DNA of 64,000 nucleotides. It comes from Sphingopyxis sp. LC363. Its GTDB lineage: Bacteria > Pseudomonadota > Alphaproteobacteria > Sphingomonadales > Sphingomonadaceae. Positions 1 through 64,000 of the stretch are shown here, one piece after another. The stretch is from NCBI RefSeq assembly GCF_000756385.1, contig NZ_JNFC01000067.1:62001-126000 (forward strand). Direction: 5' to 3'. The notes under the pieces were generated by a model that was given only the letters and a program-made list of their open reading frames with translations, searched no databases and had not been told where the DNA came from. Position numbers and translations under genes: made by a program. Position 1 is the stretch's first letter. Every line of letters starts with the position of its first letter.

Positions 1-1083
1 GCATCCGCTGCGTCGGCGCTCGCGACCGCAAGCCTCACAACGACCGTCGGCGGTTACACCTATGACTGGACAGCGCTGAAGGCCGCGATCGTCGCTGACA
101 CCGAAGTCGCTAGTGGCTATTTCATTGTCGGGAACGCGTCCGATCCCACTTATCTTTTCGAATTCGACAAGGGCAGTTTTGGCATCGACCGGGTGACACC
201 GCTCGCCTCGGCTTCCAAATGGTTTGCTGGCGCGCTCGGCATGCGCATGGTGCAGGCGGGCATTGCCACGCTCGACGATCCGATGCGGCCACCACTCGCC
301 TTCTGGACGACGAGCGGAACGAAGAAGGATGTCAAACTCAAGCATACGCTGTCGATGACATCGGGCTTTAATGCGAGCCCGCTCGTCGGCGGCTGCCAGC
401 TTCTCCCGACTTTTGGTCTCTATAACTGCGCCAAGAGCATCCACGACCTGCGCTACGACATCCTGCGCCCGGGCAATGCGCCTGGTGCTCAATATAGCTA
501 CGGTCCTCACGGCATTCAGGTCGCAGGGGCGTATTTGGAGGCCAAGGATACAAGCATAGAACCAGGAACGTCGCCAGCACGCGAGCGGAACTTCCACGAA
601 CTGTTTGCGCAGCACGTCACCATCCCGCTCGGGATGTCAAGCACCACGTGGTACGATCCCCACCCCCCCGCGACCGTCCCAACCAATCCGTGGGTGGCCG
701 GCGGCGCCTTCTCCACGCCGCGCGACTATGCGAAACTGCTGCGCGCGTTCCTCGGCGGCAGCTTCATCACCAACATGACGGCCTTCACGCAGCCGCGCAC
801 GATCGGACTGCCGCGTGTTTTCGTTCCGGCGAGCACAGTGAACTGGGAATATGCGCTCGGCTCCTTCGTCGAATGCGACACGCCCTCGGCGTGCGCGACG
901 TCGAAGATCAACTCTTCGCCCGGCGCCTATGGCTGGACCGGCTGGATCGATCGCGAGACCGGCTATTATGCCCTGATCGCGACCGAAATATCGAGCGGAG
1001 GCGACCGCAAGGGCGTCGAGCTCGAGCAGGTCATGCAGGATCTGATCGAGGATGCGATTGCGAACCGCACTCCGGCGCCCTGA
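1..1083 (+). CDS. Serine hydrolase, beta-lactamase / class C-like family (5' partial)
   Basis: The frame is open from the first base of the window, so the N-terminus lies outside; an internal Met at 193 is not the natural start. The sequence carries an SxxK nucleophile motif (SASK, codons near 211) and downstream a YSY element resembling the YxN/YxY motif of penicillin-binding-protein-like esterases and class C beta-lactamases. The segment after the motifs (AGGAFSTPRDYAKLLRAFL) is typical of these beta-lactamase-related hydrolases. The physiological substrate cannot be told; members include esterases and peptidases. It is on the same strand as, but about 3 kb from, the catabolic operon and has no evident pathway link. 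Confidence 0.8.
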   Translation, partial: ASAASALATASLTTTVGGYTYDWTALKAAIVADTEVASGYFIVGNASDPTYLFEFDKGSFGIDRVTPLASASKWFAGALGMRMVQAGIATLDDPMRPPLAFWTTSGTKKDVKLKHTLSMTSGFNASPLVGGCQLLPTFGLYNCAKSIHDLRYDILRPGNAPGAQYSYGPHGIQVAGAYLEAKDTSIEPGTSPARERNFHELFAQHVTIPLGMSSTTWYDPHPPATVPTNPWVAGGAFSTPRDYAKLLRAFLGGSFITNMTAFTQPRTIGLPRVFVPASTVNWEYALGSFVECDTPSACATSKINSSPGAYGWTGWIDRETGYYALIATEISSGGDRKGVELEQVMQDLIEDAIANRTPAP

Positions 1084-1472
1084 CCCGATCGGCAAAACTT
1101 CGCCTATGGTGCCTGGGCCAGGCCGCGCCGTGAGGTAGCGGTCTGGCTCAACGGAGGGGGCTGGACACCGCGTGGTTGTGCTGACAGCCGGCTTTCGAAG
1201 GGCATGAAGGACCGCTTTCTCGATCATGGAGCGGTTCAATACGAACGCGAGTAGAGCAAGTAGAACCGAAGGCGGACCATCTCGCCCTGCGCATCTTGCT
1301 CGAGCGTTCGGCGCGACGCATGACAGCGCCAAACGCGGTGCCGCAACTATGCCCTAAGACTTAGTTCCGCTCGATAACTCGCCGCAGCCGATCAGCGATG
1401 ATCAAAAGGTCGCCGAGGCAGGACCGCACCAGCACGATGGCTGCGAGAAGTGCCACGACTCTTGCGCGATGG
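1084..1472. other. Gene-free stretch, about 390 bases
   Basis: No open frame here has the look of a real protein; the long minus-strand frame running through it is a shadow of the serine hydrolase. No clear hairpin with a T-tract, repeat or promoter was found. It may be a decayed gene or the 3' junction between unrelated segments. Confidence 0.5.
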
Positions 1473-1886
1473 TCAGGCGACGTAAGCACCTCTACCACTC
1501 GCTATCAAGGTTCCGTCTGCAGACACAATCCGCGTCCCGGCTATGCTTATCTGCCGACCCAGTTTGACCGGCCTGCCGATCGCCCGCATCAGCCCTGGCA
1601 AGGCCGGTCGGTGAAAATCGACGTGCAAGTTTGCCGTAGCCCGCGCAGACCCTCCCATGGCAATGACCGTGTAAAGGCCGGTAAGATCGATCAGCGCCGA
1701 TAAAATGCCACCATGCGCTGCGCCGACCGTCGGATTTGAGATTATTTCGTCTCGCCAGGGCATTGAGATCACCAACTCGTCGGTGCCGACCTCGGCGATC
1801 CTGAGCCCGAGCCAGCGGTGGAAAGGCGCAAGCAACAGCAGCTCCCCCAGTTCCTCAAGCCCAGGGGCGACCCGTGGGGCGTTCAT
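1473..1886 (-). CDS. PaaI-family hotdog thioesterase
   Basis: 137 residues, the usual size for this family. The motif HGGILSALIDLTG (about residues 58-70) is the hallmark helix of PaaI/YbgC-type hotdog thioesterases, and the C-terminal strands (TANLHVDFHRPA, then a short GRQI segment) fit the fold. These cytosolic enzymes hydrolyse acyl- or aryl-CoA thioesters. Its start codon overlaps the stop of the alpha/beta hydrolase gene by four bases (ATGA), so the two are translated together. Substrate unknown. The pair lies divergent to a MarR gene that would be the natural regulator. Confidence 0.85.
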   Translation of the reverse strand: MNAPRVAPGLEELGELLLLAPFHRWLGLRIAEVGTDELVISMPWRDEIISNPTVGAAHGGILSALIDLTGLYTVIAMGGSARATANLHVDFHRPALPGLMRAIGRPVKLGRQISIAGTRIVSADGTLIASGRGAYVA

Positions 1887-2758
1887 GACTTCATCTCCAT
1901 TTCATGGGTGCTGAGCAAAAACTCCACAATTGACTTGCCAAACGCGTCATTCTCGTCGCCCACCACCATATGGGTCGCATTCGCGATGTCGCTATATGCC
2001 ATATGCGGGACCAATCTTCGGAAATGCTTGACGGCTTCCAGCGAAACTAGGTCGCTCGACCCACCGCGGATCAGATGCACAGGCAAGGCTAAACTGGCAG
2101 CGGCGGCGCTCAGTTCGCTGCGGCCATTGTCGCTTGAGACACCGCCTTGCCGCGTAACTCCTTCGATGAAGGTCGGGTCCCAATGCCAATAGAAGCGCCC
2201 ATCGTCCTTGCGGCGCAGATAGTGGGCGAGCCCAGGCGAGGCCTTCCGGCTAGGCCGATGGGGCAGATAGTCGGAAATGACCTCAGCGGCCTCCTCCACC
2301 GACGCAAACCCTTCGCGCGCATGGGCCGCCATGAAACCGACCACGCGGGCAACGCCGCTCGGTTCCATCTGCGGCGTGACGTCGACCAAGGTAAGCGATC
2401 CAAAACTCCCCGGTGCGCGGTTTCCCTCCGCAATGATCCCAGCCAGCCCCCCAAGCGATGCGCCGATCATCGCCGGCTTTCTTCGCATCGCCGCAGCGAT
2501 CTCAACGAGATCGGCCGCGAAATCGGAAATGTCATAAGCCCCATCACTGGCCCAAGCGCTCTCGCCGTGCCCGCGCATATCGACGGCGATCGTCCGAAAA
2601 CCGTGGCTCGCGAGTTGACGGGTCACCGACTTCCACGCCCGGCGGGTCTGGCCGCCGCCGTGCGCCAAAATCACCGGAAAGCCCAGTTCCGGTCCATCGA
2701 TCGACGCCGCGATTGCATGGCCCGCTTTTCCCGCAAGCGTGATCGTCCGATCATACAT
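1883..2758 (-). CDS. Alpha/beta hydrolase
   Basis: 291 residues with the alpha/beta-hydrolase order: oxyanion-region HGGGQTRRAW (about 34-43), a DMRGHGESAW turn, nucleophile elbow GASLGG (about 98-103), and a late His in NATHMVVGDEND. The family hydrolyses esters, lactones or C-C bonds, so the exact reaction is not predictable. It is the first gene of a two-gene minus-strand operon with the PaaI thioesterase. Its 5' flank contains a 7-bp inverted repeat (2769-2790) in the gap shared with the divergent, frameshifted MarR gene, suggesting local repression. Confidence 0.85.
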   Translation of the reverse strand: MYDRTITLAGKAGHAIAASIDGPELGFPVILAHGGGQTRRAWKSVTRQLASHGFRTIAVDMRGHGESAWASDGAYDISDFAADLVEIAAAMRRKPAMIGASLGGLAGIIAEGNRAPGSFGSLTLVDVTPQMEPSGVARVVGFMAAHAREGFASVEEAAEVISDYLPHRPSRKASPGLAHYLRRKDDGRFYWHWDPTFIEGVTRQGGVSSDNGRSELSAAAASLALPVHLIRGGSSDLVSLEAVKHFRRLVPHMAYSDIANATHMVVGDENDAFGKSIVEFLLSTHEMEMKS

Positions 2759-2768
2759 TCAGGCATCA

Positions 2769-2790
2769 TACTGTATCATATCTTACAGTA
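2769..2790. promoter_or_regulatory. Inverted repeat TACTGTA-N8-TACAGTA, probable MarR operator
   Basis: Perfect 7-bp arms, 2769-2775 and 2784-2790, separated by 8 bases, lie in the 44-bp gap between the divergent hydrolase and MarR genes. Size, symmetry and position match a MarR-family operator controlling both directions. Binding is inferred. Confidence 0.6.
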
Positions 2791-2802
2791 AAGCATGTTC
2801 AT

Positions 2803-3326
2803 ATGCCGATAGTGGCTTTACAGTTTCAGCCGATGGTCGACTTTCGCAGCACCAGCGATGCTTCTCTCGGGAAAAGTCTTCTGACGGACTCAGACGAGTT
2901 TGTCTTTGTCATCGAAGAAGTGCCACGCAAACTTCGCCGCTTGTTCGACGCCTCAATGGCGCGCTTCGGATTGACCCGAACCCAGTGGCGCGCGCTCGTC
3001 TATATTTATCGGACCCCGGGCATTACCCAGACCGATCTCGCCAAATGCTCGAACTGGAGCGTGCCAGCGTTGGCCATGTTGTCGACCAGCTGGAAAGAAT
3101 GACGCTCGCGGAACGGCGCGCTGCCAAGGGCGACCGGCGCGTCTGGGAGCTTCATCTCTTACCCCGAGCGATCGAAATCCTGCCCCAGCTGCGCGCCGAA
3201 GCCGACATGATCTACGCGCGGCTGCTCCATATGATTTCACCGACTGAAATACGCGCGGTCCGCGCATTGCTGACGAAAATGTCAGGCAATCTCGAAAGCG
3301 GATCGGAAGACATGCCTCCTCGATAG
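2803..3326 (+). pseudogene. MarR-family transcriptional regulator, frameshifted
   Basis: The first part reads in one frame up to GITQTDLAK (about 3045), including the usual LTRTQWRALVYI helix. The rest of the winged helix (MLELERASVGHVVDQLERM, wing residues KGDRRVWEL, then the dimerisation helix to the stop at 3326) continues in the frame one base over. Adding one A to the AAA run at 3043-3045 restores a full-length MarR protein of about 174 residues. Either the gene is inactivated by a single-base deletion or the base was lost in sequencing at a short homopolymer. The two halves together leave no doubt about the family. Confidence 0.85.
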
Positions 3327-3620
3327 AAGCATTGAAAGATTTGAAATGGCCGACGCCATTCATCGTCAGCAAGCCGATTTCCCCAATTGGCGCCGCTCGC
3401 GTTTGCGGCGGCGCACCGCCGCCGTTCTGCCCCCTCTGCACCAAATCGCCAGCACTGACGACTAACGAATTGCGAATATGGCGGCAGGGAGCCCTACCTA
3501 ACCTCTTGTCGTGTCAGCAAAATCGTCCGACCGAGCCGGCGATCTTTCGGCGGTGAGGGCTCTTCCTCGAGGCAGACCGCTCTTGGCTTCGCATGCCAAC
3601 GCCAATTGACCGACGAGCCA

Positions 3621-3639
3621 TTTTGTGCAACGTGTTGTC
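3621..3639. promoter_or_regulatory. TTGTGCAA-type element, weak member of the window-wide motif
   Basis: TTTTGTGCAA (3621-3630) matches eight of ten positions of the arm CATTGTGCAA found as a perfect inverted repeat at 25976-25999, and is followed by GTGTTGTC. It lies about 510 bases ahead of the first catabolic operon. Functional only by analogy. Confidence 0.3.
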
Positions 3640-3660
3640 TACTAGGAAACGAATCTCTGC

Positions 3661-3894
3661 TTGGAGACCGACATGGCTCAACCCGAGCGCTTCATGCGAG
3701 GACAGAGTGCCGGTGGCTGCGCTTGTGGCGACGGGCCGGTCTTTGAAGTGAGGCTGGGCGCCGACGGTCAGCCTCTGGCATTCGCCGACGCCTATCCCAA
3801 CGCGCTTCCAATCCTGAAGAGGCTCGCACGCGGTCGGGTACCGAACAAGCTAGTGCTTCCCCTTTCGGCGGATCGCCCGACACGACACGTCTGA
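3661..3894 (+). CDS. Short hypothetical open frame, doubtful
   Basis: 77 residues if read from 3661 (TTG), or from the ATG at 3673. The product has no family I recognise: a short Cys pair (GGCACGDG) near residue 20 and a moderately polar remainder. A GGAG-like element precedes the ATG (CTTGGAGACCGAC). It sits alone in a gene-poor region between a broken regulator and the first catabolic operon and could be chance or a gene remnant. Confidence 0.2.
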   Translation: METDMAQPERFMRGQSAGGCACGDGPVFEVRLGADGQPLAFADAYPNALPILKRLARGRVPNKLVLPLSADRPTRHV

Positions 3895-4144
3895 TATCGG
3901 GGCAGCGGGGACTACCAGATCGCTCTCGACGGGCTCGCCGAAGCCGGCCGCTCTTTGCCTCGGGCCCTGCGCGTTGAAGGATCGAACGTTCGCGACGAGC
4001 GGGCGATAACAACCCTATGCTGCCAGGTGCCGCTCAGCACATCGCCCCGGTCATGACGACACCCCTCTCGGGACTCGCGATAAGGCTTGCCCCGAATCAA
4101 AACAAACAGTACAGACTGACTGATCATTGGATTTGAGGTGGCAA

Positions 4145-5005
4145 ATGCTGGAGCAGCTACGGTTCGTACGGATCCCGGTTCAGTCGCTTAGCGAAGCCAC
4201 GCGGCTCGCCGTTGATACCGTCGGCCTGCAGCACAGCGAACGGTTGCCGGAAGCCGAACGGTTCCGTTCTGACTCTCGGTCCTATTGCCTGGAGTTCGAC
4301 GGTTCCGGGAGCAGCCTCCGGCCCAGCGTGGCGGTGTCGCTGAGAACCGTCGAGCAGCTGCAGGAAGTCTCCGGGAAACTCAGGGAGCGAAATTGGGATG
4401 TCGAGGCGATCCCTCACGATCTGTGTCGAAGCCGCCGCTATCACGCGGGGCTCGCCTGTCGCGACCTAAGCGGCAATCTCATCGAGCTGGTCGTTCGGGC
4501 CGAGGAGAGCGGCGAGCGATATTTTCCATCGCGCGATGCGGGAATTGTCGGCCTGTCACACGTGATCCTCGGCAGCCGGGACCCGGCGTCTGACGCCGCT
4601 GTGTGGGTGGACATCCTCGGAGCGCGGATCACCGATCGGGTGGGCGACGCAATCTACCTCGGCTGGGACGATCAGCATCACAGGATCATGATTGTGCCGA
4701 GCAAGCGCGAGAGCTTCCTCGTCGTGGGGTTTGAGGTCGAGAGCATCGACGCCGTGATGCAGTCGAAATATTTTCTCCTTGACCGGCAGGTCGGCATTGT
4801 CCGCGGCCCAGGCAAGGAACCCGCGAGCGGTGAAGTGTTTCTGACCTTCAGCGGGCCCTCGCCCGACAGCTATTTCACCTATTCGACCCGATCGGATCCG
4901 TCGCCCGTCGGACGCCGGCCACGGCAGTTTGCCGATTCTCCCGCCTCGCTATGCAGTTGGGGTTCGACCTCCAACCTCGAAGAATTGGGAGGAACGTTGC
5001 CATGA
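4145..5005 (+). CDS. VOC-fold extradiol dioxygenase homologue lacking catalytic residues
   Basis: 286 residues, two tandem VOC modules as in 2,3-dihydroxybiphenyl 1,2-dioxygenase (BphC). I chose the ATG at 4145 because GAGG sits 6 bases upstream; an in-frame TTG at 4127 has no such site. Compared with its neighbour (5002-5859), the two His ligands are kept (His139 in LSHV and one of His178/179) but the Glu ligand is Thr245 (FTYS where the neighbour has FEYS). The active-site His, second His and Tyr positions of BphC are also replaced (VGFEV for INHQV, GKEP for GRHP, LTF for VYF). It may be a non-catalytic partner subunit or a repurposed protein. Its stop overlaps the next start by four bases. 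Confidence 0.75.
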   Translation: MLEQLRFVRIPVQSLSEATRLAVDTVGLQHSERLPEAERFRSDSRSYCLEFDGSGSSLRPSVAVSLRTVEQLQEVSGKLRERNWDVEAIPHDLCRSRRYHAGLACRDLSGNLIELVVRAEESGERYFPSRDAGIVGLSHVILGSRDPASDAAVWVDILGARITDRVGDAIYLGWDDQHHRIMIVPSKRESFLVVGFEVESIDAVMQSKYFLLDRQVGIVRGPGKEPASGEVFLTFSGPSPDSYFTYSTRSDPSPVGRRPRQFADSPASLCSWGSTSNLEELGGTLP

Positions 5006-5859
5006 CCATCAACATCATTGACATCGCTTATACTCGTCTCAAGACACCGGATGTCGCGGCCGCTACCGATTTCGCCACGCGAATACTTGGCCTGGAGCCT
5101 GTCGATCGCGCGGTTGATCGCCTGTCGTTTCGCTCCGATAGTCGCATGAGCACGATGAGCTACGAGATCGGCGACCCATCCGAAACGATTGTCGGCTTCG
5201 AATTGGCGAATGGGGAGGATCTCCTCAATGCGGCGAAAACGCTCGAAGCATTAGGGTATGAGGTGTGCTACGGTTCGCATGAGGAACGCGAGCAGCGGCA
5301 CGTTTCCGAATTCATAGCCTTTCGTGACCCCAGCGGGGGACGCATCGAATTCGCGGTTTCGCCGCAGATCGGTGGCAATGGCGCGCAGCTGTCTCGCGAC
5401 GCGGGAATTACGGGTTTCAGTCACGTCGGTCTGTTCAGCCGGGATCCCGGTCGCGATGAGCATTTCTGGACCCAAATATGCAATGCACGCGTCAGTGACC
5501 GGGTAGGCGAGCTCCCGCTGCTCCGTCTGAGCCAGATTCACCACAGCATCGCGCTCGTCCCCGCAGACCGGTGCGGTATCCAGCACATCAACCACCAGGT
5601 TCAGTCGATCGACGATGTGCAGCGCAGCTACGCGCTGCTTAGCCAGCATAAGGTTCCCATCGTCTTCGGACCCGGCCGGCATCCGACTTCGGGCGCGCGG
5701 TTCGTATATTTCGAGGGTCCCGACGGGATGGTCTTTGAATATTCCGTCGGCGTGCGCGAGGTCGACGAAGAGACCTACAGGGAACGCCAGTTCGGCTTTG
5801 AACCGAAGAGCTTCTGCATGTGGGGCGCAACCCCGAAAATCAAGGAGTTGTCCACATAG
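5002..5859 (+). CDS. Extradiol ring-cleavage dioxygenase (BphC/VOC type)
   Basis: 285 residues with two VOC modules. All residues expected of a type I extradiol dioxygenase are present: Fe ligands His141 (GFSHV), His180 or 181 (QIHHSIAL) and Glu246 (FEYS), plus the catalytic His in INHQV and the His of GRHPTSG. Such enzymes insert O2 beside the two hydroxyls of a catecholic ring to give a yellow semialdehyde or dienoate. The start at 5002 has a GGAGGAA site and overlaps the preceding paralogue's stop (ATGA), so both are made in step and may form a hetero-oligomer. The Rieske pair directly downstream suggests its catechol comes from that oxygenase. Exact ring substrate unknown. Confidence 0.85.
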   Translation: MTINIIDIAYTRLKTPDVAAATDFATRILGLEPVDRAVDRLSFRSDSRMSTMSYEIGDPSETIVGFELANGEDLLNAAKTLEALGYEVCYGSHEEREQRHVSEFIAFRDPSGGRIEFAVSPQIGGNGAQLSRDAGITGFSHVGLFSRDPGRDEHFWTQICNARVSDRVGELPLLRLSQIHHSIALVPADRCGIQHINHQVQSIDDVQRSYALLSQHKVPIVFGPGRHPTSGARFVYFEGPDGMVFEYSVGVREVDEETYRERQFGFEPKSFCMWGATPKIKELST

Positions 5860-5951
5860 ACTTGGGCCCCGGTGGGCAGCGGGCATGGGATGAATGTGAC
5901 CGCATCGCGAGGTGACGCGGGCGGCGAAATAGCAAAGAGAAAGGATGGGAG

Positions 5952-7142
5952 ATGACGGTTCCGGAGGCTTATCTTCAAGACATTGTCTGGCCGGCAAATT
6001 TTAACGAAATCCCCAAGGAGATTTTCGTCCGGCAAGACCTCTACCAAGCCGAGATCGACCGGATTTTCCGTGGAGCCGAGTGGCATCCCGTTGCGCACGA
6101 AAGCGAAGTGCCGCACCCGGGGGACTTCAAAACCTGCAATCTTGCGGACGTCCCCCTGCTCATCATCCGCGGCGACGACGGACGGGTCAGGGCATTCTTC
6201 AACGCCTGCTCACATCGCAGCACCCAGATCGAGGTAAAGCCTTCGGGCAATCGAGCCGAATTCGAATGCCCCTATCATCGGTGGCTGTTCAACAAAGAGG
6301 GCGAGTTGGTCGGCTGCCCCAATCAGCGCGAATTCATCCCCGGTTTCGACAAGAAAGACTATCCGCTGACCCAGCCGCGGCAGGAATCGGTCGGCGGCCT
6401 CCTGTTCGTGACGCTGTCGCCGGACACCGAAAGCCTCGACGACTTCCTGCAGGAAGCGAAAGGGTCGTTGCTGGACATCATGGCCGGTGACGGACGCCTC
6501 AAGCTGATTGGCTATCATCGGGTCCGGTATCTGACCAACTGGAAAGCCTATAGCGACAACGACGGCTATCATCCGCCGCTCCTGCACCAGGCGTTCACGA
6601 TGCTCAACTGGCAGGGCGGCGCAGGCCGCCAGTATGCGACTACCGGACGTGGCCATTATTGCATCGAAACCGAGTTGACCGTTCCCCAGCCCACGAGCGT
6701 AATCCGCGATGCTTCGGTCATCGAGTTTCGCGACGAGGGGCGGCCGAAAAACGCCAGCGTGCTCGCTCTCTTTCCGATGCTCGTCGCCTCAAATTACCTG
6801 AACGTCATCAGCATCCGTTTCGCTACGCCTGTCGCAATCGACGAGGTGGAAGTCACCTACGCCTATTTCGCGCATCAGGACGACGATGACGCGATGGTCT
6901 TGCACCGAATAAGGCAAAGCTCCAACGCGATCGGCCCGTCCGGCCTGATCAGTATGGAAGACGCCTCGGTTTTCCACCGGGTCCAGATCGGCAATCGCAC
7001 CCCCGGCAAGGCCATCTTCCAAAAAGGCGTCACCGATCCATCCCGGCTCGGGTTCGAATTCCGTCAGAACGACGAGAGCGGCAATCTTCCGCACTGGGAA
7101 TATTATCGCGCCGCCATGGGCTTCCGGAGGAGGGAGGCATGA
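5952..7142 (+). CDS. Rieske ring-hydroxylating oxygenase, alpha subunit (pair 1)
   Basis: 396 residues. The Rieske [2Fe-2S] ligands are Cys86, His88, Cys106 and His109 (ACSHRS, then CPYHRW); the Gly usual after CxHR is Ser here. The mononuclear iron site is in SDNDGYHPPLLHQ (His207, His212), with the bridging Asp just before. The catalytic third ligand is expected in the C-terminal third. It is clearly paralogous to the alpha subunit at 42426-43601, sharing FNEIPKE, the [15 protein letters not shown] block and [10 protein letters not shown]. It dihydroxylates or monooxygenates an aromatic ring using electrons from a ferredoxin. GGGAG precedes the ATG; the beta gene overlaps by four bases. No ferredoxin or reductase gene lies in this operon. 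Confidence 0.92.
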   Translation: MTVPEAYLQDIVWPANFNEIPKEIFVRQDLYQAEIDRIFRGAEWHPVAHESEVPHPGDFKTCNLADVPLLIIRGDDGRVRAFFNACSHRSTQIEVKPSGNRAEFECPYHRWLFNKEGELVGCPNQREFIPGFDKKDYPLTQPRQESVGGLLFVTLSPDTESLDDFLQEAKGSLLDIMAGDGRLKLIGYHRVRYLTNWKAYSDNDGYHPPLLHQAFTMLNWQGGAGRQYATTGRGHYCIETELTVPQPTSVIRDASVIEFRDEGRPKNASVLALFPMLVASNYLNVISIRFATPVAIDEVEVTYAYFAHQDDDDAMVLHRIRQSSNAIGPSGLISMEDASVFHRVQIGNRTPGKAIFQKGVTDPSRLGFEFRQNDESGNLPHWEYYRAAMGFRRREA

Positions 7143-7633
7143 CGCGCTTGACGCTCGACGAGCTCGCGCGGCTCGATGAACTCCAGTCGGCATATATGTC
7201 GGCACTGGACGGGAAGAAAATGCGGTCGTGGCTCGACACGTTCGAAGATGATCCGAGCGCGAGTTACATCTGCATCGCGCGCAACGATGTCGAGAGCGGC
7301 CTGCGCGTGGCGATGATGCTCGACGACTGCCGCGACAGGTTAATCGATCGCTGCACCTTCATCGAAGACATATGGGCGGGTACATTCCAGGACTATCGTA
7401 CCCGGCATTTCGTTCAGCGCGTGCACGCCAGCCGCCGCGCGGATGGTCTCGTCGACATGGTCTCGAACTTCTCCGTGATCTTTACCCCCGACGATACCGG
7501 GCTGCCGCAGCAGCTGGCCGCCGGGACCTACGAGGACATTATTCGAATGGAAGACGATCAATGTCGCTTTCTGTCGCGGAACGCGGTGACCGACAACGCG
7601 GTCGTGCCGCGGTATCTGGTGTTTCCTTTGTGA
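7139..7633 (+). CDS. Rieske ring-hydroxylating oxygenase, beta subunit (pair 1)
   Basis: 164 residues of the SnoaL-like/NTF2-fold beta family (LDELQSAYMSALDGKKMRSWLDTFEDD at the N-terminus is the usual lead helix, kept to its family by DDCRDRLIDRCTFI and DYRTRHFVQRV). The beta subunit is structural and helps form the alpha3beta3 hexamer. It starts inside the alpha stop codon (ATGA), the usual arrangement for stoichiometric translation. The closest relative in the window is the beta subunit at 43598-44095: both share IWAGTFQDYRTRHFVQRV. Confidence 0.92.
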   Translation: MTRLTLDELARLDELQSAYMSALDGKKMRSWLDTFEDDPSASYICIARNDVESGLRVAMMLDDCRDRLIDRCTFIEDIWAGTFQDYRTRHFVQRVHASRRADGLVDMVSNFSVIFTPDDTGLPQQLAAGTYEDIIRMEDDQCRFLSRNAVTDNAVVPRYLVFPL

Positions 7634-7690
7634 GCGGTGACAGAATAACCTTATAAATCAATTACTAAATAATCGGGAGGGAGACCGAAA

Positions 7691-9895
7691 ATGAAAGGCC
7701 TTTTTGCATCCAAAGCGCTGCTGATGATGACGGCAGCCGTGACCGCCGCGCCATCCATGGCGCAAACGGCGCCCGTTGGCGGTTTGTCCGCGCCCAGCCC
7801 GTCGGCCCCAGCCGAGGATCAGGATCAAACCTCGACGCAGAGCGGCCTCGTAGATATCGTCGTGACCGCGACGCGCCGGGAACAGAAGTTGCAGGATGTG
7901 CCGGTCGCGGTGACCGCCGTGACTTCGGAATCGCTTGGCCGTTCGGGTGCGGCCGACATCCGGAATCTCACTCAGGTCGTGCCCGGCTTCTTCGGTGGCC
8001 GCGCTGCGGGCGTGTTCCTGCCCGTTATCCGCGGGGTGGGGTCGAGCAGTATTTCGGTCGGGGACGAGTCAAACGTAGCAACCTATGTCGATGGAATCTA
8101 CCAGGGAGACCCATTTTCCACCTGGACCGATCTCGTCAAGGTCGACCGCGTCGAGGTCCTGCGCGGGCCGCAGGGGACAATATTCGGTCGGAACGCGACG
8201 GGCGGGTTGATCAATGTCATTACGCCTGATCCCAGTTTCGACTTCAGCGGCATGGTTTCGGCGCGCGCGGCCGCCCTCGAGACGGGCGACGGAGACTATA
8301 ATGTGCGCGGCTATCTGACTGGTGGCCTGTCCGATACGATTGCAGCCGATATCGCCGGAATTTACCGCAAAACGGACAGTTTTGTCGACGATCTCGTGCG
8401 CGGTGGGAAAGCTGGCGGCTATCAGGTTGTCGATGTCCGCAGCAAGCTGATGTACCGCGGCGAGAACGGAAACAAGATCGTCCTCACGGGAGAATATTTC
8501 GATCGCAAGGGCTCGGAGAATGTCTACCAGCCCTATGAGAATAACACGGCAGGTCGAGCCTTTCCCGGCGCGATCCTCCCGTTGAAACCCTGGCAGCTGT
8601 CCGCCGATCTGCGCCCCTCGCTCGCCACCCGGCGATACAGTGTCGCCTTGCAGACACGCTTCGATCTAGGCGGGGTCAATCTGGAGACGACCGGGGCATA
8701 TGCCTCCAACCGAACCTCTCAGGCGACGGATTCGGATTCGTCGAATATCTTGCTCGCGACTTTTGTGGCCCCCAAAATCGCATCGGAATATTATAGTCAG
8801 GAAGTGCGCCTGCTCTCGTCCGGCTCCGGGCCGCTTCAATGGATCGCTGGTTTATATGCCTTCCACCTCTCCGGCGACGCCAACTTCATTCTGAGCAGTC
8901 GCGCTGATCCGAGCCAGCCACTGCTCGTGCGCACATTCGACCCCGTCCTGAAGACGACCTCCTATGCCGGATTCGCCGAGGCGACGCTTGAGGTCGTCCC
9001 GCGCCTGTTCGTGACGGGCGGCATTCGCTACACCCATGAGAAAAGAAGTTTCGATCAGATCGTAAACGGCGTCGCCCTTTTTCCGCAGACAGCGGAAAAA
9101 TCCTTTAACAGGGTCACGTATAAAGGCACGGTCCGGTTCGAAATCGGACCGGACACGAATATCTACGCGACCTACAGCACCGGCTTCAAAAGCGGTGTGT
9201 TCAACATGACTGGCGTGTCGCCTCTCGCGGTCGATCCCGAGACGCTCAAAGCCCTCGAAGGCGGTATCAAGTCTGACATCACGCCCTGGCTGCGCGCCAA
9301 TCTCGCCTTGTATCGTTATGATTATAAGGATTTGCAGGTCACTGCCCGCGATCCGTTGGGTCCCGGTTATGTCCTGCAGAACGCCGCGAACGCCACTCTT
9401 TACGGCGGCGAACTCGAAACCACTTTGGCGCCAACCGATCATTTCCGGGTCAACGCGGCGGTCGCCTACGCCCATGCGGAATATGACGATTTTCCGCTCG
9501 CGCAAGTTTTCATTCCCCGGCCAACGGGAGGCAATATCGTGTCGCAAGCGGATGTGTCGGGCAACCGCCTACCGCGGGCACCTCGCTGGACCTTTAACAT
9601 CGCTCCAAGTCTCGACGTACCGCTCGCATCGGGAATGTTGAACATCAACGGCACCCTGTTCCGCAGTTCGGTCGTCTATTTCGACTTCCTGAATTCCGTG
9701 AAGCAGGATCCCTATACGGCGATCAACAGCGAAATTTCGTGGCGAACGGATGACGAAAAGTTTCGGTTCTCGATCTGGGCGACGAATTTGACCAATGAGA
9801 AGATCATCCAGGAAGTTCGGCCCGGCGCGCTTGGCACCGATCTCAGGTACGAGCTGCCCCGGCGTATCGGCGCCGGCGTCGAAGTGAAATTCTGA
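7691..9895 (+). CDS. TonB-dependent outer-membrane receptor
   Basis: 734 residues: Sec signal peptide at the N-terminus (cleavage likely after MAQ), plug domain starting at DIVVTATRREQKLQDVPVAV with the RGVGS and VEVLRGPQGTIFGRNATGG blocks, then a 22-strand barrel ending in a C-terminal aromatic residue (EVKF). Sphingomonads use such receptors for uptake of bulky or poorly soluble substrates as well as iron complexes; its place between a Rieske pair and an aldehyde dehydrogenase points to an aromatic substrate. A GGGAGGG site precedes the ATG. It is a full paralogue of the receptor at 20020-22209. Confidence 0.92.
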   Translation: MKGLFASKALLMMTAAVTAAPSMAQTAPVGGLSAPSPSAPAEDQDQTSTQSGLVDIVVTATRREQKLQDVPVAVTAVTSESLGRSGAADIRNLTQVVPGFFGGRAAGVFLPVIRGVGSSSISVGDESNVATYVDGIYQGDPFSTWTDLVKVDRVEVLRGPQGTIFGRNATGGLINVITPDPSFDFSGMVSARAAALETGDGDYNVRGYLTGGLSDTIAADIAGIYRKTDSFVDDLVRGGKAGGYQVVDVRSKLMYRGENGNKIVLTGEYFDRKGSENVYQPYENNTAGRAFPGAILPLKPWQLSADLRPSLATRRYSVALQTRFDLGGVNLETTGAYASNRTSQATDSDSSNILLATFVAPKIASEYYSQEVRLLSSGSGPLQWIAGLYAFHLSGDANFILSSRADPSQPLLVRTFDPVLKTTSYAGFAEATLEVVPRLFVTGGIRYTHEKRSFDQIVNGVALFPQTAEKSFNRVTYKGTVRFEIGPDTNIYATYSTGFKSGVFNMTGVSPLAVDPETLKALEGGIKSDITPWLRANLALYRYDYKDLQVTARDPLGPGYVLQNAANATLYGGELETTLAPTDHFRVNAAVAYAHAEYDDFPLAQVFIPRPTGGNIVSQADVSGNRLPRAPRWTFNIAPSLDVPLASGMLNINGTLFRSSVVYFDFLNSVKQDPYTAINSEISWRTDDEKFRFSIWATNLTNEKIIQEVRPGALGTDLRYELPRRIGAGVEVKF

Positions 9896-9945
9896 TGCGA
9901 TCGCCGGTCATAGGCTGGCTCGCCCCTCAAGGATTGAGAGCATAG

Positions 9946-11403
9946 ATGGCAATTCCAGATCAGTACGACCTTTACTATGATGGCGGGTGGCATGCACCGA
10001 CGGCGGGCGGGTACAGTCCCTCGCACAATCCGGCCAACGGCTCGCTCATCGCACATGTCGCGCAGGCAGAAAGCGAGGATGTCGACCGGGCAGTCCTCGC
10101 TGCCGCCGTCGGATCCAGGGTCTGGCGCGATGTGCCACCCCTCGAACGTGCCCGGCTGCTGCGCGAAGTAGCGGCAGTCATTCGCCAGAATGCAAAGGAA
10201 TTGGCGCAACTCGATGCTCTCGATTGCGGCAACCCGGTCCGTGAACTGGCGGCCGACTCCCATGTGGCAGCCGCGCTCATCGACTATTTCTCCGGGCTGG
10301 TGACGGAGATGAAAGGTGCTTCGGTCCCCGTCGGACCAGATGCGGTCAACTTCTCCGTCAGGCAGCCATTTGGCGTCGTCGCCCGCATTCTGGCCTTCAA
10401 TCATCCGTTTCTGTTCTGCGCCGGCAAGGTTGCCGCTCCCCTTGCAGCCGGCAATGCGGTAATCGTCAAGCCATCCGAACAGGCTCCCCTGTCAGCACTC
10501 CGCTTCGCCGAGCTGATCGACGGCTTGTTGCCGTCGGGTACGTTCAGCGTCCTTACGGGAGGAGCCGAAACGGGGGCGGCGTTAGCGGCCCACCCCAAGG
10601 TGGCGATGATCAGCTTGGTGGGGAGCGCGGCTGCAGGTCGCGCTCTGATGCGCGAGGCCAGTCCAACGCTCAAGCCAGTCTTGCTCGAACTTGGCGGCAA
10701 GAATGCCCTGATAGCCTATGGCGATGCCGATCCCGCCGAAGTAGCAAAAGCCTTGATCCAGGGCATGAATTTTGCGTGGTGCGGCCAATCATGCGGGTCG
10801 ACGAGCCGGGCGTTCATACATGAGGACATCTACGACGCGGTTCTGGCTCGTATCGAGGAGGAAGCCCAGCGGTTTCAGCCGGGCGATCCGTCCAACGAGG
10901 CGACTTCGATGGGCGCGATCATCAGCGCGAAACAGCATGAGCGCATAGTCGGATTCATCGATAGCGCCCAGGCGGAAGGCGCTCGACTGATATGCGGCGG
11001 GGGGCCACCGGCCGACCAAGCTCTTGCGCGCGGCCTGTACATCGAGCCGACAGTGTTTGCCGACGTTACCCCTGACATGCGCTTGGCCCGCGAAGAGGTT
11101 TTCGGGCCGGTGCTCGGAATCCTGCGATGGTCCGACGAGCCGACGATGATCGAGGTCGTCAACGAACTGGAGTATGGATTGACCTGCTCAATCTGGACAC
11201 GAGATCTCGAACGCGCGCACCGCACCGCCATGGCCGTCGACGTAGGCTATGTCTGGATCAACGAGACCTCACGCCACATTCTTGGAGCCCCCTTCGGCGG
11301 AATGAAACAGTCGGGCATCGGCCGTGAGGAATGCCTCGGCGAACTGCTGGCGTTCACCCAGGAGAAAAATATCTTCATCTCGTTGGGATCGGGCAACCGG
11401 TGA
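9946..11403 (+). CDS. NAD(P)-dependent aldehyde dehydrogenase
   Basis: 485 residues. The catalytic Cys lies in GQSCGSTSR and the general-base Glu in LELGGKN; NAD-binding residues appear in KPSEQAP and LVGSAAAG. It belongs to the broad group of aromatic or aliphatic aldehyde dehydrogenases (semialdehyde and benzaldehyde types). In this operon it probably oxidises an aldehyde produced by ring fission or side-chain shortening. The next gene starts in its stop codon (GTGA). Substrate specificity is not readable from the sequence. Confidence 0.9.
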   Translation: MAIPDQYDLYYDGGWHAPTAGGYSPSHNPANGSLIAHVAQAESEDVDRAVLAAAVGSRVWRDVPPLERARLLREVAAVIRQNAKELAQLDALDCGNPVRELAADSHVAAALIDYFSGLVTEMKGASVPVGPDAVNFSVRQPFGVVARILAFNHPFLFCAGKVAAPLAAGNAVIVKPSEQAPLSALRFAELIDGLLPSGTFSVLTGGAETGAALAAHPKVAMISLVGSAAAGRALMREASPTLKPVLLELGGKNALIAYGDADPAEVAKALIQGMNFAWCGQSCGSTSRAFIHEDIYDAVLARIEEEAQRFQPGDPSNEATSMGAIISAKQHERIVGFIDSAQAEGARLICGGGPPADQALARGLYIEPTVFADVTPDMRLAREEVFGPVLGILRWSDEPTMIEVVNELEYGLTCSIWTRDLERAHRTAMAVDVGYVWINETSRHILGAPFGGMKQSGIGREECLGELLAFTQEKNIFISLGSGNR

Positions 11404-12800
11404 CGGGCGGGGGCGCGCCTCCTGTGCTGCAACCGGCGCTCGGCACAGCACGCACGCCGCCTGGCGAGGGCGAAGCCGCGCTGGCTGTGGCGGGGGCGGC
11501 TTTCCGCCGCCGCATCGCCATGTTTTTCCTGACCTTTGCTCTCACACTCAACTTTGTTGACCGGCAGATCGTCAACATTCTAGCCGAACCGATCCGGGAA
11601 GAGTTGCAGCTGGCGGACTGGCAAATCGGGCTGATGTCGGGCCTTGCCTTTGCCTTGCTTTATAGCGTCGCCGGAATCCCGCTCGCGCGCTGGGCGGATC
11701 GCGGCAACCGGCCAAAGATCATGGCATTTTCCGTTCTCGTCTGGAGCGGGTTCACCATCGCCTGCAGCCTCGCGCGAAGCTTTCCCCAACTTTTGGTGGG
11801 GCGTGTCGGAGTGGGGATTGGCGAGGCCGGCCTGACACCTGCCGCAAATTCGCTCATCGTCGATTATTACCCACCCGAGCGGCGCGCGTCGGCGCTTTCG
11901 CTCTACTATCTTGGCGTGCCGTTGGGAACGTTGGCGGGGATGGCATTGGGAGGGCTGGTTGCCGATGCCTATGGCTGGCGCACCGCCTTTCTGGTGGCCG
12001 GCATACCAGGTGTCGTCCTTGCCCCCTTTTTGCTGCTGGTTTTGCGCGAACCGCGCAAGGCGCACGCCGCTCTGTTGCGAACGGCGCCGCCGGGCGCTCT
12101 CGCGGCGGTAAAGACGCTTTGGGCGGTTCGCACCTACCGGCTCATCGTGATCGCGACTGCGCTGCAAGCCGCGGTAGGATATGGCTTCGGACCTTTCATC
12201 GCATCTTTTTTTATCCGCAATCATGGCCCGGAGATCGTCGCCATGGCCACCCAGGCCGGGATGGGGGTTTCGGGGTTCCTGGGCCTGACGCTCGGTCTTT
12301 CCACAGGTCTCGCAGGCGCCGCCGGCGTGTGGCTCGGTGGGTTGCTGGCCGATCGGTTCGGCCGGAGCGACGTCCGAGCCTATGTAACCATCCCTGCGTT
12401 TGCGTCGCTGGCGGCCCTTCCCTGTTATGCCGTCATCTTCAGCATCGACAGTGGCGCGCTGGCGCTTGCGGGCCTTGCGCTTCCCAACATGCTAGGGGCC
12501 ATGTGGATGGGCCCGGTCCACAGTACCCAGCAAAGCGTCTCACCGCCGGAGATCCGTGGCGGCGCGACCGCCCTCTTCCTTCTGGTCTTGAACCTGGTCG
12601 GCGTGGGTTTGGGACCGCTGTTCGTCGGGACGGCCAGCGACGCGATCTCGTGGCAGTTCGATCAAGATTCCGGCAGGAGTTTGCGTGCCGCCCTCATCCT
12701 TACAAGCCTGGTCGCACCATTCTCCGCATTTCTTTTCTGGCGCGCGCGGTCGTCGATCGGGCGCGACATGACCAGGTGGAAGGCCGTCAATCCAGTGTGA
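11400..12800 (+). CDS. MFS transporter (spinster-like)
   Basis: 466 residues from the GTG at 11400, which overlaps the previous stop (GTGA); an upstream in-frame ATG at 11331 would overlap the dehydrogenase by 70 bases and adds non-hydrophobic sequence. The first membrane segment has NFVDRQIVNILAEPI, the mark of the spinster/anion-cation-symporter branch, and the loop 2-3 motif is ARWADRGNR. Twelve hydrophobic segments are expected. It probably moves the aromatic substrate or an acidic intermediate across the inner membrane, complementing the TonB receptor upstream. Confidence 0.88.
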   Translation: MTGGGAPPVLQPALGTARTPPGEGEAALAVAGAAFRRRIAMFFLTFALTLNFVDRQIVNILAEPIREELQLADWQIGLMSGLAFALLYSVAGIPLARWADRGNRPKIMAFSVLVWSGFTIACSLARSFPQLLVGRVGVGIGEAGLTPAANSLIVDYYPPERRASALSLYYLGVPLGTLAGMALGGLVADAYGWRTAFLVAGIPGVVLAPFLLLVLREPRKAHAALLRTAPPGALAAVKTLWAVRTYRLIVIATALQAAVGYGFGPFIASFFIRNHGPEIVAMATQAGMGVSGFLGLTLGLSTGLAGAAGVWLGGLLADRFGRSDVRAYVTIPAFASLAALPCYAVIFSIDSGALALAGLALPNMLGAMWMGPVHSTQQSVSPPEIRGGATALFLLVLNLVGVGLGPLFVGTASDAISWQFDQDSGRSLRAALILTSLVAPFSAFLFWRARSSIGRDMTRWKAVNPV

Positions 12801-12830
12801 CACAAATTGTTCATCATCATTGTCTGGAGA

Positions 12831-14255
12831 ATGAAATTGTCAGCGGAAAATCATCTAGCAATGGGCGCCGGCGGCACCTTGCCGGCCGGCAAGGGCGATC
12901 GCGCGCCGTCAGGACCGCACCGCATGCCGGACCGCCTCGACATACGCGGCCGCGACTATGACGCGGCAGGCCTGCGATCGCTTGTGGCACCGGGCTGGAT
13001 TCATTCGGCGGTGTATACCGACGCGAAGATTTTCGATCTTGAACTCGAGCGGATTTTCCACACCGGTTGGCTGTTCATCGGCCATGAGAGCGAGATTGCA
13101 AAAACGGGCGAGTTCAAGCGTCGGCAGATGGGCCGTCAACCGGTCATTTTTGTTCGCGGCCAGGATGGCGAGATCCGCGTTTTCCTGAACCGCTGCCGAC
13201 ACAGGGGCGCAATCGTCTGCGAGGTGGACGAAGGCAGGGACAGCTTTTTCCGCTGCTGGTATCACGGCTGGACCTATTCCAATGCTGGCGAACTGGTCAG
13301 CGTTTCCGGGCCCGACGGCTATGGGCCGAGTTTCGACGCGAGCGAAAACGGTCTCACGCCGGTGCCGCGGGTCGAAAATTATCGCGGCTTCATATTCGCG
13401 GCTTTGAGCGAAAAGGTCCTTCCGCTCGAGGACTATCTCGGCAACGCAGCCAAGGTGATCGACATCCTGGTCGACGCGGCACCGGGCGGAGAGTTGAGCG
13501 TGCGAGCCGGATCCAACCGGACGATCTATAAAGGAAATTGGAAGCAGGTCGGGATGGATGGATATCATCCGTTGTTCGTCCATGCCTCGGTGCTGGCGAC
13601 ATGGGAACGACACACCGATTCGGGTCACAGCCTCGGTGCCACGCACAGTGCGAACCCCTTCGACTTCGACGGAATCTCGGAAACGCGCGACTTCGGTCAT
13701 GGCCACACGATGCTCGATTTCCGTAAGCATCGGCTCAAGCACTCGGGAAAATATCGCGCGCTTCTGGAAAACACGCCGGGAGGGGCAGACTATATCGACG
13801 CGCTCTATGCAGAGCATGATGTTGCCTGGGCGGACATGCTGCTTGCCATGGCGGGCGATCCTCACGTCGGCGTTTTTCCAAACCTGCAACTGATCAACAA
13901 CCAGATCCGGATCGTTAATCCCCTGTCTGTCGACGAGACCGAGGTCGTGATGTTCCCTGTGCTGTTCTCCAACGTCAGCACCGAAATCAATGCGCTGCGA
14001 CTTCGCCAGCATGAATCCTTTTATGGACCCGCAGGATCCGGATCGACAGACGACGCCGAGATTTTCGAGCGGGTGCAACTCGGCCTGGAGGCTAATCTCG
14101 ATCCGTGGATCAATATATCGCGCGGGATGGAGCGCGAGTGGGTTGATGAAGATGGGACGATCGTCGGCCATGTTTCCGACGAGGTTCCGCAGCGCGCTCA
14201 GATCCGGCAATGGCTGGCGATGATGGCCGAAGAATCGCCCGATGGGAGGCGTTAG
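12831..14255 (+). CDS. Rieske ring-hydroxylating oxygenase, alpha subunit (pair 2, benzoate-dioxygenase-like class)
   Basis: 474 residues from the ATG at 12831 (a TTG at 12807 is also in frame; an N-terminal extension relative to relatives makes the start uncertain). Rieske ligands Cys122, His124, Cys142 and His145 (CRHRG, CWYHGW). The mononuclear iron motif is MDGYHPLFVH. The long alpha subunit and the block IRIVNPLSVDETEV resemble the benzoate/toluate dioxygenase class and the alpha subunit of pair 4. That class adds O2 across C1-C2 of aromatic carboxylates. The PdxA-like gene two places downstream supports a carboxylated substrate. No BenC-type reductase is present in the window. Confidence 0.9.
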   Translation: MKLSAENHLAMGAGGTLPAGKGDRAPSGPHRMPDRLDIRGRDYDAAGLRSLVAPGWIHSAVYTDAKIFDLELERIFHTGWLFIGHESEIAKTGEFKRRQMGRQPVIFVRGQDGEIRVFLNRCRHRGAIVCEVDEGRDSFFRCWYHGWTYSNAGELVSVSGPDGYGPSFDASENGLTPVPRVENYRGFIFAALSEKVLPLEDYLGNAAKVIDILVDAAPGGELSVRAGSNRTIYKGNWKQVGMDGYHPLFVHASVLATWERHTDSGHSLGATHSANPFDFDGISETRDFGHGHTMLDFRKHRLKHSGKYRALLENTPGGADYIDALYAEHDVAWADMLLAMAGDPHVGVFPNLQLINNQIRIVNPLSVDETEVVMFPVLFSNVSTEINALRLRQHESFYGPAGSGSTDDAEIFERVQLGLEANLDPWINISRGMEREWVDEDGTIVGHVSDEVPQRAQIRQWLAMMAEESPDGRR

Positions 14256-14256
14256 G

Positions 14257-14805
14257 ATGAACATGGTAGCAGCAGATCTTTGCGATTTCACCGTCTTCTC
14301 GGAATTGAAGGAGAGCCGGGCAATCCTGCCCGGGAGCGACATTTTCGGCAAAATCGAAGCATTTTTGTATTTTGAGGCCGAATTGATGGACAGCCACGCC
14401 TATGACGATTGGCTCGCGCTCTGGGAGCCGGGCGGCCTCTACTGGGTTCCCTCCAATCAGGCCGACCTCGACCCCGATCGGTCCGTCTCGATCATCTACG
14501 AGCATTATGACCAGATCTCGGATCGAATATTCCGCCTGAAGGATAAGCGGATGCATTCGCAAAGTCCGAAGTCGCGTCTGATCCGCATCGTCTCGAACAT
14601 TACGGTCGCCGCATCCGGCGGATCCGATGTCCTTGTCAGTTCAAACTTCATCCTGGGCGAGGCGCGCTCCGGTCAGCATCAATCCTTGTTCGCGCGCGCG
14701 ACCCACCTCCTGAAACAGGGGGCCGATGGCTTCAAAATCTTGGGCAAGAAGGTCTATCTGATCAACAATGATGCGCCCATGCGCAATGTGACCTTCCTGC
14801 TATGA
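14257..14805 (+). CDS. Rieske ring-hydroxylating oxygenase, beta subunit (pair 2)
   Basis: 182 residues; the ATG at 14257 is preferred because GGGAGG lies 8 bases upstream and it follows the alpha stop directly. The core (FEAELMDSHAYDDWLALWEPGGLYWVPS, then ISDRIFRLK) is that of benzoate-class beta subunits, including the YWVP element shared with the beta subunit of pair 4. Structural subunit for the upstream alpha protein. It overlaps the downstream PdxA-like gene by four bases. Confidence 0.9.
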   Translation: MNMVAADLCDFTVFSELKESRAILPGSDIFGKIEAFLYFEAELMDSHAYDDWLALWEPGGLYWVPSNQADLDPDRSVSIIYEHYDQISDRIFRLKDKRMHSQSPKSRLIRIVSNITVAASGGSDVLVSSNFILGEARSGQHQSLFARATHLLKQGADGFKILGKKVYLINNDAPMRNVTFLL

Positions 14806-15812
14806 GAGGTGCAGGCGAAGGAGCGGGCAAGCCGCGCCGTGAGCAGCCACTCATCGCTACCGTCATTGGCGATCCGGCGGGTATCGGTCCAGAGGTCTGT
14901 GTCAAGGCACTCGCCGCCGGCAACCACGCGGCGCGGCACCTATTGATCGGAAGCATCGACGCTGTCCGGTTCGCGGCCGCGGCGAGCGGGATTAGCCCTC
15001 CCATCTACCAGGTGGAAACGCCGGATGAGGTGTCCGGTGCGGTTGGCGAAATCGCCGTTCTCGACCACGGCTCGCTGGCGAGGGGGGCATGGGATATCGG
15101 ACAGTCGGGCGCCGCTTCGGGCCGGGCGGTGATAGAATGGATCCGCTTGGCCGAGCAATTGGCTCGCAATGGAGAGATCGATGGCTGGATCATGGCCCCG
15201 GTCGACTCGCAATCACTCAAGGCGTCTGGCGAAATATCGTCGATCGACGATCTTCAGCCGACTGGAACCTATCTATTGCGAGTCAGCCCCTCGTTGCGGA
15301 TCGTCCCAATCACCGAGCATATCAGCATCGCCGAGGTCCCGGGCACTGTCTCTGCCGCGGCGGTGTCGTCGCTGATCGGTCTCGTTGACGAGACTTTCAG
15401 GCGTTGGGGCGTCAATGCCCCCAGGATCGGCGTCGCCGGCCTGAATCCGCACGCGATGGGAACTGAAGAAGTGCGCGAGATCGCGCCGGCGGTCGAACGG
15501 GAGCGCGCGGCGGGGCGCCGCGTCGAGGGGCCGGTGTCGCCCGATTCGATATTTCGTCTTGCCATGGAGGGGCGATACGACGTCGTTGTCTCAATGTATC
15601 ATGACCAGGGCCAGATTGCGCTCAAGACGGCTGCCTTCGAAGGCGCGTGCACCATCTATATCGGCCTCGATTATGTTCATCTGACCGTACCGCACGGATC
15701 TGCCATGGAAATTGCGGGACAGGGCATCGCCCAGCACGCCAGCATGGCCTCCGCGATGAAGATGGCCGAATCACTCTGCTTCGGGAGAGGGTTTTATGCC
15801 GGCGACGATTGA
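14802..15812 (+). CDS. PdxA-family dehydrogenase, likely cis-diol-carboxylate dehydrogenase (TphB-like)
   Basis: 336 residues of the 4-hydroxythreonine-4-phosphate dehydrogenase (PdxA) fold: GDPAGIGPEV near the N-terminus, metal-binding His in ITEHIS, GLNPH and MYHDQG. The PGHTE element that holds the phosphate of the PdxA substrate is TGTY here, so vitamin B6 synthesis is unlikely. The known non-PdxA role for this family is TphB, which oxidatively decarboxylates a terephthalate cis-dihydrodiol. Its overlap with a Rieske beta gene supports such a job: NAD-dependent oxidation of a cis-diol carboxylate with loss of CO2. A second copy with a matching change is at 28003-29025. Confidence 0.82.
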   Translation: MRGAGEGAGKPRREQPLIATVIGDPAGIGPEVCVKALAAGNHAARHLLIGSIDAVRFAAAASGISPPIYQVETPDEVSGAVGEIAVLDHGSLARGAWDIGQSGAASGRAVIEWIRLAEQLARNGEIDGWIMAPVDSQSLKASGEISSIDDLQPTGTYLLRVSPSLRIVPITEHISIAEVPGTVSAAAVSSLIGLVDETFRRWGVNAPRIGVAGLNPHAMGTEEVREIAPAVERERAAGRRVEGPVSPDSIFRLAMEGRYDVVVSMYHDQGQIALKTAAFEGACTIYIGLDYVHLTVPHGSAMEIAGQGIAQHASMASAMKMAESLCFGRGFYAGDD

Positions 15813-16497
15813 CCCCGGACTTCAGATGCAGGTGCGCATGGCGGCGCGCGGCCTGGCGCACGCCGGGCTCGTGCACGCGTTCGGCCATTGCAGTGCGCGC
15901 ATCGATGCGCGGCACTTTCTTGTCTGTGCCGCAATGCCCATGGGGCTTATCAAGGACGAACCCGGTACTATTGTCTCGGTCGATGGCGCCCTTCCCCAAA
16001 AAGTGCTTGGCGAAGTGCGCGCGCACCAGGCGATTTATGCCGCGCGGTCCGATGTCGGCGGCATTTGTCGCATCATGCCCGCCGCCACCATGTCGTTGTC
16101 GACGCTCGGGATCACACCGGCGGCGCGGCACGGCCTAGGCGCCTATTTCGCTCCCCGGCCGCCGCTTTGGGACGATCCCAGGCTCCTGCGCGACGACGCT
16201 TCAGCGAGAAATCTTGCAATTGCCCTTGGCGAGGCTCGTGCGATCGTCATGCGAGGAAACGGAGCGATTACGGTCGGGCAAGATCTGAAGGAAGCTGCGA
16301 CTTTTGCCTTCTTCCTCGAAGACGCCGCGCGGGTAGAGCGCGACGTGCGCTCGATGGGGTTCGGCCCTCAACACGGGCTTCTCGATGAAGACGAGATACG
16401 CGCGCGCCAGACCCTGGCCGGCGGCGTCGTTGAGCGGATGTGGAGTTGGCTGACGGCGATGGACGTGACCGAAGGTCGAGGAGCAAGCGGCGGATGA
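15796..16497 (+). CDS. Class II aldolase/adducin-family protein without zinc histidines
   Basis: 233 residues with the class II aldolase framework (AGLVHAFGHCSARID at about 22-36, IKDEPGTIVSVDG, GEVRAHQAIYAARSDV, RGNGAITVG). In working aldolases a HTH element and a later NHG supply three zinc His; here the corresponding segments read GGICRIMPAAT and RGNGA, so all three appear lost, while the Glu in GEVRAH remains. Class II aldolase homologues serve as decarboxylases in phthalate pathways (PhtC), which would fit the PdxA-like neighbour, but without the metal site the role is unclear. It starts 17 bases inside the PdxA-like gene. Confidence 0.75.
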   Translation: MPATIDPGLQMQVRMAARGLAHAGLVHAFGHCSARIDARHFLVCAAMPMGLIKDEPGTIVSVDGALPQKVLGEVRAHQAIYAARSDVGGICRIMPAATMSLSTLGITPAARHGLGAYFAPRPPLWDDPRLLRDDASARNLAIALGEARAIVMRGNGAITVGQDLKEAATFAFFLEDAARVERDVRSMGFGPQHGLLDEDEIRARQTLAGGVVERMWSWLTAMDVTEGRGASGG

Positions 16498-16564
16498 CGT
16501 CAGGCGCGGTGCTCGCATATGCCCCGTTGCCTCGCCCGAATACCAGCAAGAAAGAGGAAACGAT

Positions 16565-17347
16565 ATGACCGACATGACCAAGACAGACACCTTCGCGGGG
16601 CGCGTCGCGCTCATCACGGGCGCGGGACAAGGAATCGGGCGGGTTTTCGCCAAAGGCTTCGCGCGCGCCGGTGCGAAAATCGCCATCGTCGAACTGAACG
16701 AAGACAGCGGACGGTCGGTAGCGGCCGAGGTCGAAGCGGAATGTGGCGCCGGCACCGTTATCGCCATTCGGGCCGATGTGGCCGATCCGGCAGCCGTCGA
16801 CGCCGCCATAGCGGAGACATTGGAGGCCTTTGGCCGCATTGACGTCGCCATCAACAATGCGGCGATCTTCTCGACGCTGAAAATGCGGCCCTTCGAGGAA
16901 ATCCCGTTTGACGAGTGGAGACAGGTCATGCGCGTGAACGTCGATGGCGTAATGCTGGTGTCCAAGGCGTGCGCGCCGGTAATGCGAGGTAATCGTCATG
17001 GGCGCATCATCAACATCTCGTCCGGGGTGGTGACTATGGGCCGACCGCACTATTTACATTATGTGGCTTCCAAAGCGGCGGTGGTCGGTATGACGCGCGC
17101 CATGGCGCGTGAACTCGGCGCCGACGGGATCACGGTGAATGCGCTGCTTCCGGGCGCAACCTTCACGGAGATCGAGCGCGAGACGGTGACGCCCGCGCAA
17201 AAGACCCAGATATTGAACATGCAGTGCATCAAGCGCCACGAGACCGCAGACGACTTGCTCGCCGCAGCGCTTTACCTCGCGTCCGACGGCGCAGAATTTG
17301 TGACGGGCCAGTCGATAGCCGTCGATGGCGGTACGACGTTTCGCTGA
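16565..17347 (+). CDS. SDR-family oxidoreductase
   Basis: 260 residues, classical short-chain dehydrogenase: cofactor motif TGAGQGIG (about 19-26), NNAA, catalytic Ser in ISSGVV, YVASK as YxxxK. A preference for NAD(H) is likely since the residue after the second strand is acidic (VELNED). It ends the first plus-strand catabolic operon. It could oxidise a dihydrodiol or an alcohol intermediate; the sequence alone does not say. GAGGAAA precedes the ATG. Confidence 0.88.
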   Translation: MTDMTKTDTFAGRVALITGAGQGIGRVFAKGFARAGAKIAIVELNEDSGRSVAAEVEAECGAGTVIAIRADVADPAAVDAAIAETLEAFGRIDVAINNAAIFSTLKMRPFEEIPFDEWRQVMRVNVDGVMLVSKACAPVMRGNRHGRIINISSGVVTMGRPHYLHYVASKAAVVGMTRAMARELGADGITVNALLPGATFTEIERETVTPAQKTQILNMQCIKRHETADDLLAAALYLASDGAEFVTGQSIAVDGGTTFR

Positions 17348-17351
17348 ACAG

Positions 17352-17369
17352 GCCCGCAACGAGGCGGGC
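17352..17369 (+). terminator. Small GC hairpin after the SDR gene
   Basis: GCCCGC and GCGGGC form a perfect 6-bp stem with the loop AACGAG, 5 bases after the SDR stop codon. No T-tract follows, so it is at most a weak terminator or an mRNA 3'-end stabiliser. Confidence 0.35.
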
Positions 17370-17468
17370 GGAATGGCCAGCCGGGTGCGGACGGCATCCT
17401 GTTGCATCTCGCAGCTATGACTTTGACAAGCCCGATAGGAAAGCTATGCCATCTGTACGTTCGGCCGC

Positions 17469-18170
17469 ATGAGGGTCTCGGCAAGAGGTGTAGCAGACGC
17501 AGTGGCGGACATTTCCCCAGCTCACGACAATTCGCACAAGCCACAAGGCGAACGCAGTAGAAAGATGCGGGCTCGAATCCTTTCGGCCGCTATCAATCTG
17601 TTGCGCGAGAAAGGTTATTCGGCGTTTCGCGTCGCAGACGTTGCCGAAAGCGCAGGCGTCTCTCGCGGAGCGCAGCTTCACCATTTTCCGACAAAGGACC
17701 AACTAGTCGCCGCCTGCCTGGAGCAGGTTTTTTCGGCAGCCCTCGAGAAGGCGACCGTTGCCGCGGGTAAGGCTATCGAAGATGACGGCCTCCTCGAGGC
17801 TGCATGCGACGATGCAGAGGCATTCTTCTACGGTGAAGATTTTTTGATCGCGCTCGACCTCGTCATCTCGGGAAACAAGCTTCGGGCCCTCGCCGACGAT
17901 GTTCGCGGTATGTCGCAGCAACGACGCGTCGGGGCCGAGCAAGTCTGGGTCAGCCGTTTTGCCAAGACCGGCCTGTCTCCGTCTGACGCCGAAGACATAT
18001 TGTGGCTGCTGTGGAGCGTGCTCCGCGGATTGGCGGTGCGAGCCCAGATCGGAAAGGACCCCGAGCGGGCAAGGCGCGTCACCGAGCTGACAATTGCCTT
18101 GCTGTCCGGCTATGCGCAGTCGCTGCGGGAGCGGAACGACGGGACGGGCGGCCCAGACGCTATTGGTTGA
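17469..18170 (+). CDS. TetR-family transcriptional regulator
   Basis: 233 residues. The N-terminal DNA-binding domain follows an approximately 30-residue lead: RKMRARILSAAINLLREKGYSAFRVADVAESAGVSRGAQLHHFPTKDQL, the standard TetR helix-turn-helix with the HHFPTK turn. The C-terminal half is the ligand and dimer domain. It lies 120 bases after the SDR gene in the same direction and could control the 4145-17347 operon or the convergent acyl-CoA synthetase; no palindrome directly upstream stood out. Confidence 0.9.
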   Translation: MRVSARGVADAVADISPAHDNSHKPQGERSRKMRARILSAAINLLREKGYSAFRVADVAESAGVSRGAQLHHFPTKDQLVAACLEQVFSAALEKATVAAGKAIEDDGLLEAACDDAEAFFYGEDFLIALDLVISGNKLRALADDVRGMSQQRRVGAEQVWVSRFAKTGLSPSDAEDILWLLWSVLRGLAVRAQIGKDPERARRVTELTIALLSGYAQSLRERNDGTGGPDAIG

Positions 18171-18190
18171 AGCTTGCGATGACAAGCTTC
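18169..18190. terminator. Hairpin between convergent TetR and acyl-CoA synthetase genes
   Basis: GAAGCTTG and CAAGCTTC form a perfect 8-bp stem with a 6-base loop, immediately at the stop of the TetR gene and before the end of the convergent ligase gene. Symmetric and positioned as a bidirectional terminator, though no long T-tract is seen on either side. Confidence 0.45.
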
Positions 18191-18233
18191 TCGCCGCGCA
18201 GTGATTGCTGCCGAACCATCGGGTCCCGTTCCC

Positions 18234-19859
18234 TCAAGCCGCGTAGACATTACCATAGCGTTCGCGCAGTTGCTTCTTGTCGATTTTCCCTGTTGCCGTA
18301 AGTGGCACCGCGCCGACGAGGATGCGATCGGGCAGCTGCCATTTCGCGAATTCCGCGGATAGGGTTGATAGAATTTCCTTTTCGTCGGGAAGGATTCCAT
18401 CATGAGGCTCGACGATCAAGAGCGGGCGCTCTTCCCATTTAGGGTGCGGAATGCCGACGACCGCGGCGATCTTGACCCCGCTGCACCCAGCGGCAACATT
18501 CTCAAGGTCGATTGAGCTGATCCACTCTCCTCCCGACTTGATGACATCTTTGGTGCGGTCTGTGATTCGCATGAACCCCTGGGCGTCGAGTGTCGCAACG
18601 TCGCCGGTATCGAACCACCCGTCGACATCGGTGCAATCCGCCGGCTGACGAAAATAGCGCTGAACCACCCACGGACCCCGCACCTGTAGCGCGCCTGCCG
18701 TCGCCCCATCGTGGGGGCAGGGGTGCCCGTCTTCGCCCAAGATGCGCATCTCGACGCCGAACTGGAGCCGTCCCTGCCGCGTCCACAATATATCCTGCAT
18801 CGCTGCCTCGCCGAGGTCCGCGACGGCCGGCGTCGGTGTTGCGATCACACCGAGCGGGCAGGTCTCGGTCATTCCCCAGAGCTGAAGGACATCGACATCA
18901 TGGTCGGCCTTGAAGCTTTCTGCCATCGCGCGAGGTACGGCGGAGCCCCCGATCATAATCCGCTTGAGCGTTCCCGTGTCGCCGCCGGTTGCCTCGAGGT
19001 GGGCGAGATACATGGTCCAGATCGTGGGCACCCCACCGGTAAAAGAAACCGCCTCCCCTCGGATTAGGGCCTGGAGGCTAGGACCGTCCATGCGGTCGCC
19101 AGGAAGAACGAGCTTGGCGCCGCAGAGCGGCGCCACGAACGGAAGGCCCCAGGCGGTGGCGTGATAGAGCGAGGAGCAAGGCATCACGCAATCGAACGAC
19201 GTGAGGCCGAACGCGCTCGCCAAGCCCGCTCCCATCGCATGCAGAACGACTGCCCGGTGGCTGTAGAGAACCCCCTTGGGATCGCCTGTGGTCCCCGAGG
19301 TGTAACAAAGAAACGCCCCGGAATTTTCATCGATTTCGGGCCAGGTGATCGAGACCGGTGCCGACGCGAGCAAGGGCTCATAGGCCAGCGCCCCGAACCC
19401 CTCGCCGATGCCGACGCCTTCGTCGGACAGTACGATGTATTTTTCGATATGCGGGAGGCTGGGCGCAAGCCGCTCGACGAGCGCGGCGAGGTTGGGCTCG
19501 AACGCCAATATGCGACTCTCGGCATGGTTCAAGGTAAAGATCAGCTGATCGTCGGGGAGCCGGGGGTTGGCGGTGTGAAGCACTGCCCCAAGGCCCGGGA
19601 CCGCGTAGAAGAGTTCCAAATGCCGGTGCGTGTTCCAGGCGAGCGACGATATCCGGTCACCGCTCCCGATCCCGGCAAGGGTGAACATGTTGGCAGCCTG
19701 CGCTACCCGGCGGGCGAGCGCTGCATAATCATAACGCCACAACCGATCGCTGCCGATTTCGCGCGACACCACTTCCCGGGTTGCGTGCGCGGCGGCGGCA
19801 TATGTCAGGATCGTGCCGATCGCCAGTTGCGCAGGCTGCATTTGTCCCGTGATCGTCAT
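18234..19859 (-). CDS. Acyl-CoA synthetase / AMP-dependent ligase
   Basis: 541 residues from the ATG at 19859, which has AAGGA upstream; a longer frame exists but its first 26 residues look non-coding. AMP-binding signature [17 protein letters not shown], then GMTE, a DTGD motif ([12 protein letters not shown]), [14 protein letters not shown] hinge, and the catalytic Lys in [13 protein letters not shown]. It belongs to the medium/long-chain and aryl-propanoid-like ligase group (AlkK/FadD type). It would activate an acid to its CoA ester in the cytosol. It is separated by a strong terminator from the preceding TonB receptor, so it is probably transcribed on its own. Confidence 0.9.
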
Positions 19860-19918
19860 GCATGCATCCTTCGACAAGTAGCAGTTGAACGGACCGTCTT
19901 TACGCGACAGCAAACAAA

Positions 19919-19957
19919 GTCCGCCAGCACAAGCCACCGAGGCTCATGCTGGCGGAC
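19919..19957 (-). terminator. Rho-independent terminator after the TonB receptor
   Basis: GTCCGCCAGCA and TGCTGGCGGAC form a perfect 11-bp stem; inside, after a 2x2 mismatch, AGCC and GGCT add four more pairs around a 5-base loop. On the minus strand it is followed by TTTGTTT. It closes the operon 25868 to 20020 about 60 bases after the receptor stop. Confidence 0.85.
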
Positions 19958-20019
19958 ACGGCGGCAGCCCGGCCGCACGCGATCCGCGGGATCAAGCCCT
20001 TGGACCGCGTTTGGGCGCG

Positions 20020-22209
20020 TCAGAACCGGAGTTCGGCGCTGACGCCCACTTTTCTTGGCTGTTCGTAAAAGCCGTCAGTTGCCTGCGCCCCGACACGAAT
20101 GGTCTGGAAGACCTTTTCGTTGGTGAGGTTGGTCGCCCAGAGGCTGAATTTCCAGCGATCACCGGTTGGGGCAAAGGATATCGACGCATTGGTAAGGGTA
20201 TAGCTCGGCTGGGAGAAAATATTCTGGAAGTCATAATAGAGCCGGGTCGAGTAGAAGGTGTTGACCGAGACCCCAAGGCGCCCTGCATCGAACTCATGGC
20301 CCCAATCGACCCCCAGGTTGAACGTCCACTTCGGGGCGCGGGTCATCACGTTACCCGACGCGTCCGCCGGGGCAACAGTGTTGCCTCCGTCGGGGCGCGG
20401 GAAAAAGCTCTGCGCGAGCGGAAAATCACGATAGCGCGCGTGGCTGTAGGCCGCCGAGCCGCGGATGTTGAGATCGTCAATCGGTTGGATAATCGCCTCG
20501 AACTCGCCGCCATAGATTTTGGCGCTCGCTGCGTTCTGCAGGACGTAGCTCGGACCCGACGCGTCTTTGGCCTGAACTTGCAGATCGTCGTACGTATAGT
20601 GATAAACGGCGAGGTTCGTGCGGAGCCAATTGAAGGGGTCGACCTTGATGCCGGCCTCCCATGCCTTGATGTTCTCGGGATTGACCGGATTCGGCGATGT
20701 GCCCGCCATATTGTAGACGCCGCTTTTGAATGCGGTGCCATAGCTTGCATAAATGCTTCCGTCGGGTGCGAACTGGTACCGGACTGCGCCGCGATAGTTG
20801 AACTTGTTGAACGACTTGGCGGTCTTCGGAACGACCAGATTTCCATTAACGACCTGTTCGAAGGTCCGCCGCTCGGTGGTGTACCGCGCGCCGACAGTGA
20901 TGAACAGGTCGTCGACGATCTCGTAGGTTCCTTCGGCAAAGCCCGCGAACGAGCGACCCGATAGTGCGGGATCAAGGTTGAGGGTGGTCGGAGGGATTCC
21001 AGGCCCCGGCGACGTGACGAGATCCAACTCAGTATGACCGCCGAACTGGTAGAAATAGCCGCCCAGGAGCCACTGGAATCGGCCGGGGTCGGCAGACGTG
21101 AACTTGATTTCCTGGCTCCCCGATTCCGTCGCAAATGTTGCAGGGAAATTACCGAGGAAGATGTTCGAGGCGTCCGAATCGGTTTCCTGGTACCAGCGCA
21201 GATTCATGAAGCCGCTCGTCGCCTCGAGGTTGAAGCCGTCGAACTCGAGTTTTACATGCAGCGCCGCACTCCAGCGCCGTAAGTCCAGCGTAGGAATGCT
21301 GGTCAGTGACGCCTGCCAAGCGTCGGTCGGAAGTATAACGCCCGGGAAGCGACGGCCGGCCGTATTCCCATTGACCGGCTGGGGCGAATTGGTCGTGCTG
21401 TTCTGGTCGAAGAATTCGCCGGTCAGGATGACCTTGGCATTGTCGGAAGGCTGCCACAGCAGCTTGCTGCGAAAGTTGATCACTTGCTGGTCGCCGAGCG
21501 TGCCGCCGCGCACCAGATCGTCGATATAGCCGTCGTTCTTGCGATAGAGGGCGGCAAAATCGGCAGCCAATTTATCGCTAAGGCCGCCGGTGATATAGAA
21601 GCGGGCATCATAATCGCCCGCGTCCCTCCGCATGCGGCCGTAACGCAGCGACGCCTTGCCGCGCAGGTCAAAACTGGGGTCGGGGGTAATCACGTTGATC
21701 AGGCCGCCGGTGGCGTTGCGGCCAAATGTCGTGCCTTGCGGTCCGCGCAGCACTTCCACGCGCTCGACTTCGACGAGATCGATCCAGTTGGCGGCCGACT
21801 CTGGCTGGTAGACACCATCGACATAGGTGGCGATGTTTGGCTCGTCGCCGATCGAGATGCCGGTCGACCCGACGCCGCGAATGACGGGCTGGAAGACACC
21901 CATGTTGCGGCTCCCGATGAATCCGGGAACCACCTGGGTCAACGAGCGCACCGTCGAAACATCTGCCGCCGAGAGCGAATCGCCGGTGATCGCGGTCACG
22001 GCGACAGCAACGTCCTGCAGACGCTCCTCGCGGCGCGTGGCCGTCACGATGATGTCGGAGATACCCGAACTCGACTGCGCCTCGGGCTCGGGTTCGGCAG
22101 CCGGGGCCGGATCCTGGGCTTGGCCGGCCGCGCTCCAGGCCAGTGCGAAAAGTGCGATGCCGCTCGCGAGGGCGCGCCCGCTATTATAACTGTTGGTCCT
22201 CATGTCCAT
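20020..22209 (-). CDS. TonB-dependent outer-membrane receptor
   Basis: 729 residues. Signal peptide (hydrophobic ALASGIALFALAWSAAGQAQ), plug from DIIVTATRREERLQDVAVAV with RGVGSTGISIGDEPN and VEVLRGPQGTTFGRNATGG, then barrel ending in LRF. It is closely related to the receptor at 7691-9895, with many identical blocks (TGGLINVITPDPSFD, VDDLVRGG/IDDLVRGG), so the two arose by duplication. As last gene of the operon with the NahC-like dioxygenase and isomerase, it probably imports a polycyclic aromatic compound or a related hydrophobic substrate. The start may instead be the ATG 6 bases downstream. Confidence 0.92.
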   Translation of the reverse strand: MDMRTNSYNSGRALASGIALFALAWSAAGQAQDPAPAAEPEPEAQSSSGISDIIVTATRREERLQDVAVAVTAITGDSLSAADVSTVRSLTQVVPGFIGSRNMGVFQPVIRGVGSTGISIGDEPNIATYVDGVYQPESAANWIDLVEVERVEVLRGPQGTTFGRNATGGLINVITPDPSFDLRGKASLRYGRMRRDAGDYDARFYITGGLSDKLAADFAALYRKNDGYIDDLVRGGTLGDQQVINFRSKLLWQPSDNAKVILTGEFFDQNSTTNSPQPVNGNTAGRRFPGVILPTDAWQASLTSIPTLDLRRWSAALHVKLEFDGFNLEATSGFMNLRWYQETDSDASNIFLGNFPATFATESGSQEIKFTSADPGRFQWLLGGYFYQFGGHTELDLVTSPGPGIPPTTLNLDPALSGRSFAGFAEGTYEIVDDLFITVGARYTTERRTFEQVVNGNLVVPKTAKSFNKFNYRGAVRYQFAPDGSIYASYGTAFKSGVYNMAGTSPNPVNPENIKAWEAGIKVDPFNWLRTNLAVYHYTYDDLQVQAKDASGPSYVLQNAASAKIYGGEFEAIIQPIDDLNIRGSAAYSHARYRDFPLAQSFFPRPDGGNTVAPADASGNVMTRAPKWTFNLGVDWGHEFDAGRLGVSVNTFYSTRLYYDFQNIFSQPSYTLTNASISFAPTGDRWKFSLWATNLTNEKVFQTIRVGAQATDGFYEQPRKVGVSAELRF

Positions 22210-22233
22210 TCTCCCTCTCCCTGATTCTTTTTT

Positions 22234-22824
22234 TCAATTCGTCCGCACATGCTCTTCAAGAAAATCCAGCCGGTCGTTTCCCCAGAATATCTGGTCGTCG
22301 ACAAACATAAGCGGCGCGCCGAATACGCCGCGGGCGTAAGCTTTCGACCGCGCTTCGCGATAGGCGCGCTTGCCCTCTTTCGAATCCACGAAGGCCATGA
22401 CGGCATCGGCTTCGAGACCCGCCGTTGCCGCCGAGGCGCGCAATTCGTCCCGGTCTCGCGGATCGATTCCGAGGCCCCAGATGCGCCGATAGGCATCCCG
22501 CACGAAGCCTTCGGCGGCACCGTGACGGGCCGCGAAGATTGCGGCTGTGTTCCAGCCTCCGCACTCGAAGCTCGATGGAAAGGTAAGCGGCACGTCGTAC
22601 CGCCGAGCCCAACGCTGCAGATCCGCGGTCAGAACCTTTATCTTCGCCGGCACCTCGCGGTTGGACGGGCCGTAATTGCCCGCCGCAATCTTTGCTTCGG
22701 GGATGTCGATGGGATGATAGGCGAGCGCCCGGCCGTGCCGACGCGCAATCTCCGGCAGACGCAACTGTGCGAGATAGCTGAACGGGCTGATGAAATCGAA
22801 GTAGAAATCAATGGTGGCGGTCAT
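22234..22824 (-). CDS. 2-hydroxychromene-2-carboxylate isomerase (NahD-like, DsbA fold)
   Basis: 196 residues, thioredoxin-fold DsbA/kappa-GST family: DFYFDFISPFSYLA at the N-terminus (active Ser in SPFSY instead of CxxC) and the C-terminal FGAPLMFVDDQIFWGNDRLDFLEEH block typical of NahD. The glutathione-dependent enzyme converts 2-hydroxychromene-2-carboxylate to trans-o-hydroxybenzylidenepyruvate in naphthalene-type pathways. It overlaps the upstream oxygenase alpha gene by four bases. The NahC-like dioxygenase of the same operon and the NahE-like aldolase at 41410 supply the steps before and after it. Confidence 0.92.
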   Translation of the reverse strand: MTATIDFYFDFISPFSYLAQLRLPEIARRHGRALAYHPIDIPEAKIAAGNYGPSNREVPAKIKVLTADLQRWARRYDVPLTFPSSFECGGWNTAAIFAARHGAAEGFVRDAYRRIWGLGIDPRDRDELRASAATAGLEADAVMAFVDSKEGKRAYREARSKAYARGVFGAPLMFVDDQIFWGNDRLDFLEEHVRTN

Positions 22825-24092
22825 GAGACCCTCTCTTCGATTCCCACCATCTCGCGGTAATTTTGCCAGAAGCCGATGATGGCCCCTTCCGTGACAAGAT
22901 GATCCGCATCATCGGCGCCGCCGCCGCCCATCGCGATATAGGATCTTGCCTTTCTGTCCGAGCTGACCGCCTGCTGCACGATCTCGACCGCCTCGCCATC
23001 CTCCATCGAGATCATGCCCGCCGGTCCGATGAGGTTCGATTGCTTGAGGCGGATCGCGTCCATCTCCGCATCATCGTCCGCATAGCCAAATTGGGTCCAC
23101 ACGAGCTCGAACGAATCCGGTCCGTGGGTGACGATCTGGCGAACCGCGAGCGTGTTCGAGATCTGCTGCAAAATCAGGTTGGGATAAAGGGCCAGGATGA
23201 CGAGGGTGATGCCGTCCGGAAACTCGCTCCGGCCCGCGAGCAGCGACGGATCCTGGAGCGAGAAGCTCGTGTCGAAGCTGCGCGAGTCCTGATAGACTTC
23301 GCTGTCGCGCGCCGCGTCGTTGCTGCCCGCCTTCGAATAAAGGAACGAATGCCGCTTGCTCTCGTCCATCAGGCATTCGCCGGTTTGCGTCGAACGATAG
23401 AGGCCGAAAGTATTGTGAAACAGATGGAGGAGGCTTGCGTGATAGGGGTCGCGCGTATTTTCGGCGTATAGCTTCCAGTTGCCGTGGATGAACTGGCGTT
23501 GATTGCCCAATATCTTGATCGGGCGGCACATGATCCGCTCGACATGCTTGGTGATGAGCGGACCGAGATAGTCCGTCAGCGGCTCCACTTCTTGCGAGAA
23601 TGTCGCGAAAACCAGCCCATTCAACGCTTCGACGCGCAGCTTGACCAAGCCATGTTGCTTGAGATCGAAATCCGCCGGCATCCCCCCCTTGCCCTTGATC
23701 CCGCGGCGGAACGGGACGCCCATGAGGTCTCCGTTCAATTCATAAGCCCATTGATGATAAACGCATTCGAGATGCGGCACATTGCCTTGGCGTGCGCGGC
23801 ATACCGTCGCGCCGCGATGCGCGCAGCGGTTCACAACGACATGGAGGCTCTGGTCCTTGTCCCGCGTCACAACGACCGGCGTGTCGCCGATGAAGGTCGA
23901 TTTGAAATCACCGGGGTTCGGGACTTCGGCCTCGAGCGCAACGAAGTTCCAGGTGGGGCCGCGGAAGAGATGCTCCTGTTCGGCCTTGTAAAAGGCATCA
24001 TCCGTGAACACGGAATATGGTATCCGGCAGCCAATGGGCTCCTCGGTGTCGGTCGACACTTTACCTACGGCCGTATCTTGAACATTGAGCAT
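22821..24092 (-). CDS. Rieske oxygenase alpha subunit, salicylate-hydroxylase-like (pair 3)
   Basis: 423 residues. Rieske ligands Cys90, His92, Cys110 and His113 (RCAHRG, CVYHQW). The mononuclear iron segment ENTRDPYHASLLH and the later SMEDGEAVEIVQQ are features of the anthranilate/salicylate class (NagG, AntA and sphingomonad salicylate 1-hydroxylases). Such enzymes hydroxylate an ortho-substituted benzoate, e.g. salicylate to catechol or gentisate. The companion beta gene is upstream, not downstream. Position between the ferredoxin/beta genes and the isomerase fits a naphthalene-like route where salicylate-type acids arise. Confidence 0.88.
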   Translation of the reverse strand: MLNVQDTAVGKVSTDTEEPIGCRIPYSVFTDDAFYKAEQEHLFRGPTWNFVALEAEVPNPGDFKSTFIGDTPVVVTRDKDQSLHVVVNRCAHRGATVCRARQGNVPHLECVYHQWAYELNGDLMGVPFRRGIKGKGGMPADFDLKQHGLVKLRVEALNGLVFATFSQEVEPLTDYLGPLITKHVERIMCRPIKILGNQRQFIHGNWKLYAENTRDPYHASLLHLFHNTFGLYRSTQTGECLMDESKRHSFLYSKAGSNDAARDSEVYQDSRSFDTSFSLQDPSLLAGRSEFPDGITLVILALYPNLILQQISNTLAVRQIVTHGPDSFELVWTQFGYADDDAEMDAIRLKQSNLIGPAGMISMEDGEAVEIVQQAVSSDRKARSYIAMGGGGADDADHLVTEGAIIGFWQNYREMVGIEERVS

Positions 24093-24111
24093 ATCGCAAC
24101 CTCGAAATGGG

Positions 24112-24600
24112 CTAAATGGGGCGGACCATCAAAGTGTCGATCAGGTCCGTGTCGAAAATCGCCTTCTTTGACCGAAAAAGAAATTTCCCGGACGAAAACA
24201 CTATTTCATCGACATATTTACCAGCATTATACACAAATGATCGGCCGGTGTTTCTTGTCTGGAGCACTAGATAGTTTGTATGTGCCACAACCGCATCTGA
24301 ACGAACCTCGTGAATGCGGCTGGTGCTGATGATGTGTCGATAGTGATGGACCGGAAAAATGTTGGCGCGCCGGAGCGAGACGATGCGGTCTACAAGCATG
24401 CCCCTGCTGTCACAGAAGATCGTCGCAACCGGCAATCCGCGGTCGGCATTCTCTCGCGGCAATACGGAATAGTGGCAGTCCTCGACGAACAGATCGGGCC
24501 ACGCTTCGAGCTGATCGTCGTCAATCAGCTCGGCGTGCAGGGCAATAAGGTCCGTCACTTCCCGGAGGAGCTCGGTGCGAGGCAGAGTGGAAAGGTCCAT
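24112..24600 (-). CDS. Rieske oxygenase beta subunit (pair 3)
   Basis: 162 residues from the ATG at 24600, preferred because this gives the usual N-terminus (MDLSTLPRTELLREVTDLIALHAELIDDDQLEAW); a GTG at 24621 would overlap the ferredoxin gene. Body and length fit SnoaL-like beta subunits of the salicylate hydroxylase/anthranilate type. It is transcribed before its alpha gene, the reverse of the other four pairs here. The gap to alpha is about 20 bases. Confidence 0.88.
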   Translation of the reverse strand: MDLSTLPRTELLREVTDLIALHAELIDDDQLEAWPDLFVEDCHYSVLPRENADRGLPVATIFCDSRGMLVDRIVSLRRANIFPVHHYRHIISTSRIHEVRSDAVVAHTNYLVLQTRNTGRSFVYNAGKYVDEIVFSSGKFLFRSKKAIFDTDLIDTLMVRPI

Positions 24601-24604
24601 AGCC

Positions 24605-24946
24605 TCAGCTCTCCGGCGCACCGGGAGCGTCGATCGTCACCCAGCCGTCCTCGATCGTCACTTCATAGGTCTTAAGCGGGATCTGGCAGGGATAAGTTGT
24701 CGCGGCTCCGCTCGGAATGTCGAAGGCGCCGCCATGATAGGGGCATTCGATCGTCGCACCGTCCTGATAGCCATCGGTAAGCTGCGCGTTGCCGTGCGTA
24801 CATGTGTTGGCCGTGACATAAATCTGGCCATCGACGTTATAGACCGCGAGCGCCGGGAAGGCGCCTGCCGGTATCGCAACCGGCTCGCCGTCCTGGGGGG
24901 CGTCAATTGGGCACAGGCGAAGTCTCTCCATTTCAATCACATCCAT
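24605..24946 (-). CDS. Rieske-type [2Fe-2S] ferredoxin
   Basis: 113 residues from the ATG at 24946 (an ATG at 24931 is also possible; a longer frame to 25078 runs into the dioxygenase gene). Ligands CTHG and CPYHGG with 16 residues between the first His and the second Cys mark a soluble Rieske ferredoxin of the BphA3/NdoA kind. It carries electrons from a reductase to terminal oxygenases. It is the only such ferredoxin in the window, so it probably serves all five oxygenase pairs, as in other sphingomonads, together with the reductase at 39210-40442. Confidence 0.92.
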   Translation of the reverse strand: MDVIEMERLRLCPIDAPQDGEPVAIPAGAFPALAVYNVDGQIYVTANTCTHGNAQLTDGYQDGATIECPYHGGAFDIPSGAATTYPCQIPLKTYEVTIEDGWVTIDAPGAPES

Positions 24947-24968
24947 CTCTTGAAATATCCTAAGGTGG

Positions 24969-25868
24969 TCAGCCGAGGGGGATGTCCATTCCGTAGCCCT
25001 CGGCTTCATTTCCATGGCCGAAGAGGTCGCGCAGATAATGTTCCTGCTGCGGGCCCGCCTTTTTCGCTCCCCAGCCAAATTCCCACAGCCACCCTGACGG
25101 ATTTGCGCAGTAGAATGTCAGCGCTTCGTCGTTCGCGTGCTTTCCGAGCTGGAGTGCGACATCGATCTTTCGTTCGCGCACCGAGTCGTGGGCAAGGCCA
25201 AGATCGTCGAGCTCGCTGTACTCGAGCATCAAATGGTTGATCCGCTTGTCCATCGGACCGAGGCCGAAAGCCACGGAATGTTGCCGGTCGTTGCAATGCA
25301 TGAAATAGGGGGCAGCGACCTCACCGTTCGGCAAAGCGAGGTGGTACTCGACCGAGCCCCGCAGCCCGAGCAGCTGATAAAAGCGAACCGCTGCGGCCAC
25401 ATCATCTTGACGCAGGATGCAATGGCCGATCCCTTCGGCGCCGGTAACAAAACGACCGAACATCGGGCGGCCGGGATGAAAAGGGCGGTAATTGTCGACC
25501 TGGGGGCCGAAGAAGATTTCGGTGGGATTACCGCCCGGATCCTTGAGCTTGGCCAAGCCGAGGACCCGGCGCTCGCGCGCCGCTTCGTCGCTCGCTATTT
25601 CGACTTCGATATTCTGGACTGTCAGCTTCTCGACAATTTCGTCGAACTCTACCGGACCCGCAACGCGCCAGCCAAGATAGGCAAGATCGTCACCGCCATC
25701 AGCATGCAGCGTGATGCGGTGATGCCATTTGTCCATTCGCAGATACGCGCGGTCGCCTTCGCCTTCATCGACATATTCCATGCCGCCGACGCCGCACGCG
25801 AAGCTCTTCCATGCATCCAGATCAGATACCGACAAGCCTAGATAACCCAGCTCGGTCACGCCCACCAT
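24969..25868 (-). CDS. Extradiol dioxygenase, 1,2-dihydroxynaphthalene/2,3-dihydroxybiphenyl type
   Basis: 299 residues from the ATG at 25868 (GGGAG 8 bases upstream). Two VOC modules. Fe ligands His in GIGHCIL, His in NDRQHSVAFG and Glu in WLWEFGWG; the catalytic His (INHLML), the second His (GKHANDE) and the Tyr (LTFYC) are present. The sequence resembles NahC/BphC. In context it would cleave 1,2-dihydroxynaphthalene or a substituted form to the 2-hydroxychromene-2-carboxylate used by the isomerase downstream. It is the first gene of the minus-strand operon. Confidence 0.9.
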   Translation of the reverse strand: MVGVTELGYLGLSVSDLDAWKSFACGVGGMEYVDEGEGDRAYLRMDKWHHRITLHADGGDDLAYLGWRVAGPVEFDEIVEKLTVQNIEVEIASDEAARERRVLGLAKLKDPGGNPTEIFFGPQVDNYRPFHPGRPMFGRFVTGAEGIGHCILRQDDVAAAVRFYQLLGLRGSVEYHLALPNGEVAAPYFMHCNDRQHSVAFGLGPMDKRINHLMLEYSELDDLGLAHDSVRERKIDVALQLGKHANDEALTFYCANPSGWLWEFGWGAKKAGPQQEHYLRDLFGHGNEAEGYGMDIPLG

Positions 25869-25975
25869 ATTTCGCACTCCCAAATCTCAAGCCATTTTTG
25901 GCTTTTATACGCCTGAACCAGCCTGGTTGACGTGTCGCACATGATGCAACGCGATTCGAATAGGGCAATTTAGAT

Positions 25976-25999
25976 CATTGTGCAACCCATTGCACAATG
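25976..25999. promoter_or_regulatory. Perfect inverted repeat, candidate operator of divergent catabolic operons
   Basis: Arms CATTGTGCAA (25976-25985) and TTGCACAATG (25990-25999) with four bases between. It stands in the 247-bp gap between the NahC-like gene (-) and the benzoate-dioxygenase-like gene (+). The same arms occur in the divergent gap at 45078-45157 and in weaker form elsewhere. The regulator is unknown; MarR, TetR, IclR and GntR genes in the window are candidates. Confidence 0.8.
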
Positions 26000-26115
26000 A
26001 GCCACGCATGCTATGTTGGGTCATTCGGGATCGGAAGAGTCCAAAGAGTTGAGCCGAGAATCGTTGATCCAAATAGTTGACCTACGAATCTCGGTGGCCG
26101 GAAATGGAGGAGAGG

Positions 26116-27528
26116 ATGTTGCAACCTGACGGAAACGGCGCAGCCGTGGCAGAGCTTGAATCACTGCGTTCGCGTATCGATGCATGGCTCGTAAAAGACG
26201 AGGGAAGCGGCCGCTTTCAGATCGACCGGGAGGCCTTTACCGACGCGGACGTGTTCGCTCTCGAGCTGAAATATATCTTCGAGCGCAACTGGGTCTTCAT
26301 TGCGCACGAGAGCCAGGTCGCAAAGCCGAACGACTTTCTCACGACTTTTATCGGCCGCCAGCCCGTCATCCTGACCCGCGACCGGGCCGGGGAATTGCAT
26401 TGTCTGATCAATGCCTGCGCGCACCGCGGCGCGCGCGTTTGCCGCGAGAAGAGCGGAAACCGCCGCAACTTCACCTGCCCCTTCCACGGTTGGACCTATA
26501 ATCCCGCGGGCCAACTCCTCGACGTGACAGATGAGGCTGGGGGTGGCTACGCGCCGGGCTTCAAGCGGGAAGACTATGGTCTAGAACATGTTGCGCGCAT
26601 CGAGATTTACCGGGGCTTCATTTTCGCCAGTCTCAACCCCGAGGTCGTTCCTCTTGAGGACTATCTCGCGGGCGCGAAGACATTCATCGATCTCATGGTT
26701 GATCAGTCGGTCGAAGAGAAGCTCGAAGTTCTTCCAGGCGCTACGCGCTACCGCTATCGAGGGAACTGGAAGCTGCAGGTCGAAAATGGCCTCGACGGCT
26801 ATCATATCGGCACGGTGCACGCGAATTACTTCATGACGGTCGCACGCCGGGTCGACGGGACATCGAAGAACGATACCAGGGCGTTCGATTTCGGTCGCTG
26901 GGCTCAGCTCGAGGGCGGCTCTTTCTCCTTCGACAACGGCCATTGCGTGCTCTGGAATGACTATGCAAACTATCAGGACCGGCCGAATTACGAAATCCTG
27001 GACTGGTTGAAGCGCGAGCGCGGCGAAGAGCGCGCTACCTGGATGAACGGCCGGATACGCAATCTGGAGCTGTTCCCTAACGTCTTCCTCATGGACCAGA
27101 CGAGCACCCAGATCCGTATCATCCGGCCCATCTCGGTGGATGAGACCGAGGTGACAACCTACTGCATAGCTCCGGTGGGTGAGAGTGACGACGCCCGCGC
27201 CTTGCGCATCCGCCAGTATGAAGATTTCTTCAATGCAAGCGGCATGGCTACGCCGGACGACCTGACCGAGTTCAACAATTGCCAGGTCGGTTTCGGTGGC
27301 GGGGCTGGCCGGATGAACGACATGTCGCGGGGATCGACACGGTGGGTGCAAGGCGTCAGCAGCCACGGCGAAGCCCTGGGCGTCGACGCCATCCTTAGCG
27401 GCACGGCGGTGGCCGACGAGGGGCTTTACGTCGCGATCCACGACGAATGGATATTGCGCATGCGCGGAGCCATTGCGAGCGAAGAGGCCGAGCGCGCGTT
27501 ACCCCCGAAGCCGGAGATGGCGAAATGA
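26116..27528 (+). CDS. Rieske oxygenase alpha subunit, benzoate/toluate 1,2-dioxygenase-like (pair 4)
   Basis: 470 residues from the ATG at 26116, which has a GGAGGAGAGG site; in-frame TTG and ATG codons upstream are less likely. Rieske ligands Cys101, His103, Cys121 and His124 (CAHRG, CPFHGW). The iron motif is NGLDGYHIGTVHANY, close to BenA/XylX. That family converts benzoates to 1,2-cis-diol 1-carboxylates. The beta gene follows with a 4-base overlap and a PdxA-like dehydrogenase follows that, instead of the usual reductase BenC and dehydrogenase BenD. A BenD-like SDR is present at 40454-41239. Confidence 0.92.
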   Translation: MLQPDGNGAAVAELESLRSRIDAWLVKDEGSGRFQIDREAFTDADVFALELKYIFERNWVFIAHESQVAKPNDFLTTFIGRQPVILTRDRAGELHCLINACAHRGARVCREKSGNRRNFTCPFHGWTYNPAGQLLDVTDEAGGGYAPGFKREDYGLEHVARIEIYRGFIFASLNPEVVPLEDYLAGAKTFIDLMVDQSVEEKLEVLPGATRYRYRGNWKLQVENGLDGYHIGTVHANYFMTVARRVDGTSKNDTRAFDFGRWAQLEGGSFSFDNGHCVLWNDYANYQDRPNYEILDWLKRERGEERATWMNGRIRNLELFPNVFLMDQTSTQIRIIRPISVDETEVTTYCIAPVGESDDARALRIRQYEDFFNASGMATPDDLTEFNNCQVGFGGGAGRMNDMSRGSTRWVQGVSSHGEALGVDAILSGTAVADEGLYVAIHDEWILRMRGAIASEEAERALPPKPEMAK

Positions 27529-28019
27529 GCAGCGAAGTTGCGCAATGGACCGCGATCCAGCGATTTCTCGGGCGCGAAGCGGCCGCTCTCGATGCCAAGG
27601 ATTGGGATAGCTGGATCGATCTATATCATCCCGATGCCGAATATTGGGTCCCCGCGTGGGATGACAGCGGCCGATTGACCGAGGACCCAAGGCGCGAGAT
27701 TTCGCTGATCTATTATCCGACCCGGGCAGGGCTCGAGGACCGCGTCTATCGCATTCGGACGGGCCGGTCGTCGGCCAGTTCGCCGGCCCCGCGCACTTCC
27801 CATATCTTTTGCCTGCTCGCGGTCGACCATGAGGACGACGTCATTCGGGCGCGGACGAATTGGTCGGTGACCTCGGTCTTGGAGGATCGGCCGACGGTCT
27901 ACAGTGGGTCGGCCATTTACGATCTCGAACCGATGGGCGACGCCTTTGTGATAAAACGCAAATATACCGTCGTCATCAACGACCTCGCGCAGACGATGCT
28001 CGATGTCTACAGCATTTGA
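27525..28019 (+). CDS. Rieske oxygenase beta subunit, benzoate dioxygenase-like (pair 4)
   Basis: 164 residues from the ATG overlapping the alpha stop (ATGA). The segment YWVPAWDDSGRLTEDP followed by ISLIYY and VYRIRTGRS is very like BenB/XylY. Structural partner of the upstream alpha subunit. Its 3' end overlaps the PdxA-like gene by 17 bases. Confidence 0.93.
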   Translation: MSSEVAQWTAIQRFLGREAAALDAKDWDSWIDLYHPDAEYWVPAWDDSGRLTEDPRREISLIYYPTRAGLEDRVYRIRTGRSSASSPAPRTSHIFCLLAVDHEDDVIRARTNWSVTSVLEDRPTVYSGSAIYDLEPMGDAFVIKRKYTVVINDLAQTMLDVYSI

Positions 28020-29025
28020 GGTCGGCGTAGCGTCGCAGCAGGCCGGATTCCGGCCCTGCATCGGTACCATGGTCGGCGAGCCGGCAGGCATCGGACCCGA
28101 GGTTACCGTTCGCGCCTGGGCGTCAGGCCGCGTGCATGAGGTGTCGGTTCCCCTATTAGTGGGGTCGGCGGCCTCGGTCGAACGAGCGCTTGACCTGACT
28201 AAAGTGTCGGCCCGCCTGCGTGTCATGCGTTCGCTCGAGCCGCTCAGCGACGACCCGGCAGTCATCGATATCCTGGATACAGGTGCGCTGGACGACCGCG
28301 CGCTCCCCTTCGCGAAAGATACGCTCGAATCGGGCATTGCGACCGCCAAGTGGCTAGCCGAACTCGATGCGCTCGCGCGCGACGGGGTCTTCGCCGGCAC
28401 AGTGATGGGTCCGATCAGCACCGGATCGCTTAAACTGGCGGGAAAGCTGGATATGGTGATCAGCCCGACGCCGGGCGAGAGTTATCTGCTCCTCCTCACC
28501 GGACCGCTCCGTGTCGCCCACCTCACCGATCATATGTCGATTCGGGCGGTCTGCGACCTCATCACGCCCGAGTTGATCGATACCGCCCTACAGCAAATCG
28601 ACGCGGCGCTTCGAAGCTGGGGCGTCGCCAACCCCAGGATCGTGGTCGCGGGTCTCAATCCTCATGCCATCGGCGATGAGGAAGATCGTGCCATCGGTCC
28701 TGGAGTCGCGCGCGCGCGCGCGCGCGGCATCAATGTCGATGGACCATCCGCGCCCGATACCGTCTTTCGCCAATGTATCGAAGGCCGATACGATCTCGTG
28801 CTAGCGATGTTTCACGACCAAGGCCACATAGCCGTCAAGACATGGGGATTCTCGGGAAACTGCGTGATCATGATGGGGCCACCCTATCTCCATATGTCGG
28901 TCGCACACGGCACGGCATATGACATTGTGGGAACGGGCAAAGCCGATCCATCGATGATGCTGAGTGCCATGCGGACTTGTGGGGTGCTGACCGCCGGAAA
29001 GGGCTTTTCCGAGGTGGATCGCTGA
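28003..29025 (+). CDS. PdxA-family dehydrogenase, likely cis-diol-carboxylate dehydrogenase (TphB-like)
   Basis: 340 residues. PdxA fold with GEPAGIGPEV, and metal His in LTDHMS, GLNPH and MFHDQG. The phosphate-gripping PGHTE of true PdxA reads PGESY, so the substrate should lack the phosphate. As for the paralogue at 14802-15812, the gene follows a benzoate-class alpha/beta pair with overlap, pointing to oxidative decarboxylation of a cis-diol carboxylate, as TphB does in terephthalate breakdown. A (CG)10 run lies inside the coding sequence (28707-28726). Confidence 0.82.
   Translation: MSTAFEVGVASQQAGFRPCIGTMVGEPAGIGPEVTVRAWASGRVHEVSVPLLVGSAASVERALDLTKVSARLRVMRSLEPLSDDPAVIDILDTGALDDRALPFAKDTLESGIATAKWLAELDALARDGVFAGTVMGPISTGSLKLAGKLDMVISPTPGESYLLLLTGPLRVAHLTDHMSIRAVCDLITPELIDTALQQIDAALRSWGVANPRIVVAGLNPHAIGDEEDRAIGPGVARARARGINVDGPSAPDTVFRQCIEGRYDLVLAMFHDQGHIAVKTWGFSGNCVIMMGPPYLHMSVAHGTAYDIVGTGKADPSMMLSAMRTCGVLTAGKGFSEVDR
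28707..28726. repeat. (CG)10 dinucleotide run inside the PdxA-like gene
   Basis: Ten CG units encode the VARARARG stretch of the protein. Such alternating purine-pyrimidine DNA can adopt Z-form and can slip in replication; a change of one unit would frameshift the gene. Confidence 0.9.
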
Positions 29026-29097
29026 CGCGCCGGCCCAACTCCGGCGTGAAGCACGGCCATTCGCGCGCTGTGCTCAAGTCGTCCACAAGGATATGAG

Positions 29098-29703
29098 ATG
29101 CTCCTTTACTATGCGCCTGGCCTTTGCTCGCTGGCACCGCACATCGCGCTGCGCCGGATAGGGGCAGAGTTCGATATTGAAAAAGTCGACATGCCCACGC
29201 GCAGAACCGAGCATGGCGCCGACTTCCGGTCGATAAAGCCTTCGGGAAAAATCCCTGCTCTCCTTCTGGATTCGGGCGAGCTTCTCACAGAGACGATAGC
29301 GATCCTTCTCTATGTTGCCGACCTGGCACCGCGCGCGGGGCTCGCCCCGCCGGCCGGAACAATCGCTCGCTACACGCTGACGGACAGCCTGAGCTTCATC
29401 GCCTCCGAGCTGCACAAGAGCTTCGTGCCGCTCTTCTCCAAAACCGCGGGGCCGGAGATCCGCGCTGAGGCAAAGCGGGACGTCATGCACCATCTCCAAG
29501 CGCTCGACCTGGAATTGACCGACAAGAATTATTGCTTCGGGGACGCCTTCACCGTGGCCGACGCCTATCTCTATTGCATCCTCGGGTGGCCCTCTCGAGT
29601 GGAGATCGGTCTCGCGGGCTTCCCCGCTTTGACGCGCTACCGCGCCCGGATGGAAGAGGAGCCCGGTGTCCTCGAAGCCGTGCGAGCCGAGAGCCTGAAG
29701 TGA
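29098..29703 (+). CDS. Glutathione S-transferase, beta class (BphK-like)
   Basis: 201 residues: N-terminal thioredoxin fold LYYAPGLCSLAPHIALR with the beta-class Cys10, SGKIPALLLDSGELLTE for glutathione binding, and an all-helical C-terminal domain. BphK-type GSTs occur in biphenyl and PAH clusters; roles reported include dehalogenation of chlorinated intermediates and stress protection. Here it lies between the PdxA-like gene and the meta-cleavage genes. Specific substrate uncertain. RBS AAGGA precedes the ATG. Confidence 0.9.
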   Translation: MLLYYAPGLCSLAPHIALRRIGAEFDIEKVDMPTRRTEHGADFRSIKPSGKIPALLLDSGELLTETIAILLYVADLAPRAGLAPPAGTIARYTLTDSLSFIASELHKSFVPLFSKTAGPEIRAEAKRDVMHHLQALDLELTDKNYCFGDAFTVADAYLYCILGWPSRVEIGLAGFPALTRYRARMEEEPGVLEAVRAESLK

Positions 29704-29750
29704 CCGGATCAGAGGCGCCGGTTTCATTTACCGGTTGCAAACGCGTTTCC

Positions 29751-29770
29751 CATGGTGCAAAACATTGTCC
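29751..29770. promoter_or_regulatory. Motif-like element upstream of the meta-cleavage genes
   Basis: CATGGTGCAA differs at one position from the arm CATTGTGCAA of the 25976 operator and is followed by AACATTGTCC. It stands about 105 bases before the ring-fission hydrolase gene, in a 170-bp gap that may hold an internal promoter. Confidence 0.4.
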
Positions 29771-29873
29771 CAAGAGGGCTGCGACATGATGGCCCGTGGA
29801 ACGGAGATTGAGTGATGCTTGAAGCCGTTTGGGGGCAGGTCGCCCGACATGATGATTACATGGTTGCTGGCCA

Positions 29874-30722
29874 ATGAGTTCGGCGCCCGACATGGTCCGG
29901 CCCGAAATCGGCAAGACATTCGTCGCTGACGGGATCAAAACCAACTATCATGACACCGGCGAGGGCAGGCCGGTCCTCCTCGTCCACGGTTCGGGCCCCG
30001 GGGTCACGGCATGGGCGAACTGGCGGCTTAATATGCCCGAGATTGCTAAGGAATTCCGGGTCATTGCTCCCGACATGATTGGCTTCGGCTACAGCGACTC
30101 GGTGGGTCGGATCACCGACAAGGCCATCTGGACCAATCAACTGGTCCGTCTTCTCGACGACCTGGAAATCGACCAGGTCTCGATGGTCGGAAATTCCTTC
30201 GGCGGCGGCGTGACGCTCGCCTTCATGATCGCCCATCCCGACAGGGTCGATCGTGCCGTTTTGATGGGAGCGGCTGGACTTGAATTCCCGCTCACGCCGG
30301 CGCTCGATTTCGTCTGGGGTTATGAGCCATCCCGCGAAATGATGCATGAGTCGCTGAAGATGCTCGCATGGGACCAGAGCCGGCTGACCGACGATCTGAT
30401 CGACTCCCGTTATCACGCGAGCATCCGCCCAGGAGCGCATGAGCCCTATCATGCGACGTTCGGCGGTTCCGACCGGCAGGCCAATATTGCTATGCTGTCG
30501 AGCCGCGAGGAAGATATCGCCGCGCTTCCCCATGAAGTGCTCGTCCTGCACGGCAAGGCCGACCAAGTCATTCCGCAAGAGGTGTCGCTGCGCCTCGGAA
30601 ACCTGATCACACACTCAGACGTCCGCTTCTTTGGAGAGTGTGGCCATTGGGTACAGATCGAGCGGATGGCCAGTTTCAATCGCGCCGTGATCGAATTTTT
30701 CAGTCACGGCCTAAAATTTTAA
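29874..30722 (+). CDS. xylF: 2-hydroxymuconate-semialdehyde hydrolase (DmpD/XylF type)
   Basis: 282 residues of the meta-cleavage-product hydrolase family. HGSGPGVTAWANWR is the oxyanion region, GNSFGGG holds the nucleophile Ser, the Asp is in HGKADQVIP and the His in CGHWVQIE. It hydrolyses the C-C bond of ring-fission products bearing a ketone or aldehyde, giving 2-hydroxypenta-2,4-dienoate plus an acid. A catechol 2,3-dioxygenase follows. A second hydrolase of the same fold is at 44164-45030. Symbol by analogy to the TOL plasmid gene. Confidence 0.9.
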   Translation: MSSAPDMVRPEIGKTFVADGIKTNYHDTGEGRPVLLVHGSGPGVTAWANWRLNMPEIAKEFRVIAPDMIGFGYSDSVGRITDKAIWTNQLVRLLDDLEIDQVSMVGNSFGGGVTLAFMIAHPDRVDRAVLMGAAGLEFPLTPALDFVWGYEPSREMMHESLKMLAWDQSRLTDDLIDSRYHASIRPGAHEPYHATFGGSDRQANIAMLSSREEDIAALPHEVLVLHGKADQVIPQEVSLRLGNLITHSDVRFFGECGHWVQIERMASFNRAVIEFFSHGLKF

Positions 30723-30741
30723 ATTTCCCGGGAGAGCGGTG

Positions 30742-31665
30742 ATGGCAATTACAGGCGTGATGCGACCAGGCTTTGTCCAGATGCGCGTCCTCGATCTCGA
30801 GGAGGCCATCCCCCATTATCGCGACCGGATCGGGCTGGAACTCGTCGGTCGTTCGGGTGACCGGGCATTTTTCCGCGGGTTCGACGAATTCGATCGACAC
30901 AGCGTCATCCTGCGCGAGGCGGATATGCCCGGTCTTGATCGGATCGGCTTCAAGGTTTGCCGCGACAGCGACCTCGAAATATTCGCAGACCGTTTGCAAG
31001 CCACCGGCGTCGACGTCGAATGGATCACCGCGGGCGAGGAAGAGGGCGTCGGACGCAAGCTGCGCTTCGCGGTTCCTACCGGGCATATCTTCGACCTTTA
31101 CGCCGACATGGAATTATCGGCAGACGGTCCTCCCACAAAGAACCCGGACGTCTGGCACAGTGAGCCGCGCGGCATGCGCGCTATGCGATATGATCACTCG
31201 GCGCTCAACGGCATCGATGTCGCGGGATCGGCGCGAATCTTCGTCGAAGCGCTCGATTTTTCCGTTACCGAGGAACTCGTCGACGAAGCGAGCGGCACTC
31301 GGCTCGGCATCTTCCTGAGCTGTAGCAATAAGGCTCACGATATCGCGTTCCTTGCAGGCCCCGAGGATGCGAAAATCCACCATACATCGTTCCGCCTGGA
31401 ATCCTGGAACGACGTCGGAAATGCTGCCGATATCATCAGTCGCTATGATATCTCACTCGATATCGGCCCGACGCGCCACGGTATCACGCGTGGTCAGACC
31501 ATATATTTCTTCGACCCTTCGGGAAATCGGAACGAGACCTTTGCCGGCGGTTATGATTATTACCCCGATAATCCTCGCCGGTCGTGGGGCGTCGAACAGG
31601 CGGGCAAGGCGATTTTCTATTATGAAAAGGCGCTCAACGACCGCTTCATGACCGTCAATACCTGA
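30742..31665 (+). CDS. xylE: Catechol 2,3-dioxygenase (XylE/DmpB type)
   Basis: 307 residues from the ATG at 30742 (GGGAGAG upstream; a GTG lies one codon before). Fe ligands His152, His214 (or 213) and Glu265; supporting residues His199, His246 and Tyr255 are at the positions known from XylE. It cleaves catechol, and methylcatechols, next to the hydroxyls to 2-hydroxymuconate semialdehyde. The XylT-like ferredoxin at 37400 is the usual protein that re-reduces its iron. Full-length for the family. Confidence 0.94.
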   Translation: MAITGVMRPGFVQMRVLDLEEAIPHYRDRIGLELVGRSGDRAFFRGFDEFDRHSVILREADMPGLDRIGFKVCRDSDLEIFADRLQATGVDVEWITAGEEEGVGRKLRFAVPTGHIFDLYADMELSADGPPTKNPDVWHSEPRGMRAMRYDHSALNGIDVAGSARIFVEALDFSVTEELVDEASGTRLGIFLSCSNKAHDIAFLAGPEDAKIHHTSFRLESWNDVGNAADIISRYDISLDIGPTRHGITRGQTIYFFDPSGNRNETFAGGYDYYPDNPRRSWGVEQAGKAIFYYEKALNDRFMTVNT

Positions 31666-31674
31666 CTTCCTGCG

Positions 31675-32100
31675 ATGGTCGAAAACTACCACACGATTGC
31701 ACACGGGTCCGCCTTGGAGGCGGTCGCCGCTGCCGTAGGGCATGGCACCGCCGGCGGAACGCCCGTGGTCGCTGCGGTCGTGGGCGCGTCGGGGGAACTG
31801 GTCGCGTTCCTGAAAGGCGGCGCGGCTCCCTTTCACTCCGAAAAGATCGCTCAGGACAAAGCCTTCACGGCCGCAAGTTTCAAAGTGCCGACGGCAGCGG
31901 TCTACGAACTGGTCTCGGGCTCCGAAGCCTTATGCAACGGCATCGCGCATCAGCCGCGGGTCGTGATGTTCGGCGGCGGTGTCCCGATCATAGTCGATGG
32001 GAATTGCATCGGGGGAATTGGAGTCTCGGGCGGCTCCGAGGAGTTCGACATCGCCTGCGCCCGGGCAGCCGCCGCCTCGATTGGTGCGAAGGAGTTCTGA
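31675..32100 (+). CDS. GlcG/HbpS-family protein
   Basis: 141 residues, with PVVAAVVGASGELVAFLKGGAAPFHS, KAFTAASF and VPIIVDGNCIGGIGVSGGS as in GlcG/HbpS (DUF336, haem-binding-like). Copies sit in many meta-cleavage and phenol operons without an agreed function. Here it lies between catechol 2,3-dioxygenase and the semialdehyde dehydrogenase, and the next ATG follows its stop directly. It could bind a cofactor or help the dioxygenase; this is inference. Confidence 0.85.
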   Translation: MVENYHTIAHGSALEAVAAAVGHGTAGGTPVVAAVVGASGELVAFLKGGAAPFHSEKIAQDKAFTAASFKVPTAAVYELVSGSEALCNGIAHQPRVVMFGGGVPIIVDGNCIGGIGVSGGSEEFDIACARAAAASIGAKEF

Positions 32101-33612
32101 ATGGTACAGGTTCAACAGCTTGCGGTCGAACCGGAAGAGAGAAACCGACCTGTCGCTGCGGATATCTTGAACTTTATCGACGGACGGTTCGTAAAGGGCG
32201 GCTCGGGGGCGACGTTCCCCAACATCGACCCCGCCACCGGTCGGGAGACGGGGCGCGTTCATGAGGCGACCCGTGAGGATGTGGATCGCGCTGTAGCGGC
32301 GGCCAAGCGTGCGCTCACAGGACCTTGGGGCAAAATGACAACAGCCGAGCGCATTCGGCTCATCGCTGCTGTTGCGGATGAGATCGAACGGCGCTCGGAA
32401 GACTTTCTCGATGCAGAAGTGGCCGATACGGGCAAGCCGAGAGCGGTCGCGGCGCACATCGATGTTCCGCGCGGCGCGTCGAACTTCCGGATGTTCGCCG
32501 ACATCGTCACGACCCTCCCGACAGAATCGTTCGGTACCCCGACGCCTGACGGGAGCGGTGCGATCAATTACGCTGTGCGTAAACCGAAGGGTGTCATCGC
32601 GGTCGTCTGCCCGTGGAATTTCCCGCTCTTGCTGATGACCTGGAAAGTCGGCCCGGCGCTGGCCTGCGGGAACACCGTGATCGTCAAGCCGTCCGAAGAG
32701 ACGCCGCGGACGGCAGCCCTTCTCGGCGAAGTGATGGACGCGGTCGGAATGCCCACGGGGGTCTACAACGTCGTCCACGGCTTCGGCCCCGGCGCAGCAG
32801 GCGAGTTCCTCACCGCCCATCCGGACGTCGATGCCATCACCTTCACAGGCGAAACCGGCACCGGGCAGGCCATAATGAAGCAGGCTGCCGTCGGCGTTCG
32901 CGACATCAGCTTCGAACTCGGCGGCAAAAATCCAGCGATCGTCTTCGCCGATGCCGATCTTGAGAAAGCAGCCGAAGGCATTTCGCGCGCCGCCTTTCTG
33001 AATAGCGGGCAAGTGTGCCTGGGGACCGAGCGTGTCTATGTCGAGCAATCCGTCTTCGAACCTTTCGTAGCCAAGCTTGCCGCTGCCGCTCGCGCACTGA
33101 AACCCGGGAACAAGGGTGATCCGCATTACCTCGGGCCGATGATCAGCGAAGAACATCGGCAGAAAGTGCTCGGATATTATGAGCGGGCGATCGCCGAAGG
33201 GGCAATCGCCGTTACGGGCGGCGGGGTACCCAACGTCGATGCCGCGGCGGCGGGCGGGTTCTGGGTCGAACCCACAATCTGGACCGGCCTCGCTCATGAT
33301 TCGACCGTCATGCGGGAGGAGATTTTCGGTCCTTGCTGCGGGATCATTCCCTTCGACACCGAAGACGACGCGATAAGTTGGGCGAACGACACGGATTATG
33401 GCCTGTGCGCTACCGTCTGGACAGAAAATCTCTCTCGAGCTCATCGCGTCGCGGCGGCAATGTCCGTCGGCGTGTGCTGGGTGAACTGCTGGTTCCTGCG
33501 CGACCTGCGCACGGCATTCGGCGGTTCGGGGCAATCGGGAATAGGCCGCGAGGGCGGAGCGCACAGCCTCGAATTCTACACCGAGCTCGAAAACATCTGC
33601 GTGAAGATATGA
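32101..33612 (+). CDS. xylG: 2-hydroxymuconic semialdehyde dehydrogenase (XylG/DmpC)
   Basis: 503 residues, with an N-terminal lead of about 20 residues more than usual. Aldehyde dehydrogenase fold: PWNFPLLLMTWK, ELGGKNP (general base Glu) and catalytic Cys in NSGQVCLGTERVYV. The order C23O, HMSDH and DmpE-type hydratase, and the length, support oxidation of 2-hydroxymuconate semialdehyde to 4-oxalocrotonate (NAD-dependent). It overlaps the next gene by four bases (ATGA). Confidence 0.92.
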   Translation: MVQVQQLAVEPEERNRPVAADILNFIDGRFVKGGSGATFPNIDPATGRETGRVHEATREDVDRAVAAAKRALTGPWGKMTTAERIRLIAAVADEIERRSEDFLDAEVADTGKPRAVAAHIDVPRGASNFRMFADIVTTLPTESFGTPTPDGSGAINYAVRKPKGVIAVVCPWNFPLLLMTWKVGPALACGNTVIVKPSEETPRTAALLGEVMDAVGMPTGVYNVVHGFGPGAAGEFLTAHPDVDAITFTGETGTGQAIMKQAAVGVRDISFELGGKNPAIVFADADLEKAAEGISRAAFLNSGQVCLGTERVYVEQSVFEPFVAKLAAAARALKPGNKGDPHYLGPMISEEHRQKVLGYYERAIAEGAIAVTGGGVPNVDAAAAGGFWVEPTIWTGLAHDSTVMREEIFGPCCGIIPFDTEDDAISWANDTDYGLCATVWTENLSRAHRVAAAMSVGVCWVNCWFLRDLRTAFGGSGQSGIGREGGAHSLEFYTELENICVKI

Positions 33613-34418
33613 TCATGTCCGAACAAAATACACTTGACCCTGACATCATTGAAGAAGCAGCGATCGCCCTGCGAACGGCGGCCGAAAAGCGCTCGCCGAT
33701 CCCCCCGCTTCGCGAAAGCCTCAGCGGCGGTGGCGTCGCGGCGGCCTATGCGGTGCAGGAATTGAACACCCGCCACGCACTCTCCTCGGGGCGCCGTCTC
33801 GTCGGACGCAAGATCGGGCTTACCTCGCGGGCGGTCCAGAAGCAGCTCGGCGTGGACCAGCCCGACTATGGCATGCTCTTCGCTGATATGGATGTGCCCG
33901 AGGGCGAGCCGATCGGGCTCGGGCGGGTCATCCAGCCAAAGGTCGAAGCGGAAATCGCGATCGTGGTCGGGCGCGACCTCCTTCAGCCCGACCTTACGAT
34001 CGCCGAACTGATCCGGGCGGTCGAATATGTCGTGCCCGCGATCGAGGTCGTGGACAGCCGCATCGCCAATTGGGACATCCGGATCTTGGACACCATCGCC
34101 GATAATGCTTCGAGCGGTCTGTTCGTGCTTGGCGCCGTTCCGCGCAAGCTCGACGGGCTCGACCTACGCGCGTGCGGGATGGTGATGGAATGCCGCGGCG
34201 AGCCTGTTTCTGTCGGCGCGGGCGTCGCCTGTCTTGGCAGCCCGATCAGTGCCTCCTTGTGGCTGGCGCGCGTCATGGCACGCGAAGGCCGTCCGCTTCT
34301 TGCCGGAGATGTTCTTCTGTCGGGCGCTCTCGGACCCATGGCAACCGTCGCGGCCGGCGACGTCGTCGAGGCCAGAATCAATGGAGTCGGGACCGTCAAA
34401 GCGGCGTTTGCAAGCTGA
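33609..34418 (+). CDS. xylJ: 2-hydroxypenta-2,4-dienoate hydratase (XylJ/DmpE/MhpD type)
   Basis: 269 residues from the ATG overlapping the preceding stop; an in-frame ATG 6 bases later is possible. Family motifs [40 protein letters not shown] and DTIADNASSG. The enzyme adds water to 2-hydroxypenta-2,4-dienoate to give 4-hydroxy-2-oxovalerate. A relative, the decarboxylase at 36418, and a HpaH-like hydratase at 45199 share the fold. Confidence 0.9.
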   Translation: MIMSEQNTLDPDIIEEAAIALRTAAEKRSPIPPLRESLSGGGVAAAYAVQELNTRHALSSGRRLVGRKIGLTSRAVQKQLGVDQPDYGMLFADMDVPEGEPIGLGRVIQPKVEAEIAIVVGRDLLQPDLTIAELIRAVEYVVPAIEVVDSRIANWDIRILDTIADNASSGLFVLGAVPRKLDGLDLRACGMVMECRGEPVSVGAGVACLGSPISASLWLARVMAREGRPLLAGDVLLSGALGPMATVAAGDVVEARINGVGTVKAAFAS

Positions 34419-34445
34419 GGCGATCAACCGGAAAGGGATAAAGAG

Positions 34446-35381
34446 ATGGCGAAGACGAAATGCGCGATCATCGGATCGGGCAACATCGGCACCGATCTCA
34501 TGGTCAAGATATTGCGGGGCTCGAGCGAACTCGAACTTGCCGTTGTGGTAGGAATAGATCCCGCCTCCGAAGGCCTTGCGATGGCGCGCGCGCGCGGCGT
34601 AACCACGACCCACGAAGGTATCGATGGACTGCGCGCGCTTACGAATTACCCTGACATCGAGCTCGTTTTCGACGCGACCTCAGCCTATGCGCATGTCGAA
34701 CATGCCAAGGCCCTCGCAGCGGATGGAAAGCTTGTCGTCGATCTGACGCCCGCCGCGCTCGGCCCTTTCGTGGTACCGCCGGTCAACGCAGCGGTCTCCT
34801 CGGGCGCTCGCAATATCAATATGGTCACGTGCGGCGGACAGGCGACGATCCCGATTGTCGCTGCGGTGTCGAGCGTCACGCCGGTCCATTATGCGGAAAT
34901 CGTCGCGTCGGTTTCGTCCCGGTCGGCCGGACCCGGTACAAGGGCCAATATCGACGAGTTCACGCGCACCACGGCCAAGGGCATCGAGGTTGTTGGGGGA
35001 GCGGCCAAAGGCCGCGCGATCATCATTCTCAATCCGGCCGACCCGCCGATGATCATGCGCGACACGATCTTCACCCTGACCGACTTGGTTGACGAGAGCT
35101 TGGTCTGCGATGCCGTCAAGGCGATGGTCGCCGAGGTCCAGCGTTATGTGCCAGGGTATCGATTGAAGCAGGACATTCAGTTCGAACGGTTCGGATCGAA
35201 CCGGCCGCTAAAGATCCCGGGCTATGGCGAATTCGAAGGAATGAAGACCAGCGTCTTCCTCGAGGTCGAAGGCGCCGGCGACTATTTGCCAAAATATGCC
35301 GGCAACCTCGATATCATGACCGCTGCGGCAAAGGCTGCCGCCGAAGTCCTCGTGCGTCAGACGGGGAGAATCGCAGCATGA
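34446..35381 (+). CDS. xylQ: Acetaldehyde dehydrogenase, acylating (DmpF/XylQ/MhpF)
   Basis: 311 residues. NAD-binding start [14 protein letters not shown], catalytic Cys in [13 protein letters not shown], and the C-terminal [11 protein letters not shown] block. It oxidises the acetaldehyde released by the aldolase to acetyl-CoA; the two form a channeling complex, and the genes overlap by four bases here. Full length for the family. Confidence 0.94.
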
Positions 35382-36421
35382 CCTTCGATCCATCCAGCCA
35401 GTCGCTTTACATCCAGGATGTAACGCTCCGCGACGGGATGCATGCCATCCTTCACATGTATGGCACCGACAGCGTGCGAGCCATTGCAAAGGCGCTCGAC
35501 GCAGCCGGGGTCGATGCCATCGAAGTCTCGCATGGCGACGGCCTCAACGGGACATCCTTTAATTACGGGTTTGGGGCCCACACCGATTGGGAGTGGATCG
35601 AGGCAGCGGCTGATGTCATCGAACATGCGGTGCTGACGACGCTTCTGGTTCCGGGCATCGGAACGGTCGAGGAACTGAGGCGCGCGCACAGTCTCGGCGT
35701 CCGCTCGGTGCGCGTCGCTACCCATTGCACCGAAGCCGACGTTGCAAAGCAGCATATCGGGATTGCGCGGGACCTCGGCATGGACGTCTCTGGCTTCCTG
35801 ATGATGAGCCATATGATCGATCCCGAAGCGCTCGCGCAGCAAGCCTTGCTCATGGAGGGATATGGCGCCCATTGCATCTATGTAACCGACAGCGGCGGAG
35901 CCCTCGACATGGACGGCGTCCGGACCCGCTTCGAAGCTTACGATCGGGTCCTCAAGCCCGAAACGCAGCGCGGGATGCATGCGCATCACAATCTCTCGCT
36001 CGGCGTCGCAAACTCGATCGTCGCGGCGCAGGCCGGCGCGGTGCGCATCGACGCCAGTCTCGCCGGCATGGGTGCCGGGGCGGGCAATGCCCCCCTCGAG
36101 GTTTTCATCGCCGCCGCCGATCGCAAGGGCTGGAAGCACGGGTGCGACGTGATGGGCTTGATGGACGCCGCGGAAGATATTGTGCGGCCACTGCAGGACC
36201 GCCCGGTGCGCGTCGATCGCGAGACTCTCAGCTTGGGCTATGCAGGCGTTTATTCCAGTTTCCTGCGCCATGCCGAAAAGGCGGCCGAACAATATGGTCT
36301 CGATACCCGCCAGATCCTGGTCGAGCTCGGCAGGCGGCGGATGGTCGGCGGCCAGGAAGATATGATCGTCGATGTCGCCCTCGACCTCGTTCGGGACCAG
36401 GAACTGGCGGTGTCGCAATGA
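35378..36421 (+). CDS. xylK: 4-hydroxy-2-oxovalerate aldolase (DmpG/XylK/MhpE)
   Basis: 347 residues. Metal-dependent TIM-barrel aldolase: [12 protein letters not shown] at the N-terminus with the Asp and Arg of the active site, and [13 protein letters not shown] with metal-binding His residues. It splits 4-hydroxy-2-oxovalerate to pyruvate and acetaldehyde. The C-terminal helical part ([11 protein letters not shown]) is the partner-binding region. Overlaps neighbours at both ends (ATGA), so the dehydrogenase, aldolase and decarboxylase are translationally coupled. Confidence 0.94.
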
Positions 36422-37188
36422 GCGATTTGGCAAGTCTGGCCGAAATCCTGGACCGGGCCGCGCACGAACGCGTGGCTACGCCGCAGTTGACCCATGCCCG
36501 ACCCGAGCTGACGGTTGAGGACGCTTATGAAATCCAGCGACTGTCCATCGATCGTCGCCTCCAGCGCGGCGAGCGGCGTGTCGGCGTCAAAATGGGTCTC
36601 ACGAGCCGGGCCAAGATGCAACAAGTGGGCGTCGACCAGATGGCTTGGGGCCGACTCACCGACAAGATGCTGATCGAGGAAGGGGGCAGCCTTGCGCTCG
36701 CTAACTTCGTCCACCCACGCATCGAGCCGGAAATCGCCTTCCTGATGTCGGCTCCCCTCGCCGGTAGGGTTACGATGGCCCAGGCGCTCGCCGCGGTTGC
36801 CGCGGTGGCGCCTGCGATGGAGGTGATCGACAGCCGATACGAGAATTTCAAGTTCGCGCTCGCCGATGTCATCGCTGACAACAGTTCTTCCTCGGGCTTT
36901 GTCGTCGGAAGCTGGAACGACCCGCACCAGGATATCTCGAATCTCGGGGTCATTCTCGAAATCGACGGCGAAGTCGTCGAAGTGGGGTCCAGCGCCGCCA
37001 TATTGGGGCATCCGCTACGATCGCTCGTTGCGGCCGCGCGCATGGTGTCGGAGGGCGGCGAGCGCATCGAGGCCGGGGATATCGTCCTGGCGGGCGGGAT
37101 CACAGCTGCTCCGACCCTTGCCAAGGGTCAGTCGATCCGCACGACTGTCCAGAATCTCGGATCAGTTTCGATCAGGGTTGATGCCTGA
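36418..37188 (+). CDS. xylI: 4-oxalocrotonate decarboxylase (XylI/DmpH)
   Basis: 256 residues from the ATG overlapping the aldolase stop. Related to the hydratase family, with [31 protein letters not shown] and [27 protein letters not shown], which are typical of the decarboxylase. It converts 2-oxohex-3-ene-1,6-dioate to 2-hydroxypenta-2,4-dienoate plus CO2, and usually works with the hydratase in one complex. The next start shares its stop (TGATG). Confidence 0.93.
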
Positions 37189-37394
37189 TGCCGATTATCG
37201 AGGTCACCTTGCTCGAGGGACGAACGCCGGAGGCGAAGGAAGCTCTCGTCGCGGCGCTGACCGACGCCGCCGTATCCGCCGTCGGGGCGCCGATCGAGTC
37301 GGTTCGCGTCATCCTGCGTGAGGTTCCCGCAGCACATTTCGCAGTTGGCGGCCAGTCGTTCGCCGCGCGGCGCGCGCGCGAGTCCGGGGGATAG
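37188..37394 (+). CDS. xylH: 4-oxalocrotonate tautomerase (XylH/DmpI)
   Basis: 68 residues; after Met removal the catalytic Pro1 is exposed ([12 protein letters not shown]). Arg11, Arg39 and Phe50 known from the TOL enzyme are all in place (Met-inclusive positions 12, 40 and 51). It isomerises 2-hydroxymuconate to 2-oxohex-3-ene-1,6-dioate. The C-terminal tail beyond GGQSF is a few residues longer and Arg-rich. Confidence 0.95.
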   Translation: MPIIEVTLLEGRTPEAKEALVAALTDAAVSAVGAPIESVRVILREVPAAHFAVGGQSFAARRARESGG

Positions 37395-37399
37395 TCGCT

Positions 37400-37678
37400 A
37401 TGCGCCCGCATCTCGTGGAAATCGTGGGAGGCAGCGCCTTTCCATGCCCGGACGGGGAGCGCGTGCTCGTTGCCATGGAGCGCAGCGGAGCGAGCGACAT
37501 CGGCGTCGGATGCCGGGGCGGCGGCTGCGGAATCTGCCGGGTACGGGTTATCGAAGGCGCGCATCGGCTCGGCAAGATGAGCAAGGCGCATGTATCGGAC
37601 GCGGAGCTCCAGGCGGGTTATGCCCTTGCTTGCCGGCTCTATCCTCTCGGTCGTCTGACGATCGAAGTTGTGGAATAA
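37400..37678 (+). CDS. xylT: Plant-type [2Fe-2S] ferredoxin (XylT/DmpQ-like)
   Basis: 92 residues with the Cys ligands in GCRGGGCGIC and a fourth in ALACRLYP. XylT-type ferredoxins reduce the oxidised, inactive ferric iron of catechol 2,3-dioxygenase. Its presence in the meta operon agrees with that role and not with the Rieske oxygenases, which use the Rieske ferredoxin at 24605. The ATG follows the tautomerase stop by 5 bases. Confidence 0.9.
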   Translation: MRPHLVEIVGGSAFPCPDGERVLVAMERSGASDIGVGCRGGGCGICRVRVIEGAHRLGKMSKAHVSDAELQAGYALACRLYPLGRLTIEVVE

Positions 37679-37692
37679 GGTGGAGAAGCGAC

Positions 37693-39198
37693 ATGTCGAC
37701 AAATCTGAAGGCGATTGAAAGCAACTATGGCATTCGCGACGAATATGGCCATCTGATTGGCGGAGAATGGGTCGGGGGCGCCAGCGGCAAGACAATCGCG
37801 CTGCTCAACCCTGCTACGGGTGAGACGCTCGCCCGAATTCAAGCTGGGAACGCCGCCGATGTTGGTCGGGCCGTGGCGGCGGCAAAAGCGGCCTTTCCCG
37901 CATGGTCCCAGAGCAGCGCGGCGGAGCGGCAGGACCTTCTTTACGAAATTGCGCGCCGCCTCAAGGCGCGCCTTGAAGAATATGCCGTCCTCGAAACGCT
38001 GAACAACGGTAAGCCCATCCGCGAGTCGCTGTATTTCGACCTGCCCAACGCGATCGGCCAGTTCGAACTCTTCGCGGGTGCCGCCTACGGCCTGCATGGC
38101 CAGACGCTGGACTTTCCCGATGCGATCGGCATCGTGCACCGCGAGCCGCTGGGCGTCTGCGCCCAGATCATACCGTGGAATGTTCCCCTGCTCATGATGG
38201 CGTGCAAAATCGCGCCGGCTCTGGCGGCGGGCAATACGGTGGTATTGAAGCCGGCCGAAACGGTATGCCTCTCGGTGCTCGAATTTTTCGTGGAGATGGC
38301 CGATATTCTGCCGCCGGGTGTGGTGAATGTCGTCACGGGTTATGGGGCCGACGTCGGAGAGGCGCTCGTAACCCATCCCGACGTGCGCAAAGTCGCTTTC
38401 ACGGGATCGGTCGCGACCGCGCGCCGCGTGATCCAATATGCCTCGGCGAATATCATTCCGCAGACGCTCGAACTCGGCGGAAAATCGGCGCACATCATTT
38501 GTGCCGATGCCGATATCGACGCGGCTGTCGAGAGCGCAACGATGTCGACCGTCCTTAACAAGGGCGAGGTGTGCCTCGCCGGGTCGCGCCTCTTCCTTCA
38601 CGAGGCAATAGAGGAAGAGTTTCTCGAGAAATTTCGTGATGCGCTCGGCAACATCAGGCAGGGCGATCCGCTGGACCCTGCCACGCAGCTCGGAGCGCAG
38701 GCTTCGACTATGCAAATGGAGAAGATCGAATCCTACCTCGCGCTCGCGATCGAGGAAGGGGCGACGGTCTTTGCCGGCGGCGCGCGTTCGGCGGATGCCG
38801 GGCTCGCGAAAGGGCATTTCGTCCAGCCGACAATCTTCACCAAGGTCGCAAACGACATGCGAATTGCGCAAGAAGAGATCTTCGGTCCTGTTACCACAGT
38901 GCAAAGCTGGCGCGACGAGGACGAGATGATGGCGCGTGCCAATGACACGAGCTTCGGCCTCGCCGGCGGCGTGTGGACCCGCGACCTCGCGCGCGCGCAT
39001 CGCATTGCAAGGAAGCTTGAAACCGGGACGGTATGGATCAACCGATATTATAACCTCAAACCAAACATGCCGCTCGGCGGATACAAGCAGAGCGGGTTTG
39101 GCCGGGAGTTTAGTCACGAGGTGCTCAACCACTATACCCAGACGAAGTCGGTGATCGTGAACCTCGACGAGGGCAAGCTTGGAATGTTCGATCAATAG
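37693..39198 (+). CDS. NAD(P)-dependent aldehyde dehydrogenase
   Basis: 501 residues from the ATG at 37693 (GGAGAAG upstream); the frame extends further 5' but through other genes. Catalytic Cys in NKGEVCLAGSRLF, general base Glu in LELGGKSAH, PWNVPLLMM substrate/NAD segment. It resembles betaine-aldehyde and aromatic-aldehyde dehydrogenases (2-hydroxybenzaldehyde type would fit). Being at the 3' end of the meta operon and next to the reductase, it may oxidise the hydroxybenzaldehyde formed by the NahE-like enzyme. Specificity not proven. Confidence 0.88.
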   Translation: MSTNLKAIESNYGIRDEYGHLIGGEWVGGASGKTIALLNPATGETLARIQAGNAADVGRAVAAAKAAFPAWSQSSAAERQDLLYEIARRLKARLEEYAVLETLNNGKPIRESLYFDLPNAIGQFELFAGAAYGLHGQTLDFPDAIGIVHREPLGVCAQIIPWNVPLLMMACKIAPALAAGNTVVLKPAETVCLSVLEFFVEMADILPPGVVNVVTGYGADVGEALVTHPDVRKVAFTGSVATARRVIQYASANIIPQTLELGGKSAHIICADADIDAAVESATMSTVLNKGEVCLAGSRLFLHEAIEEEFLEKFRDALGNIRQGDPLDPATQLGAQASTMQMEKIESYLALAIEEGATVFAGGARSADAGLAKGHFVQPTIFTKVANDMRIAQEEIFGPVTTVQSWRDEDEMMARANDTSFGLAGGVWTRDLARAHRIARKLETGTVWINRYYNLKPNMPLGGYKQSGFGREFSHEVLNHYTQTKSVIVNLDEGKLGMFDQ

Positions 39199-39209
39199 GG
39201 TGACCAATA

Positions 39210-40442
39210 GTGATCAATAGCATTGCGGTCGTCGGCGCAAACATGGCCGGCGCAAGGGCGGCGGAATCACTGCGCAGCGCAGGTTATGACGGCCATATTC
39301 ATCTCATCGGCGAGGAGCCGTGGCGCCCTTACGAACGGCCGCCGCTTTCGAAGGAGTTTCTGTGGGAAGGCGGAACGCCTTCTGGAAGCTTCTATCTTCA
39401 TGACGAGCATTGGTACGCCTCGAACAAGGTCGAGCTCCGCCTGGGCGTGCGAACAACGGCGATCGACCTGCGCGCCGGCGCGCTGAGGCTCGCGTCCGGC
39501 GAAGCGGTTCAGGCGGACCGCATTCTCCTGGCAACGGGCGGCGCCGCTCGCCGCCTGCCTTTGCCAGGGGCCGAGGCTGCCAATGTGCACCATCTTCGCA
39601 CCCTTGGCGACGCCGCCGGCCTTGCCGCCGATCTGCGGCCCGGCGCGCAGATCGTGATCATCGGAATGGGCGTCATCGGCGCCGAGGTTGCTGCCAGCGC
39701 GCGGCGAATGGGCTGCAATGTTACCGCTGTTGAGCCGTTCGCTTCGCCGATGATCCGGGCACTCGGGGACCATTTTGGAGCTTGGCTCGGCGAGCATCAC
39801 CGGATGCAGGGCGTTCGTGCGCTCTACGGCCGATCGGTCAAAGGTCTTCGCCTGAGCGGCGCGAAAGTCTGCGCCGTCGAGCTCGATGATGGCGAAGAAC
39901 TTGCCTGCGACGCAGTTGTTGTGGGTATCGGGATCGTCCCGGCCGTCGAACTGGCAGCGGATGCCGGCCTGATCGTCGGCAATGGGATCGTAGTCGACGC
40001 GCAATGCCGTACCAGCAATCCCGTCATCTTCGCCGCGGGCGACGTCGCCGAGCAACCCGACTTCTTCGGCGGCCGCGTGCGAATGGAGACCTATCAGAAT
40101 GCAGCCGAGCAGGGCGCAGCTGCAGCGGCCGCCATGCTCGGTCAACCCGTCGAATATTGCCGCCCGTGCTGGTTCTGGAGCGACCAATATGATCTGAACA
40201 TACAAGTGACCGGGCGCATCGACGCGCAGCAGCAGCTCATCATGCGCGGGAGGGTGGAGGATGATGCCTTTTGCGCATTCTTCCTCGCAGGAGATCTCGT
40301 CATGGGCGCGCTGACCGCGAACCGGTCGGCAGATATGGGAGTCGCCAAGCGCCTTGTCGAACGCCGCGCGCGCGTCGGACCGGCGGAGTTGGCCGATGTC
40401 GATGTCCCGCTGCGCGAAATATTGAAGAAGTCTGCTTCCTAG
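39210..40442 (+). CDS. Ferredoxin-NAD(P)+ reductase of Rieske oxygenase systems (BphA4-like)
   Basis: 410 residues, start GTG at 39210. N-terminal FAD motif VVGANMAGARAAESLR, RPPLSKEFL, NAD motif IIGMGVIGAEVAASARRMG, and FAADVAEQPD-like FAD-binding segment (IFAAGDVAEQ). This is the glutathione-reductase-like class that feeds Rieske ferredoxins. It is the only such reductase in the window and must supply the five oxygenase pairs, or some of them, via the ferredoxin at 24605-24946. Last gene of the large plus-strand operon; the convergent SDR ends 11 bases away. Confidence 0.9.
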   Translation: MINSIAVVGANMAGARAAESLRSAGYDGHIHLIGEEPWRPYERPPLSKEFLWEGGTPSGSFYLHDEHWYASNKVELRLGVRTTAIDLRAGALRLASGEAVQADRILLATGGAARRLPLPGAEAANVHHLRTLGDAAGLAADLRPGAQIVIIGMGVIGAEVAASARRMGCNVTAVEPFASPMIRALGDHFGAWLGEHHRMQGVRALYGRSVKGLRLSGAKVCAVELDDGEELACDAVVVGIGIVPAVELAADAGLIVGNGIVVDAQCRTSNPVIFAAGDVAEQPDFFGGRVRMETYQNAAEQGAAAAAAMLGQPVEYCRPCWFWSDQYDLNIQVTGRIDAQQQLIMRGRVEDDAFCAFFLAGDLVMGALTANRSADMGVAKRLVERRARVGPAELADVDVPLREILKKSAS

Positions 40443-40453
40443 GTCCCCGAACT

Positions 40454-41239
40454 TCAGCCTATCCCGCCTCCGGCAACATAGAGCGTCTGTCCGGTGATGT
40501 AGGAGGCCTCGGGGGCGCCGAGAAAACAGATGGCGGCAGCTATCTCGTCGACCTCGCCAAAGCGCGCCATCGGGGTATCGCGCAGCGTCTGCCTTACGAC
40601 AGCCTCGAACCCTGCCTTGTCTGCCTCGGTGGGCTCGGCCGGATTTCTGGGTGTGACTCTCGTGACGTTCACGCCGCCTGGCGCCACGCAATTGACCCGA
40701 ATGGGCCTGTCTTCGAGATCCTGGGCAAGCGCCACGGTCAGCGCAGCAACGCCGCCCTTCGCTGCGGCATAGGGCAAGCGGTTGATCCCACGCGTCGCGA
40801 CCGAGCCGACGTTGACGATCGCACCCTGGCCCGCCGCCAAAAGATGCGGGAGCACGGCATGACAGCACCAGATCGTAGGCCAGAGCGAACGGTTGATCTC
40901 AGCCTCTATCTCCTCCGCGCAATAGTCCCAGAAGGGCTTGGCCCAGATCGTGCCGCCGACATTATGGACCGCGACATCGACGCGCCCATGCCGCTCGATC
41001 ACATTCCCGTAAAGCGAACAGGCGCCGTCTCTTTTCTCAAGGTCGTGAATTTCACCATAAGCGTCGAGCCCGTCGGAACGAAGGCCCGCAACGGCCGCCA
41101 TCGTGGCGTCCTCGGCGCGGTCAGCGATGGTCACTGTCGCGCCTTCCCGGGCCATTCGGGTCGCAACCGCCAATCCGATGCCTTGGGCTCCGCCCGTAAC
41201 CACGGCAATTTTATCGGCATATCGCCCGGAGGAAATCAT
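40454..41239 (-). CDS. cis-1,2-dihydroxycyclohexadiene-1-carboxylate dehydrogenase (BenD/XylL-like SDR)
   Basis: 261 residues from the ATG at 41239, which has GGAGAG nearby. SDR cofactor motif TGGAQGIG; the block NVGGTIWAKPFWDY followed by EINRSLWPTIWCCHAVLPHLL and NVGSVATRGINRLPYAAAKGG is that of BenD. It oxidises and decarboxylates the benzoate 1,2-cis-diol to catechol with NAD. Its natural partner should be pair 4 (26116-28019), which is 13 kb away, while that pair has a PdxA-like enzyme beside it. It is divergent to the NahE-like gene. Confidence 0.9.
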   Translation of the reverse strand: MISSGRYADKIAVVTGGAQGIGLAVATRMAREGATVTIADRAEDATMAAVAGLRSDGLDAYGEIHDLEKRDGACSLYGNVIERHGRVDVAVHNVGGTIWAKPFWDYCAEEIEAEINRSLWPTIWCCHAVLPHLLAAGQGAIVNVGSVATRGINRLPYAAAKGGVAALTVALAQDLEDRPIRVNCVAPGGVNVTRVTPRNPAEPTEADKAGFEAVVRQTLRDTPMARFGEVDEIAAAICFLGAPEASYITGQTLYVAGGGIG

Positions 41240-41254
41240 CGTGAGCTCTCCATT

Positions 41255-41305
41255 ATTGCGCAACTAAAATTGATAAATATCAACTGGATAGAATTGTTAC
41301 GCAAT
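41255..41305. promoter_or_regulatory. Nested inverted repeats in a divergent promoter gap
   Basis: ATTGCGCAAC (41255-41264) and GTTACGCAAT (41296-41305) are inverted with one mismatch, and between them TTGAT and ATCAA form a 5-bp repeat with a 4-base spacer (41270-41283). The outer arms resemble the ATTGTGCAAC arm of the 25976 operator. This lies just upstream of the BenD-like gene and about 105 bases before the NahE-like gene. Confidence 0.5.
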
Positions 41306-41348
41306 GGTTGATTCAGGAATTACATGTCGCAGCTTGCAAACACAAGGA

Positions 41349-41360
41349 GTAATGCATTAC
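41349..41360. promoter_or_regulatory. Perfect 12-bp palindrome GTAATGCATTAC
   Basis: A fully symmetric 12-mer about 50 bases upstream of the NahE-like gene. Its place, downstream of the nested repeats and close to a probable start of transcription, suggests a second repressor site; no regulator is assigned. Confidence 0.45.
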
Positions 41361-41409
41361 ACTATGAACAACGAAAGGGCCGTGATTCTGCAGGTCCAAA
41401 AGGAGAGGG

Positions 41410-42429
41410 ATGATGCGCAGCCGGCTGCTCCGACCCGATGATATCAAAGGCGCCTGGGCCATCGTGCCGACGCCCGCTACCGAAAACGCCTCGGACTGGC
41501 GCTCAGAGAACACGGTCGACCTGGATGAAGCCGCGCGGGTGGTGAACGGGCTGATCGACGCTGGAATTGACGGCATTCTCAGCATGGGAACTTTGGGAGA
41601 GGCGGCAACGCTCACCCACGGCGAAAAGCTCGATTATATGCGAGCGATTGTCGATGCGGCCGGCGGCCGCGTTCCCGTGTTCGTGGGCACGACCTGCCTT
41701 AACACGCGCGATACGATCGCCCTGACCCGGGAAGCGCTTGCGCTTGGCGCCGACGGGACCATGCTTGGCATTCCGATGTGGTGCGCGCCCGCGCTCGACG
41801 TTTCCGTGCAATTCTATCGCGACGTCGCCGAGGCCGTCCCCGAAATGAATATCGCCATTTACGCCAACCCCGAAGCGTTCAAGTTCGATTTTCCGCGGGC
41901 ATTCTGGGCGCAGGTCGCGGAAATTCCCCAGGTCGTGACCGCGAAATATATCGGGGTCGGTACGCTGCTGGCCGATCTCGCGGCCGTGAAGGGCAATATC
42001 AAGCTACTCCCCATCGATTTCGATTATTATGCGGCGGCGCGGATGGTCGACGAGATCGATGCCTTCTGGTCCAGTGGCGCCGTTTGCCATCCGCTCGTGA
42101 CGACGAGTTTGCGCGATATTGTCGCGAAGGCGAGGGCAAGCGGCGACTGGGCGGCCGCGCGGGCGCTGCAGGCGCGTCTGGGCCCCACCGCCGCGCCCCT
42201 GTTCCCGAATGGGAGCTTCAAGGAATTTTCAACGTATAACATCGGCCTCGAGAAGGCCCGAATGGACGCTGCAGGGTGGATGAAAGCGGGACCAGTTCGG
42301 CCGCCCTATCATCTCGTACCCGAGCCGTTTCTGGCCGGGGCGCGCAAATCCGGCACGATGTGGGCCGATCTGGGACGCGAGCTGGAACGCGAGCAATCCA
42401 CGCCATTATCATTGGAGGCAATCCCATGA
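41410..42429 (+). CDS. trans-o-hydroxybenzylidenepyruvate hydratase-aldolase (NahE-like)
   Basis: 339 residues of the dihydrodipicolinate synthase / N-acetylneuraminate lyase fold. [17 protein letters not shown] and [12 protein letters not shown] are NahE marks, and TAKYIG carries the Schiff-base Lys. The enzyme splits trans-o-hydroxybenzylidenepyruvate to salicylaldehyde and pyruvate. It completes the NahC-NahD-NahE set, although the other two are in the minus-strand operon 16 kb to the left. GGAGAGGG precedes the ATG. It is the leader of a three-gene operon with Rieske pair 5. Confidence 0.92.
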
Positions 42430-43601
42430 CGAAGCTAGATTTGGACTGGCCTCACAATTTCAATGAGATTCCGAAGGAAGTTTTTGTACGCAAGGACGTT
42501 TACGACACCGAACTGCAGCGCATTTTTCATGGCGAGGAGTGGCATCCGGTTTGCCATGAGAGCGAGATCCCGGAACGGGGGGATTTCAAGACGTTTCGTC
42601 TCGCCGGTATTCCCCTGCTGATCGCGCGCGGCGATGATGGTATCGTTCGCGCCTTCTTCAACGCCTGCTCGCACCGCGGGAACCAGCTCGAAACCGCTCC
42701 GATGGGTAACAAGCAGGAATTCGAATGCCCATATCATCGCTGGCTGTTCAGCACGCGGGGGGACCTGGTCGGGTGTCCGAACCAGCGCGAGTTCGTGCCT
42801 GGCTTCAACCGCTCCGACTATCCCTTGGCCCAACCCCGGATGGAGAGCGTCTACGGCGTCGTGTTCGTCACCATGTCCGCTCGAACCGAACCCCTTCTCG
42901 AATGCCTCGGATCGATCGTGGAAACGCTCCGCGAGCTCGTGGGGGGGGACGGCCGCCTCAAGCTGCTCGGCTACCAGAAGGTCCGGTACAACACGAACTG
43001 GAAGTCCTATACCGACAATGACGGCTATCATGCACCGCTCCTGCACCAGGCCTTCAATCTCCTAAACTGGCAGGGCGGTAAGGGGCGCCAGTTCACCAGC
43101 ACGAAACGGGGCCATATAGGCTTTGAATCCGAGCTGTCGGTTGCCCGTGGCGATACGATGCTCGAAGATCCGTCGATCATCGAGTTCAAGGGGCAGGACC
43201 CCTCCGTCGGATCCCGGATCGTCAGCCTCTTTCCGACCTTCGTTGCAACGAAGCATTTGGACGTTATCAACCTGCGGTTCGCGACGCCCATCGATCATGA
43301 GCGGGTCGAAGTGCATTACGCTTATTTCGCGCATGCCGATGACGATGAGGAGATGGTGCGGCACCGCTTGCGCCAAAGTTCGAACCTCTTGGGTCCGAGC
43401 GGCCTGATCAGCATGGAAGACGCGTCGATTTTTCACCGGATTCATATCGGGAACCACACGCCCGGCGCGGCCATCTTTCAAAAAGGTGTCCGTGACAAAG
43501 AGAAGATCGAGGACGAGTTCCTTCAGAACGACGAGAGCGGAAATCTTCCGAGATGGGAATATTATCGGGAAATAATGGGTTTCGAAAGGCGCGCAGCATG
43601 A
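42426..43601 (+). CDS. Rieske ring-hydroxylating oxygenase, alpha subunit (pair 5)
   Basis: 391 residues from the ATG overlapping the aldolase stop. Rieske ligands Cys81, His83, Cys101 and His104 (ACSHRG, CPYHRW). Mononuclear iron motif [13 protein letters not shown], with the usual D/N-x-D-G-Y-H pattern. It is the close paralogue of pair 1 alpha (5952-7142), which has Ser where this one has Gly after CxHR. Neither pair resembles the NahAc class closely by eye, so substrate prediction is open. Because it is co-transcribed with a NahE-like aldolase, a bicyclic aromatic substrate is likely. Confidence 0.92.
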
Positions 43602-44095
43602 CCTTGGCGCCCGAAAACTTTAATCGCGCGCTCGACGACTTGCTCGTCGCGGACGCGGACGCACTCGACAGCAAGGATATGCAGCGCTGGCTATCCAACT
43701 ATGTGGAAGAGGACGACGCATCCTATATCTGTCTGTCGCGTGAAAATGAGGAACAGGGGCTCGCGCTGGGCTTCATGTACGACGACTGCCACGCGCGCCT
43801 GCTCGACCGAGTGACCTATATCACGAAGATATGGGCCGGGACATTTCAGGACTATCGAACTCGGCATTTCGTTCAGCGCGTCGCGGCGGACCGAATTGAT
43901 GATAACACCTGGAAAGCGCGGTCCAACTTCAGCGTGTTCATGACGCCCGAAGACAGCGGCGTGTCCGAAGTCCTCGCGACGGGGCAATATGAGGATCTCG
44001 TTCGAGAAGGCGCGGATGGAGATCTTAAGCTTCTTTCCCGTCGCACCCTCCTCGATACGACGGTACTACCCCGCTATCTGGTCTATCCGATCTAG
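43598..44095 (+). CDS. Rieske ring-hydroxylating oxygenase, beta subunit (pair 5)
   Basis: 165 residues from the ATG inside the alpha stop codon (ATGA). SnoaL-like beta fold, with LVADADALDSKDMQRWLSNYVEED and IWAGTFQDYRTRHFVQRV as in the beta subunit of pair 1. Last gene of the three-gene operon; the next gene is convergent. Confidence 0.92.
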   Translation: MTLAPENFNRALDDLLVADADALDSKDMQRWLSNYVEEDDASYICLSRENEEQGLALGFMYDDCHARLLDRVTYITKIWAGTFQDYRTRHFVQRVAADRIDDNTWKARSNFSVFMTPEDSGVSEVLATGQYEDLVREGADGDLKLLSRRTLLDTTVLPRYLVYPI

Positions 44096-44163
44096 TCACA
44101 CCTGGGAGCGATGGTGAGAGCCAGCGCCCTTGGATATGTACGTCATCGGGGTGACAACGGCCC

Positions 44164-45030
44164 TCAGGCCGTCGTCCAGTCGCGTGCGCCAAAATGGCGT
44201 TCGAGCATCGGGCGCATGATGTCCCATCGCTCAAGCTGGCTCCAGTGTCCCGACCTATCGAGAACATAGAGTTCGGCATGCTGGAGATGCTCAAGCAGAT
44301 AGAGGCTCGTATCGAGAGGGACGATCCGGTCCTGCCTGCCGTGAAAAATCAGCACGTCGTGCGGAAGCTTGCCCAAGATCGACGGCGGCATTGCAAGCGT
44401 TTCGATCCCGACCTTCATCGAATCGATCATCTTCGACGCGATGGACATGACAGCGGGATCGGTCGCAATTTGATAGCGCGACGATACGATCTCTTCCATT
44501 CCTTCGAACTTGTCAGCGTCATAGGCGAAGCTGTGCATCAGCTGGCGATATCGCGCTGGGCGCGGATCGGAATAAAAGGAGAGCAGCCGAACCAACTCCG
44601 GCGTCCGCGGCGCCGGGGCACCTATCGACCCCATGAGAATGACCTTATCGAATCGTTCGGGCGTTTCGCTCAGAAGCTGCAGTGTCAGCGCGCCGCCCAT
44701 CGAATTTCCGACGATATGGGCGCTGTCGATCTCAAGCGCGTCCATCAGTCCGAGGCATTGTTCGACGCGGACACCGATCCACGCCATGACATTGTCCGGG
44801 AACGGATCCGGTATGGTGGACTGGCCAAATCCGATCAGATCGGGTGCGATCACGAAGAAATTTTCGGCGAGATCGGGCATTAGGTGGCGCCAGTTTGATG
44901 CGGCGTGCGCACCCGGCCCGGCGCCATGCAGAAGTAATATGGCAGGCTTCTTGGGATCGCCGGCGATCATCGTGTGCGACGTAAGCCCGCGTCCTTCGAT
45001 TTTCTCTTCCCGGATGACATCCGAACCCAT
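44164..45030 (-). CDS. Meta-cleavage-product hydrolase (BphD/CarC type)
   Basis: 288 residues from the ATG at 45030 (GGGAGAG upstream); a longer frame begins in the control region. HGAGPGAHAASNWRHLMP is the oxyanion region, GNSMGGAL the nucleophile elbow, Asp in HGRQDRIVP, His in RSGHWSQLE. It hydrolyses vinylogous 1,5-diketones from ring fission. Together with the divergently encoded hydratase and aldolase (45199-46771) it would make a second lower meta pathway. It lies beside two copies of the shared regulatory motif. Confidence 0.88.
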   Translation of the reverse strand: MGSDVIREEKIEGRGLTSHTMIAGDPKKPAILLLHGAGPGAHAASNWRHLMPDLAENFFVIAPDLIGFGQSTIPDPFPDNVMAWIGVRVEQCLGLMDALEIDSAHIVGNSMGGALTLQLLSETPERFDKVILMGSIGAPAPRTPELVRLLSFYSDPRPARYRQLMHSFAYDADKFEGMEEIVSSRYQIATDPAVMSIASKMIDSMKVGIETLAMPPSILGKLPHDVLIFHGRQDRIVPLDTSLYLLEHLQHAELYVLDRSGHWSQLERWDIMRPMLERHFGARDWTTA

Positions 45031-45077
45031 GAAATCTCTCCCTTCCGTCTTATCGATGGCATTCCATCCGACCTGGA

Positions 45078-45157
45078 CATTGCACAATGGCTATCGTGTT
45101 GTCCATTGTAAACTCTAGCGACCTGCCGACTGGACTCTCATATCTCATTGTGCAATG
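45078..45157. promoter_or_regulatory. Two inverted copies of the CATTGTGCAATG motif in a divergent gap
   Basis: CATTGCACAATG (45078-45089) and its exact reverse complement CATTGTGCAATG (45146-45157) are 56 bases apart between the hydrolase (-) and hydratase (+) genes. Each 12-mer is itself nearly symmetric around ATTG-nn-CAAT. They match the arms of the 25976-25999 repeat. A looping or paired-site arrangement that controls both genes is likely. Confidence 0.8.
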
Positions 45158-45198
45158 CATTTGCCAGATAAGCAATTGTGGGACGGGGAGTAGCCGAG

Positions 45199-45999
45199 AT
45201 GGACGACGAGACTGTTGCATCGCTCGCGCGTGAACTGGATGTCGCCGAGGCGAGCCAAACACCCGTCCGGCAGCTGTCGCTTCGCTTCCCTCAGATGACG
45301 ATAGAAGATGGATATCGCATCGCCCGCGCGTGGGTTGAGCTCAAGAAGGCGGCGGGACGTCGGTCCATTGGCCGCAAGATTGGTCTGACATCGCGTGCGA
45401 TGCAGGCGTCTGCTGGTATCACCGAGCCCGACTATGGCACGTTGCTCGATGACATGGCGTTCGAGGAGGGGAGCGAAATTCCCATCGATCGCTTCATCAA
45501 TCCGAAGGTCGAAGTCGAATTGGCCTTCATTCTCTCCCGGCCGCTGGGTGGTCCCGATGTGACGACACGGGCTGTTCTCGCTGCCACTGAATATGTAGTG
45601 CCCGCCGTGGAGATCATCGACAGCCGCGTTCAGCCGATCGACGCGGAGACCGGCAGCGCCCGGAAAATCCAGGATACGATTGCCGACAACGCGGCGAATG
45701 CCGGGATCGTCCTCGGCGGCCGGCCCATCCGGCCGGACGCCATCGACCTGCGATGGGCCGGCGCCATATTATCTCGCAATGCCGTCATCGAGGAAACAGG
45801 AATTGCGGCTGGCGTGCTAAACCATCCAGCGCGAGGGGTCGCGTGGTTGGCAAATCGCTTGTCGCAGTGGGGAGAAGAGTTGCAGGCGGGCGAAATCCTG
45901 CTGGGCGGTTCTTTTACCCGCCCGGTCCCTGTGTCGCGCGGCGACGTGATATCTGCGGATTATGGCAGGCTCGGCTCGATCGCGATGCGGTTTGTCTGA
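45199..45999 (+). CDS. Hydratase of the 2-oxopent-4-enoate / 2-oxohept-4-ene-1,7-dioate family (HpaH-like)
   Basis: 266 residues from the ATG at 45199 (GGGGAG upstream; a GTG at 45178 is also in frame). Family motifs [45 protein letters not shown] and [12 protein letters not shown]. HpaH hydrates 2-oxohept-4-ene-1,7-dioate; XylJ hydrates the shorter analogue. The aldolase next door is of the HpaI type, which favours the HpaH reading. Start site lies right after the pair of regulatory motifs. Confidence 0.85.
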
Positions 46000-46000
46000 C

Positions 46001-46771
46001 ATGTCGTCAGCAAATCCTCCCAACCATTTCAAAGTCGCGCTCGCCGAAGGGCGGACGCAGATGGGATTCTGGCTGGCGCTGGCGAACGCCGACATCGCCG
46101 AAATCTGCGCCGGACTGGGGTTCGACTGGCTCCTTGTCGATGCCGAGCACGGACCGCAAACTCTGCCCGGGATAATCGAGCAATTGCGGGCAATAGCGTC
46201 CTGCCCGCCCTGCGCTGCCGTCGTGCGCGTGCCTTCATCAGACCCCGTCGCGATCCGTCAAATCCTCGACTTGGGAGCGACGACCCTCATGGTTCCGATG
46301 GTCGAAACGGCTGAGCAGGCCTTCCGGTTGGTCGAAGCATGCCGCTACCCCCCATCGGGCAGCCGAGGCATCGGCGGTGCAAGGGCATCGCGCTGGGGCG
46401 GCATTGCGACCCATGTTGCCGATGCCAACGAGCGGCTTTGTCTGATTGCGCAAATCGAGACGATTCAGGGTGTCGAGAATATCGAAGCAATCGCCGGCGT
46501 CGACGGGATCGACGCGCTGTTCATCGGTCCAGCCGATCTGGCAGCGTCGGCCGGGCTCTTGGGAAGCGCCAACCGGGAGCGGGTGCGCGAGCTCACGATG
46601 GGCGCGTTGTCCCGCATCCTTGCCGCGGGAAAGCCAGCGGGAATTCTGTCGCGCGATCTCGCGCTTCTCGATGCACATCTCGCCGGCGGCGCAAGCTTCG
46701 TCGCTGTCGGAATAGATGCGTTCGCCCTCGCCGATGCGGCACGCGGGCTGCTCGATCGATTCCGCCAGTGA
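46001..46771 (+). CDS. 4-hydroxy-2-oxo-acid aldolase, HpaI/HpcH family
   Basis: 256 residues from the ATG directly after the hydratase stop. HpaI marks: MGFWLALANADIAEICAGLGFDWLLVDAEHGPQ (catalytic His in AEHGP), GATTLMVPMVETAEQA, IAQIETIQGVENIEAI and FIGPADLAAS (metal Glu and Asp). Metal-dependent aldolase that releases pyruvate plus an aldehyde, e.g. from 4-hydroxy-2-oxoheptanedioate. With the hydratase it forms a lower pathway distinct from the DmpFG pair; no succinate-semialdehyde gene follows. Confidence 0.87.
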   Translation: MSSANPPNHFKVALAEGRTQMGFWLALANADIAEICAGLGFDWLLVDAEHGPQTLPGIIEQLRAIASCPPCAAVVRVPSSDPVAIRQILDLGATTLMVPMVETAEQAFRLVEACRYPPSGSRGIGGARASRWGGIATHVADANERLCLIAQIETIQGVENIEAIAGVDGIDALFIGPADLAASAGLLGSANRERVRELTMGALSRILAAGKPAGILSRDLALLDAHLAGGASFVAVGIDAFALADAARGLLDRFRQ

Positions 46772-46797
46772 CCGCGATCCGCGCGCCGGTTTTGGCC

Positions 46798-46824
46798 TTG
46801 CACAATAAGCAACGGATTGTATGC
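46798..46824. promoter_or_regulatory. TTGCACAAT-type element before the UbiX gene
   Basis: TTGCACAAT (46798-46806) and ATTGTATGC (46816-46824) form an imperfect inverted pair matching the shared motif, within 110 bases of the flavin prenyltransferase start. It may allow separate control of the decarboxylase/methylhydroxylase block. Confidence 0.5.
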
Positions 46825-46904
46825 TGTGTCCAAATAGGAAATCGGGAGCGGGCTATGCTAGTGCCGAATCGACCGGATACAGGCGGCCTCCGCCGGCGGG
46901 GGCG

Positions 46905-47528
46905 ATGACGTTGCAAAAGATCGTGATCGCGATCACCGGCGCGACAGGATCAATCTACGGTCTGCGTCTGCTGGAAATGCTGCGTGAAGATCCGAGCTGC
47001 GAAACGCACCTCGTGGTCTCCCAGGCAGCCGTGCTCAACATCCGCGAGGAACTGCCGCTAACGCTGAAAAAATTTGAAGCGTCGGCTGACGTGGTTCATA
47101 ACATACGGAATGTCGGCGCCAGTATCGCGAGCGGATCGTTTCTCTGTGACGGCATGATTGTCGCGCCCTGCTCCATGCGCACCCTTGCGGCGATCGCCAA
47201 TGGGCTCTCCGACAATCTGATCACCCGAGCTGCCGACGTCATGCTCAAGGAGCGTCGTCCATTAACGCTCATGGTGCGAGAGACGCCCCTGAACCTTGCC
47301 CATCTTCGAAACATGGCAGCCTGTACCGAAATGGGGGCGATAATTTTCCCACCCGTCCCGGCGTTCTACGCTCGGCCATCGTCGATCGACGAAATCGTCG
47401 ACCATAGCTGCATCCGGGTCCTCGACCAGTTCGGCATCCATCGGGCCGCCGATCGCCGATGGACCGGACTGAAGGGCGCAGAAGTGATGCCTCTGGCGCA
47501 GGCGGATAAATCGGAAAGGACAATTTGA
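46905..47528 (+). CDS. ubiX: Flavin prenyltransferase UbiX/Pad1 (VdcB-like)
   Basis: 207 residues from the ATG at 46905. KIVIAITGATGSIYGLRLLEML is the flavodoxin-like start, then PCSMRTLAAIANGLSDNLITRAADVMLKERRPLTLMVRETPLNLAHLRNM, the highly conserved UbiX core. It makes prenylated FMN, the cofactor of UbiD decarboxylases. A UbiD and a VdcD-like gene lie 4-5 kb downstream in the same direction, giving the B-C-D set of nonoxidative hydroxyarylic acid decarboxylases. The following gene starts within its stop. Confidence 0.93.
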   Translation: MTLQKIVIAITGATGSIYGLRLLEMLREDPSCETHLVVSQAAVLNIREELPLTLKKFEASADVVHNIRNVGASIASGSFLCDGMIVAPCSMRTLAAIANGLSDNLITRAADVMLKERRPLTLMVRETPLNLAHLRNMAACTEMGAIIFPPVPAFYARPSSIDEIVDHSCIRVLDQFGIHRAADRRWTGLKGAEVMPLAQADKSERTI

Positions 47529-48100
47529 TGGCGGCAGTGCTGATGCGCCGGGAGCTATTGGGCGCCGGGGTTTTTTGCGCGGGTCTGGTTGGAGCCTCCC
47601 GCTTCCGGTCAGGAAGTGCGGCGGACGAAGAGGCCGTTCTCGTCGTCAGCCAGCCAAGGGTTGAGGAAAGCGAGCGTTTTGCCGCGTCCCTCATATCGTC
47701 TTCGAAAAAGTCTCTCGCGCTGGATGTCGGAAGCGGGCTGGATGAGTTGCTTGGCGACTGGCCCCGCGGCGCGCAGGTGATTGCAGGCCTGACCTCCGAC
47801 CCCGCTGCAATGATTGCGGCCCAGTTGCTCATCGAGAGTGGAGCGGAGCCTTTGCTTCGATGGGAACATTCCTATGAGGCGGGCCGCTGGACACACCGCA
47901 TCGGCGCCGCCCCCGGCTTGGGCGCGCTCCCGCAATATACTTGGCCCGCCGTCGTTGCGCAGAAAGTTCGCGATGAGCTGGACGGCCACAAATCATCACC
48001 GCGCCGGGCCGCGTGCATTTCGGGGGAATGTGCACTCGCCTCGAATAGCCCCGGCCTACTTGTGACCTGGGCCTTTCGGCTTGCCGGAGAAACGCGGTGA
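47528..48100 (+). CDS. Hypothetical protein with possible Tat-type signal
   Basis: 190 residues. I do not recognise the family. The N-terminus has MRRELLGAGVFCAGLVGAS, a twin Arg before a hydrophobic stretch, resembling a short Tat or Sec signal; the remainder is Ala/Leu/Ser-rich with no repeated motif. It sits between UbiX and the methylhydroxylase flavoprotein and overlaps both (TGATG and GTGA), so it is translationally coupled. A small gene of unknown function (pchX) sits next to the flavoprotein gene in p-cresol methylhydroxylase clusters, and a similar accessory role in assembly or export is possible, not shown. Confidence 0.65.
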   Translation: MAAVLMRRELLGAGVFCAGLVGASRFRSGSAADEEAVLVVSQPRVEESERFAASLISSSKKSLALDVGSGLDELLGDWPRGAQVIAGLTSDPAAMIAAQLLIESGAEPLLRWEHSYEAGRWTHRIGAAPGLGALPQYTWPAVVAQKVRDELDGHKSSPRRAACISGECALASNSPGLLVTWAFRLAGETR

Positions 48101-49650
48101 GGCCGCCGCTGCCCGAGGGAATTGCGGCGGCCGACTTTTCACGGGCCCTCGATGAACTCGCAGGCGTCGTCGGCAAAACCTGGGTTTTCGTCGACGAGCT
48201 TCCGCTGTCGACTTACCGCGACGCGTATTCGCCGCTTGCCGATGGCACTCTGCTTCCTTCTGCCGCCGTCGCTCCGGAAAGCGTCGAACAGGTGCAGCGG
48301 ATCCTTGCCATCGCCAACAGCTTCCGATTGCCGATCTGGACCATCGGGACTGGACGGAACTTCGCATATGGCGGGCCGGCACCCCGCAAATCCGGATATC
48401 TTGTCCTCGATCTGAAACGGATGAACCGGATCATCGAAGTCAACGAAAAATATGGATATGCGCTGGTCGAGCCGGGCGTTTCCTACATGCAGCTTTATCG
48501 CCACCTGCAGCGGATCGGCAGCAAATTGTGGATCGATCCGGCAGCGCCCGCCTGGGGCGGCGTCATGGGGAACGCGCTCGAGCATGGCGCCGGCTACACG
48601 CCCTATGGCGATCACTTCATTATGCAATGCGGGATGGAAGTTGTGCTTGCCGATGGCCAGGTCGTTCGCACGGGCCAGGGAGGCATCTCTAACAGCAAGC
48701 ATTGGCAGATCAGCAAACATGGGCTCGGACCGCAGTTCGATGGCATGTTCACCCAGTCGAATTTCGGCGTCGTCACCAAACTCGGCATCTGGCTGATGCC
48801 GGAGCCGCCCGGTTACAAGCCGTTCATGATCACCTTTCCACGCGAAGAGGATCTCGAGCAGATTTTCGAGATCACGCGCCCGCTCAAGGTGAATCAGGTG
48901 ATCCCTAACGCAGCGGTCGCGGTCGACCTATTGTGGGAGGCCTCGGCGAAGACCACGCGGCGACATTATTATGACGGCAAGGGGCCGCTCCCGCCGTCGA
49001 TCCGGACGAAGATCGCCGCGGACCTCAATCTCGGGATGTGGAATTATTACGGCGCCCTCTACGGACCACCGCCCATGATCGAGAATAATTGGAAATTGAT
49101 CGAGGAGGCATTCAGCAACATTCCGGGCGCCAAGTTCCACTTCGCGCGCGAGAATGATCCTGCGTGGGATTATCGCGTTAAGCTCATGCGCGGCGAACCC
49201 AATATGACCGAGTTCAGCATCATGAACTGGATCGGCGGAGGGGGACACGTCAACTTTTCCCCGATTTCCGCGCCCGACGGGGCGGAAGCCTTGGCTCAAT
49301 ATAATCTGATCAAGAAACGCTGCCACGAATTCGGCTTCGACTACATCGGGGAGTTTCTGGTCGGCTGGCGGGACATGCATCACATTTTGATGATCATGTA
49401 CAATCGGGCCGATGAAACGATGCGCAAGAGCGCCCACGATCTCTTCAGTCTCCTGGTGGATGAGGCCGCGGCGGCGGGGTTCGGCGAATATCGTACTCAT
49501 CTCGCCTTCATGGACCAGATTGCTGGAACCTATCGTTACAACGACGGGGCGCTTTGGGATCTCCATCACCGCCTGAAGGACGCTCTCGATCCCAACGGCA
49601 TTCTTTCGCCCGGAAAGCAGGGCATATGGCCGAAGTCGGCGCGTCCCTGA
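48097..49650 (+). CDS. 4-cresol dehydrogenase / p-cresol methylhydroxylase flavoprotein-like oxidoreductase
   Basis: 517 residues from the GTG overlapping the previous stop. VAO/PCMH family: FAD pyrophosphate loop WTIGTGRNFAYGGPAP, second FAD segment GGVMGNALEHGAGYTPYGDH, and a C-terminal substrate domain ending DPNGILSPGKQGIW. Relatives (PchF, vanillyl-alcohol oxidase, eugenol hydroxylase) oxidise the benzylic carbon of 4-alkylphenols via a quinone methide, passing electrons to a cytochrome c. A cytochrome c gene (54355) and an aldehyde dehydrogenase (49681) complete such a set. PCMH enzymes are periplasmic; no signal is evident here. Confidence 0.88.
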   Translation: MRPPLPEGIAAADFSRALDELAGVVGKTWVFVDELPLSTYRDAYSPLADGTLLPSAAVAPESVEQVQRILAIANSFRLPIWTIGTGRNFAYGGPAPRKSGYLVLDLKRMNRIIEVNEKYGYALVEPGVSYMQLYRHLQRIGSKLWIDPAAPAWGGVMGNALEHGAGYTPYGDHFIMQCGMEVVLADGQVVRTGQGGISNSKHWQISKHGLGPQFDGMFTQSNFGVVTKLGIWLMPEPPGYKPFMITFPREEDLEQIFEITRPLKVNQVIPNAAVAVDLLWEASAKTTRRHYYDGKGPLPPSIRTKIAADLNLGMWNYYGALYGPPPMIENNWKLIEEAFSNIPGAKFHFARENDPAWDYRVKLMRGEPNMTEFSIMNWIGGGGHVNFSPISAPDGAEALAQYNLIKKRCHEFGFDYIGEFLVGWRDMHHILMIMYNRADETMRKSAHDLFSLLVDEAAAAGFGEYRTHLAFMDQIAGTYRYNDGALWDLHHRLKDALDPNGILSPGKQGIWPKSARP

Positions 49651-49680
49651 TGCCACGCGACCCACGCTCCCAGGAGATTC

Positions 49681-51144
49681 ATGATGCGTAAGGACGAAGT
49701 GAGGGGGCTTGACCACTGGATCGGCGGGTCACCGGTTGCCCCTGGCGACGGCGCTTATTTCGAAAGCCTGAACCCGATTGACGACAGTCTCTATTCCCGG
49801 GCGGCTGCCGGGACTCCGGCCGACGTCGATCGAGCAGTTGAGGCGGCCGACACGGCCTATCGCCGGAACCGCGACCTTTCCGCAGCCGCGCGCGAGGGAT
49901 GGATGATAAAGGCTTCGGCTCTCATGGAGCGTGACGCATCGCAATTTGCCGACACGCTCGTTGATGAAATCGGCTCGCCGATCGCAAAGGCCGGTTTCGA
50001 GACCCGGTTCGCCACGAGCTTCTTGCGCGCGGCCGCAGGCGTTCCCCGGCGCATTCGCGGCGAGACTATTCCATCCGATGCGCCCGGCCGCGTCAGCATG
50101 AGTTTTCGCGAACCGGTCGGAGTCGTTGCCGGCATTACGCCGTTCAACGTCCCGCTGATCAAGGGGATCAAGCAGTCGGCCATGGCGCTCGCGACGGGCA
50201 ATGCCTTCGTCCTGCTTCCGTCGGAAGCGGCACCGCGCGTGGCCGATCAACTCGCGCGCCTCTGGGAGGAAGCAGGCGTGCCCGAAGGCCTGTTCAACAT
50301 TGTATATGGGGACGGCGCCAAAATCGGCGATGCGCTTACTGGCCATCCCAAGGTTCGCGCGATCACCTTCACGGGCTCGTCCCGGGTCGGGCGGCATATC
50401 GCGCGCATCGCAGCTGAAGGCTTCAAGAAATATACCCTCGAACTCGGCGGGAAGAGTCCTCTCGTCGTCTGCGCCGACGCCGACATCGAAAAGGCCGTGG
50501 CGGCCGCGATCTTCAGCATCTTCATGTATCAGGGCCAGGTGTGCATGGGGGCGTCGCGTATCTATGTCGAACGTCCGATCTTCGACCGGTTCTCCAAGGC
50601 TTTCGCTGCTGCAGCTGCGAAACTCTCATCCGGCGATCTGCGCGATCCCGCAACGATGCTGGGTCCTATCATTTCCGGGCGTCAGCGCGCGCGCGTGCGG
50701 CAGCATATCGATGACGCCCGCGGCAAGGGAGCCGAAATACTCGCCGGGGGCGAATGGACGGGCCATGTGTGCCATGCGACCATCCTCTCCGGTGTCCAGC
50801 CCGGGATGGAGGTAGCGGCCCAGGAAACCTTCGGGCCGGTCACGTCGCTCTATCCGTTCGATGACCTCGATGAAGCCCTCCGGCTTGCCAACGACACCGA
50901 ATATGGCCTGAGCGCCGCGATCTTCACGCGCGACATCGACAAGGCGCTTCGGTTCGCTCGCGAAATCGAGTCCGGGATGGTCCATGTCAACGCGCCCACG
51001 TTGCACGACGAGCCTCACGTGCCGTTCGGCGGTTCCAAGGCTTCCGGATTTGGCCGCGAGGGCACCGAGGCCGATCTTGAAATCATGACCGAGTGGAAAT
51101 GGGTGAGCATCCAGACCGACGCGGCCGTTGGGGGAGCACACTGA
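49681..51144 (+). CDS. Aromatic aldehyde dehydrogenase (vanillin/4-hydroxybenzaldehyde type)
   Basis: 487 residues, ATG with AGGAGA upstream. Fold elements: GITPFNVPLIKGIKQ, ELGGKSPLV, catalytic Cys in YQGQVCMGASRIYV. It resembles benzaldehyde and vanillin dehydrogenases. By position between the methylhydroxylase-like flavoprotein and the UbiD decarboxylase it should turn the benzylic aldehyde into the aryl carboxylate that UbiD removes. The UbiD start shares its stop codon (TGATG). Confidence 0.88.
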   Translation: MMRKDEVRGLDHWIGGSPVAPGDGAYFESLNPIDDSLYSRAAAGTPADVDRAVEAADTAYRRNRDLSAAAREGWMIKASALMERDASQFADTLVDEIGSPIAKAGFETRFATSFLRAAAGVPRRIRGETIPSDAPGRVSMSFREPVGVVAGITPFNVPLIKGIKQSAMALATGNAFVLLPSEAAPRVADQLARLWEEAGVPEGLFNIVYGDGAKIGDALTGHPKVRAITFTGSSRVGRHIARIAAEGFKKYTLELGGKSPLVVCADADIEKAVAAAIFSIFMYQGQVCMGASRIYVERPIFDRFSKAFAAAAAKLSSGDLRDPATMLGPIISGRQRARVRQHIDDARGKGAEILAGGEWTGHVCHATILSGVQPGMEVAAQETFGPVTSLYPFDDLDEALRLANDTEYGLSAAIFTRDIDKALRFAREIESGMVHVNAPTLHDEPHVPFGGSKASGFGREGTEADLEIMTEWKWVSIQTDAAVGGAH

Positions 51145-52622
51145 TGTCTCAAGGAAAGTCATCCATTCGCGCCAACCTCGCCGATCGCGCAAGAGGCGTC
51201 GGATCGCTGCGCGATTTTCTGGAGCTCCTCGAAGAATATGGGCAGGCCATTACCTGGACGGACCGGATCATGCCCGAGCCCGACCTGCGCAACATTGCCG
51301 TGGCCGCCTCGCGCGATGTCAACCATGCTCCTGCGATCCTGTTCGACAATATAGCGGGCTACCCCGGGAAACGCACGGTTGTCGGGGTGCACGGCTCTTG
51401 GGATAATATCGCGCTGCTCCTGGGTCAGCCAAAAGGCACCACAATCCGGGATATGTTCTTCGACATAGCCGGGCGCTGGGGCGATGCCTCTGCCCAGATC
51501 AGCCGCGTTTCCGAGGGGCAGGCGCCTGTCCATGAGTGCCGGCACGAGGAGAATATCAATCTCTACGACCTGCTGCCCGTGTATCGCATCAACGAGTTTG
51601 ACGGGGGTTTCTATTTGGCCAAGGCGTCGGTGGCTTCGCGCGATCCGTTGGATCCGGAAAATTTCGGCAAGCAGAATGTCGGCATCTACAGGCTTCAGAT
51701 CCAGGGTCCCGATCGCTTCAGCCTGATGACGATCCCGTCGCATGACATGGGACGCCAGATCCTCGCAGCGGAACGCGAAGGCCTGCCGCTCAAGATCGCC
51801 GTCATGCTCGGCAACCATCCCGGCGTCGCGTTGTTCGCAGCAACACCAATCGGCTACGACGAGTCCGAATATGCTTATGCCTCGGCGATGATGGGAGCGC
51901 CGATCCGGCTGACGAATTCCGGCAACGGTATCGACATCCTCGCGGATAGCGAGATCGTCATCGAAGCCGAGCTCCAGCTTGGTGAGCGCGTCTTCGAAGG
52001 GCCGTTCGGTGAATTCCCAGGATCCTACAGCGGCGTGCGACGCGCCCCTGTCTTCAAGGTGACCGCCGTCTCGCACCGAAAGAACCCTATATTCGAGAAT
52101 ATCTACATCGGTCGTGGCTGGACGGAGCACGACACGTTGATCGGTCTTCATACGTCGGCGCCCATCTATGCACAGTTGCGCCAGACCTTTCCCGAAGTCA
52201 CCGCGGTGAATGCGCTGTACCAGCACGGACTGACAGCGATCATCGCGGTCAAGAACCGGATGGCGGGCTTCGCAAAATCCGTGGCGCTCCGCGCGCTTGG
52301 TACGCCCCATGGCCTCATGTATCTGAAAAATCTGATCATGGTCGATGGCGATATCGATCCCTTCGATCTCAACCAGGTCATGTGGGCCCTGTCGACCCGG
52401 ACGCGCGCGGAGGACATCATCGTCCTGCCGAACATGGCGATGGTCCCGATCGACCCCGCTGCCGTGACGCCGGGGAAGGGGCACCATCTGATTATCGACG
52501 CAACAAGCTATCTCCCGCCCGATCCGGTGGGCGAGGCACATCTGGTCACCCCGCCCACCGGCCAGACTATCGATGACCTCGGCAAACGGATCCAGGCGAT
52601 GCAACGAGGCGAGACGCTATGA
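51144..52622 (+). CDS. UbiD-family decarboxylase (VdcC-like, prFMN-dependent)
   Basis: 492 residues from the ATG overlapping the dehydrogenase stop. UbiD marks: EENINLYDLLPVYRINEFDGG, GKQNVGIYRLQIQ with the active Arg, IEAELQLGERVFEGPFGEFPGSY with the Glu pair of the Glu-Arg-Glu triad. Using prenylated FMN from UbiX it would decarboxylate a 4-hydroxybenzoate-type acid or run the reverse carboxylation. The small D-subunit gene next door (52619) identifies the hydroxyarylic acid decarboxylase subgroup. Exact acid unknown. Confidence 0.92.
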   Translation: MSQGKSSIRANLADRARGVGSLRDFLELLEEYGQAITWTDRIMPEPDLRNIAVAASRDVNHAPAILFDNIAGYPGKRTVVGVHGSWDNIALLLGQPKGTTIRDMFFDIAGRWGDASAQISRVSEGQAPVHECRHEENINLYDLLPVYRINEFDGGFYLAKASVASRDPLDPENFGKQNVGIYRLQIQGPDRFSLMTIPSHDMGRQILAAEREGLPLKIAVMLGNHPGVALFAATPIGYDESEYAYASAMMGAPIRLTNSGNGIDILADSEIVIEAELQLGERVFEGPFGEFPGSYSGVRRAPVFKVTAVSHRKNPIFENIYIGRGWTEHDTLIGLHTSAPIYAQLRQTFPEVTAVNALYQHGLTAIIAVKNRMAGFAKSVALRALGTPHGLMYLKNLIMVDGDIDPFDLNQVMWALSTRTRAEDIIVLPNMAMVPIDPAAVTPGKGHHLIIDATSYLPPDPVGEAHLVTPPTGQTIDDLGKRIQAMQRGETL

Positions 52623-52858
52623 CTGCACCCCATTGCCCGCGATGTGGCTCCGACGCTTCGATCCCTGATTTCCGCGGCGTCGATGGCGAGAAAACGATTT
52701 GGACAATCCATCGCTGCACGGCCTGCTGTTTCTCTTGGCGCGACAGCGAGCCGGCGAGTGCGATCGACCCGCGTGTGCGCGCCGAGGAGTTCGCGATCGA
52801 TGTTTCGGAGCCGGATCTTTTTCCGATCGTCCTGCAACCTTCGACCATGCGGAAATAG
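52619..52858 (+). CDS. Nonoxidative hydroxyarylic acid decarboxylase subunit D (VdcD-like)
   Basis: 79 residues with two Cys pairs, CPRCGSD and CTACCFSWRD, the latter followed by the SEP element known from VdcD/BsdD small subunits. The length is right for that family. It starts four bases inside the UbiD stop (ATGA). In other bacteria the D protein supports activity of the UbiD-type C subunit. This makes the UbiX-UbiD-D set complete even though other genes sit between B and C. Confidence 0.87.
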   Translation: MTAPHCPRCGSDASIPDFRGVDGEKTIWTIHRCTACCFSWRDSEPASAIDPRVRAEEFAIDVSEPDLFPIVLQPSTMRK

Positions 52859-52870
52859 GGGGTGATCAAG

Positions 52871-54331
52871 ATGGACGCAAATCGCCAAGCCGCCGCGCTC
52901 GACGCGCTAGAAGCACTGGTCGGTGCCGATGGGGTAACGCGCGATCCGGCGGCGCTCGCACCCTTCCATTCCGGAGTCGCCCTGCCCCTGGGTATCATCG
53001 CGCCGCGCGACACCGAGCAACTTGCCAAGGTCCTCGCGGTGGCGAGCGAGGCCGGAGCGGCGCTTCAACCTGTGTGCCGCGCGGTCGCAGGTCAGGAGGT
53101 GGCGGCACGCGACAAGATCATATTGCTCGATCTTGGCCGCATGAATGAGATTCTCGAGATCAATGAGAACTTGGCTTACTGCCTCGTCGAGCCAGGCGTC
53201 ACCTTTCGGCAACTCTCCGAACAGATAGGCGAGCGGGGGCTCAAGCTCTGGGTCGATTGCCCGGGTGAGCCCGACGAATCGGTGGCGAGCGCCTTTCTGA
53301 AGCGGCGCGTGGGCTATACCCCATATGCCGATCATTATCTTATGCAATGCGGGCTTGAGTTGATGCTGGCCGACGGCCGCAGTGTCCGGACAGGGATGGG
53401 TGCTATGCCCAAGAGTACCTGCTGGCAGCTCTTCAAATTTGGTTACGGGCCCTGGATCGACGGGCTCTTCACACAATCCGATCTTGGCGTCGTGACCAAG
53501 CTCGGCCTCTGGCTCATGCCCCAGCCCCCGGCAGCGCAATCCTTTGCTGTCACGGTGCCGGACGAAGACGATCTTGGCAAACTTCTCGATGTACTGGGCC
53601 CGCTCAAGACCAATATGGTCGTCCCCAATGGCGTGGCGGTGGCAAATGCGCTGCACGAAGCAGCGCGTTCGGGCAAGGTACGCCGCGACTTCGGCGGCAC
53701 CGGCCCAATGTCCGCCGGCGAGGTTCGAAAAGCCGGGGAGTCGATCGGGCTTGGCTACTGGACTCTTTACGGCTCGCTTTACGGGCTCCCCGACAATGTT
53801 CGCATCGCTTGGTCGATGGTCCAGGACGCGTTCGCATCGATCAAAGGCTCGCGGGTGCTGGCCGCTCCCGCAGCCGGGATGGAAGGACTGTGGGCGTGGC
53901 GAAAAGGCATGATGCTTGGTTCGGTCGGTAATGCACTTGGCCGCCCTTCGGCCTGGGCCGGAGGATCCTCTCTCGACATCGGCCCCATCAGCCCGGTTGA
54001 TGGCAAGGAAGGGCTTCGCCTTTATGACTTGTCGCGCGATATTTCCGGCCGGCACGGTTTCGATTTTGTCGGAGAAACGAATGCCGTCTGGCGCTCTGCC
54101 CAGCATCGGCAGTATTTGTGCTTCGATGGCAGTCCCGCGGGCAGTAAACGGGCGAGAGACTGCGCTATCGAGCTGATCGATGCGCAGGCAGGTGCCGGAT
54201 TTGGACAGACGCACGTCGAGCCGGCGCTCGCCGCCTCTGCTAGGGCGACCTATGAAAGCGGCGCGATAACTCAACTGCACGCGCGCGTGAAACGCGCGCT
54301 CGATCCCGCGAACCTCTTTCTGTCGGCCTGA
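52871..54331 (+). CDS. Degenerate p-cresol-methylhydroxylase-like flavoprotein homologue
   Basis: 486 residues from the ATG at 52871 (GGGGG ahead); a GTG at 52862 is possible. The body is clearly homologous to 48097-49650 (LDLGRMNEILEINEN, VGYTPYADHYLMQCGLELMLADG, TQSDLGVVTKLGLWLMP). The two FAD-contact segments are eroded: the GTGRNFAYGG loop reads VCRAVAGQEV, and GGVMGNALEHGAGYTPYG reads ESVASAFLKRRVGYTPYA. It may not bind FAD and could be a structural partner of the intact flavoprotein, or a relic with a new role. Next gene is the cytochrome c. Confidence 0.8.
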   Translation: MDANRQAAALDALEALVGADGVTRDPAALAPFHSGVALPLGIIAPRDTEQLAKVLAVASEAGAALQPVCRAVAGQEVAARDKIILLDLGRMNEILEINENLAYCLVEPGVTFRQLSEQIGERGLKLWVDCPGEPDESVASAFLKRRVGYTPYADHYLMQCGLELMLADGRSVRTGMGAMPKSTCWQLFKFGYGPWIDGLFTQSDLGVVTKLGLWLMPQPPAAQSFAVTVPDEDDLGKLLDVLGPLKTNMVVPNGVAVANALHEAARSGKVRRDFGGTGPMSAGEVRKAGESIGLGYWTLYGSLYGLPDNVRIAWSMVQDAFASIKGSRVLAAPAAGMEGLWAWRKGMMLGSVGNALGRPSAWAGGSSLDIGPISPVDGKEGLRLYDLSRDISGRHGFDFVGETNAVWRSAQHRQYLCFDGSPAGSKRARDCAIELIDAQAGAGFGQTHVEPALAASARATYESGAITQLHARVKRALDPANLFLSA

Positions 54332-54354
54332 CCTCAAACAAGGGAATCGAAAGC

Positions 54355-54696
54355 ATGAAGATGGGATTGCTGGCGGTCGCTCTGCTGATGCTAACCGCTT
54401 GTTCGAAATCGTCAGATGCGGACAAACCGGACGGTGCAGAATTATATGCCCTGAACTGCGCGGGTTGTCACGACCCGGGCCCGGGTCATCCCGCCACTAT
54501 GCTGCTTGAAGAGATGGAGCGACCCGTTGCGCCCCTCATTGGCCGCAAGGACCTCGACAAGGACTATGTCCACTCGGTCGTCCGAAACGGGCTGATCGAA
54601 ATGCCGCCATTCCGCCCAACCGAGCTGACAGACGCCGATGTGGATCTTGTATTCACCTACATCAAGACGGCAAAGGGTCCTTCGAACGCTCCTTGA
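54355..54696 (+). CDS. c-type cytochrome lipoprotein, electron acceptor of the methylhydroxylase
   Basis: 113 residues. The N-terminus (MLTACSKSS) has a lipobox with Cys17 for lipid attachment; ALNCAGCHDPG holds CxxCH and the axial Met is likely in MPPFRPTEL. Class I cytochrome c fold. PCMH-type flavoproteins need such a cytochrome as electron acceptor, and this one closes the operon. Its 3' end overlaps the convergent gene at 54662 by 35 bases. Confidence 0.9.
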   Translation: MKMGLLAVALLMLTACSKSSDADKPDGAELYALNCAGCHDPGPGHPATMLLEEMERPVAPLIGRKDLDKDYVHSVVRNGLIEMPPFRPTELTDADVDLVFTYIKTAKGPSNAP

Positions 54697-55195
54697 CGAC
54701 GAGGCGCGCAAGGCTTTGCAAGGCATCGGCAGCGTCAGTCTCGTTAACGATCCGCGTATAGGCCGTCAGACTGAGGTTTGCGGCGTTCATTCGGTCCGCG
54801 CAGCTCTCAGCTCCAAGCGCACTCGCCGCGCTGATTAGCAGGTGCTGCGCCAGCCGTTCCCCTTCGAGTTCGGCCATCTTTACGAGGCGCCGGACACGCT
54901 GCGCCTTGGCAGCCGAGGCCCCGCTGGTACTGGCGGGAGCTTTCAGCCACCGGCGGGCCTGACGCAGTGGCCCGATGACTTCTGAATTTGTCGCCTCAAT
55001 TTCTGCGAGGAGAAAACGCAATTCCGTCTCGCTAAGCACGATCGACCGCAGCTGCGCTAACCAGCAGCACAGAAGCAGGAGGTTGACATCGAAGCCATGG
55101 TCGTCCTGCAAGCTGAGGCAAATATCCGCTACACCGGGCTGCGCATAAGCTGATACCGAGAAACGCCAGAAGGTGTCGGGATCGAGTGGCTTCAC
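54662..55195 (-). CDS. TIGR02444-family protein of unknown function
   Basis: 177 residues. The segment FWRFSVSAYAQPGVADICLSLQDDHGFDVNLLLLCCWLAQ is the signature of the TIGR02444 family, common in proteobacteria and uncharacterised. Helical, cytosolic, no signal. It is convergent with, and overlaps, the cytochrome gene, so it does not belong to that operon. Its role in aromatic breakdown, if any, is unknown. Confidence 0.75.
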   Translation of the reverse strand: MKPLDPDTFWRFSVSAYAQPGVADICLSLQDDHGFDVNLLLLCCWLAQLRSIVLSETELRFLLAEIEATNSEVIGPLRQARRWLKAPASTSGASAAKAQRVRRLVKMAELEGERLAQHLLISAASALGAESCADRMNAANLSLTAYTRIVNETDAADALQSLARLVVKERSKDPLPS

Positions 55196-55267
55196 GTCCT
55201 GCCCCCGAAATCCCCTCGCATGCCAGCGCCCGGGAGGCTCCCGTTTATGGCGATCGCACCAAGCGGG

Positions 55268-56080
55268 TCAGGAATCCCCACGCATCTCCTCCGGCTGCCA
55301 GCCCATTGCGTTGCTGGCTTTGAGAGCGGCGGCCTGGACTTTGTCGATATTGCTCTGGCAAAAGAATTTTTCGTCGGTCATCCGGCCAAGTACGCCAATC
55401 ACCGCGATCAGCTTTTCCTGCATGTCGAATACCGGGACTGAAATGGCAGCGAGCCCCGGTACCACTTGGCCGTCCACCTTGGCGTAGCCTTGCCTCCGGA
55501 TCTCCGTCAGCATAGCTTGCAGCTCGATTTCATCGATGGACGTCCGCGCAGCGCGCTCACGTTCAAGCAGCCGCTTATAGGCAGGGAGTGGCTGGAAAGC
55601 CATGAAAACTAGCCCTGCAGACGAATGCTGAATGGGAAGGACCGATCCGACGTGCAAAGACGTCGCAATTGGAACGCCGCCATCGAGCCAACGGATGATC
55701 GTCGGCCCATAGTCACCCCATATCGAGAGCAGACCAGTGGTCTCGAGATCATCCGCAAGCTGCCGCAGATAGGCGGTGGTGATGCGAATAACGTCGAGCC
55801 TCGACAAGGCCGAGAGTCCGATCTTGAGGGCGGTTGGACCGAGAGAATAGCGACCGTCCGCAGGCTCCTGCTGGACCAGCCCAGTATTAATGTAGGCCTG
55901 GAGATATCGGTGCGCCTGGCTGCGCGACATCTCGGCTCCCGCGGCGATATCGCGAAGGGGTGCGCAGCCGCCGGGACAAGATATCAGCGCTTCGAGCACG
56001 CGGACCCCAGTCTCTACCGACTGGATACTCTTGCGAGGCTTTTGCGCAACATCGCGCGGCGATTTGGAAGAGGCGGACAT
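55268..56080 (-). CDS. IclR-family transcriptional regulator
   Basis: 270 residues from the ATG at 56080; an upstream in-frame TTG at 56137 would add 19. N-terminal winged helix (SVETGVRVLEALISCPGGCAPLRDIAAGAEMSRSQAHRYLQAYINTGLVQ) and C-terminal ligand domain (GLAAISVPVFDMQEKLIAVIGVLG). IclR regulators often sense aromatic acids and control catabolic operons. Its upstream gap carries TTGTGCAA (56237-56244), a core of the motif found before several operons here, which makes it a candidate regulator of the whole set. Not tested. Confidence 0.9.
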   Translation of the reverse strand: MSASSKSPRDVAQKPRKSIQSVETGVRVLEALISCPGGCAPLRDIAAGAEMSRSQAHRYLQAYINTGLVQQEPADGRYSLGPTALKIGLSALSRLDVIRITTAYLRQLADDLETTGLLSIWGDYGPTIIRWLDGGVPIATSLHVGSVLPIQHSSAGLVFMAFQPLPAYKRLLERERAARTSIDEIELQAMLTEIRRQGYAKVDGQVVPGLAAISVPVFDMQEKLIAVIGVLGRMTDEKFFCQSNIDKVQAAALKASNAMGWQPEEMRGDS

Positions 56081-56236
56081 ATCGGAGTGATCGTCTTCAA
56101 GCTCTGTCACTCTCACGCTTTTTGCCTGACGTTCCAAACTTCTTCCATTCTCTTATTTTGTCCCTTTTGCAGGGATACGAGGGTTCTAGGAAGCAACAAC
56201 AGATACAATTCATATCTCAAGATGCAAAGTCGTTTC

Positions 56237-56244
56237 TTGTGCAA
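56237..56244. promoter_or_regulatory. TTGTGCAA core in the IclR upstream gap
   Basis: The 8-mer occurs in the 276-bp gap between IclR (-) and the EamA gene, with CTATGCAATGG 20 bases beyond. If bound by IclR it would mean autoregulation. An 8-mer can arise by chance, so the weight is low. I saw nothing else in the rest of this gap. Confidence 0.35.
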
Positions 56245-56356
56245 CTGCCCGCGCGGCATTCCTATGCAATGGCAGATTGCGCCCTGTTGCCAGCCATTCG
56301 CGCGTATCCGCTCTCCTGCCGTGTGCCAGTGTCCGCCGGCAAATCGAACGTGAAAA

Positions 56357-57406
56357 TTAGCGCGGCGAGGATGCAGCCTCGACGGCCACAGTTTCGACGC
56401 GGCCTGCTGCTGGCGGCTCGTCCTCGCGGCGTGTCGCCATGAACACCCCTGCACCGACAAGTGCCGCGCCCGCAATGTGAAAGGGAGCGAGATGTTCTCC
56501 AAGCAGGAGAATTGCAAGCGCAACCCCAAAGACTGGGGGCAGATTCATATAGATACTCGCGCGAGCGACACCGATCAAATCCACTGAACGGTTGAAAAAG
56601 AAATATGCAAGGAGCGAAGGGAAAATTCCGACATAAAGGATGGCGAGCGGAACCTCAATCCTCGCCGCCATATAATGGCCGTGCGCAATCTCCAGAAGAT
56701 ACGGGATGGCAATGCTTGCGGCCCCGACCGCGAACAGCGTTACGAGAAAGCTGAGCTGATGTATGGCGGGTTTCTTCCGCAAAAGGGTCGAGTAGAGCGA
56801 GTAGAGAAAAACGCCGAAAAGGGCGGCGGCATCTCCGCGGTTGAACGTCATGGCCAGAATATTGGCTAGGCTTCCTTGCGCGACGATGACGAGCAAACCG
56901 GCCAGTGATACGAGCGTGCCTGCCAACTGACCGATCGTAATTCGGTCTCGAAAGATCACTGTCGAAAGCAGGAGTATCATCGAAGGCATGGCGCCCTGCA
57001 TCATCAGGTTATTCGTCGCCGTTGTATATTGAAGGCCCCAATAAACCACGAGGGCGAACGCTCCGATCCCAAGCGTTCCGAGAAACGACAGCATTTTCCA
57101 ATTCTGCAGAATTGCGCGACGATCCGCGACAAGATGCGGCCAAGCGAAAAGTAAGCCTACCCCCATTGCTACGACCCATCGCCAAAAGGCCATGCCGAGG
57201 GGGGTAACGAGGTGGTGAACTGCGCGCGCAACAATGGGGTTGAGGGCCCAAAAAAGCGAGGCTGCACAAAGCAATAAGCCAGCAGAACCCCAGGCTCGCT
57301 GAAATATTGGAAATCGATGCGTCAATGGATGCCCCTTTTGGTCAGTTTGCCGATCTGGTGCGCCGCCCTGCGCTTCTTCTGGCTCGCAAAATTTGGCTTG
57401 AACCAT
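56357..57406 (-). CDS. EamA/DMT-family permease
   Basis: 349 residues from the ATG at 57406; an ATG at 57445 is in frame but would place the palindrome at 57429 in the coding region. Ten hydrophobic segments with two EamA repeats (LFWALNPIVARAV near the start, LAGTLVSLAGLLVIVAQG, PVFGVALAILLLGEHL and GAALVGAGVFMATRR at the end). Drug/metabolite transporters export or import small solutes. It is divergent to a CoA-transferase. Substrate unknown. Confidence 0.87.
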   Translation of the reverse strand: MVQAKFCEPEEAQGGAPDRQTDQKGHPLTHRFPIFQRAWGSAGLLLCAASLFWALNPIVARAVHHLVTPLGMAFWRWVVAMGVGLLFAWPHLVADRRAILQNWKMLSFLGTLGIGAFALVVYWGLQYTTATNNLMMQGAMPSMILLLSTVIFRDRITIGQLAGTLVSLAGLLVIVAQGSLANILAMTFNRGDAAALFGVFLYSLYSTLLRKKPAIHQLSFLVTLFAVGAASIAIPYLLEIAHGHYMAARIEVPLAILYVGIFPSLLAYFFFNRSVDLIGVARASIYMNLPPVFGVALAILLLGEHLAPFHIAGAALVGAGVFMATRREDEPPAAGRVETVAVEAASSPR

Positions 57407-57428
57407 GATCCGATCTGCGTCATCGCGT

Positions 57429-57441
57429 TGCACATAGTGCA
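57429..57441. promoter_or_regulatory. TGCAC-ATA-GTGCA inverted repeat between divergent genes
   Basis: Perfect 5-bp arms, 3-base spacer, in the gap between the EamA permease and the CoA-transferase. The GntR gene downstream of the transferase would be a candidate binder. It supports the later start of the permease. Confidence 0.5.
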
Positions 57442-57500
57442 TCACATTTTTCTAAATGCAATAAGGAAGCGCATAAGGTGGCGCTCGCTGGAGGGGCACC

Positions 57501-58706
57501 ATGACCCGAATGTTAGAAGGAATTCGGATTCTTGACCTCAGTCGGGTCCTTGCTGGACCTTGGGCAACGCAGCTCATGGCCGATTTGGGCGCCACAGTTA
57601 TCAAGGTCGAACGCCCGCTCGAAGGGGACGACACGCGTCGTTGGGGGCCGCCTTGGCTTTATGCCGGCGGAGAGGCAACGTCTGCCTATTATCTGTGCGC
57701 AAATCGGGGAAAGGAAGCGATTGCCGTCGATTTCACCGACGCCGAGGGACAGCAGATTATTCGAGATTTGGCGGCCGGTTGCGACGTTGTCGTTGAGAAT
57801 TTCAAAGTCGGGACGCTCAAGCGCTACGGGCTCGACGCTGCGAGGCTGCGAGAGGCCAACCCGGCCCTGGTCTATTGTTCCGTGACGGGCTTTGGCCAAG
57901 ACGGCCCCTATAGCGGCCGGCCCGGTTATGATTTTATCGCGCAGGGCATGGGCGGATTAATGAGCGTCACGGGTTCGCAGGAAAGTGGCCCGATGAAGAC
58001 GGGCGTTGCCCTGTCTGACATCATGACGGGTCTCTACTCGGCGATCGCGATCCTGGCAGCTCTTGTCCGGCGGGGAAATACCGGCGAGGGCGCTCATCTC
58101 GACGTGTCGTTGCTCGATGTCACCGTTGCCACCCTTGCAAATCAAGCCTTTAACTTTTTCGCCACGGGGGAGAATCCGCCCCGTTATGGCAACGCTCACC
58201 CCAACATCGTGCCATACCAGTCTTTCCCGACAGCCGACCGCGGGATCAATCTCGCAATCGGGAACGACTCTCAGTTTCGTCGGCTGTGCGACGCAATTGG
58301 GCGGAGTGACCTTGCTGACGACCCACGCTTTGGCACCAATGGTTCGCGGGCCGGAAACAAACAGGCGCTGGAAGATGAGTTGGCGCCGATCTTTGTAGGC
58401 GCGGGCGCAGCTTCATGGATAGAACGGCTCGACGCCGCCGATGTCCCGGCTGGTCCGATCAATGAAATTTCGGACGTCTTTAAGGACGCTCATGTTCTGC
58501 ACCGTGGAATGAAGATTTCGCTCAACCACAAGGAATTGGGTGATCTTCCAGGCATAGCCAGCCCCATCAAAGTCGATGGCGAGCGCGCGGTTGCCTCCAC
58601 ACCACCACCGCTCTTGGGCGAGAATACTGATTCCGTTCTGCGGAGAGAGCTCGGACTGGGCGACTTAGAAGTAGTGGGGCTAAAGACAAGAGGAGTAATA
58701 GGGTGA
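57501..58706 (+). CDS. Family III CoA-transferase (CaiB/BaiF type)
   Basis: 401 residues. N-terminal GIRILDLSRVLAGPWATQLMADLGATVIKVERP and GDDTRRWGPP, then LYCANRGKEAIAVDF-like and VVENFKVGTLKRYGLDA blocks, and SDIMTGLYSAIAILAALVRR with the expected catalytic Asp (in ALSD). It transfers CoA between carboxylic acids. GGAGGGG precedes the ATG. It could activate a side-chain acid, perhaps for a route not encoded here. Confidence 0.92.
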   Translation: MTRMLEGIRILDLSRVLAGPWATQLMADLGATVIKVERPLEGDDTRRWGPPWLYAGGEATSAYYLCANRGKEAIAVDFTDAEGQQIIRDLAAGCDVVVENFKVGTLKRYGLDAARLREANPALVYCSVTGFGQDGPYSGRPGYDFIAQGMGGLMSVTGSQESGPMKTGVALSDIMTGLYSAIAILAALVRRGNTGEGAHLDVSLLDVTVATLANQAFNFFATGENPPRYGNAHPNIVPYQSFPTADRGINLAIGNDSQFRRLCDAIGRSDLADDPRFGTNGSRAGNKQALEDELAPIFVGAGAASWIERLDAADVPAGPINEISDVFKDAHVLHRGMKISLNHKELGDLPGIASPIKVDGERAVASTPPPLLGENTDSVLRRELGLGDLEVVGLKTRGVIG

Positions 58707-58780
58707 TCCTCATCGACCGCACCGAGCGACGATGGAGCCTCCGATCATGCCCTTCCTCACCATGCTCTCATGAATATTAG

Positions 58781-59434
58781 TTAGGCGGCGGCGCGATGTT
58801 TTCGCAGGCCCGCCAACGCCGACGAGGCGACCGCGCCGATGTGTGATTCTGCCAGCCCGCGCGCGCGGGCAGGAGATTTGGAAGCGATCGCCTCAATGAT
58901 TTCATCATGTTCACGTGCGGTATCGGCCATGAAATGATTGAAACCACCGGCTTGGTTGATGAAGAAATCAGACATGTCAAAATTGCTGTTCTGCCGCGCG
59001 TCGAGAAAGGGCGACTGAGCCATATCGTGGATGAGCTGATGGAAGGCACGGTTGAGTTCGCAATAAATTACCGCGCTGCGCGGCTCGTCAAAGTCGATCG
59101 TGAGAATACGTGCTTGCAGCGCGCGCAAATCGCGCGTTTGCGAATCGGTCCGACGCGCTGCCGCCAGTTCCGTCAGCAGTCCCTCGAGCCTTTCAAACAT
59201 GATATAGAAATCTGCGATCTGGTCATAGCTTGGATTTATCACCTCGCAACCGACCTGCGGAATTATGCGAACAAATCCTTCCGAACTCAAACGGTTGAGC
59301 GCGGCCATGATCGGCTGGCGGCTCGCTCCGGTATCGCTCACAAGATCCTTGACCGACAGCCGCTGGCCAAAATTATATTGCGCGCCAACCATTCGGCTAA
59401 CGAGAAGATCGTAAATTTCATCCTTCTTGTTCAC
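58781..59434 (-). CDS. GntR-family regulator (FCD subfamily)
   Basis: 217 residues from the GTG at 59434, which has GGAG 9 bases upstream; a longer frame to 59632 gives a non-conserved N-terminus and a TTG at 59449 is also possible. Winged-helix part (NFGQRLSVKDLVSDTGASRQPIMAALNRLSSEGFVRIIPQVGCEV) and FCD ligand domain with metal-type residues (NRAFHQLIHDMAQSPFL, REHDEIIEAIA). FCD regulators sense organic acids. Convergent with the CoA-transferase and close to the integrase. Confidence 0.88.
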   Translation of the reverse strand: MNKKDEIYDLLVSRMVGAQYNFGQRLSVKDLVSDTGASRQPIMAALNRLSSEGFVRIIPQVGCEVINPSYDQIADFYIMFERLEGLLTELAAARRTDSQTRDLRALQARILTIDFDEPRSAVIYCELNRAFHQLIHDMAQSPFLDARQNSNFDMSDFFINQAGGFNHFMADTAREHDEIIEAIASKSPARARGLAESHIGAVASSALAGLRKHRAAA

Positions 59435-59625
59435 TCGAATTGTCTCCAACTTTGGCGCTGCTACGCACGCCGCGAATATCCCCCTTGATTCAGCAAGAAC
59501 GCAAGAGTCAGTCGTTGGCGAACGGATCCGGCTGCAAGAGCTGTTCGCAACGGAAATCGACAGATTCACTCTGCATATTTTGTTCGGCGCAATCGATCGT
59601 GGACAGCAAGTCTTTTTATAAGCGC

Positions 59626-60852
59626 TTACCATGCGCGATCACGCGCCATATTCGCCAAACGAATGATCGCCGCCAGATGATCGTTCCAACTCTTCATTGC
59701 TTCGCGCTTCTCGTCCTTCCAGTCGTGGCGCTGGTAGATACCGGCGACGCCCGCGCGGGAACCTCCGACGTGATTGAGCACAGCTTCGGTCACTTCAAAT
59801 CGAACGCCTAGCCGTTGAAACCCGGTTGCAAGAGTTCGTCTCAAGTCATGCAGTCGCCAGTCCGGTAACGGTTCGCGGCCGTCTTGCGACATAAGCAGGT
59901 CGAGCTTGATCTTGCCTTTGCTATATCCGGTGAACCTTCCGCCCCTGGAGGTCGTGAACATCCTGCCGCTACGCGGCCAGATAGCCGACCCGGCAACCTC
60001 GTCGAGGATCGCAACTGCAAGTTCGTTGAGCGGAATTCGGTTGGGCTCGCCATTCTTTGCCCGTTCGCCGGGCAGGGTCCATAGGAGATCTTTACGGTTG
60101 AGTTCCTCCCAACGCAGCGACGAAACCTCCTCTCGTCGCTGACCGGTGACGATCAGAAGGCGGATGATGGGTCCGAAACAGGAATGCGTGTTTGGCGCCG
60201 CCATCCAGATGCGGCCAAGCTCCTCGTCTGAAAGCCAGCGATCGCGAGGTTTGACCGGGGGCGGGGTTTCCATGCCTTCCATCGGACTCCGATCGATATC
60301 TCCCCGGCTGACGGCCCAGCGCAAAAGGCGGCGCAAAACAGCGAAGACGTTACGGATATTTGCGATCTGCGCGCGCGGCATGCGGTCGAAGACGGCAACG
60401 ATGTCGATTCGCGTAAGATTGGGAAGGGGCTTTGATCCCAAGACCGGCTTTACATGCAGCTCGAGGCTGCGCTTGACGAGGCGCCTCCAGCCTTCTCCAA
60501 CGCAGGCCTCAGCGAAGCGATCAGAGTAATTATCGAAGGCTAGATCGACCGACTCTCGCCGTCGTTGCCGCTCTGCTTCGCCTGGATCGATTCCCTGGGC
60601 GATCAGAATAGCCAGTCGCTCCGCTTCGGCTCTGGCGGTGGCTGGCGTCCATGGCGAGCCATGGCTGCCTATCGTGTAGCGACGCGTCTTAGATTCGCGA
60701 CCGCCCATTCGGAATTGCAACACGTAAGACACGGCGCCAGCTTTGGTTCGCTTTGCGCCAAAACCCTTTATGCTATCATCCCAAAGAATGTCATGTTGCC
60801 CGCTCGAAATGAGAGCATCGACCGACCGTTTTGTGATCTTTCCGCTTGCCAT
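59626..60852 (-). CDS. Tyrosine recombinase / integrase
   Basis: 408 residues from the ATG at 60852 (MASGKITKRSVDAL); the frame runs 29 codons further but that part lies in the probable att region. N-terminal DUF4102-like arm-binding domain (DILWDDSIKGFGAKRTKAGAVSYVLQFR), core-binding domain, and catalytic residues: Arg in TGQRREEVSSLRW, HDLRR (His and Arg), His in LNHVGG and nucleophile Tyr in GIYQRHDW. This group integrates genomic islands near tRNA or other conserved gene ends. It lies between accessory genes and trmB and probably moved the catabolic segment. Confidence 0.93.
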   Translation of the reverse strand: MASGKITKRSVDALISSGQHDILWDDSIKGFGAKRTKAGAVSYVLQFRMGGRESKTRRYTIGSHGSPWTPATARAEAERLAILIAQGIDPGEAERQRRRESVDLAFDNYSDRFAEACVGEGWRRLVKRSLELHVKPVLGSKPLPNLTRIDIVAVFDRMPRAQIANIRNVFAVLRRLLRWAVSRGDIDRSPMEGMETPPPVKPRDRWLSDEELGRIWMAAPNTHSCFGPIIRLLIVTGQRREEVSSLRWEELNRKDLLWTLPGERAKNGEPNRIPLNELAVAILDEVAGSAIWPRSGRMFTTSRGGRFTGYSKGKIKLDLLMSQDGREPLPDWRLHDLRRTLATGFQRLGVRFEVTEAVLNHVGGSRAGVAGIYQRHDWKDEKREAMKSWNDHLAAIIRLANMARDRAW

Positions 60853-60937
60853 AAATTGGTCTCCCAATACGGCGTTTCCAGCAATCACCCGGCAATCACC
60901 GTGGCGGAAATTGCCGCGTAATTGGGGAAAAGATAGC

Positions 60938-60988
60938 ATAGGGAGTGGCTATAAAAAACTAGCCTTTTCAACCCTATAGCACTCCTAT
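60938..60988. repeat. Imperfect inverted repeat at the trmB / integrase junction
   Basis: GGAGTGGCTATA (60942-60953) and TATAGCACTCC (60975-60985) pair with a single bulged G; flanking ATA and TAT extend the symmetry. The loop includes AAAAAA and CCTTTT. The right arm overlaps the trmB stop codon. It could be the trmB terminator, part of the integrase attachment region, or both. Confidence 0.6.
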
Positions 60989-61698
60989 ATACGCCTCCAG
61001 CGAAAATACCAGACCTCATGCCCCTGCGCGCGCGCCTTGGCTTCGTAGCGCGTTTCGGGCCAGCCGCCGGGGCGCTGCTGGAAATCGCGCGCGCCCTGCG
61101 CCAGCCATTCATACTGGTGGCGGTGGCGGCGCATCACCATCAACGCGTGCTGCAGATAGATCGGATGGTCGGTGCCGAAGCGGAACTCGCCGCCGGGCTT
61201 GAGCTTCGCCGCGATCAGGTCGAGCGGGCCGTCGTTCATCATCCGCCGCTTCGCGTGGCGCGCCTTGGGCCAGGGGTCGGGGTGGAGCAGATAGGCGAAG
61301 GACAACGCGCCGTCGGGGATCCGCCGCAGCACTTCGAGCGCATCGCCATGATGGATGCGGACGTTGCCGAGCGGCAGCCTTGCGCCATGATCGCCCGCGA
61401 CATGGACCAGCGCCTGCGCCACGCCGTTGATGAAGGGCTCGGCGCCGATGAAGCCATGATCGGGCAGCATGTCGGCGCGCCCCGCCATATGCTCGCCGCC
61501 GCCAAAACCAATTTCAAAATGCAACGGACATGCCTGCCCGAACAGACGCTCCGCGGAAACTTCGCCAACTTCGGGCACCGCGATCTGCGGCAACAGCGTA
61601 TCGACCAGATCCTGCTGCCCCGCGCGCAGCGGCTTGCCCTTCGAACGGCCGTAAAGGCGGTTGAGGGTCGTCGGATCGCCGGGTTTGTGCGCAGTCAT
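60985..61698 (-). CDS. trmB: tRNA (guanine-N7-)-methyltransferase
   Basis: 237 residues from the ATG at 61698; a frame start at 61734 adds 12 low-complexity residues. SAM-dependent methyltransferase: LHFEIGFGGGEHM (SAM loop), LLHPDPWPKARHAKRR (the DPWPK motif with an unusual LH instead of F before it) and FGTDH. It forms m7G46 in tRNA. It is a core gene and gives the right boundary of the accessory region; its 3' end is next to the integrase. Confidence 0.95.
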   Translation of the reverse strand: MTAHKPGDPTTLNRLYGRSKGKPLRAGQQDLVDTLLPQIAVPEVGEVSAERLFGQACPLHFEIGFGGGEHMAGRADMLPDHGFIGAEPFINGVAQALVHVAGDHGARLPLGNVRIHHGDALEVLRRIPDGALSFAYLLHPDPWPKARHAKRRMMNDGPLDLIAAKLKPGGEFRFGTDHPIYLQHALMVMRRHRHQYEWLAQGARDFQQRPGGWPETRYEAKARAQGHEVWYFRWRRI

Positions 61699-61721
61699 GC
61701 CGCGCCCGTTAGCGCGGCGAG

Positions 61722-61744
61722 GCGGGGGCGGCAAGCGCCCCCGC
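61722..61744 (-). terminator. GC-rich hairpin between metK and trmB
   Basis: GCGGGGGCG (61722-61730) and CGCCCCCGC (61736-61744) pair perfectly with a 5-base loop, just after the metK stop. No T-run follows on the minus strand, so it is an attenuator, mRNA stabiliser or weak terminator. Confidence 0.5.
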
Positions 61745-61752
61745 TACCCGCG

Positions 61753-62973
61753 TCAGGCGGCGAGCGCCGCCTTGAGCTTGTCGACGAGGTCGGTGCGCTC
61801 CCACGGGAAGGCGTCGCCCTCGGCGGTGCGGCCGAAGTGGCCATAGGCCGCGGTCTGCCGATAGATCGGCTTGTTGAGCCCCAAATGTGTGCGGATGCCC
61901 TTGGGCGTCAGGCGCACGAGCTGTGGAAGAACAGCTTCGATGCGGCCTTCCTCGACCGTGCCGGTGCCGTGCAGGTCGACATAGATCGACAGCGGCTCGG
62001 CGACGCCGATCGCATAGGAAAGCTGGATCGTGCAGCGGCGCGCGAGGCCCGCGGCGACGATATTCTTCGCCAGATAGCGCGTGATATAGGCGGCCGAACG
62101 GTCGACCTTCGTCGGGTCCTTGCCGCTGAACGCGCCGCCGCCGTGCGGGCTGGCGCCGCCATAGGTGTCGACGATGATCTTGCGCCCGGTCAGCCCCGCG
62201 TCGCCGTCGGGCCCGCCGATCTCGAAGCGGCCGGTCGGGTTGATGTGATAGACGGTGTTCGCGGTGAGCAGCTCGGCGGGCATCACGTCGGCGATCACGC
62301 CGAGCACATATTTGCGAAGCTCGCTATATTTCGCCTCGTCGCCTTCGCCGTTGTGGAAATAATAGCCCGGCGCGTGCTGCGTCGATACGACGATCGCCGT
62401 CGCCTCGACCGGGCGCTCGTTGGCGTAGCGCAGCGTGACCTGGCTCTTGGTGTCGGGTTCGAGGAAGGGCGCGGTGCCCGCCTTGCGATCGGCGGCCATG
62501 CGCTCGAGGATCTTGTGGCTGTAATCGAGCGTCGCGGGCATCAGGTCGGGGGTTTCGTCCGACGCATAGCCGAACATGATCCCTTGGTCGCCCGCGCCCT
62601 CGTCCTTGTCGCCGCTTTCGTCGACGCCCTGCGCGATATGTGCCGACTGGCCATGGAGATTATTCTCGAAGCGGAAGCTCTGCCAGTGGAAGCCCGACTG
62701 CTCATAGCCGATCTCGCGTACCGTGTTGCGCACGGTCGCCTCGATCTCGTCGAGCGCGCCCGGTGCCCATGCGTCATCCTCGAACACGCCCTTGCAGCGG
62801 ATCTCGCCCGCGAGCACGACGAGCTGCGTCGTCGTCAGCGTTTCGCACGCCACGCGCGCCTCGGGATCCTTCGACAGGAACAGGTCGACGATCGAATCCG
62901 AAATCTGGTCGGCGACCTTGTCGGGATGGCCCTCCGAAACGCTTTCGGAGGTGAAAAGGAAGCTGTTGCGCAT
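61753..62973 (-). CDS. metK: S-adenosylmethionine synthase
   Basis: 406 residues, full length. [12 protein letters not shown] start with ATP-binding residues, [10 protein letters not shown] and [16 protein letters not shown] signatures. It makes SAM from methionine and ATP. A core gene between lnt and trmB. Its promoter gap to lnt (52 bases) includes a 20-base palindrome. Confidence 0.97.
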
Positions 62974-62995
62974 GGGAAAGCCTTCTCGAAATCGA

Positions 62996-63015
62996 ATATA
63001 AAGGATGCTTTATGT
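62996..63015. promoter_or_regulatory. ATAAAG-N4-CTTTAT palindrome before metK, possible SahR-type operator
   Basis: ATATAAAG and CTTTATGT flank GATG, giving 8-base arms with one mismatch, in the lnt-metK gap. From memory, ATAAAG/CTTTAT palindromes mark SAM-cycle genes in sphingomonads as sites for the ArsR-family regulator SahR; this should be checked. Confidence 0.5.
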
Positions 63016-63025
63016 CCGCGCGCTG

Positions 63026-64000
63026 TTAGCGTCCCGAGCGCCGGAACGCAATGGCCAGCGCGAGCAACAGCAGCGCGAAACCGACCGGCAGAGCGTTGCC
63101 GAAGCGCGCAAAGAGCGTCAGCGGGCGCGCGGGCGGCACCGTCGTATCGATACGCCCCGCCTTGTGCATCGGCAGCGATTCGACAATGCGGCCATCGGCG
63201 TCGATCACCGCGCTGATCCCGGTGGGTGTCGCGCGGATCACCGGCAGGCCTTCCTCGACCGCGCGCAGCCGCGCCTGTGCGAGATGCTGCGGCGGGCCCC
63301 AGCTGCCGAACCAGGCGTCGTTCGACGGATTGAAGATGAAGTCGGGGCGATGGTCGCGGTCGACGACCTGGCCCGAAAAGATGATCTCGTAGCAGATCTG
63401 CAGCCCCGCGCGGCCGAAGGCGCCGAGATCGAGCGTGCGCGGGCCGGGCCCCGGCCAGAAATCGATGTCGCCGGGCGCAAGCCGCGACAGGCCGATCGCC
63501 GACAGGATCGGGCGCATCGGCAGATATTCGCCATAGGGCACCAGATGCGCCTTGTCGTAACGCGGGCCCAGCGTGCCGTCGGCGTGCAACGTCATCACCG
63601 CATTGCGCGCGCCGACGACATCGCCCGCCTTGTCGAGTTCGAGCTTGAGCGCGCCGAGCAGCATGATGTCGTTCGGGTTCATCAACCGAACGATCCGCGC
63701 GCGCGCTTCGGCAGGCGAACGGTCGTAATAGACCGACGGATAGCCGCGTTCGAGATAGTCGGGGACGGCCGCTTCGGGCCACAGGATCAGCCGCGGTCTG
63801 TCGTCCTTCTGCGTCGTCAGCCGCGCGAGCTTGGCGAAATTGGCGTCGGCCTTGCTGCCTTCCCACTTGTCCTCCTGTCCGACATTGGGCTGGACGACGG
63901 TGATGGGTATCCGGGCGATGCCCTTGGATCGGACGGCGGCGTCGGCGCTGCTGCCCATTTGCGAAACGAAGGCTGCGCCCCAGAAAAGCAGCAGGCTGCC
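63026..64000 (-). CDS. lnt: Apolipoprotein N-acyltransferase (5' partial, C-terminal part)
   Basis: The frame is open to the right end of the window, so only the C-terminal 324 residues are visible. The nitrilase-like domain shows the Glu in WPEAAVP, Lys in YDKAHLVPYGEYLP and the catalytic Cys in ICYEIIFSG, then a last membrane helix (VGFALLLLALAIAF). The enzyme N-acylates lipoproteins at the periplasmic face of the inner membrane. metK lies 52 bases after it in the same direction. Confidence 0.95.
   Translation of the reverse strand, partial: GSLLLFWGAAFVSQMGSSADAAVRSKGIARIPITVVQPNVGQEDKWEGSKADANFAKLARLTTQKDDRPRLILWPEAAVPDYLERGYPSVYYDRSPAEARARIVRLMNPNDIMLLGALKLELDKAGDVVGARNAVMTLHADGTLGPRYDKAHLVPYGEYLPMRPILSAIGLSRLAPGDIDFWPGPGPRTLDLGAFGRAGLQICYEIIFSGQVVDRDHRPDFIFNPSNDAWFGSWGPPQHLAQARLRAVEEGLPVIRATPTGISAVIDADGRIVESLPMHKAGRIDTTVPPARPLTLFARFGNALPVGFALLLLALAIAFRRSGR

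Follow-up and report, generated by a model that had tools for sequence, protein, structure and literature searches.

The motif that recurs in gaps of the aromatic-degradation cluster of Sphingopyxis sp. LC363 is probably the operator of an IclR-family regulator encoded at 55268-56137; judging from sequence, we give this joint reading of binder and sites a probability of about 0.83. The pNL1-type cluster is a well-known sphingomonad gene set for the breakdown of aromatic pollutants. The motif was studied in a 64,000-nt stretch (the window) of contig NZ_JNFC01000067.1, and the predicted sites and main genes are listed in Table 1. The original prediction of one regulon was largely right, with the IclR protein favoured; a regulon covering nahC/bphC-xylX, the meta pathway, nahE, the HpaH/HpaI branch and the UbiX/decarboxylase block is supported by the density of GTGCAA in gaps and by a held-out weight matrix.

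Table 1. Predicted regulatory sites and main genes in the window
Feature	Position	Strand	Sequence or basis
Possible operator ahead of aromatic genes (4127-7633)	3621-3644	+	TTTTGTGCAACGTGTTGTCT; held-out matrix rank 3
bphC/nahC-like extradiol dioxygenase, first gene of leftward operon	24969-25883	-	TIGR03213, 371.2 bits (cutoff 366.45)
Main operator (predicted), between bphC-like and xylX/benA-like genes	25976-25999	.	CATTGTGCAA-CCCA-TTGCACAATG, perfect 10-bp arms
xylX/benA-like ring-hydroxylating dioxygenase alpha subunit, first gene of rightward operon	26077-27528	+	Rieske, Ring_hydroxyl_A, synteny; TIGR03229 589.4 bits, below cutoff 780.95
Half-operator (predicted) before meta-pathway operon (xylF 29874, xylE 30739)	29751-29774	+	CATGGTGCAAAACATTGTCC
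Variant operator (predicted) before nahE (41410)	41343-41366	.	GTAA-TGCA-TTAC-AC; replaces 41255/41296
HsaD/BphD-like alpha/beta hydrolase	44164-45033	-	HsaD 154.1 bits (cutoff 400); Abhydrolase domain
Half-operator (predicted), single 12-mer toward hydrolase	45078-45089	-	CATTGCACAATG
Half-operator (predicted) before hpaH	45146-45165	+	GTGCAATGCATTTGCC; contains 12-mer CATTGTGCAATG at 45146-45157
HpaH-like 2-oxo-hept-4-ene-1,7-dioate hydratase	45199-45999	+	TIGR02312, 436.1 bits (cutoff 351.5)
Operator (predicted) before UbiX/decarboxylase block	46796-46828	.	TTGCACAAT-AAGCAACGG-ATTGTAT; three alternating boxes (by eye)
IclR-family regulator, PheR-like, candidate binder	55268-56137	-	Profiles, arginine alignment
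Possible autoregulatory half-site 5' of iclR, weak	56235-56246	-	Loose 9-mer match
Operator (predicted), EamA/CoA-transferase gap	57414-57456	-	

Conservation of the bphC/xylX dyad

The predicted 24-base inverted repeat at 25976-25999 was found to be exact, and its conserved core is GTGCAA-N4-TTGCAC at 25980-25995. This core was exact in all 11 bphC/xylX promoters compared; the counts are not independent and correspond to about four or five lineages, since several of the promoters are near-identical (pF2, pNL1, G217 and G224; pLA1, KK22 and G385; G280 and G294). It was also exact upstream of bphC in locus L020 and was present in Croceicoccus PQ-2 and Novosphingobium ES2-1. Across 9 aligned promoters, the longest invariant block was the core itself, and the flanks had largely diverged. 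Cluster DNA totalling 593.6 kb contained 13 exact copies of the core, against a mean of 0.03 and a maximum of 1 for 30 permuted half-site controls. From these comparisons the site, kept in the same place in relatives, looks like a common switch controlling a widespread pathway.

On both flanks of the dyad, TTGCAC is followed by TA at a spacing of 16 or 17 bp, and TTGCAC-N17-TA pointing to bphC was present in 12 of 12 cases. The hexamer GCAACG, with 59 copies in the window (including 3627, 46809 and 57426), is not in the dyad, which has GCAACC and GCAATG there; one copy adjoins at 25946. A CRP-type site was rejected for its unsuitable spacing, as judged by eye. A distant blastn search with the 25976 gap against plasmids gave no match. 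A further exact dyad was seen at L095:19835.

Motif frequency and sites elsewhere in the window

The 9-mer ATTGTGCAA, proposed originally as the half-unit, matched the window 17 times with up to one mismatch (expected, 9.5), a number reached in 3 of 100 shuffles. Eight of these loose matches, unmentioned in the original proposal, were intragenic (10021, 23412, 23503, 27538, 38863, 46445, 48619 and, within the small ORF 52619-52858, 52699). With such modest enrichment and so many matches in genes, the 9-mer was rejected as the motif unit. The two 12-mers at 45078-45089 and 45146-45157 were exact inverses, as predicted. Four exact copies of the 12-mer were found in the 4.21-Mb genome, three within the 64-kb window and the fourth on contig C25, off the window's contig; allowing up to two mismatches, 138 matches were obtained, and the reversed pattern gave 25. 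A genome-wide scan for the 16-bp core GTGCAAN4TTGCAC, tolerating one mismatch, hit a single locus (25980); its reversed control pattern hit two. The core is rare, yet not over-represented genome-wide, and its significance comes from cross-genome conservation.

In five clusters, the density of GTGCAA in gaps was 6.5 times that in genes, only CTCTCC being higher, and measured against a Markov model this hexamer ranked first of 2041 for over-representation in gaps. Inside the cluster the motif is thus not equally frequent in coding DNA. Under full ORF bounds, the hexamer counts in the window were 8 in gaps and 15 in coding sequence.

A weight matrix was trained on the other clusters only and then scanned over the window. 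Its best eight matches all lay in hand-drawn gaps, which make up 7.5% of the bases, and six of the eight lay in gaps under full ORF bounds. The hand-set bounds, applied in both the matrix and the hexamer tests (ubiX from 46900, EamA end 57300, the hydrolase at 45033 and hpaH at 45199), were adopted because relatives align from later residues only, or were set by eye. None of 100 random windows, generated as first-order Markov resamplings, had six matches equalling the window's sixth-ranked score; taken singly, ranks 2 to 6 were reached by 1, 3, 5, 11, and 13 of them, and rank 7 by 70. In pNL1 (NC_009426.1), the matrix predicted sites at 32524-32547 (bphC/xylX), which was in the training set, and at 53777-53800 (hydrolase/hpaH) and 42766-42789 (ubiX), which were outside it.

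Among the weaker sites first proposed, those at 46798 and 29751 stood, and that at 3621 is a possible operator. The first is an exact copy of the 9-mer inside the 46796-46828 island, which shared 91% identity over 33 bp with G240; its layout was similar in pF2, G217, and pNL1 and different in G385 and KK22. The 29751 half-site is conserved: upstream of xylF, GTGCAA was located at -101 to -119 in 12 of 12 loci, the window included. The gap around 3621 could not be aligned to G240. Sites 41255 and 41296 were rejected, the former, at the edge of ORF 40454-41263, not being conserved in G240 and the latter not being a one-mismatch match. The element ahead of nahE is instead the variant at 41343-41366, conserved in G240, ranked fourth by the held-out matrix, and with ATTACAC kept in 4 of 4. 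The site at 56237 is likewise not a conserved element: it is weak, aligns with L020, where CTGCAA stands in place of GTGCAA, and is not conserved in G240.

The 45078 half-site was kept in G240 and not seen in six other aligned clusters. GTGCAA-YG-NN-TT was retained in all eight aligned hpaH promoters, among them the true hpaH promoter of G240; the hpaH match in L089 is a 40% paralogue. The proposal that all sites lie in non-coding gaps held only with sensible start codons; 45078 falls within the longest hydrolase ORF (44164-45087) and outside it when the ATG near 45033, chosen by eye, is used. One site in the EamA/CoA-transferase gap had been missed. There, 57421-57432 is TGCAACGCGATG, identical to 12 bp of the footprint given for the regulator PheR in the accessible part of its report (PMC13273656), and a palindrome, TGCAC-TAT-GTGCA, lies at 57429-57441; the G280 and G294 rows did not align in this comparison. 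A third half-site of alternating direction was recognised by eye at both 46796-46828 and 57414-57441.

The IclR protein and other candidate binders

The candidate regulator matched PF09339 (HTH_IclR) with 43.4 bits (cutoff 22) and PF01614 (IclR_C) with 75.1 bits (cutoff 24). Its nearest curated subfamily is PcaR/PcaU/PobR, to which it does not belong by TIGR02431 (94.8 bits versus a cutoff of 284.75). When aligned with 283-aa relatives, its R62, R72, and R77 matched R63, R73, and R78 of PheR with the same spacing. Of 396 genomes, the 9 with IclR at 45% identity or more were also the 9 with bphC at 77% or more; G215, with 100% identity to the window in both proteins, was excluded before the TetR, GntR, and ArdR co-occurrence tests. 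The gene lies within or beside a PAH gene cluster, as in PheR-type regulators. In four syntenic 50-kb clusters IclR was the only regulator listed, an observation of little weight given the gaps in the gene tables, which in pLA1 and PQ-2 list no gene over the ardR stretch.

According to the accessible part of its report (PMC13273656), PheR of Sphingobium sp. SHPJ-2 is a phenanthrene sensor and IclR-family repressor, for which DNA binding, repression and release by phenanthrene were shown and R63, R73, and R78 are needed for binding. It was footprinted at the phnA1 promoter from -21 to +23, which speaks against an IclR operator at -35. The published footprint holds ATGCAACGCGATGCAC, i.e., the dyad with two mismatches (TGCAA-N4-ATGCAC), and a 34-bp stretch of it was identical in 3 of 396 genomes (G217, G224, and G263). 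PheR resembles the window protein in family, arginine spacing, cluster location and operator. It differs in that its published operator is the phnA1 promoter with the minimal motif GCAACG; the full bphC/xylX palindrome and the hpaH, nahE, ubiX, and xylF sites were not found in the accessible part of that paper. PheR was compared through its published residues, and the IclR protein of G217, its presumed orthologue, is only 46% identical to that of the window, as are those of G224 and G263; the two checked, from G217 and G224, have 283 aa with R63/R73/R78 at PheR numbering.

SARO_RS17250 (Saro_3889), the pNL1 IclR protein of Novosphingobium aromaticivorans, gave 10 peaks in DAP-seq (PMC12352068). 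This 283-aa protein is 48% identical to the window protein, belongs to the same syntenic cluster and carries R63/R73/R78; peak positions and motif are absent from the text of that paper. Literature searches for an IclR/bphC operator already described in sphingomonads had PheR and this DAP-seq announcement among the matches listed. Those listed for the motif letters were all unrelated by title, and the main text of the LigR paper does not contain "IclR".

Two other regulators named originally, TetR (17469) and GntR (58781), are also encoded in the window, and GntR/FCD proteins often bind short palindromes, both points in favour of this reading. However, a close counterpart of TetR occurred in one of seven other dyad genomes (G240, 76%), the best GntR match per dyad genome was just 25-37% identical, and neither was listed in the four syntenic clusters, with the incomplete tables noted above. 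Not tracking the sites as IclR does, both were rejected, and it is highly improbable that either is the binder. That the binder is the sigma-54-type ArdR, a quorum-sensing LuxR as in Croceicoccus PQ-2, or a further chromosomal protein is improbable as well. The accessible part of PMC7432010 reports that ArdR activates xylE, xylG, and ahdA1e in Croceicoccus naphthovorans PQ-2 and that LuxR also affects PAH genes; the plasmid cluster under ArdR carries the dyad, as the window does. ArdR-like proteins of 551-558 aa were present in six of the seven other dyad genomes, four of which (G385, G280, G294, and G217) encode them on the bphC contig, so IclR is not the sole regulator travelling with many clusters, and the fourth exact 12-mer on a separate contig also favours another regulator. 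PQ-2 nevertheless differs in its positive control by sigma-54-type and LuxR proteins. ArdR was rejected because the sites occur in the window's own genome (G000, a 73-contig draft) and G240, where only short weak ArdR matches were found (best E 4e-7 and 1e-6). The lux box was rejected too, since none of 14 loci had CT-N12-AG within 12 bp of the core, and the resemblance of the dyad to the PheR footprint argues against all these binders.

The TTGCAC-N16/17-TA geometry on both sides would also fit a dyad that is merely two back-to-back -35 elements with no operator. The -35 consensus is TTGACA, of which TTGCAC is a poor version, and promoters do not need exact symmetry over 12 bases; half-sites moreover recur at hpaH, xylF, and ubiX, and the dyad is similar to the PheR footprint, making this explanation very doubtful. 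Chance repeats or a repetitive element, suggested by the modest 9-mer enrichment with its intragenic matches and by the lack of genome-wide over-representation of the core, are already largely refuted by cross-genome conservation and the permuted-motif controls, and their likelihood is negligible. The motif is real, beyond chance.

Model of control and its meaning

We infer that the IclR protein binds these sites, and likewise what induces it, where the promoters lie and whether control is negative or positive. A dimer would recognise GTGCAA-N4-TTGCAC, and the weaker promoters would offer either a single good half-site or a variant with three boxes. At 25976-25999, both half-sites would overlie the back-to-back -35 elements of the divergent bphC/xylX promoters (TTGCAC, 16-17 bp, TA), so that a single bound regulator would silence the two operons together. 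Without inducer the regulator would repress; an aromatic hydrocarbon or an early intermediate would release it, and the bphC, xylX/meta-pathway, nahE, hydrolase/hpaH, and ubiX/decarboxylase units would be turned on. Whether a single PheR-type IclR protein governs the entire pNL1-type pathway in this way, through a tolerant half-site code (single GTGCAA, N4 dyads, three boxes) with half-sites doubling as divergent -35s to form a two-way lock at the bphC/xylX hub, we regard as an even bet.

The same sites could instead be bound by IclR as an activator in the style of PcaU/PobR, the inducer switching the operons on, a difference in sign only. Many IclR proteins are activators, and the nearest curated subfamily, although below its cutoff, is PcaR/PcaU/PobR. 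The accessible part of PMC8222616 describes extra direct half-sites beside the palindromes of PcaU, PobR, and HmgR; operators of this type and three-box IclR operators share with the window sites a palindrome with extra half-sites and, as judged by eye, alternating boxes, whereas the IclR group 1 consensus GTNCG-N5-6-CGNAC is unmatched, the window having GTGCA-N6-TGCAC with A for G, one base per arm. Half-sites that coincide with an apparent -35 fit repression, however, and PheR, the closest studied relative, is a repressor (PMC13273656, accessible part). Activation is therefore unlikely, and repression by IclR is several times likelier.

In their accessible parts, the PheR and PQ-2 papers describe the regulation of PAH breakdown as poorly defined or little known (PMC13273656, PMC7432010). 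In several genera, the present comparison connects a conserved operator with a candidate regulator, a prediction that can be checked against the public DAP-seq data GSE291618. If a single protein does govern the whole pathway, GCAACG, the minimal motif published for PheR, would form just one arm of a symmetric site of 16 bp. The comparison also widens the likely PheR-type regulon, so far a single operon, to most of the lower pathway.

Conservation of the dyad between bphC and xylX

The inverted repeat shared by bphC and xylX, and the two inverse 12-mers at 45078 and 45146, all taken from the original prediction, proved exact on re-reading, and the 9-mer taken alone was not convincing. The host genome is 4.21 Mb in 73 contigs, with the window being part of a 150.6-kb contig (C67). 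The 12-mer CATTGTGCAATG had 4 exact copies genome-wide, 3 of them inside the window (1.5% of the genome); simple arithmetic with equal base use gives a chance expectation of approximately 0.5 copies. The fourth copy, at L001:9950 (contig C25:46949), may precede a polyhydroxyalkanoate-depolymerase-like gene, as judged by eye from the sequence. Allowing 1 mismatch at most, the 16-bp core, GTGCAA-N4-TTGCAC, was found at 1 place in the genome and its reversed control at 2; therefore, rarity by itself proves nothing and conservation carries the case.

Homologues of bphC pointed to syntenic clusters in sphingomonad genomes and on plasmids pLA1, pF2, pNL1, and KK22 p1. In all 11 clusters examined, the gap between bphC and xylX contained the exact core upstream of bphC; the core was also present upstream of bphC at locus L020 and in both further records (Croceicoccus PQ-2 and Novosphingobium ES2-1). 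The core was missing upstream of bphC/nahC-like genes in all 4 of the more distant records (R. jostii RHA1, S. macrogoltabida, Sphingobium JS3065, and US6-1 pLA3), and the weaker relatives (L061-L081) gave no good match, the best having 7 mismatches of 20. The core was the longest invariant block in an alignment of nine promoters. In 593.6 kb of cluster DNA, 13 exact cores were counted, whereas 30 permuted half-site controls averaged 0.03 and never exceeded 1; cores with 1 to 3 mismatches occurred at background counts. The 13th exact dyad, GTGCAACGCATTGCAC, was located away from bphC (L095:19835, genome G294). Extra half-site-like elements on the bphC side of the main dyad had counterparts in G240 and in L020, spaced by about 17-20 bp, and could be tandem binding units.

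Coordinates of the features discussed (window positions unless a locus is named)
Feature	Position	Strand	Remark
bphC	24969-25883	minus	homologue search leads to syntenic clusters
main dyad	25976-25999		core 25980-25995
half-site-like elements	25940-25949 and 25960-25969		GATGCAACG, GGGCAA
nahE element	41343-41366		contains ATTACAC
ubiX site	46796-46828		conserved island
IclR	55268-56137	minus	candidate binder
decarboxylase block	46821-54331		UbiX-like flavoprotein, FAD oxidases, aldehyde dehydrogenase, UbiD-like decarboxylase
small ORF	52619-52858		within the decarboxylase block
PdxA-like genes	14802-15812 and 28003-29025		adjoin ring-hydroxylating dioxygenase genes
ORF of overlapping pair	29074-29727	minus	longer ORF; no Pfam match
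ORF of overlapping pair	29098-29703	plus	matches GstA of syntenic clusters
presumed ardR, PQ-2	L111:11498-12085		~0.9 kb, 195-aa frame, no listed gene
presumed ardR, pLA1	L100:36436-37332		~0.9 kb, 195-aa frame, no listed gene

Further sites in the window

A 24-bp matrix was trained on seven other clusters and the footprint of PheR (see below), leaving out the window, G240, and L020, and was scanned over the window. The eight best matches, at 25976, 29751, 3621, 41343, 45146, 57433, 57414, and 25940, all fell in gaps under hand-drawn bounds (gaps being 7.5% of the window), and 6 of the 8 did so under full ORF bounds. The top score, 30.05, was reached by none of 100 Markov-random windows and ranks 2 to 6 (19.47 to 14.09) by 1, 3, 5, 11, and 13, respectively; six matches of at least 14.09 together were seen in none of the 100. 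Rank 7 (9.80) was reached by 70, and matches from there onward were unremarkable. Independently of the matrix, GTGCAA ranked first of 2041 hexamers for over-representation in the gaps of five clusters, with 36 copies where a Markov model predicted 12.1. Its gap density was 6.5 times its density in genes, a ratio exceeded only by that of the ribosome-binding-like CTCTCC. Counted in the window alone, gaps contained 9 copies and genes 14; with full ORF bounds, the counts become 8 and 15, respectively.

The individual sites were compared with their counterparts in relatives. GTGCAA-YG-NN-TT was preserved in all eight hpaH promoters aligned, and the second copy there, 45078, in G240 only. The ubiX site was 91% identical to G240; pF2, G217, and pNL1 have a similar layout, from which G385 and KK22 differ. 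Upstream of xylF, GTGCAA was found at 101 to 119 bp in 12 of 12 cases, with TTGCAA or TTGCCA farther upstream in the eight aligned promoters. GATGCACTATGTGCAA, in the EamA/CoA-transferase gap, was preserved in G240; G217 and G224 have a PheR site similar to it. Among the weaker sites originally predicted, that at 41255 showed no conservation, ATTACAC of the nahE element being preserved instead (4/4); 3621 ranked third in the held-out scan and did not align with G240; and 56236/56237 aligned with L020, which lacks the first G, and not with G240.

Blocks similar to the decarboxylase block are annotated on pNL1, pF2, and KK22 as hydroxyarylic acid decarboxylase subunits C and D. The PdxA-like genes are possible diol dehydrogenases, and the real gene of the overlapping ORF pair is probably that on the plus strand.

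Candidate regulators of the dyad

Genomes with an IclR protein of at least 45% identity and those with a bphC of at least 77% were the same 9 of 396. The other proposed binders fared less well: of the 7 other genomes tested that carry the dyad, only G240 has a close counterpart of TetR (17469), at 76%, and for GntR the best match in each genome was 25-37% identical. IclR was the sole transcription regulator listed in four annotated 50-kb stretches, the tables of which are incomplete. No lux-box pattern was found at the dyad in 14 loci. For the Croceicoccus PQ-2 cluster, PMC7432010 reports a sigma-54-type regulator, ArdR, activating xylE, xylG, and ahdA1e. A stretch at the place of ardR in the gene order is present in PQ-2, identical in pLA1, and unlisted in both gene tables; we infer from locus-tag order that it is ardR, which looks shortened compared with the 551-558 aa frames of ArdR-like proteins in 6 of 7 other dyad genomes. 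ArdR may form a second regulatory layer in many clusters. The window's genome and G240 carry both dyad and IclR and gave only short, weak matches in the ArdR search; therefore, ArdR cannot account for the dyad here. Proteins 100% identical to the IclR occur in other Sphingopyxis or sphingomonad assemblies (L014-L019 and L022; six identical records are from Sphingopyxis or Sphingomonadales), which suggests recent horizontal spread of the cluster.

PMC13273656 describes PheR of Sphingobium sp. SHPJ-2 as an IclR repressor that is released by phenanthrene and has a 44-bp footprint including ATGCAACGCGATGCAC, with R63, R73, and R78 as essential residues; its gene is located immediately downstream of the operon, and deleting pheR raised the expression of TonB genes and of genes for benzoate and xylene degradation. 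A 34-bp piece of this footprint was identical in 3 of the 396 genomes (G217, G224, and G263), the IclR proteins of which are 46% identical to that of the window. The distance between IclR and footprint is approximately 13 kb in G217 and G224, where the two share a contig; in G263 they lie on separate contigs. The IclR proteins of G217, G224, pF2, and pNL1 have 283 aa and arginines exactly at 63, 73, and 78, with R62, R72, and R77 of the window IclR at the same aligned places. The G217 protein is presumed to be PheR itself. The predicted operator of the window would work like a PheR-kind IclR operator and differs by one symmetric base from the GTNCG-N5-6-CGNAC type. The window IclR does not belong to the curated PcaR/PcaU/PobR subfamily, for which it scored 94.8 bits against a cutoff of 284.75. 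GCAACG, the published PheR minimal motif, was absent within the dyad at 25976 and present at 25946 (beside it), 57426, 46809, and 3627, which is weak evidence given 59 copies in the window.

Promoter geometry and proposed control

On the bphC side, the distance from TTGCAC to a downstream TA was exactly 17 bases at all 12 loci; on the xylX side, it was 17 at 9 of 11 loci, with 16 in G240 and in the window. The spacing matches that between a -35 and a -10 element, so the dyad, and any regulator bound to it, would overlie the -35 of the bphC promoter as well as that of the divergent xylX promoter. As a -35, however, TTGCAC is poor, and PMC13273656 places the PheR footprint at -21 to +23. Repression lifted by an aromatic inducer is the simplest model and agrees with PheR.

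The regulator class and pathway are already known. Among the matches listed from titles and abstract beginnings of the open-access literature, no earlier description was found of the shared bphC/xylX dyad, its conservation, or the extended site set. A DAP-seq announcement (PMC12352068) included the pNL1 IclR protein (SARO_RS17250) and reported 10 peaks without positions; with these data public, the key binding test is feasible from existing data.
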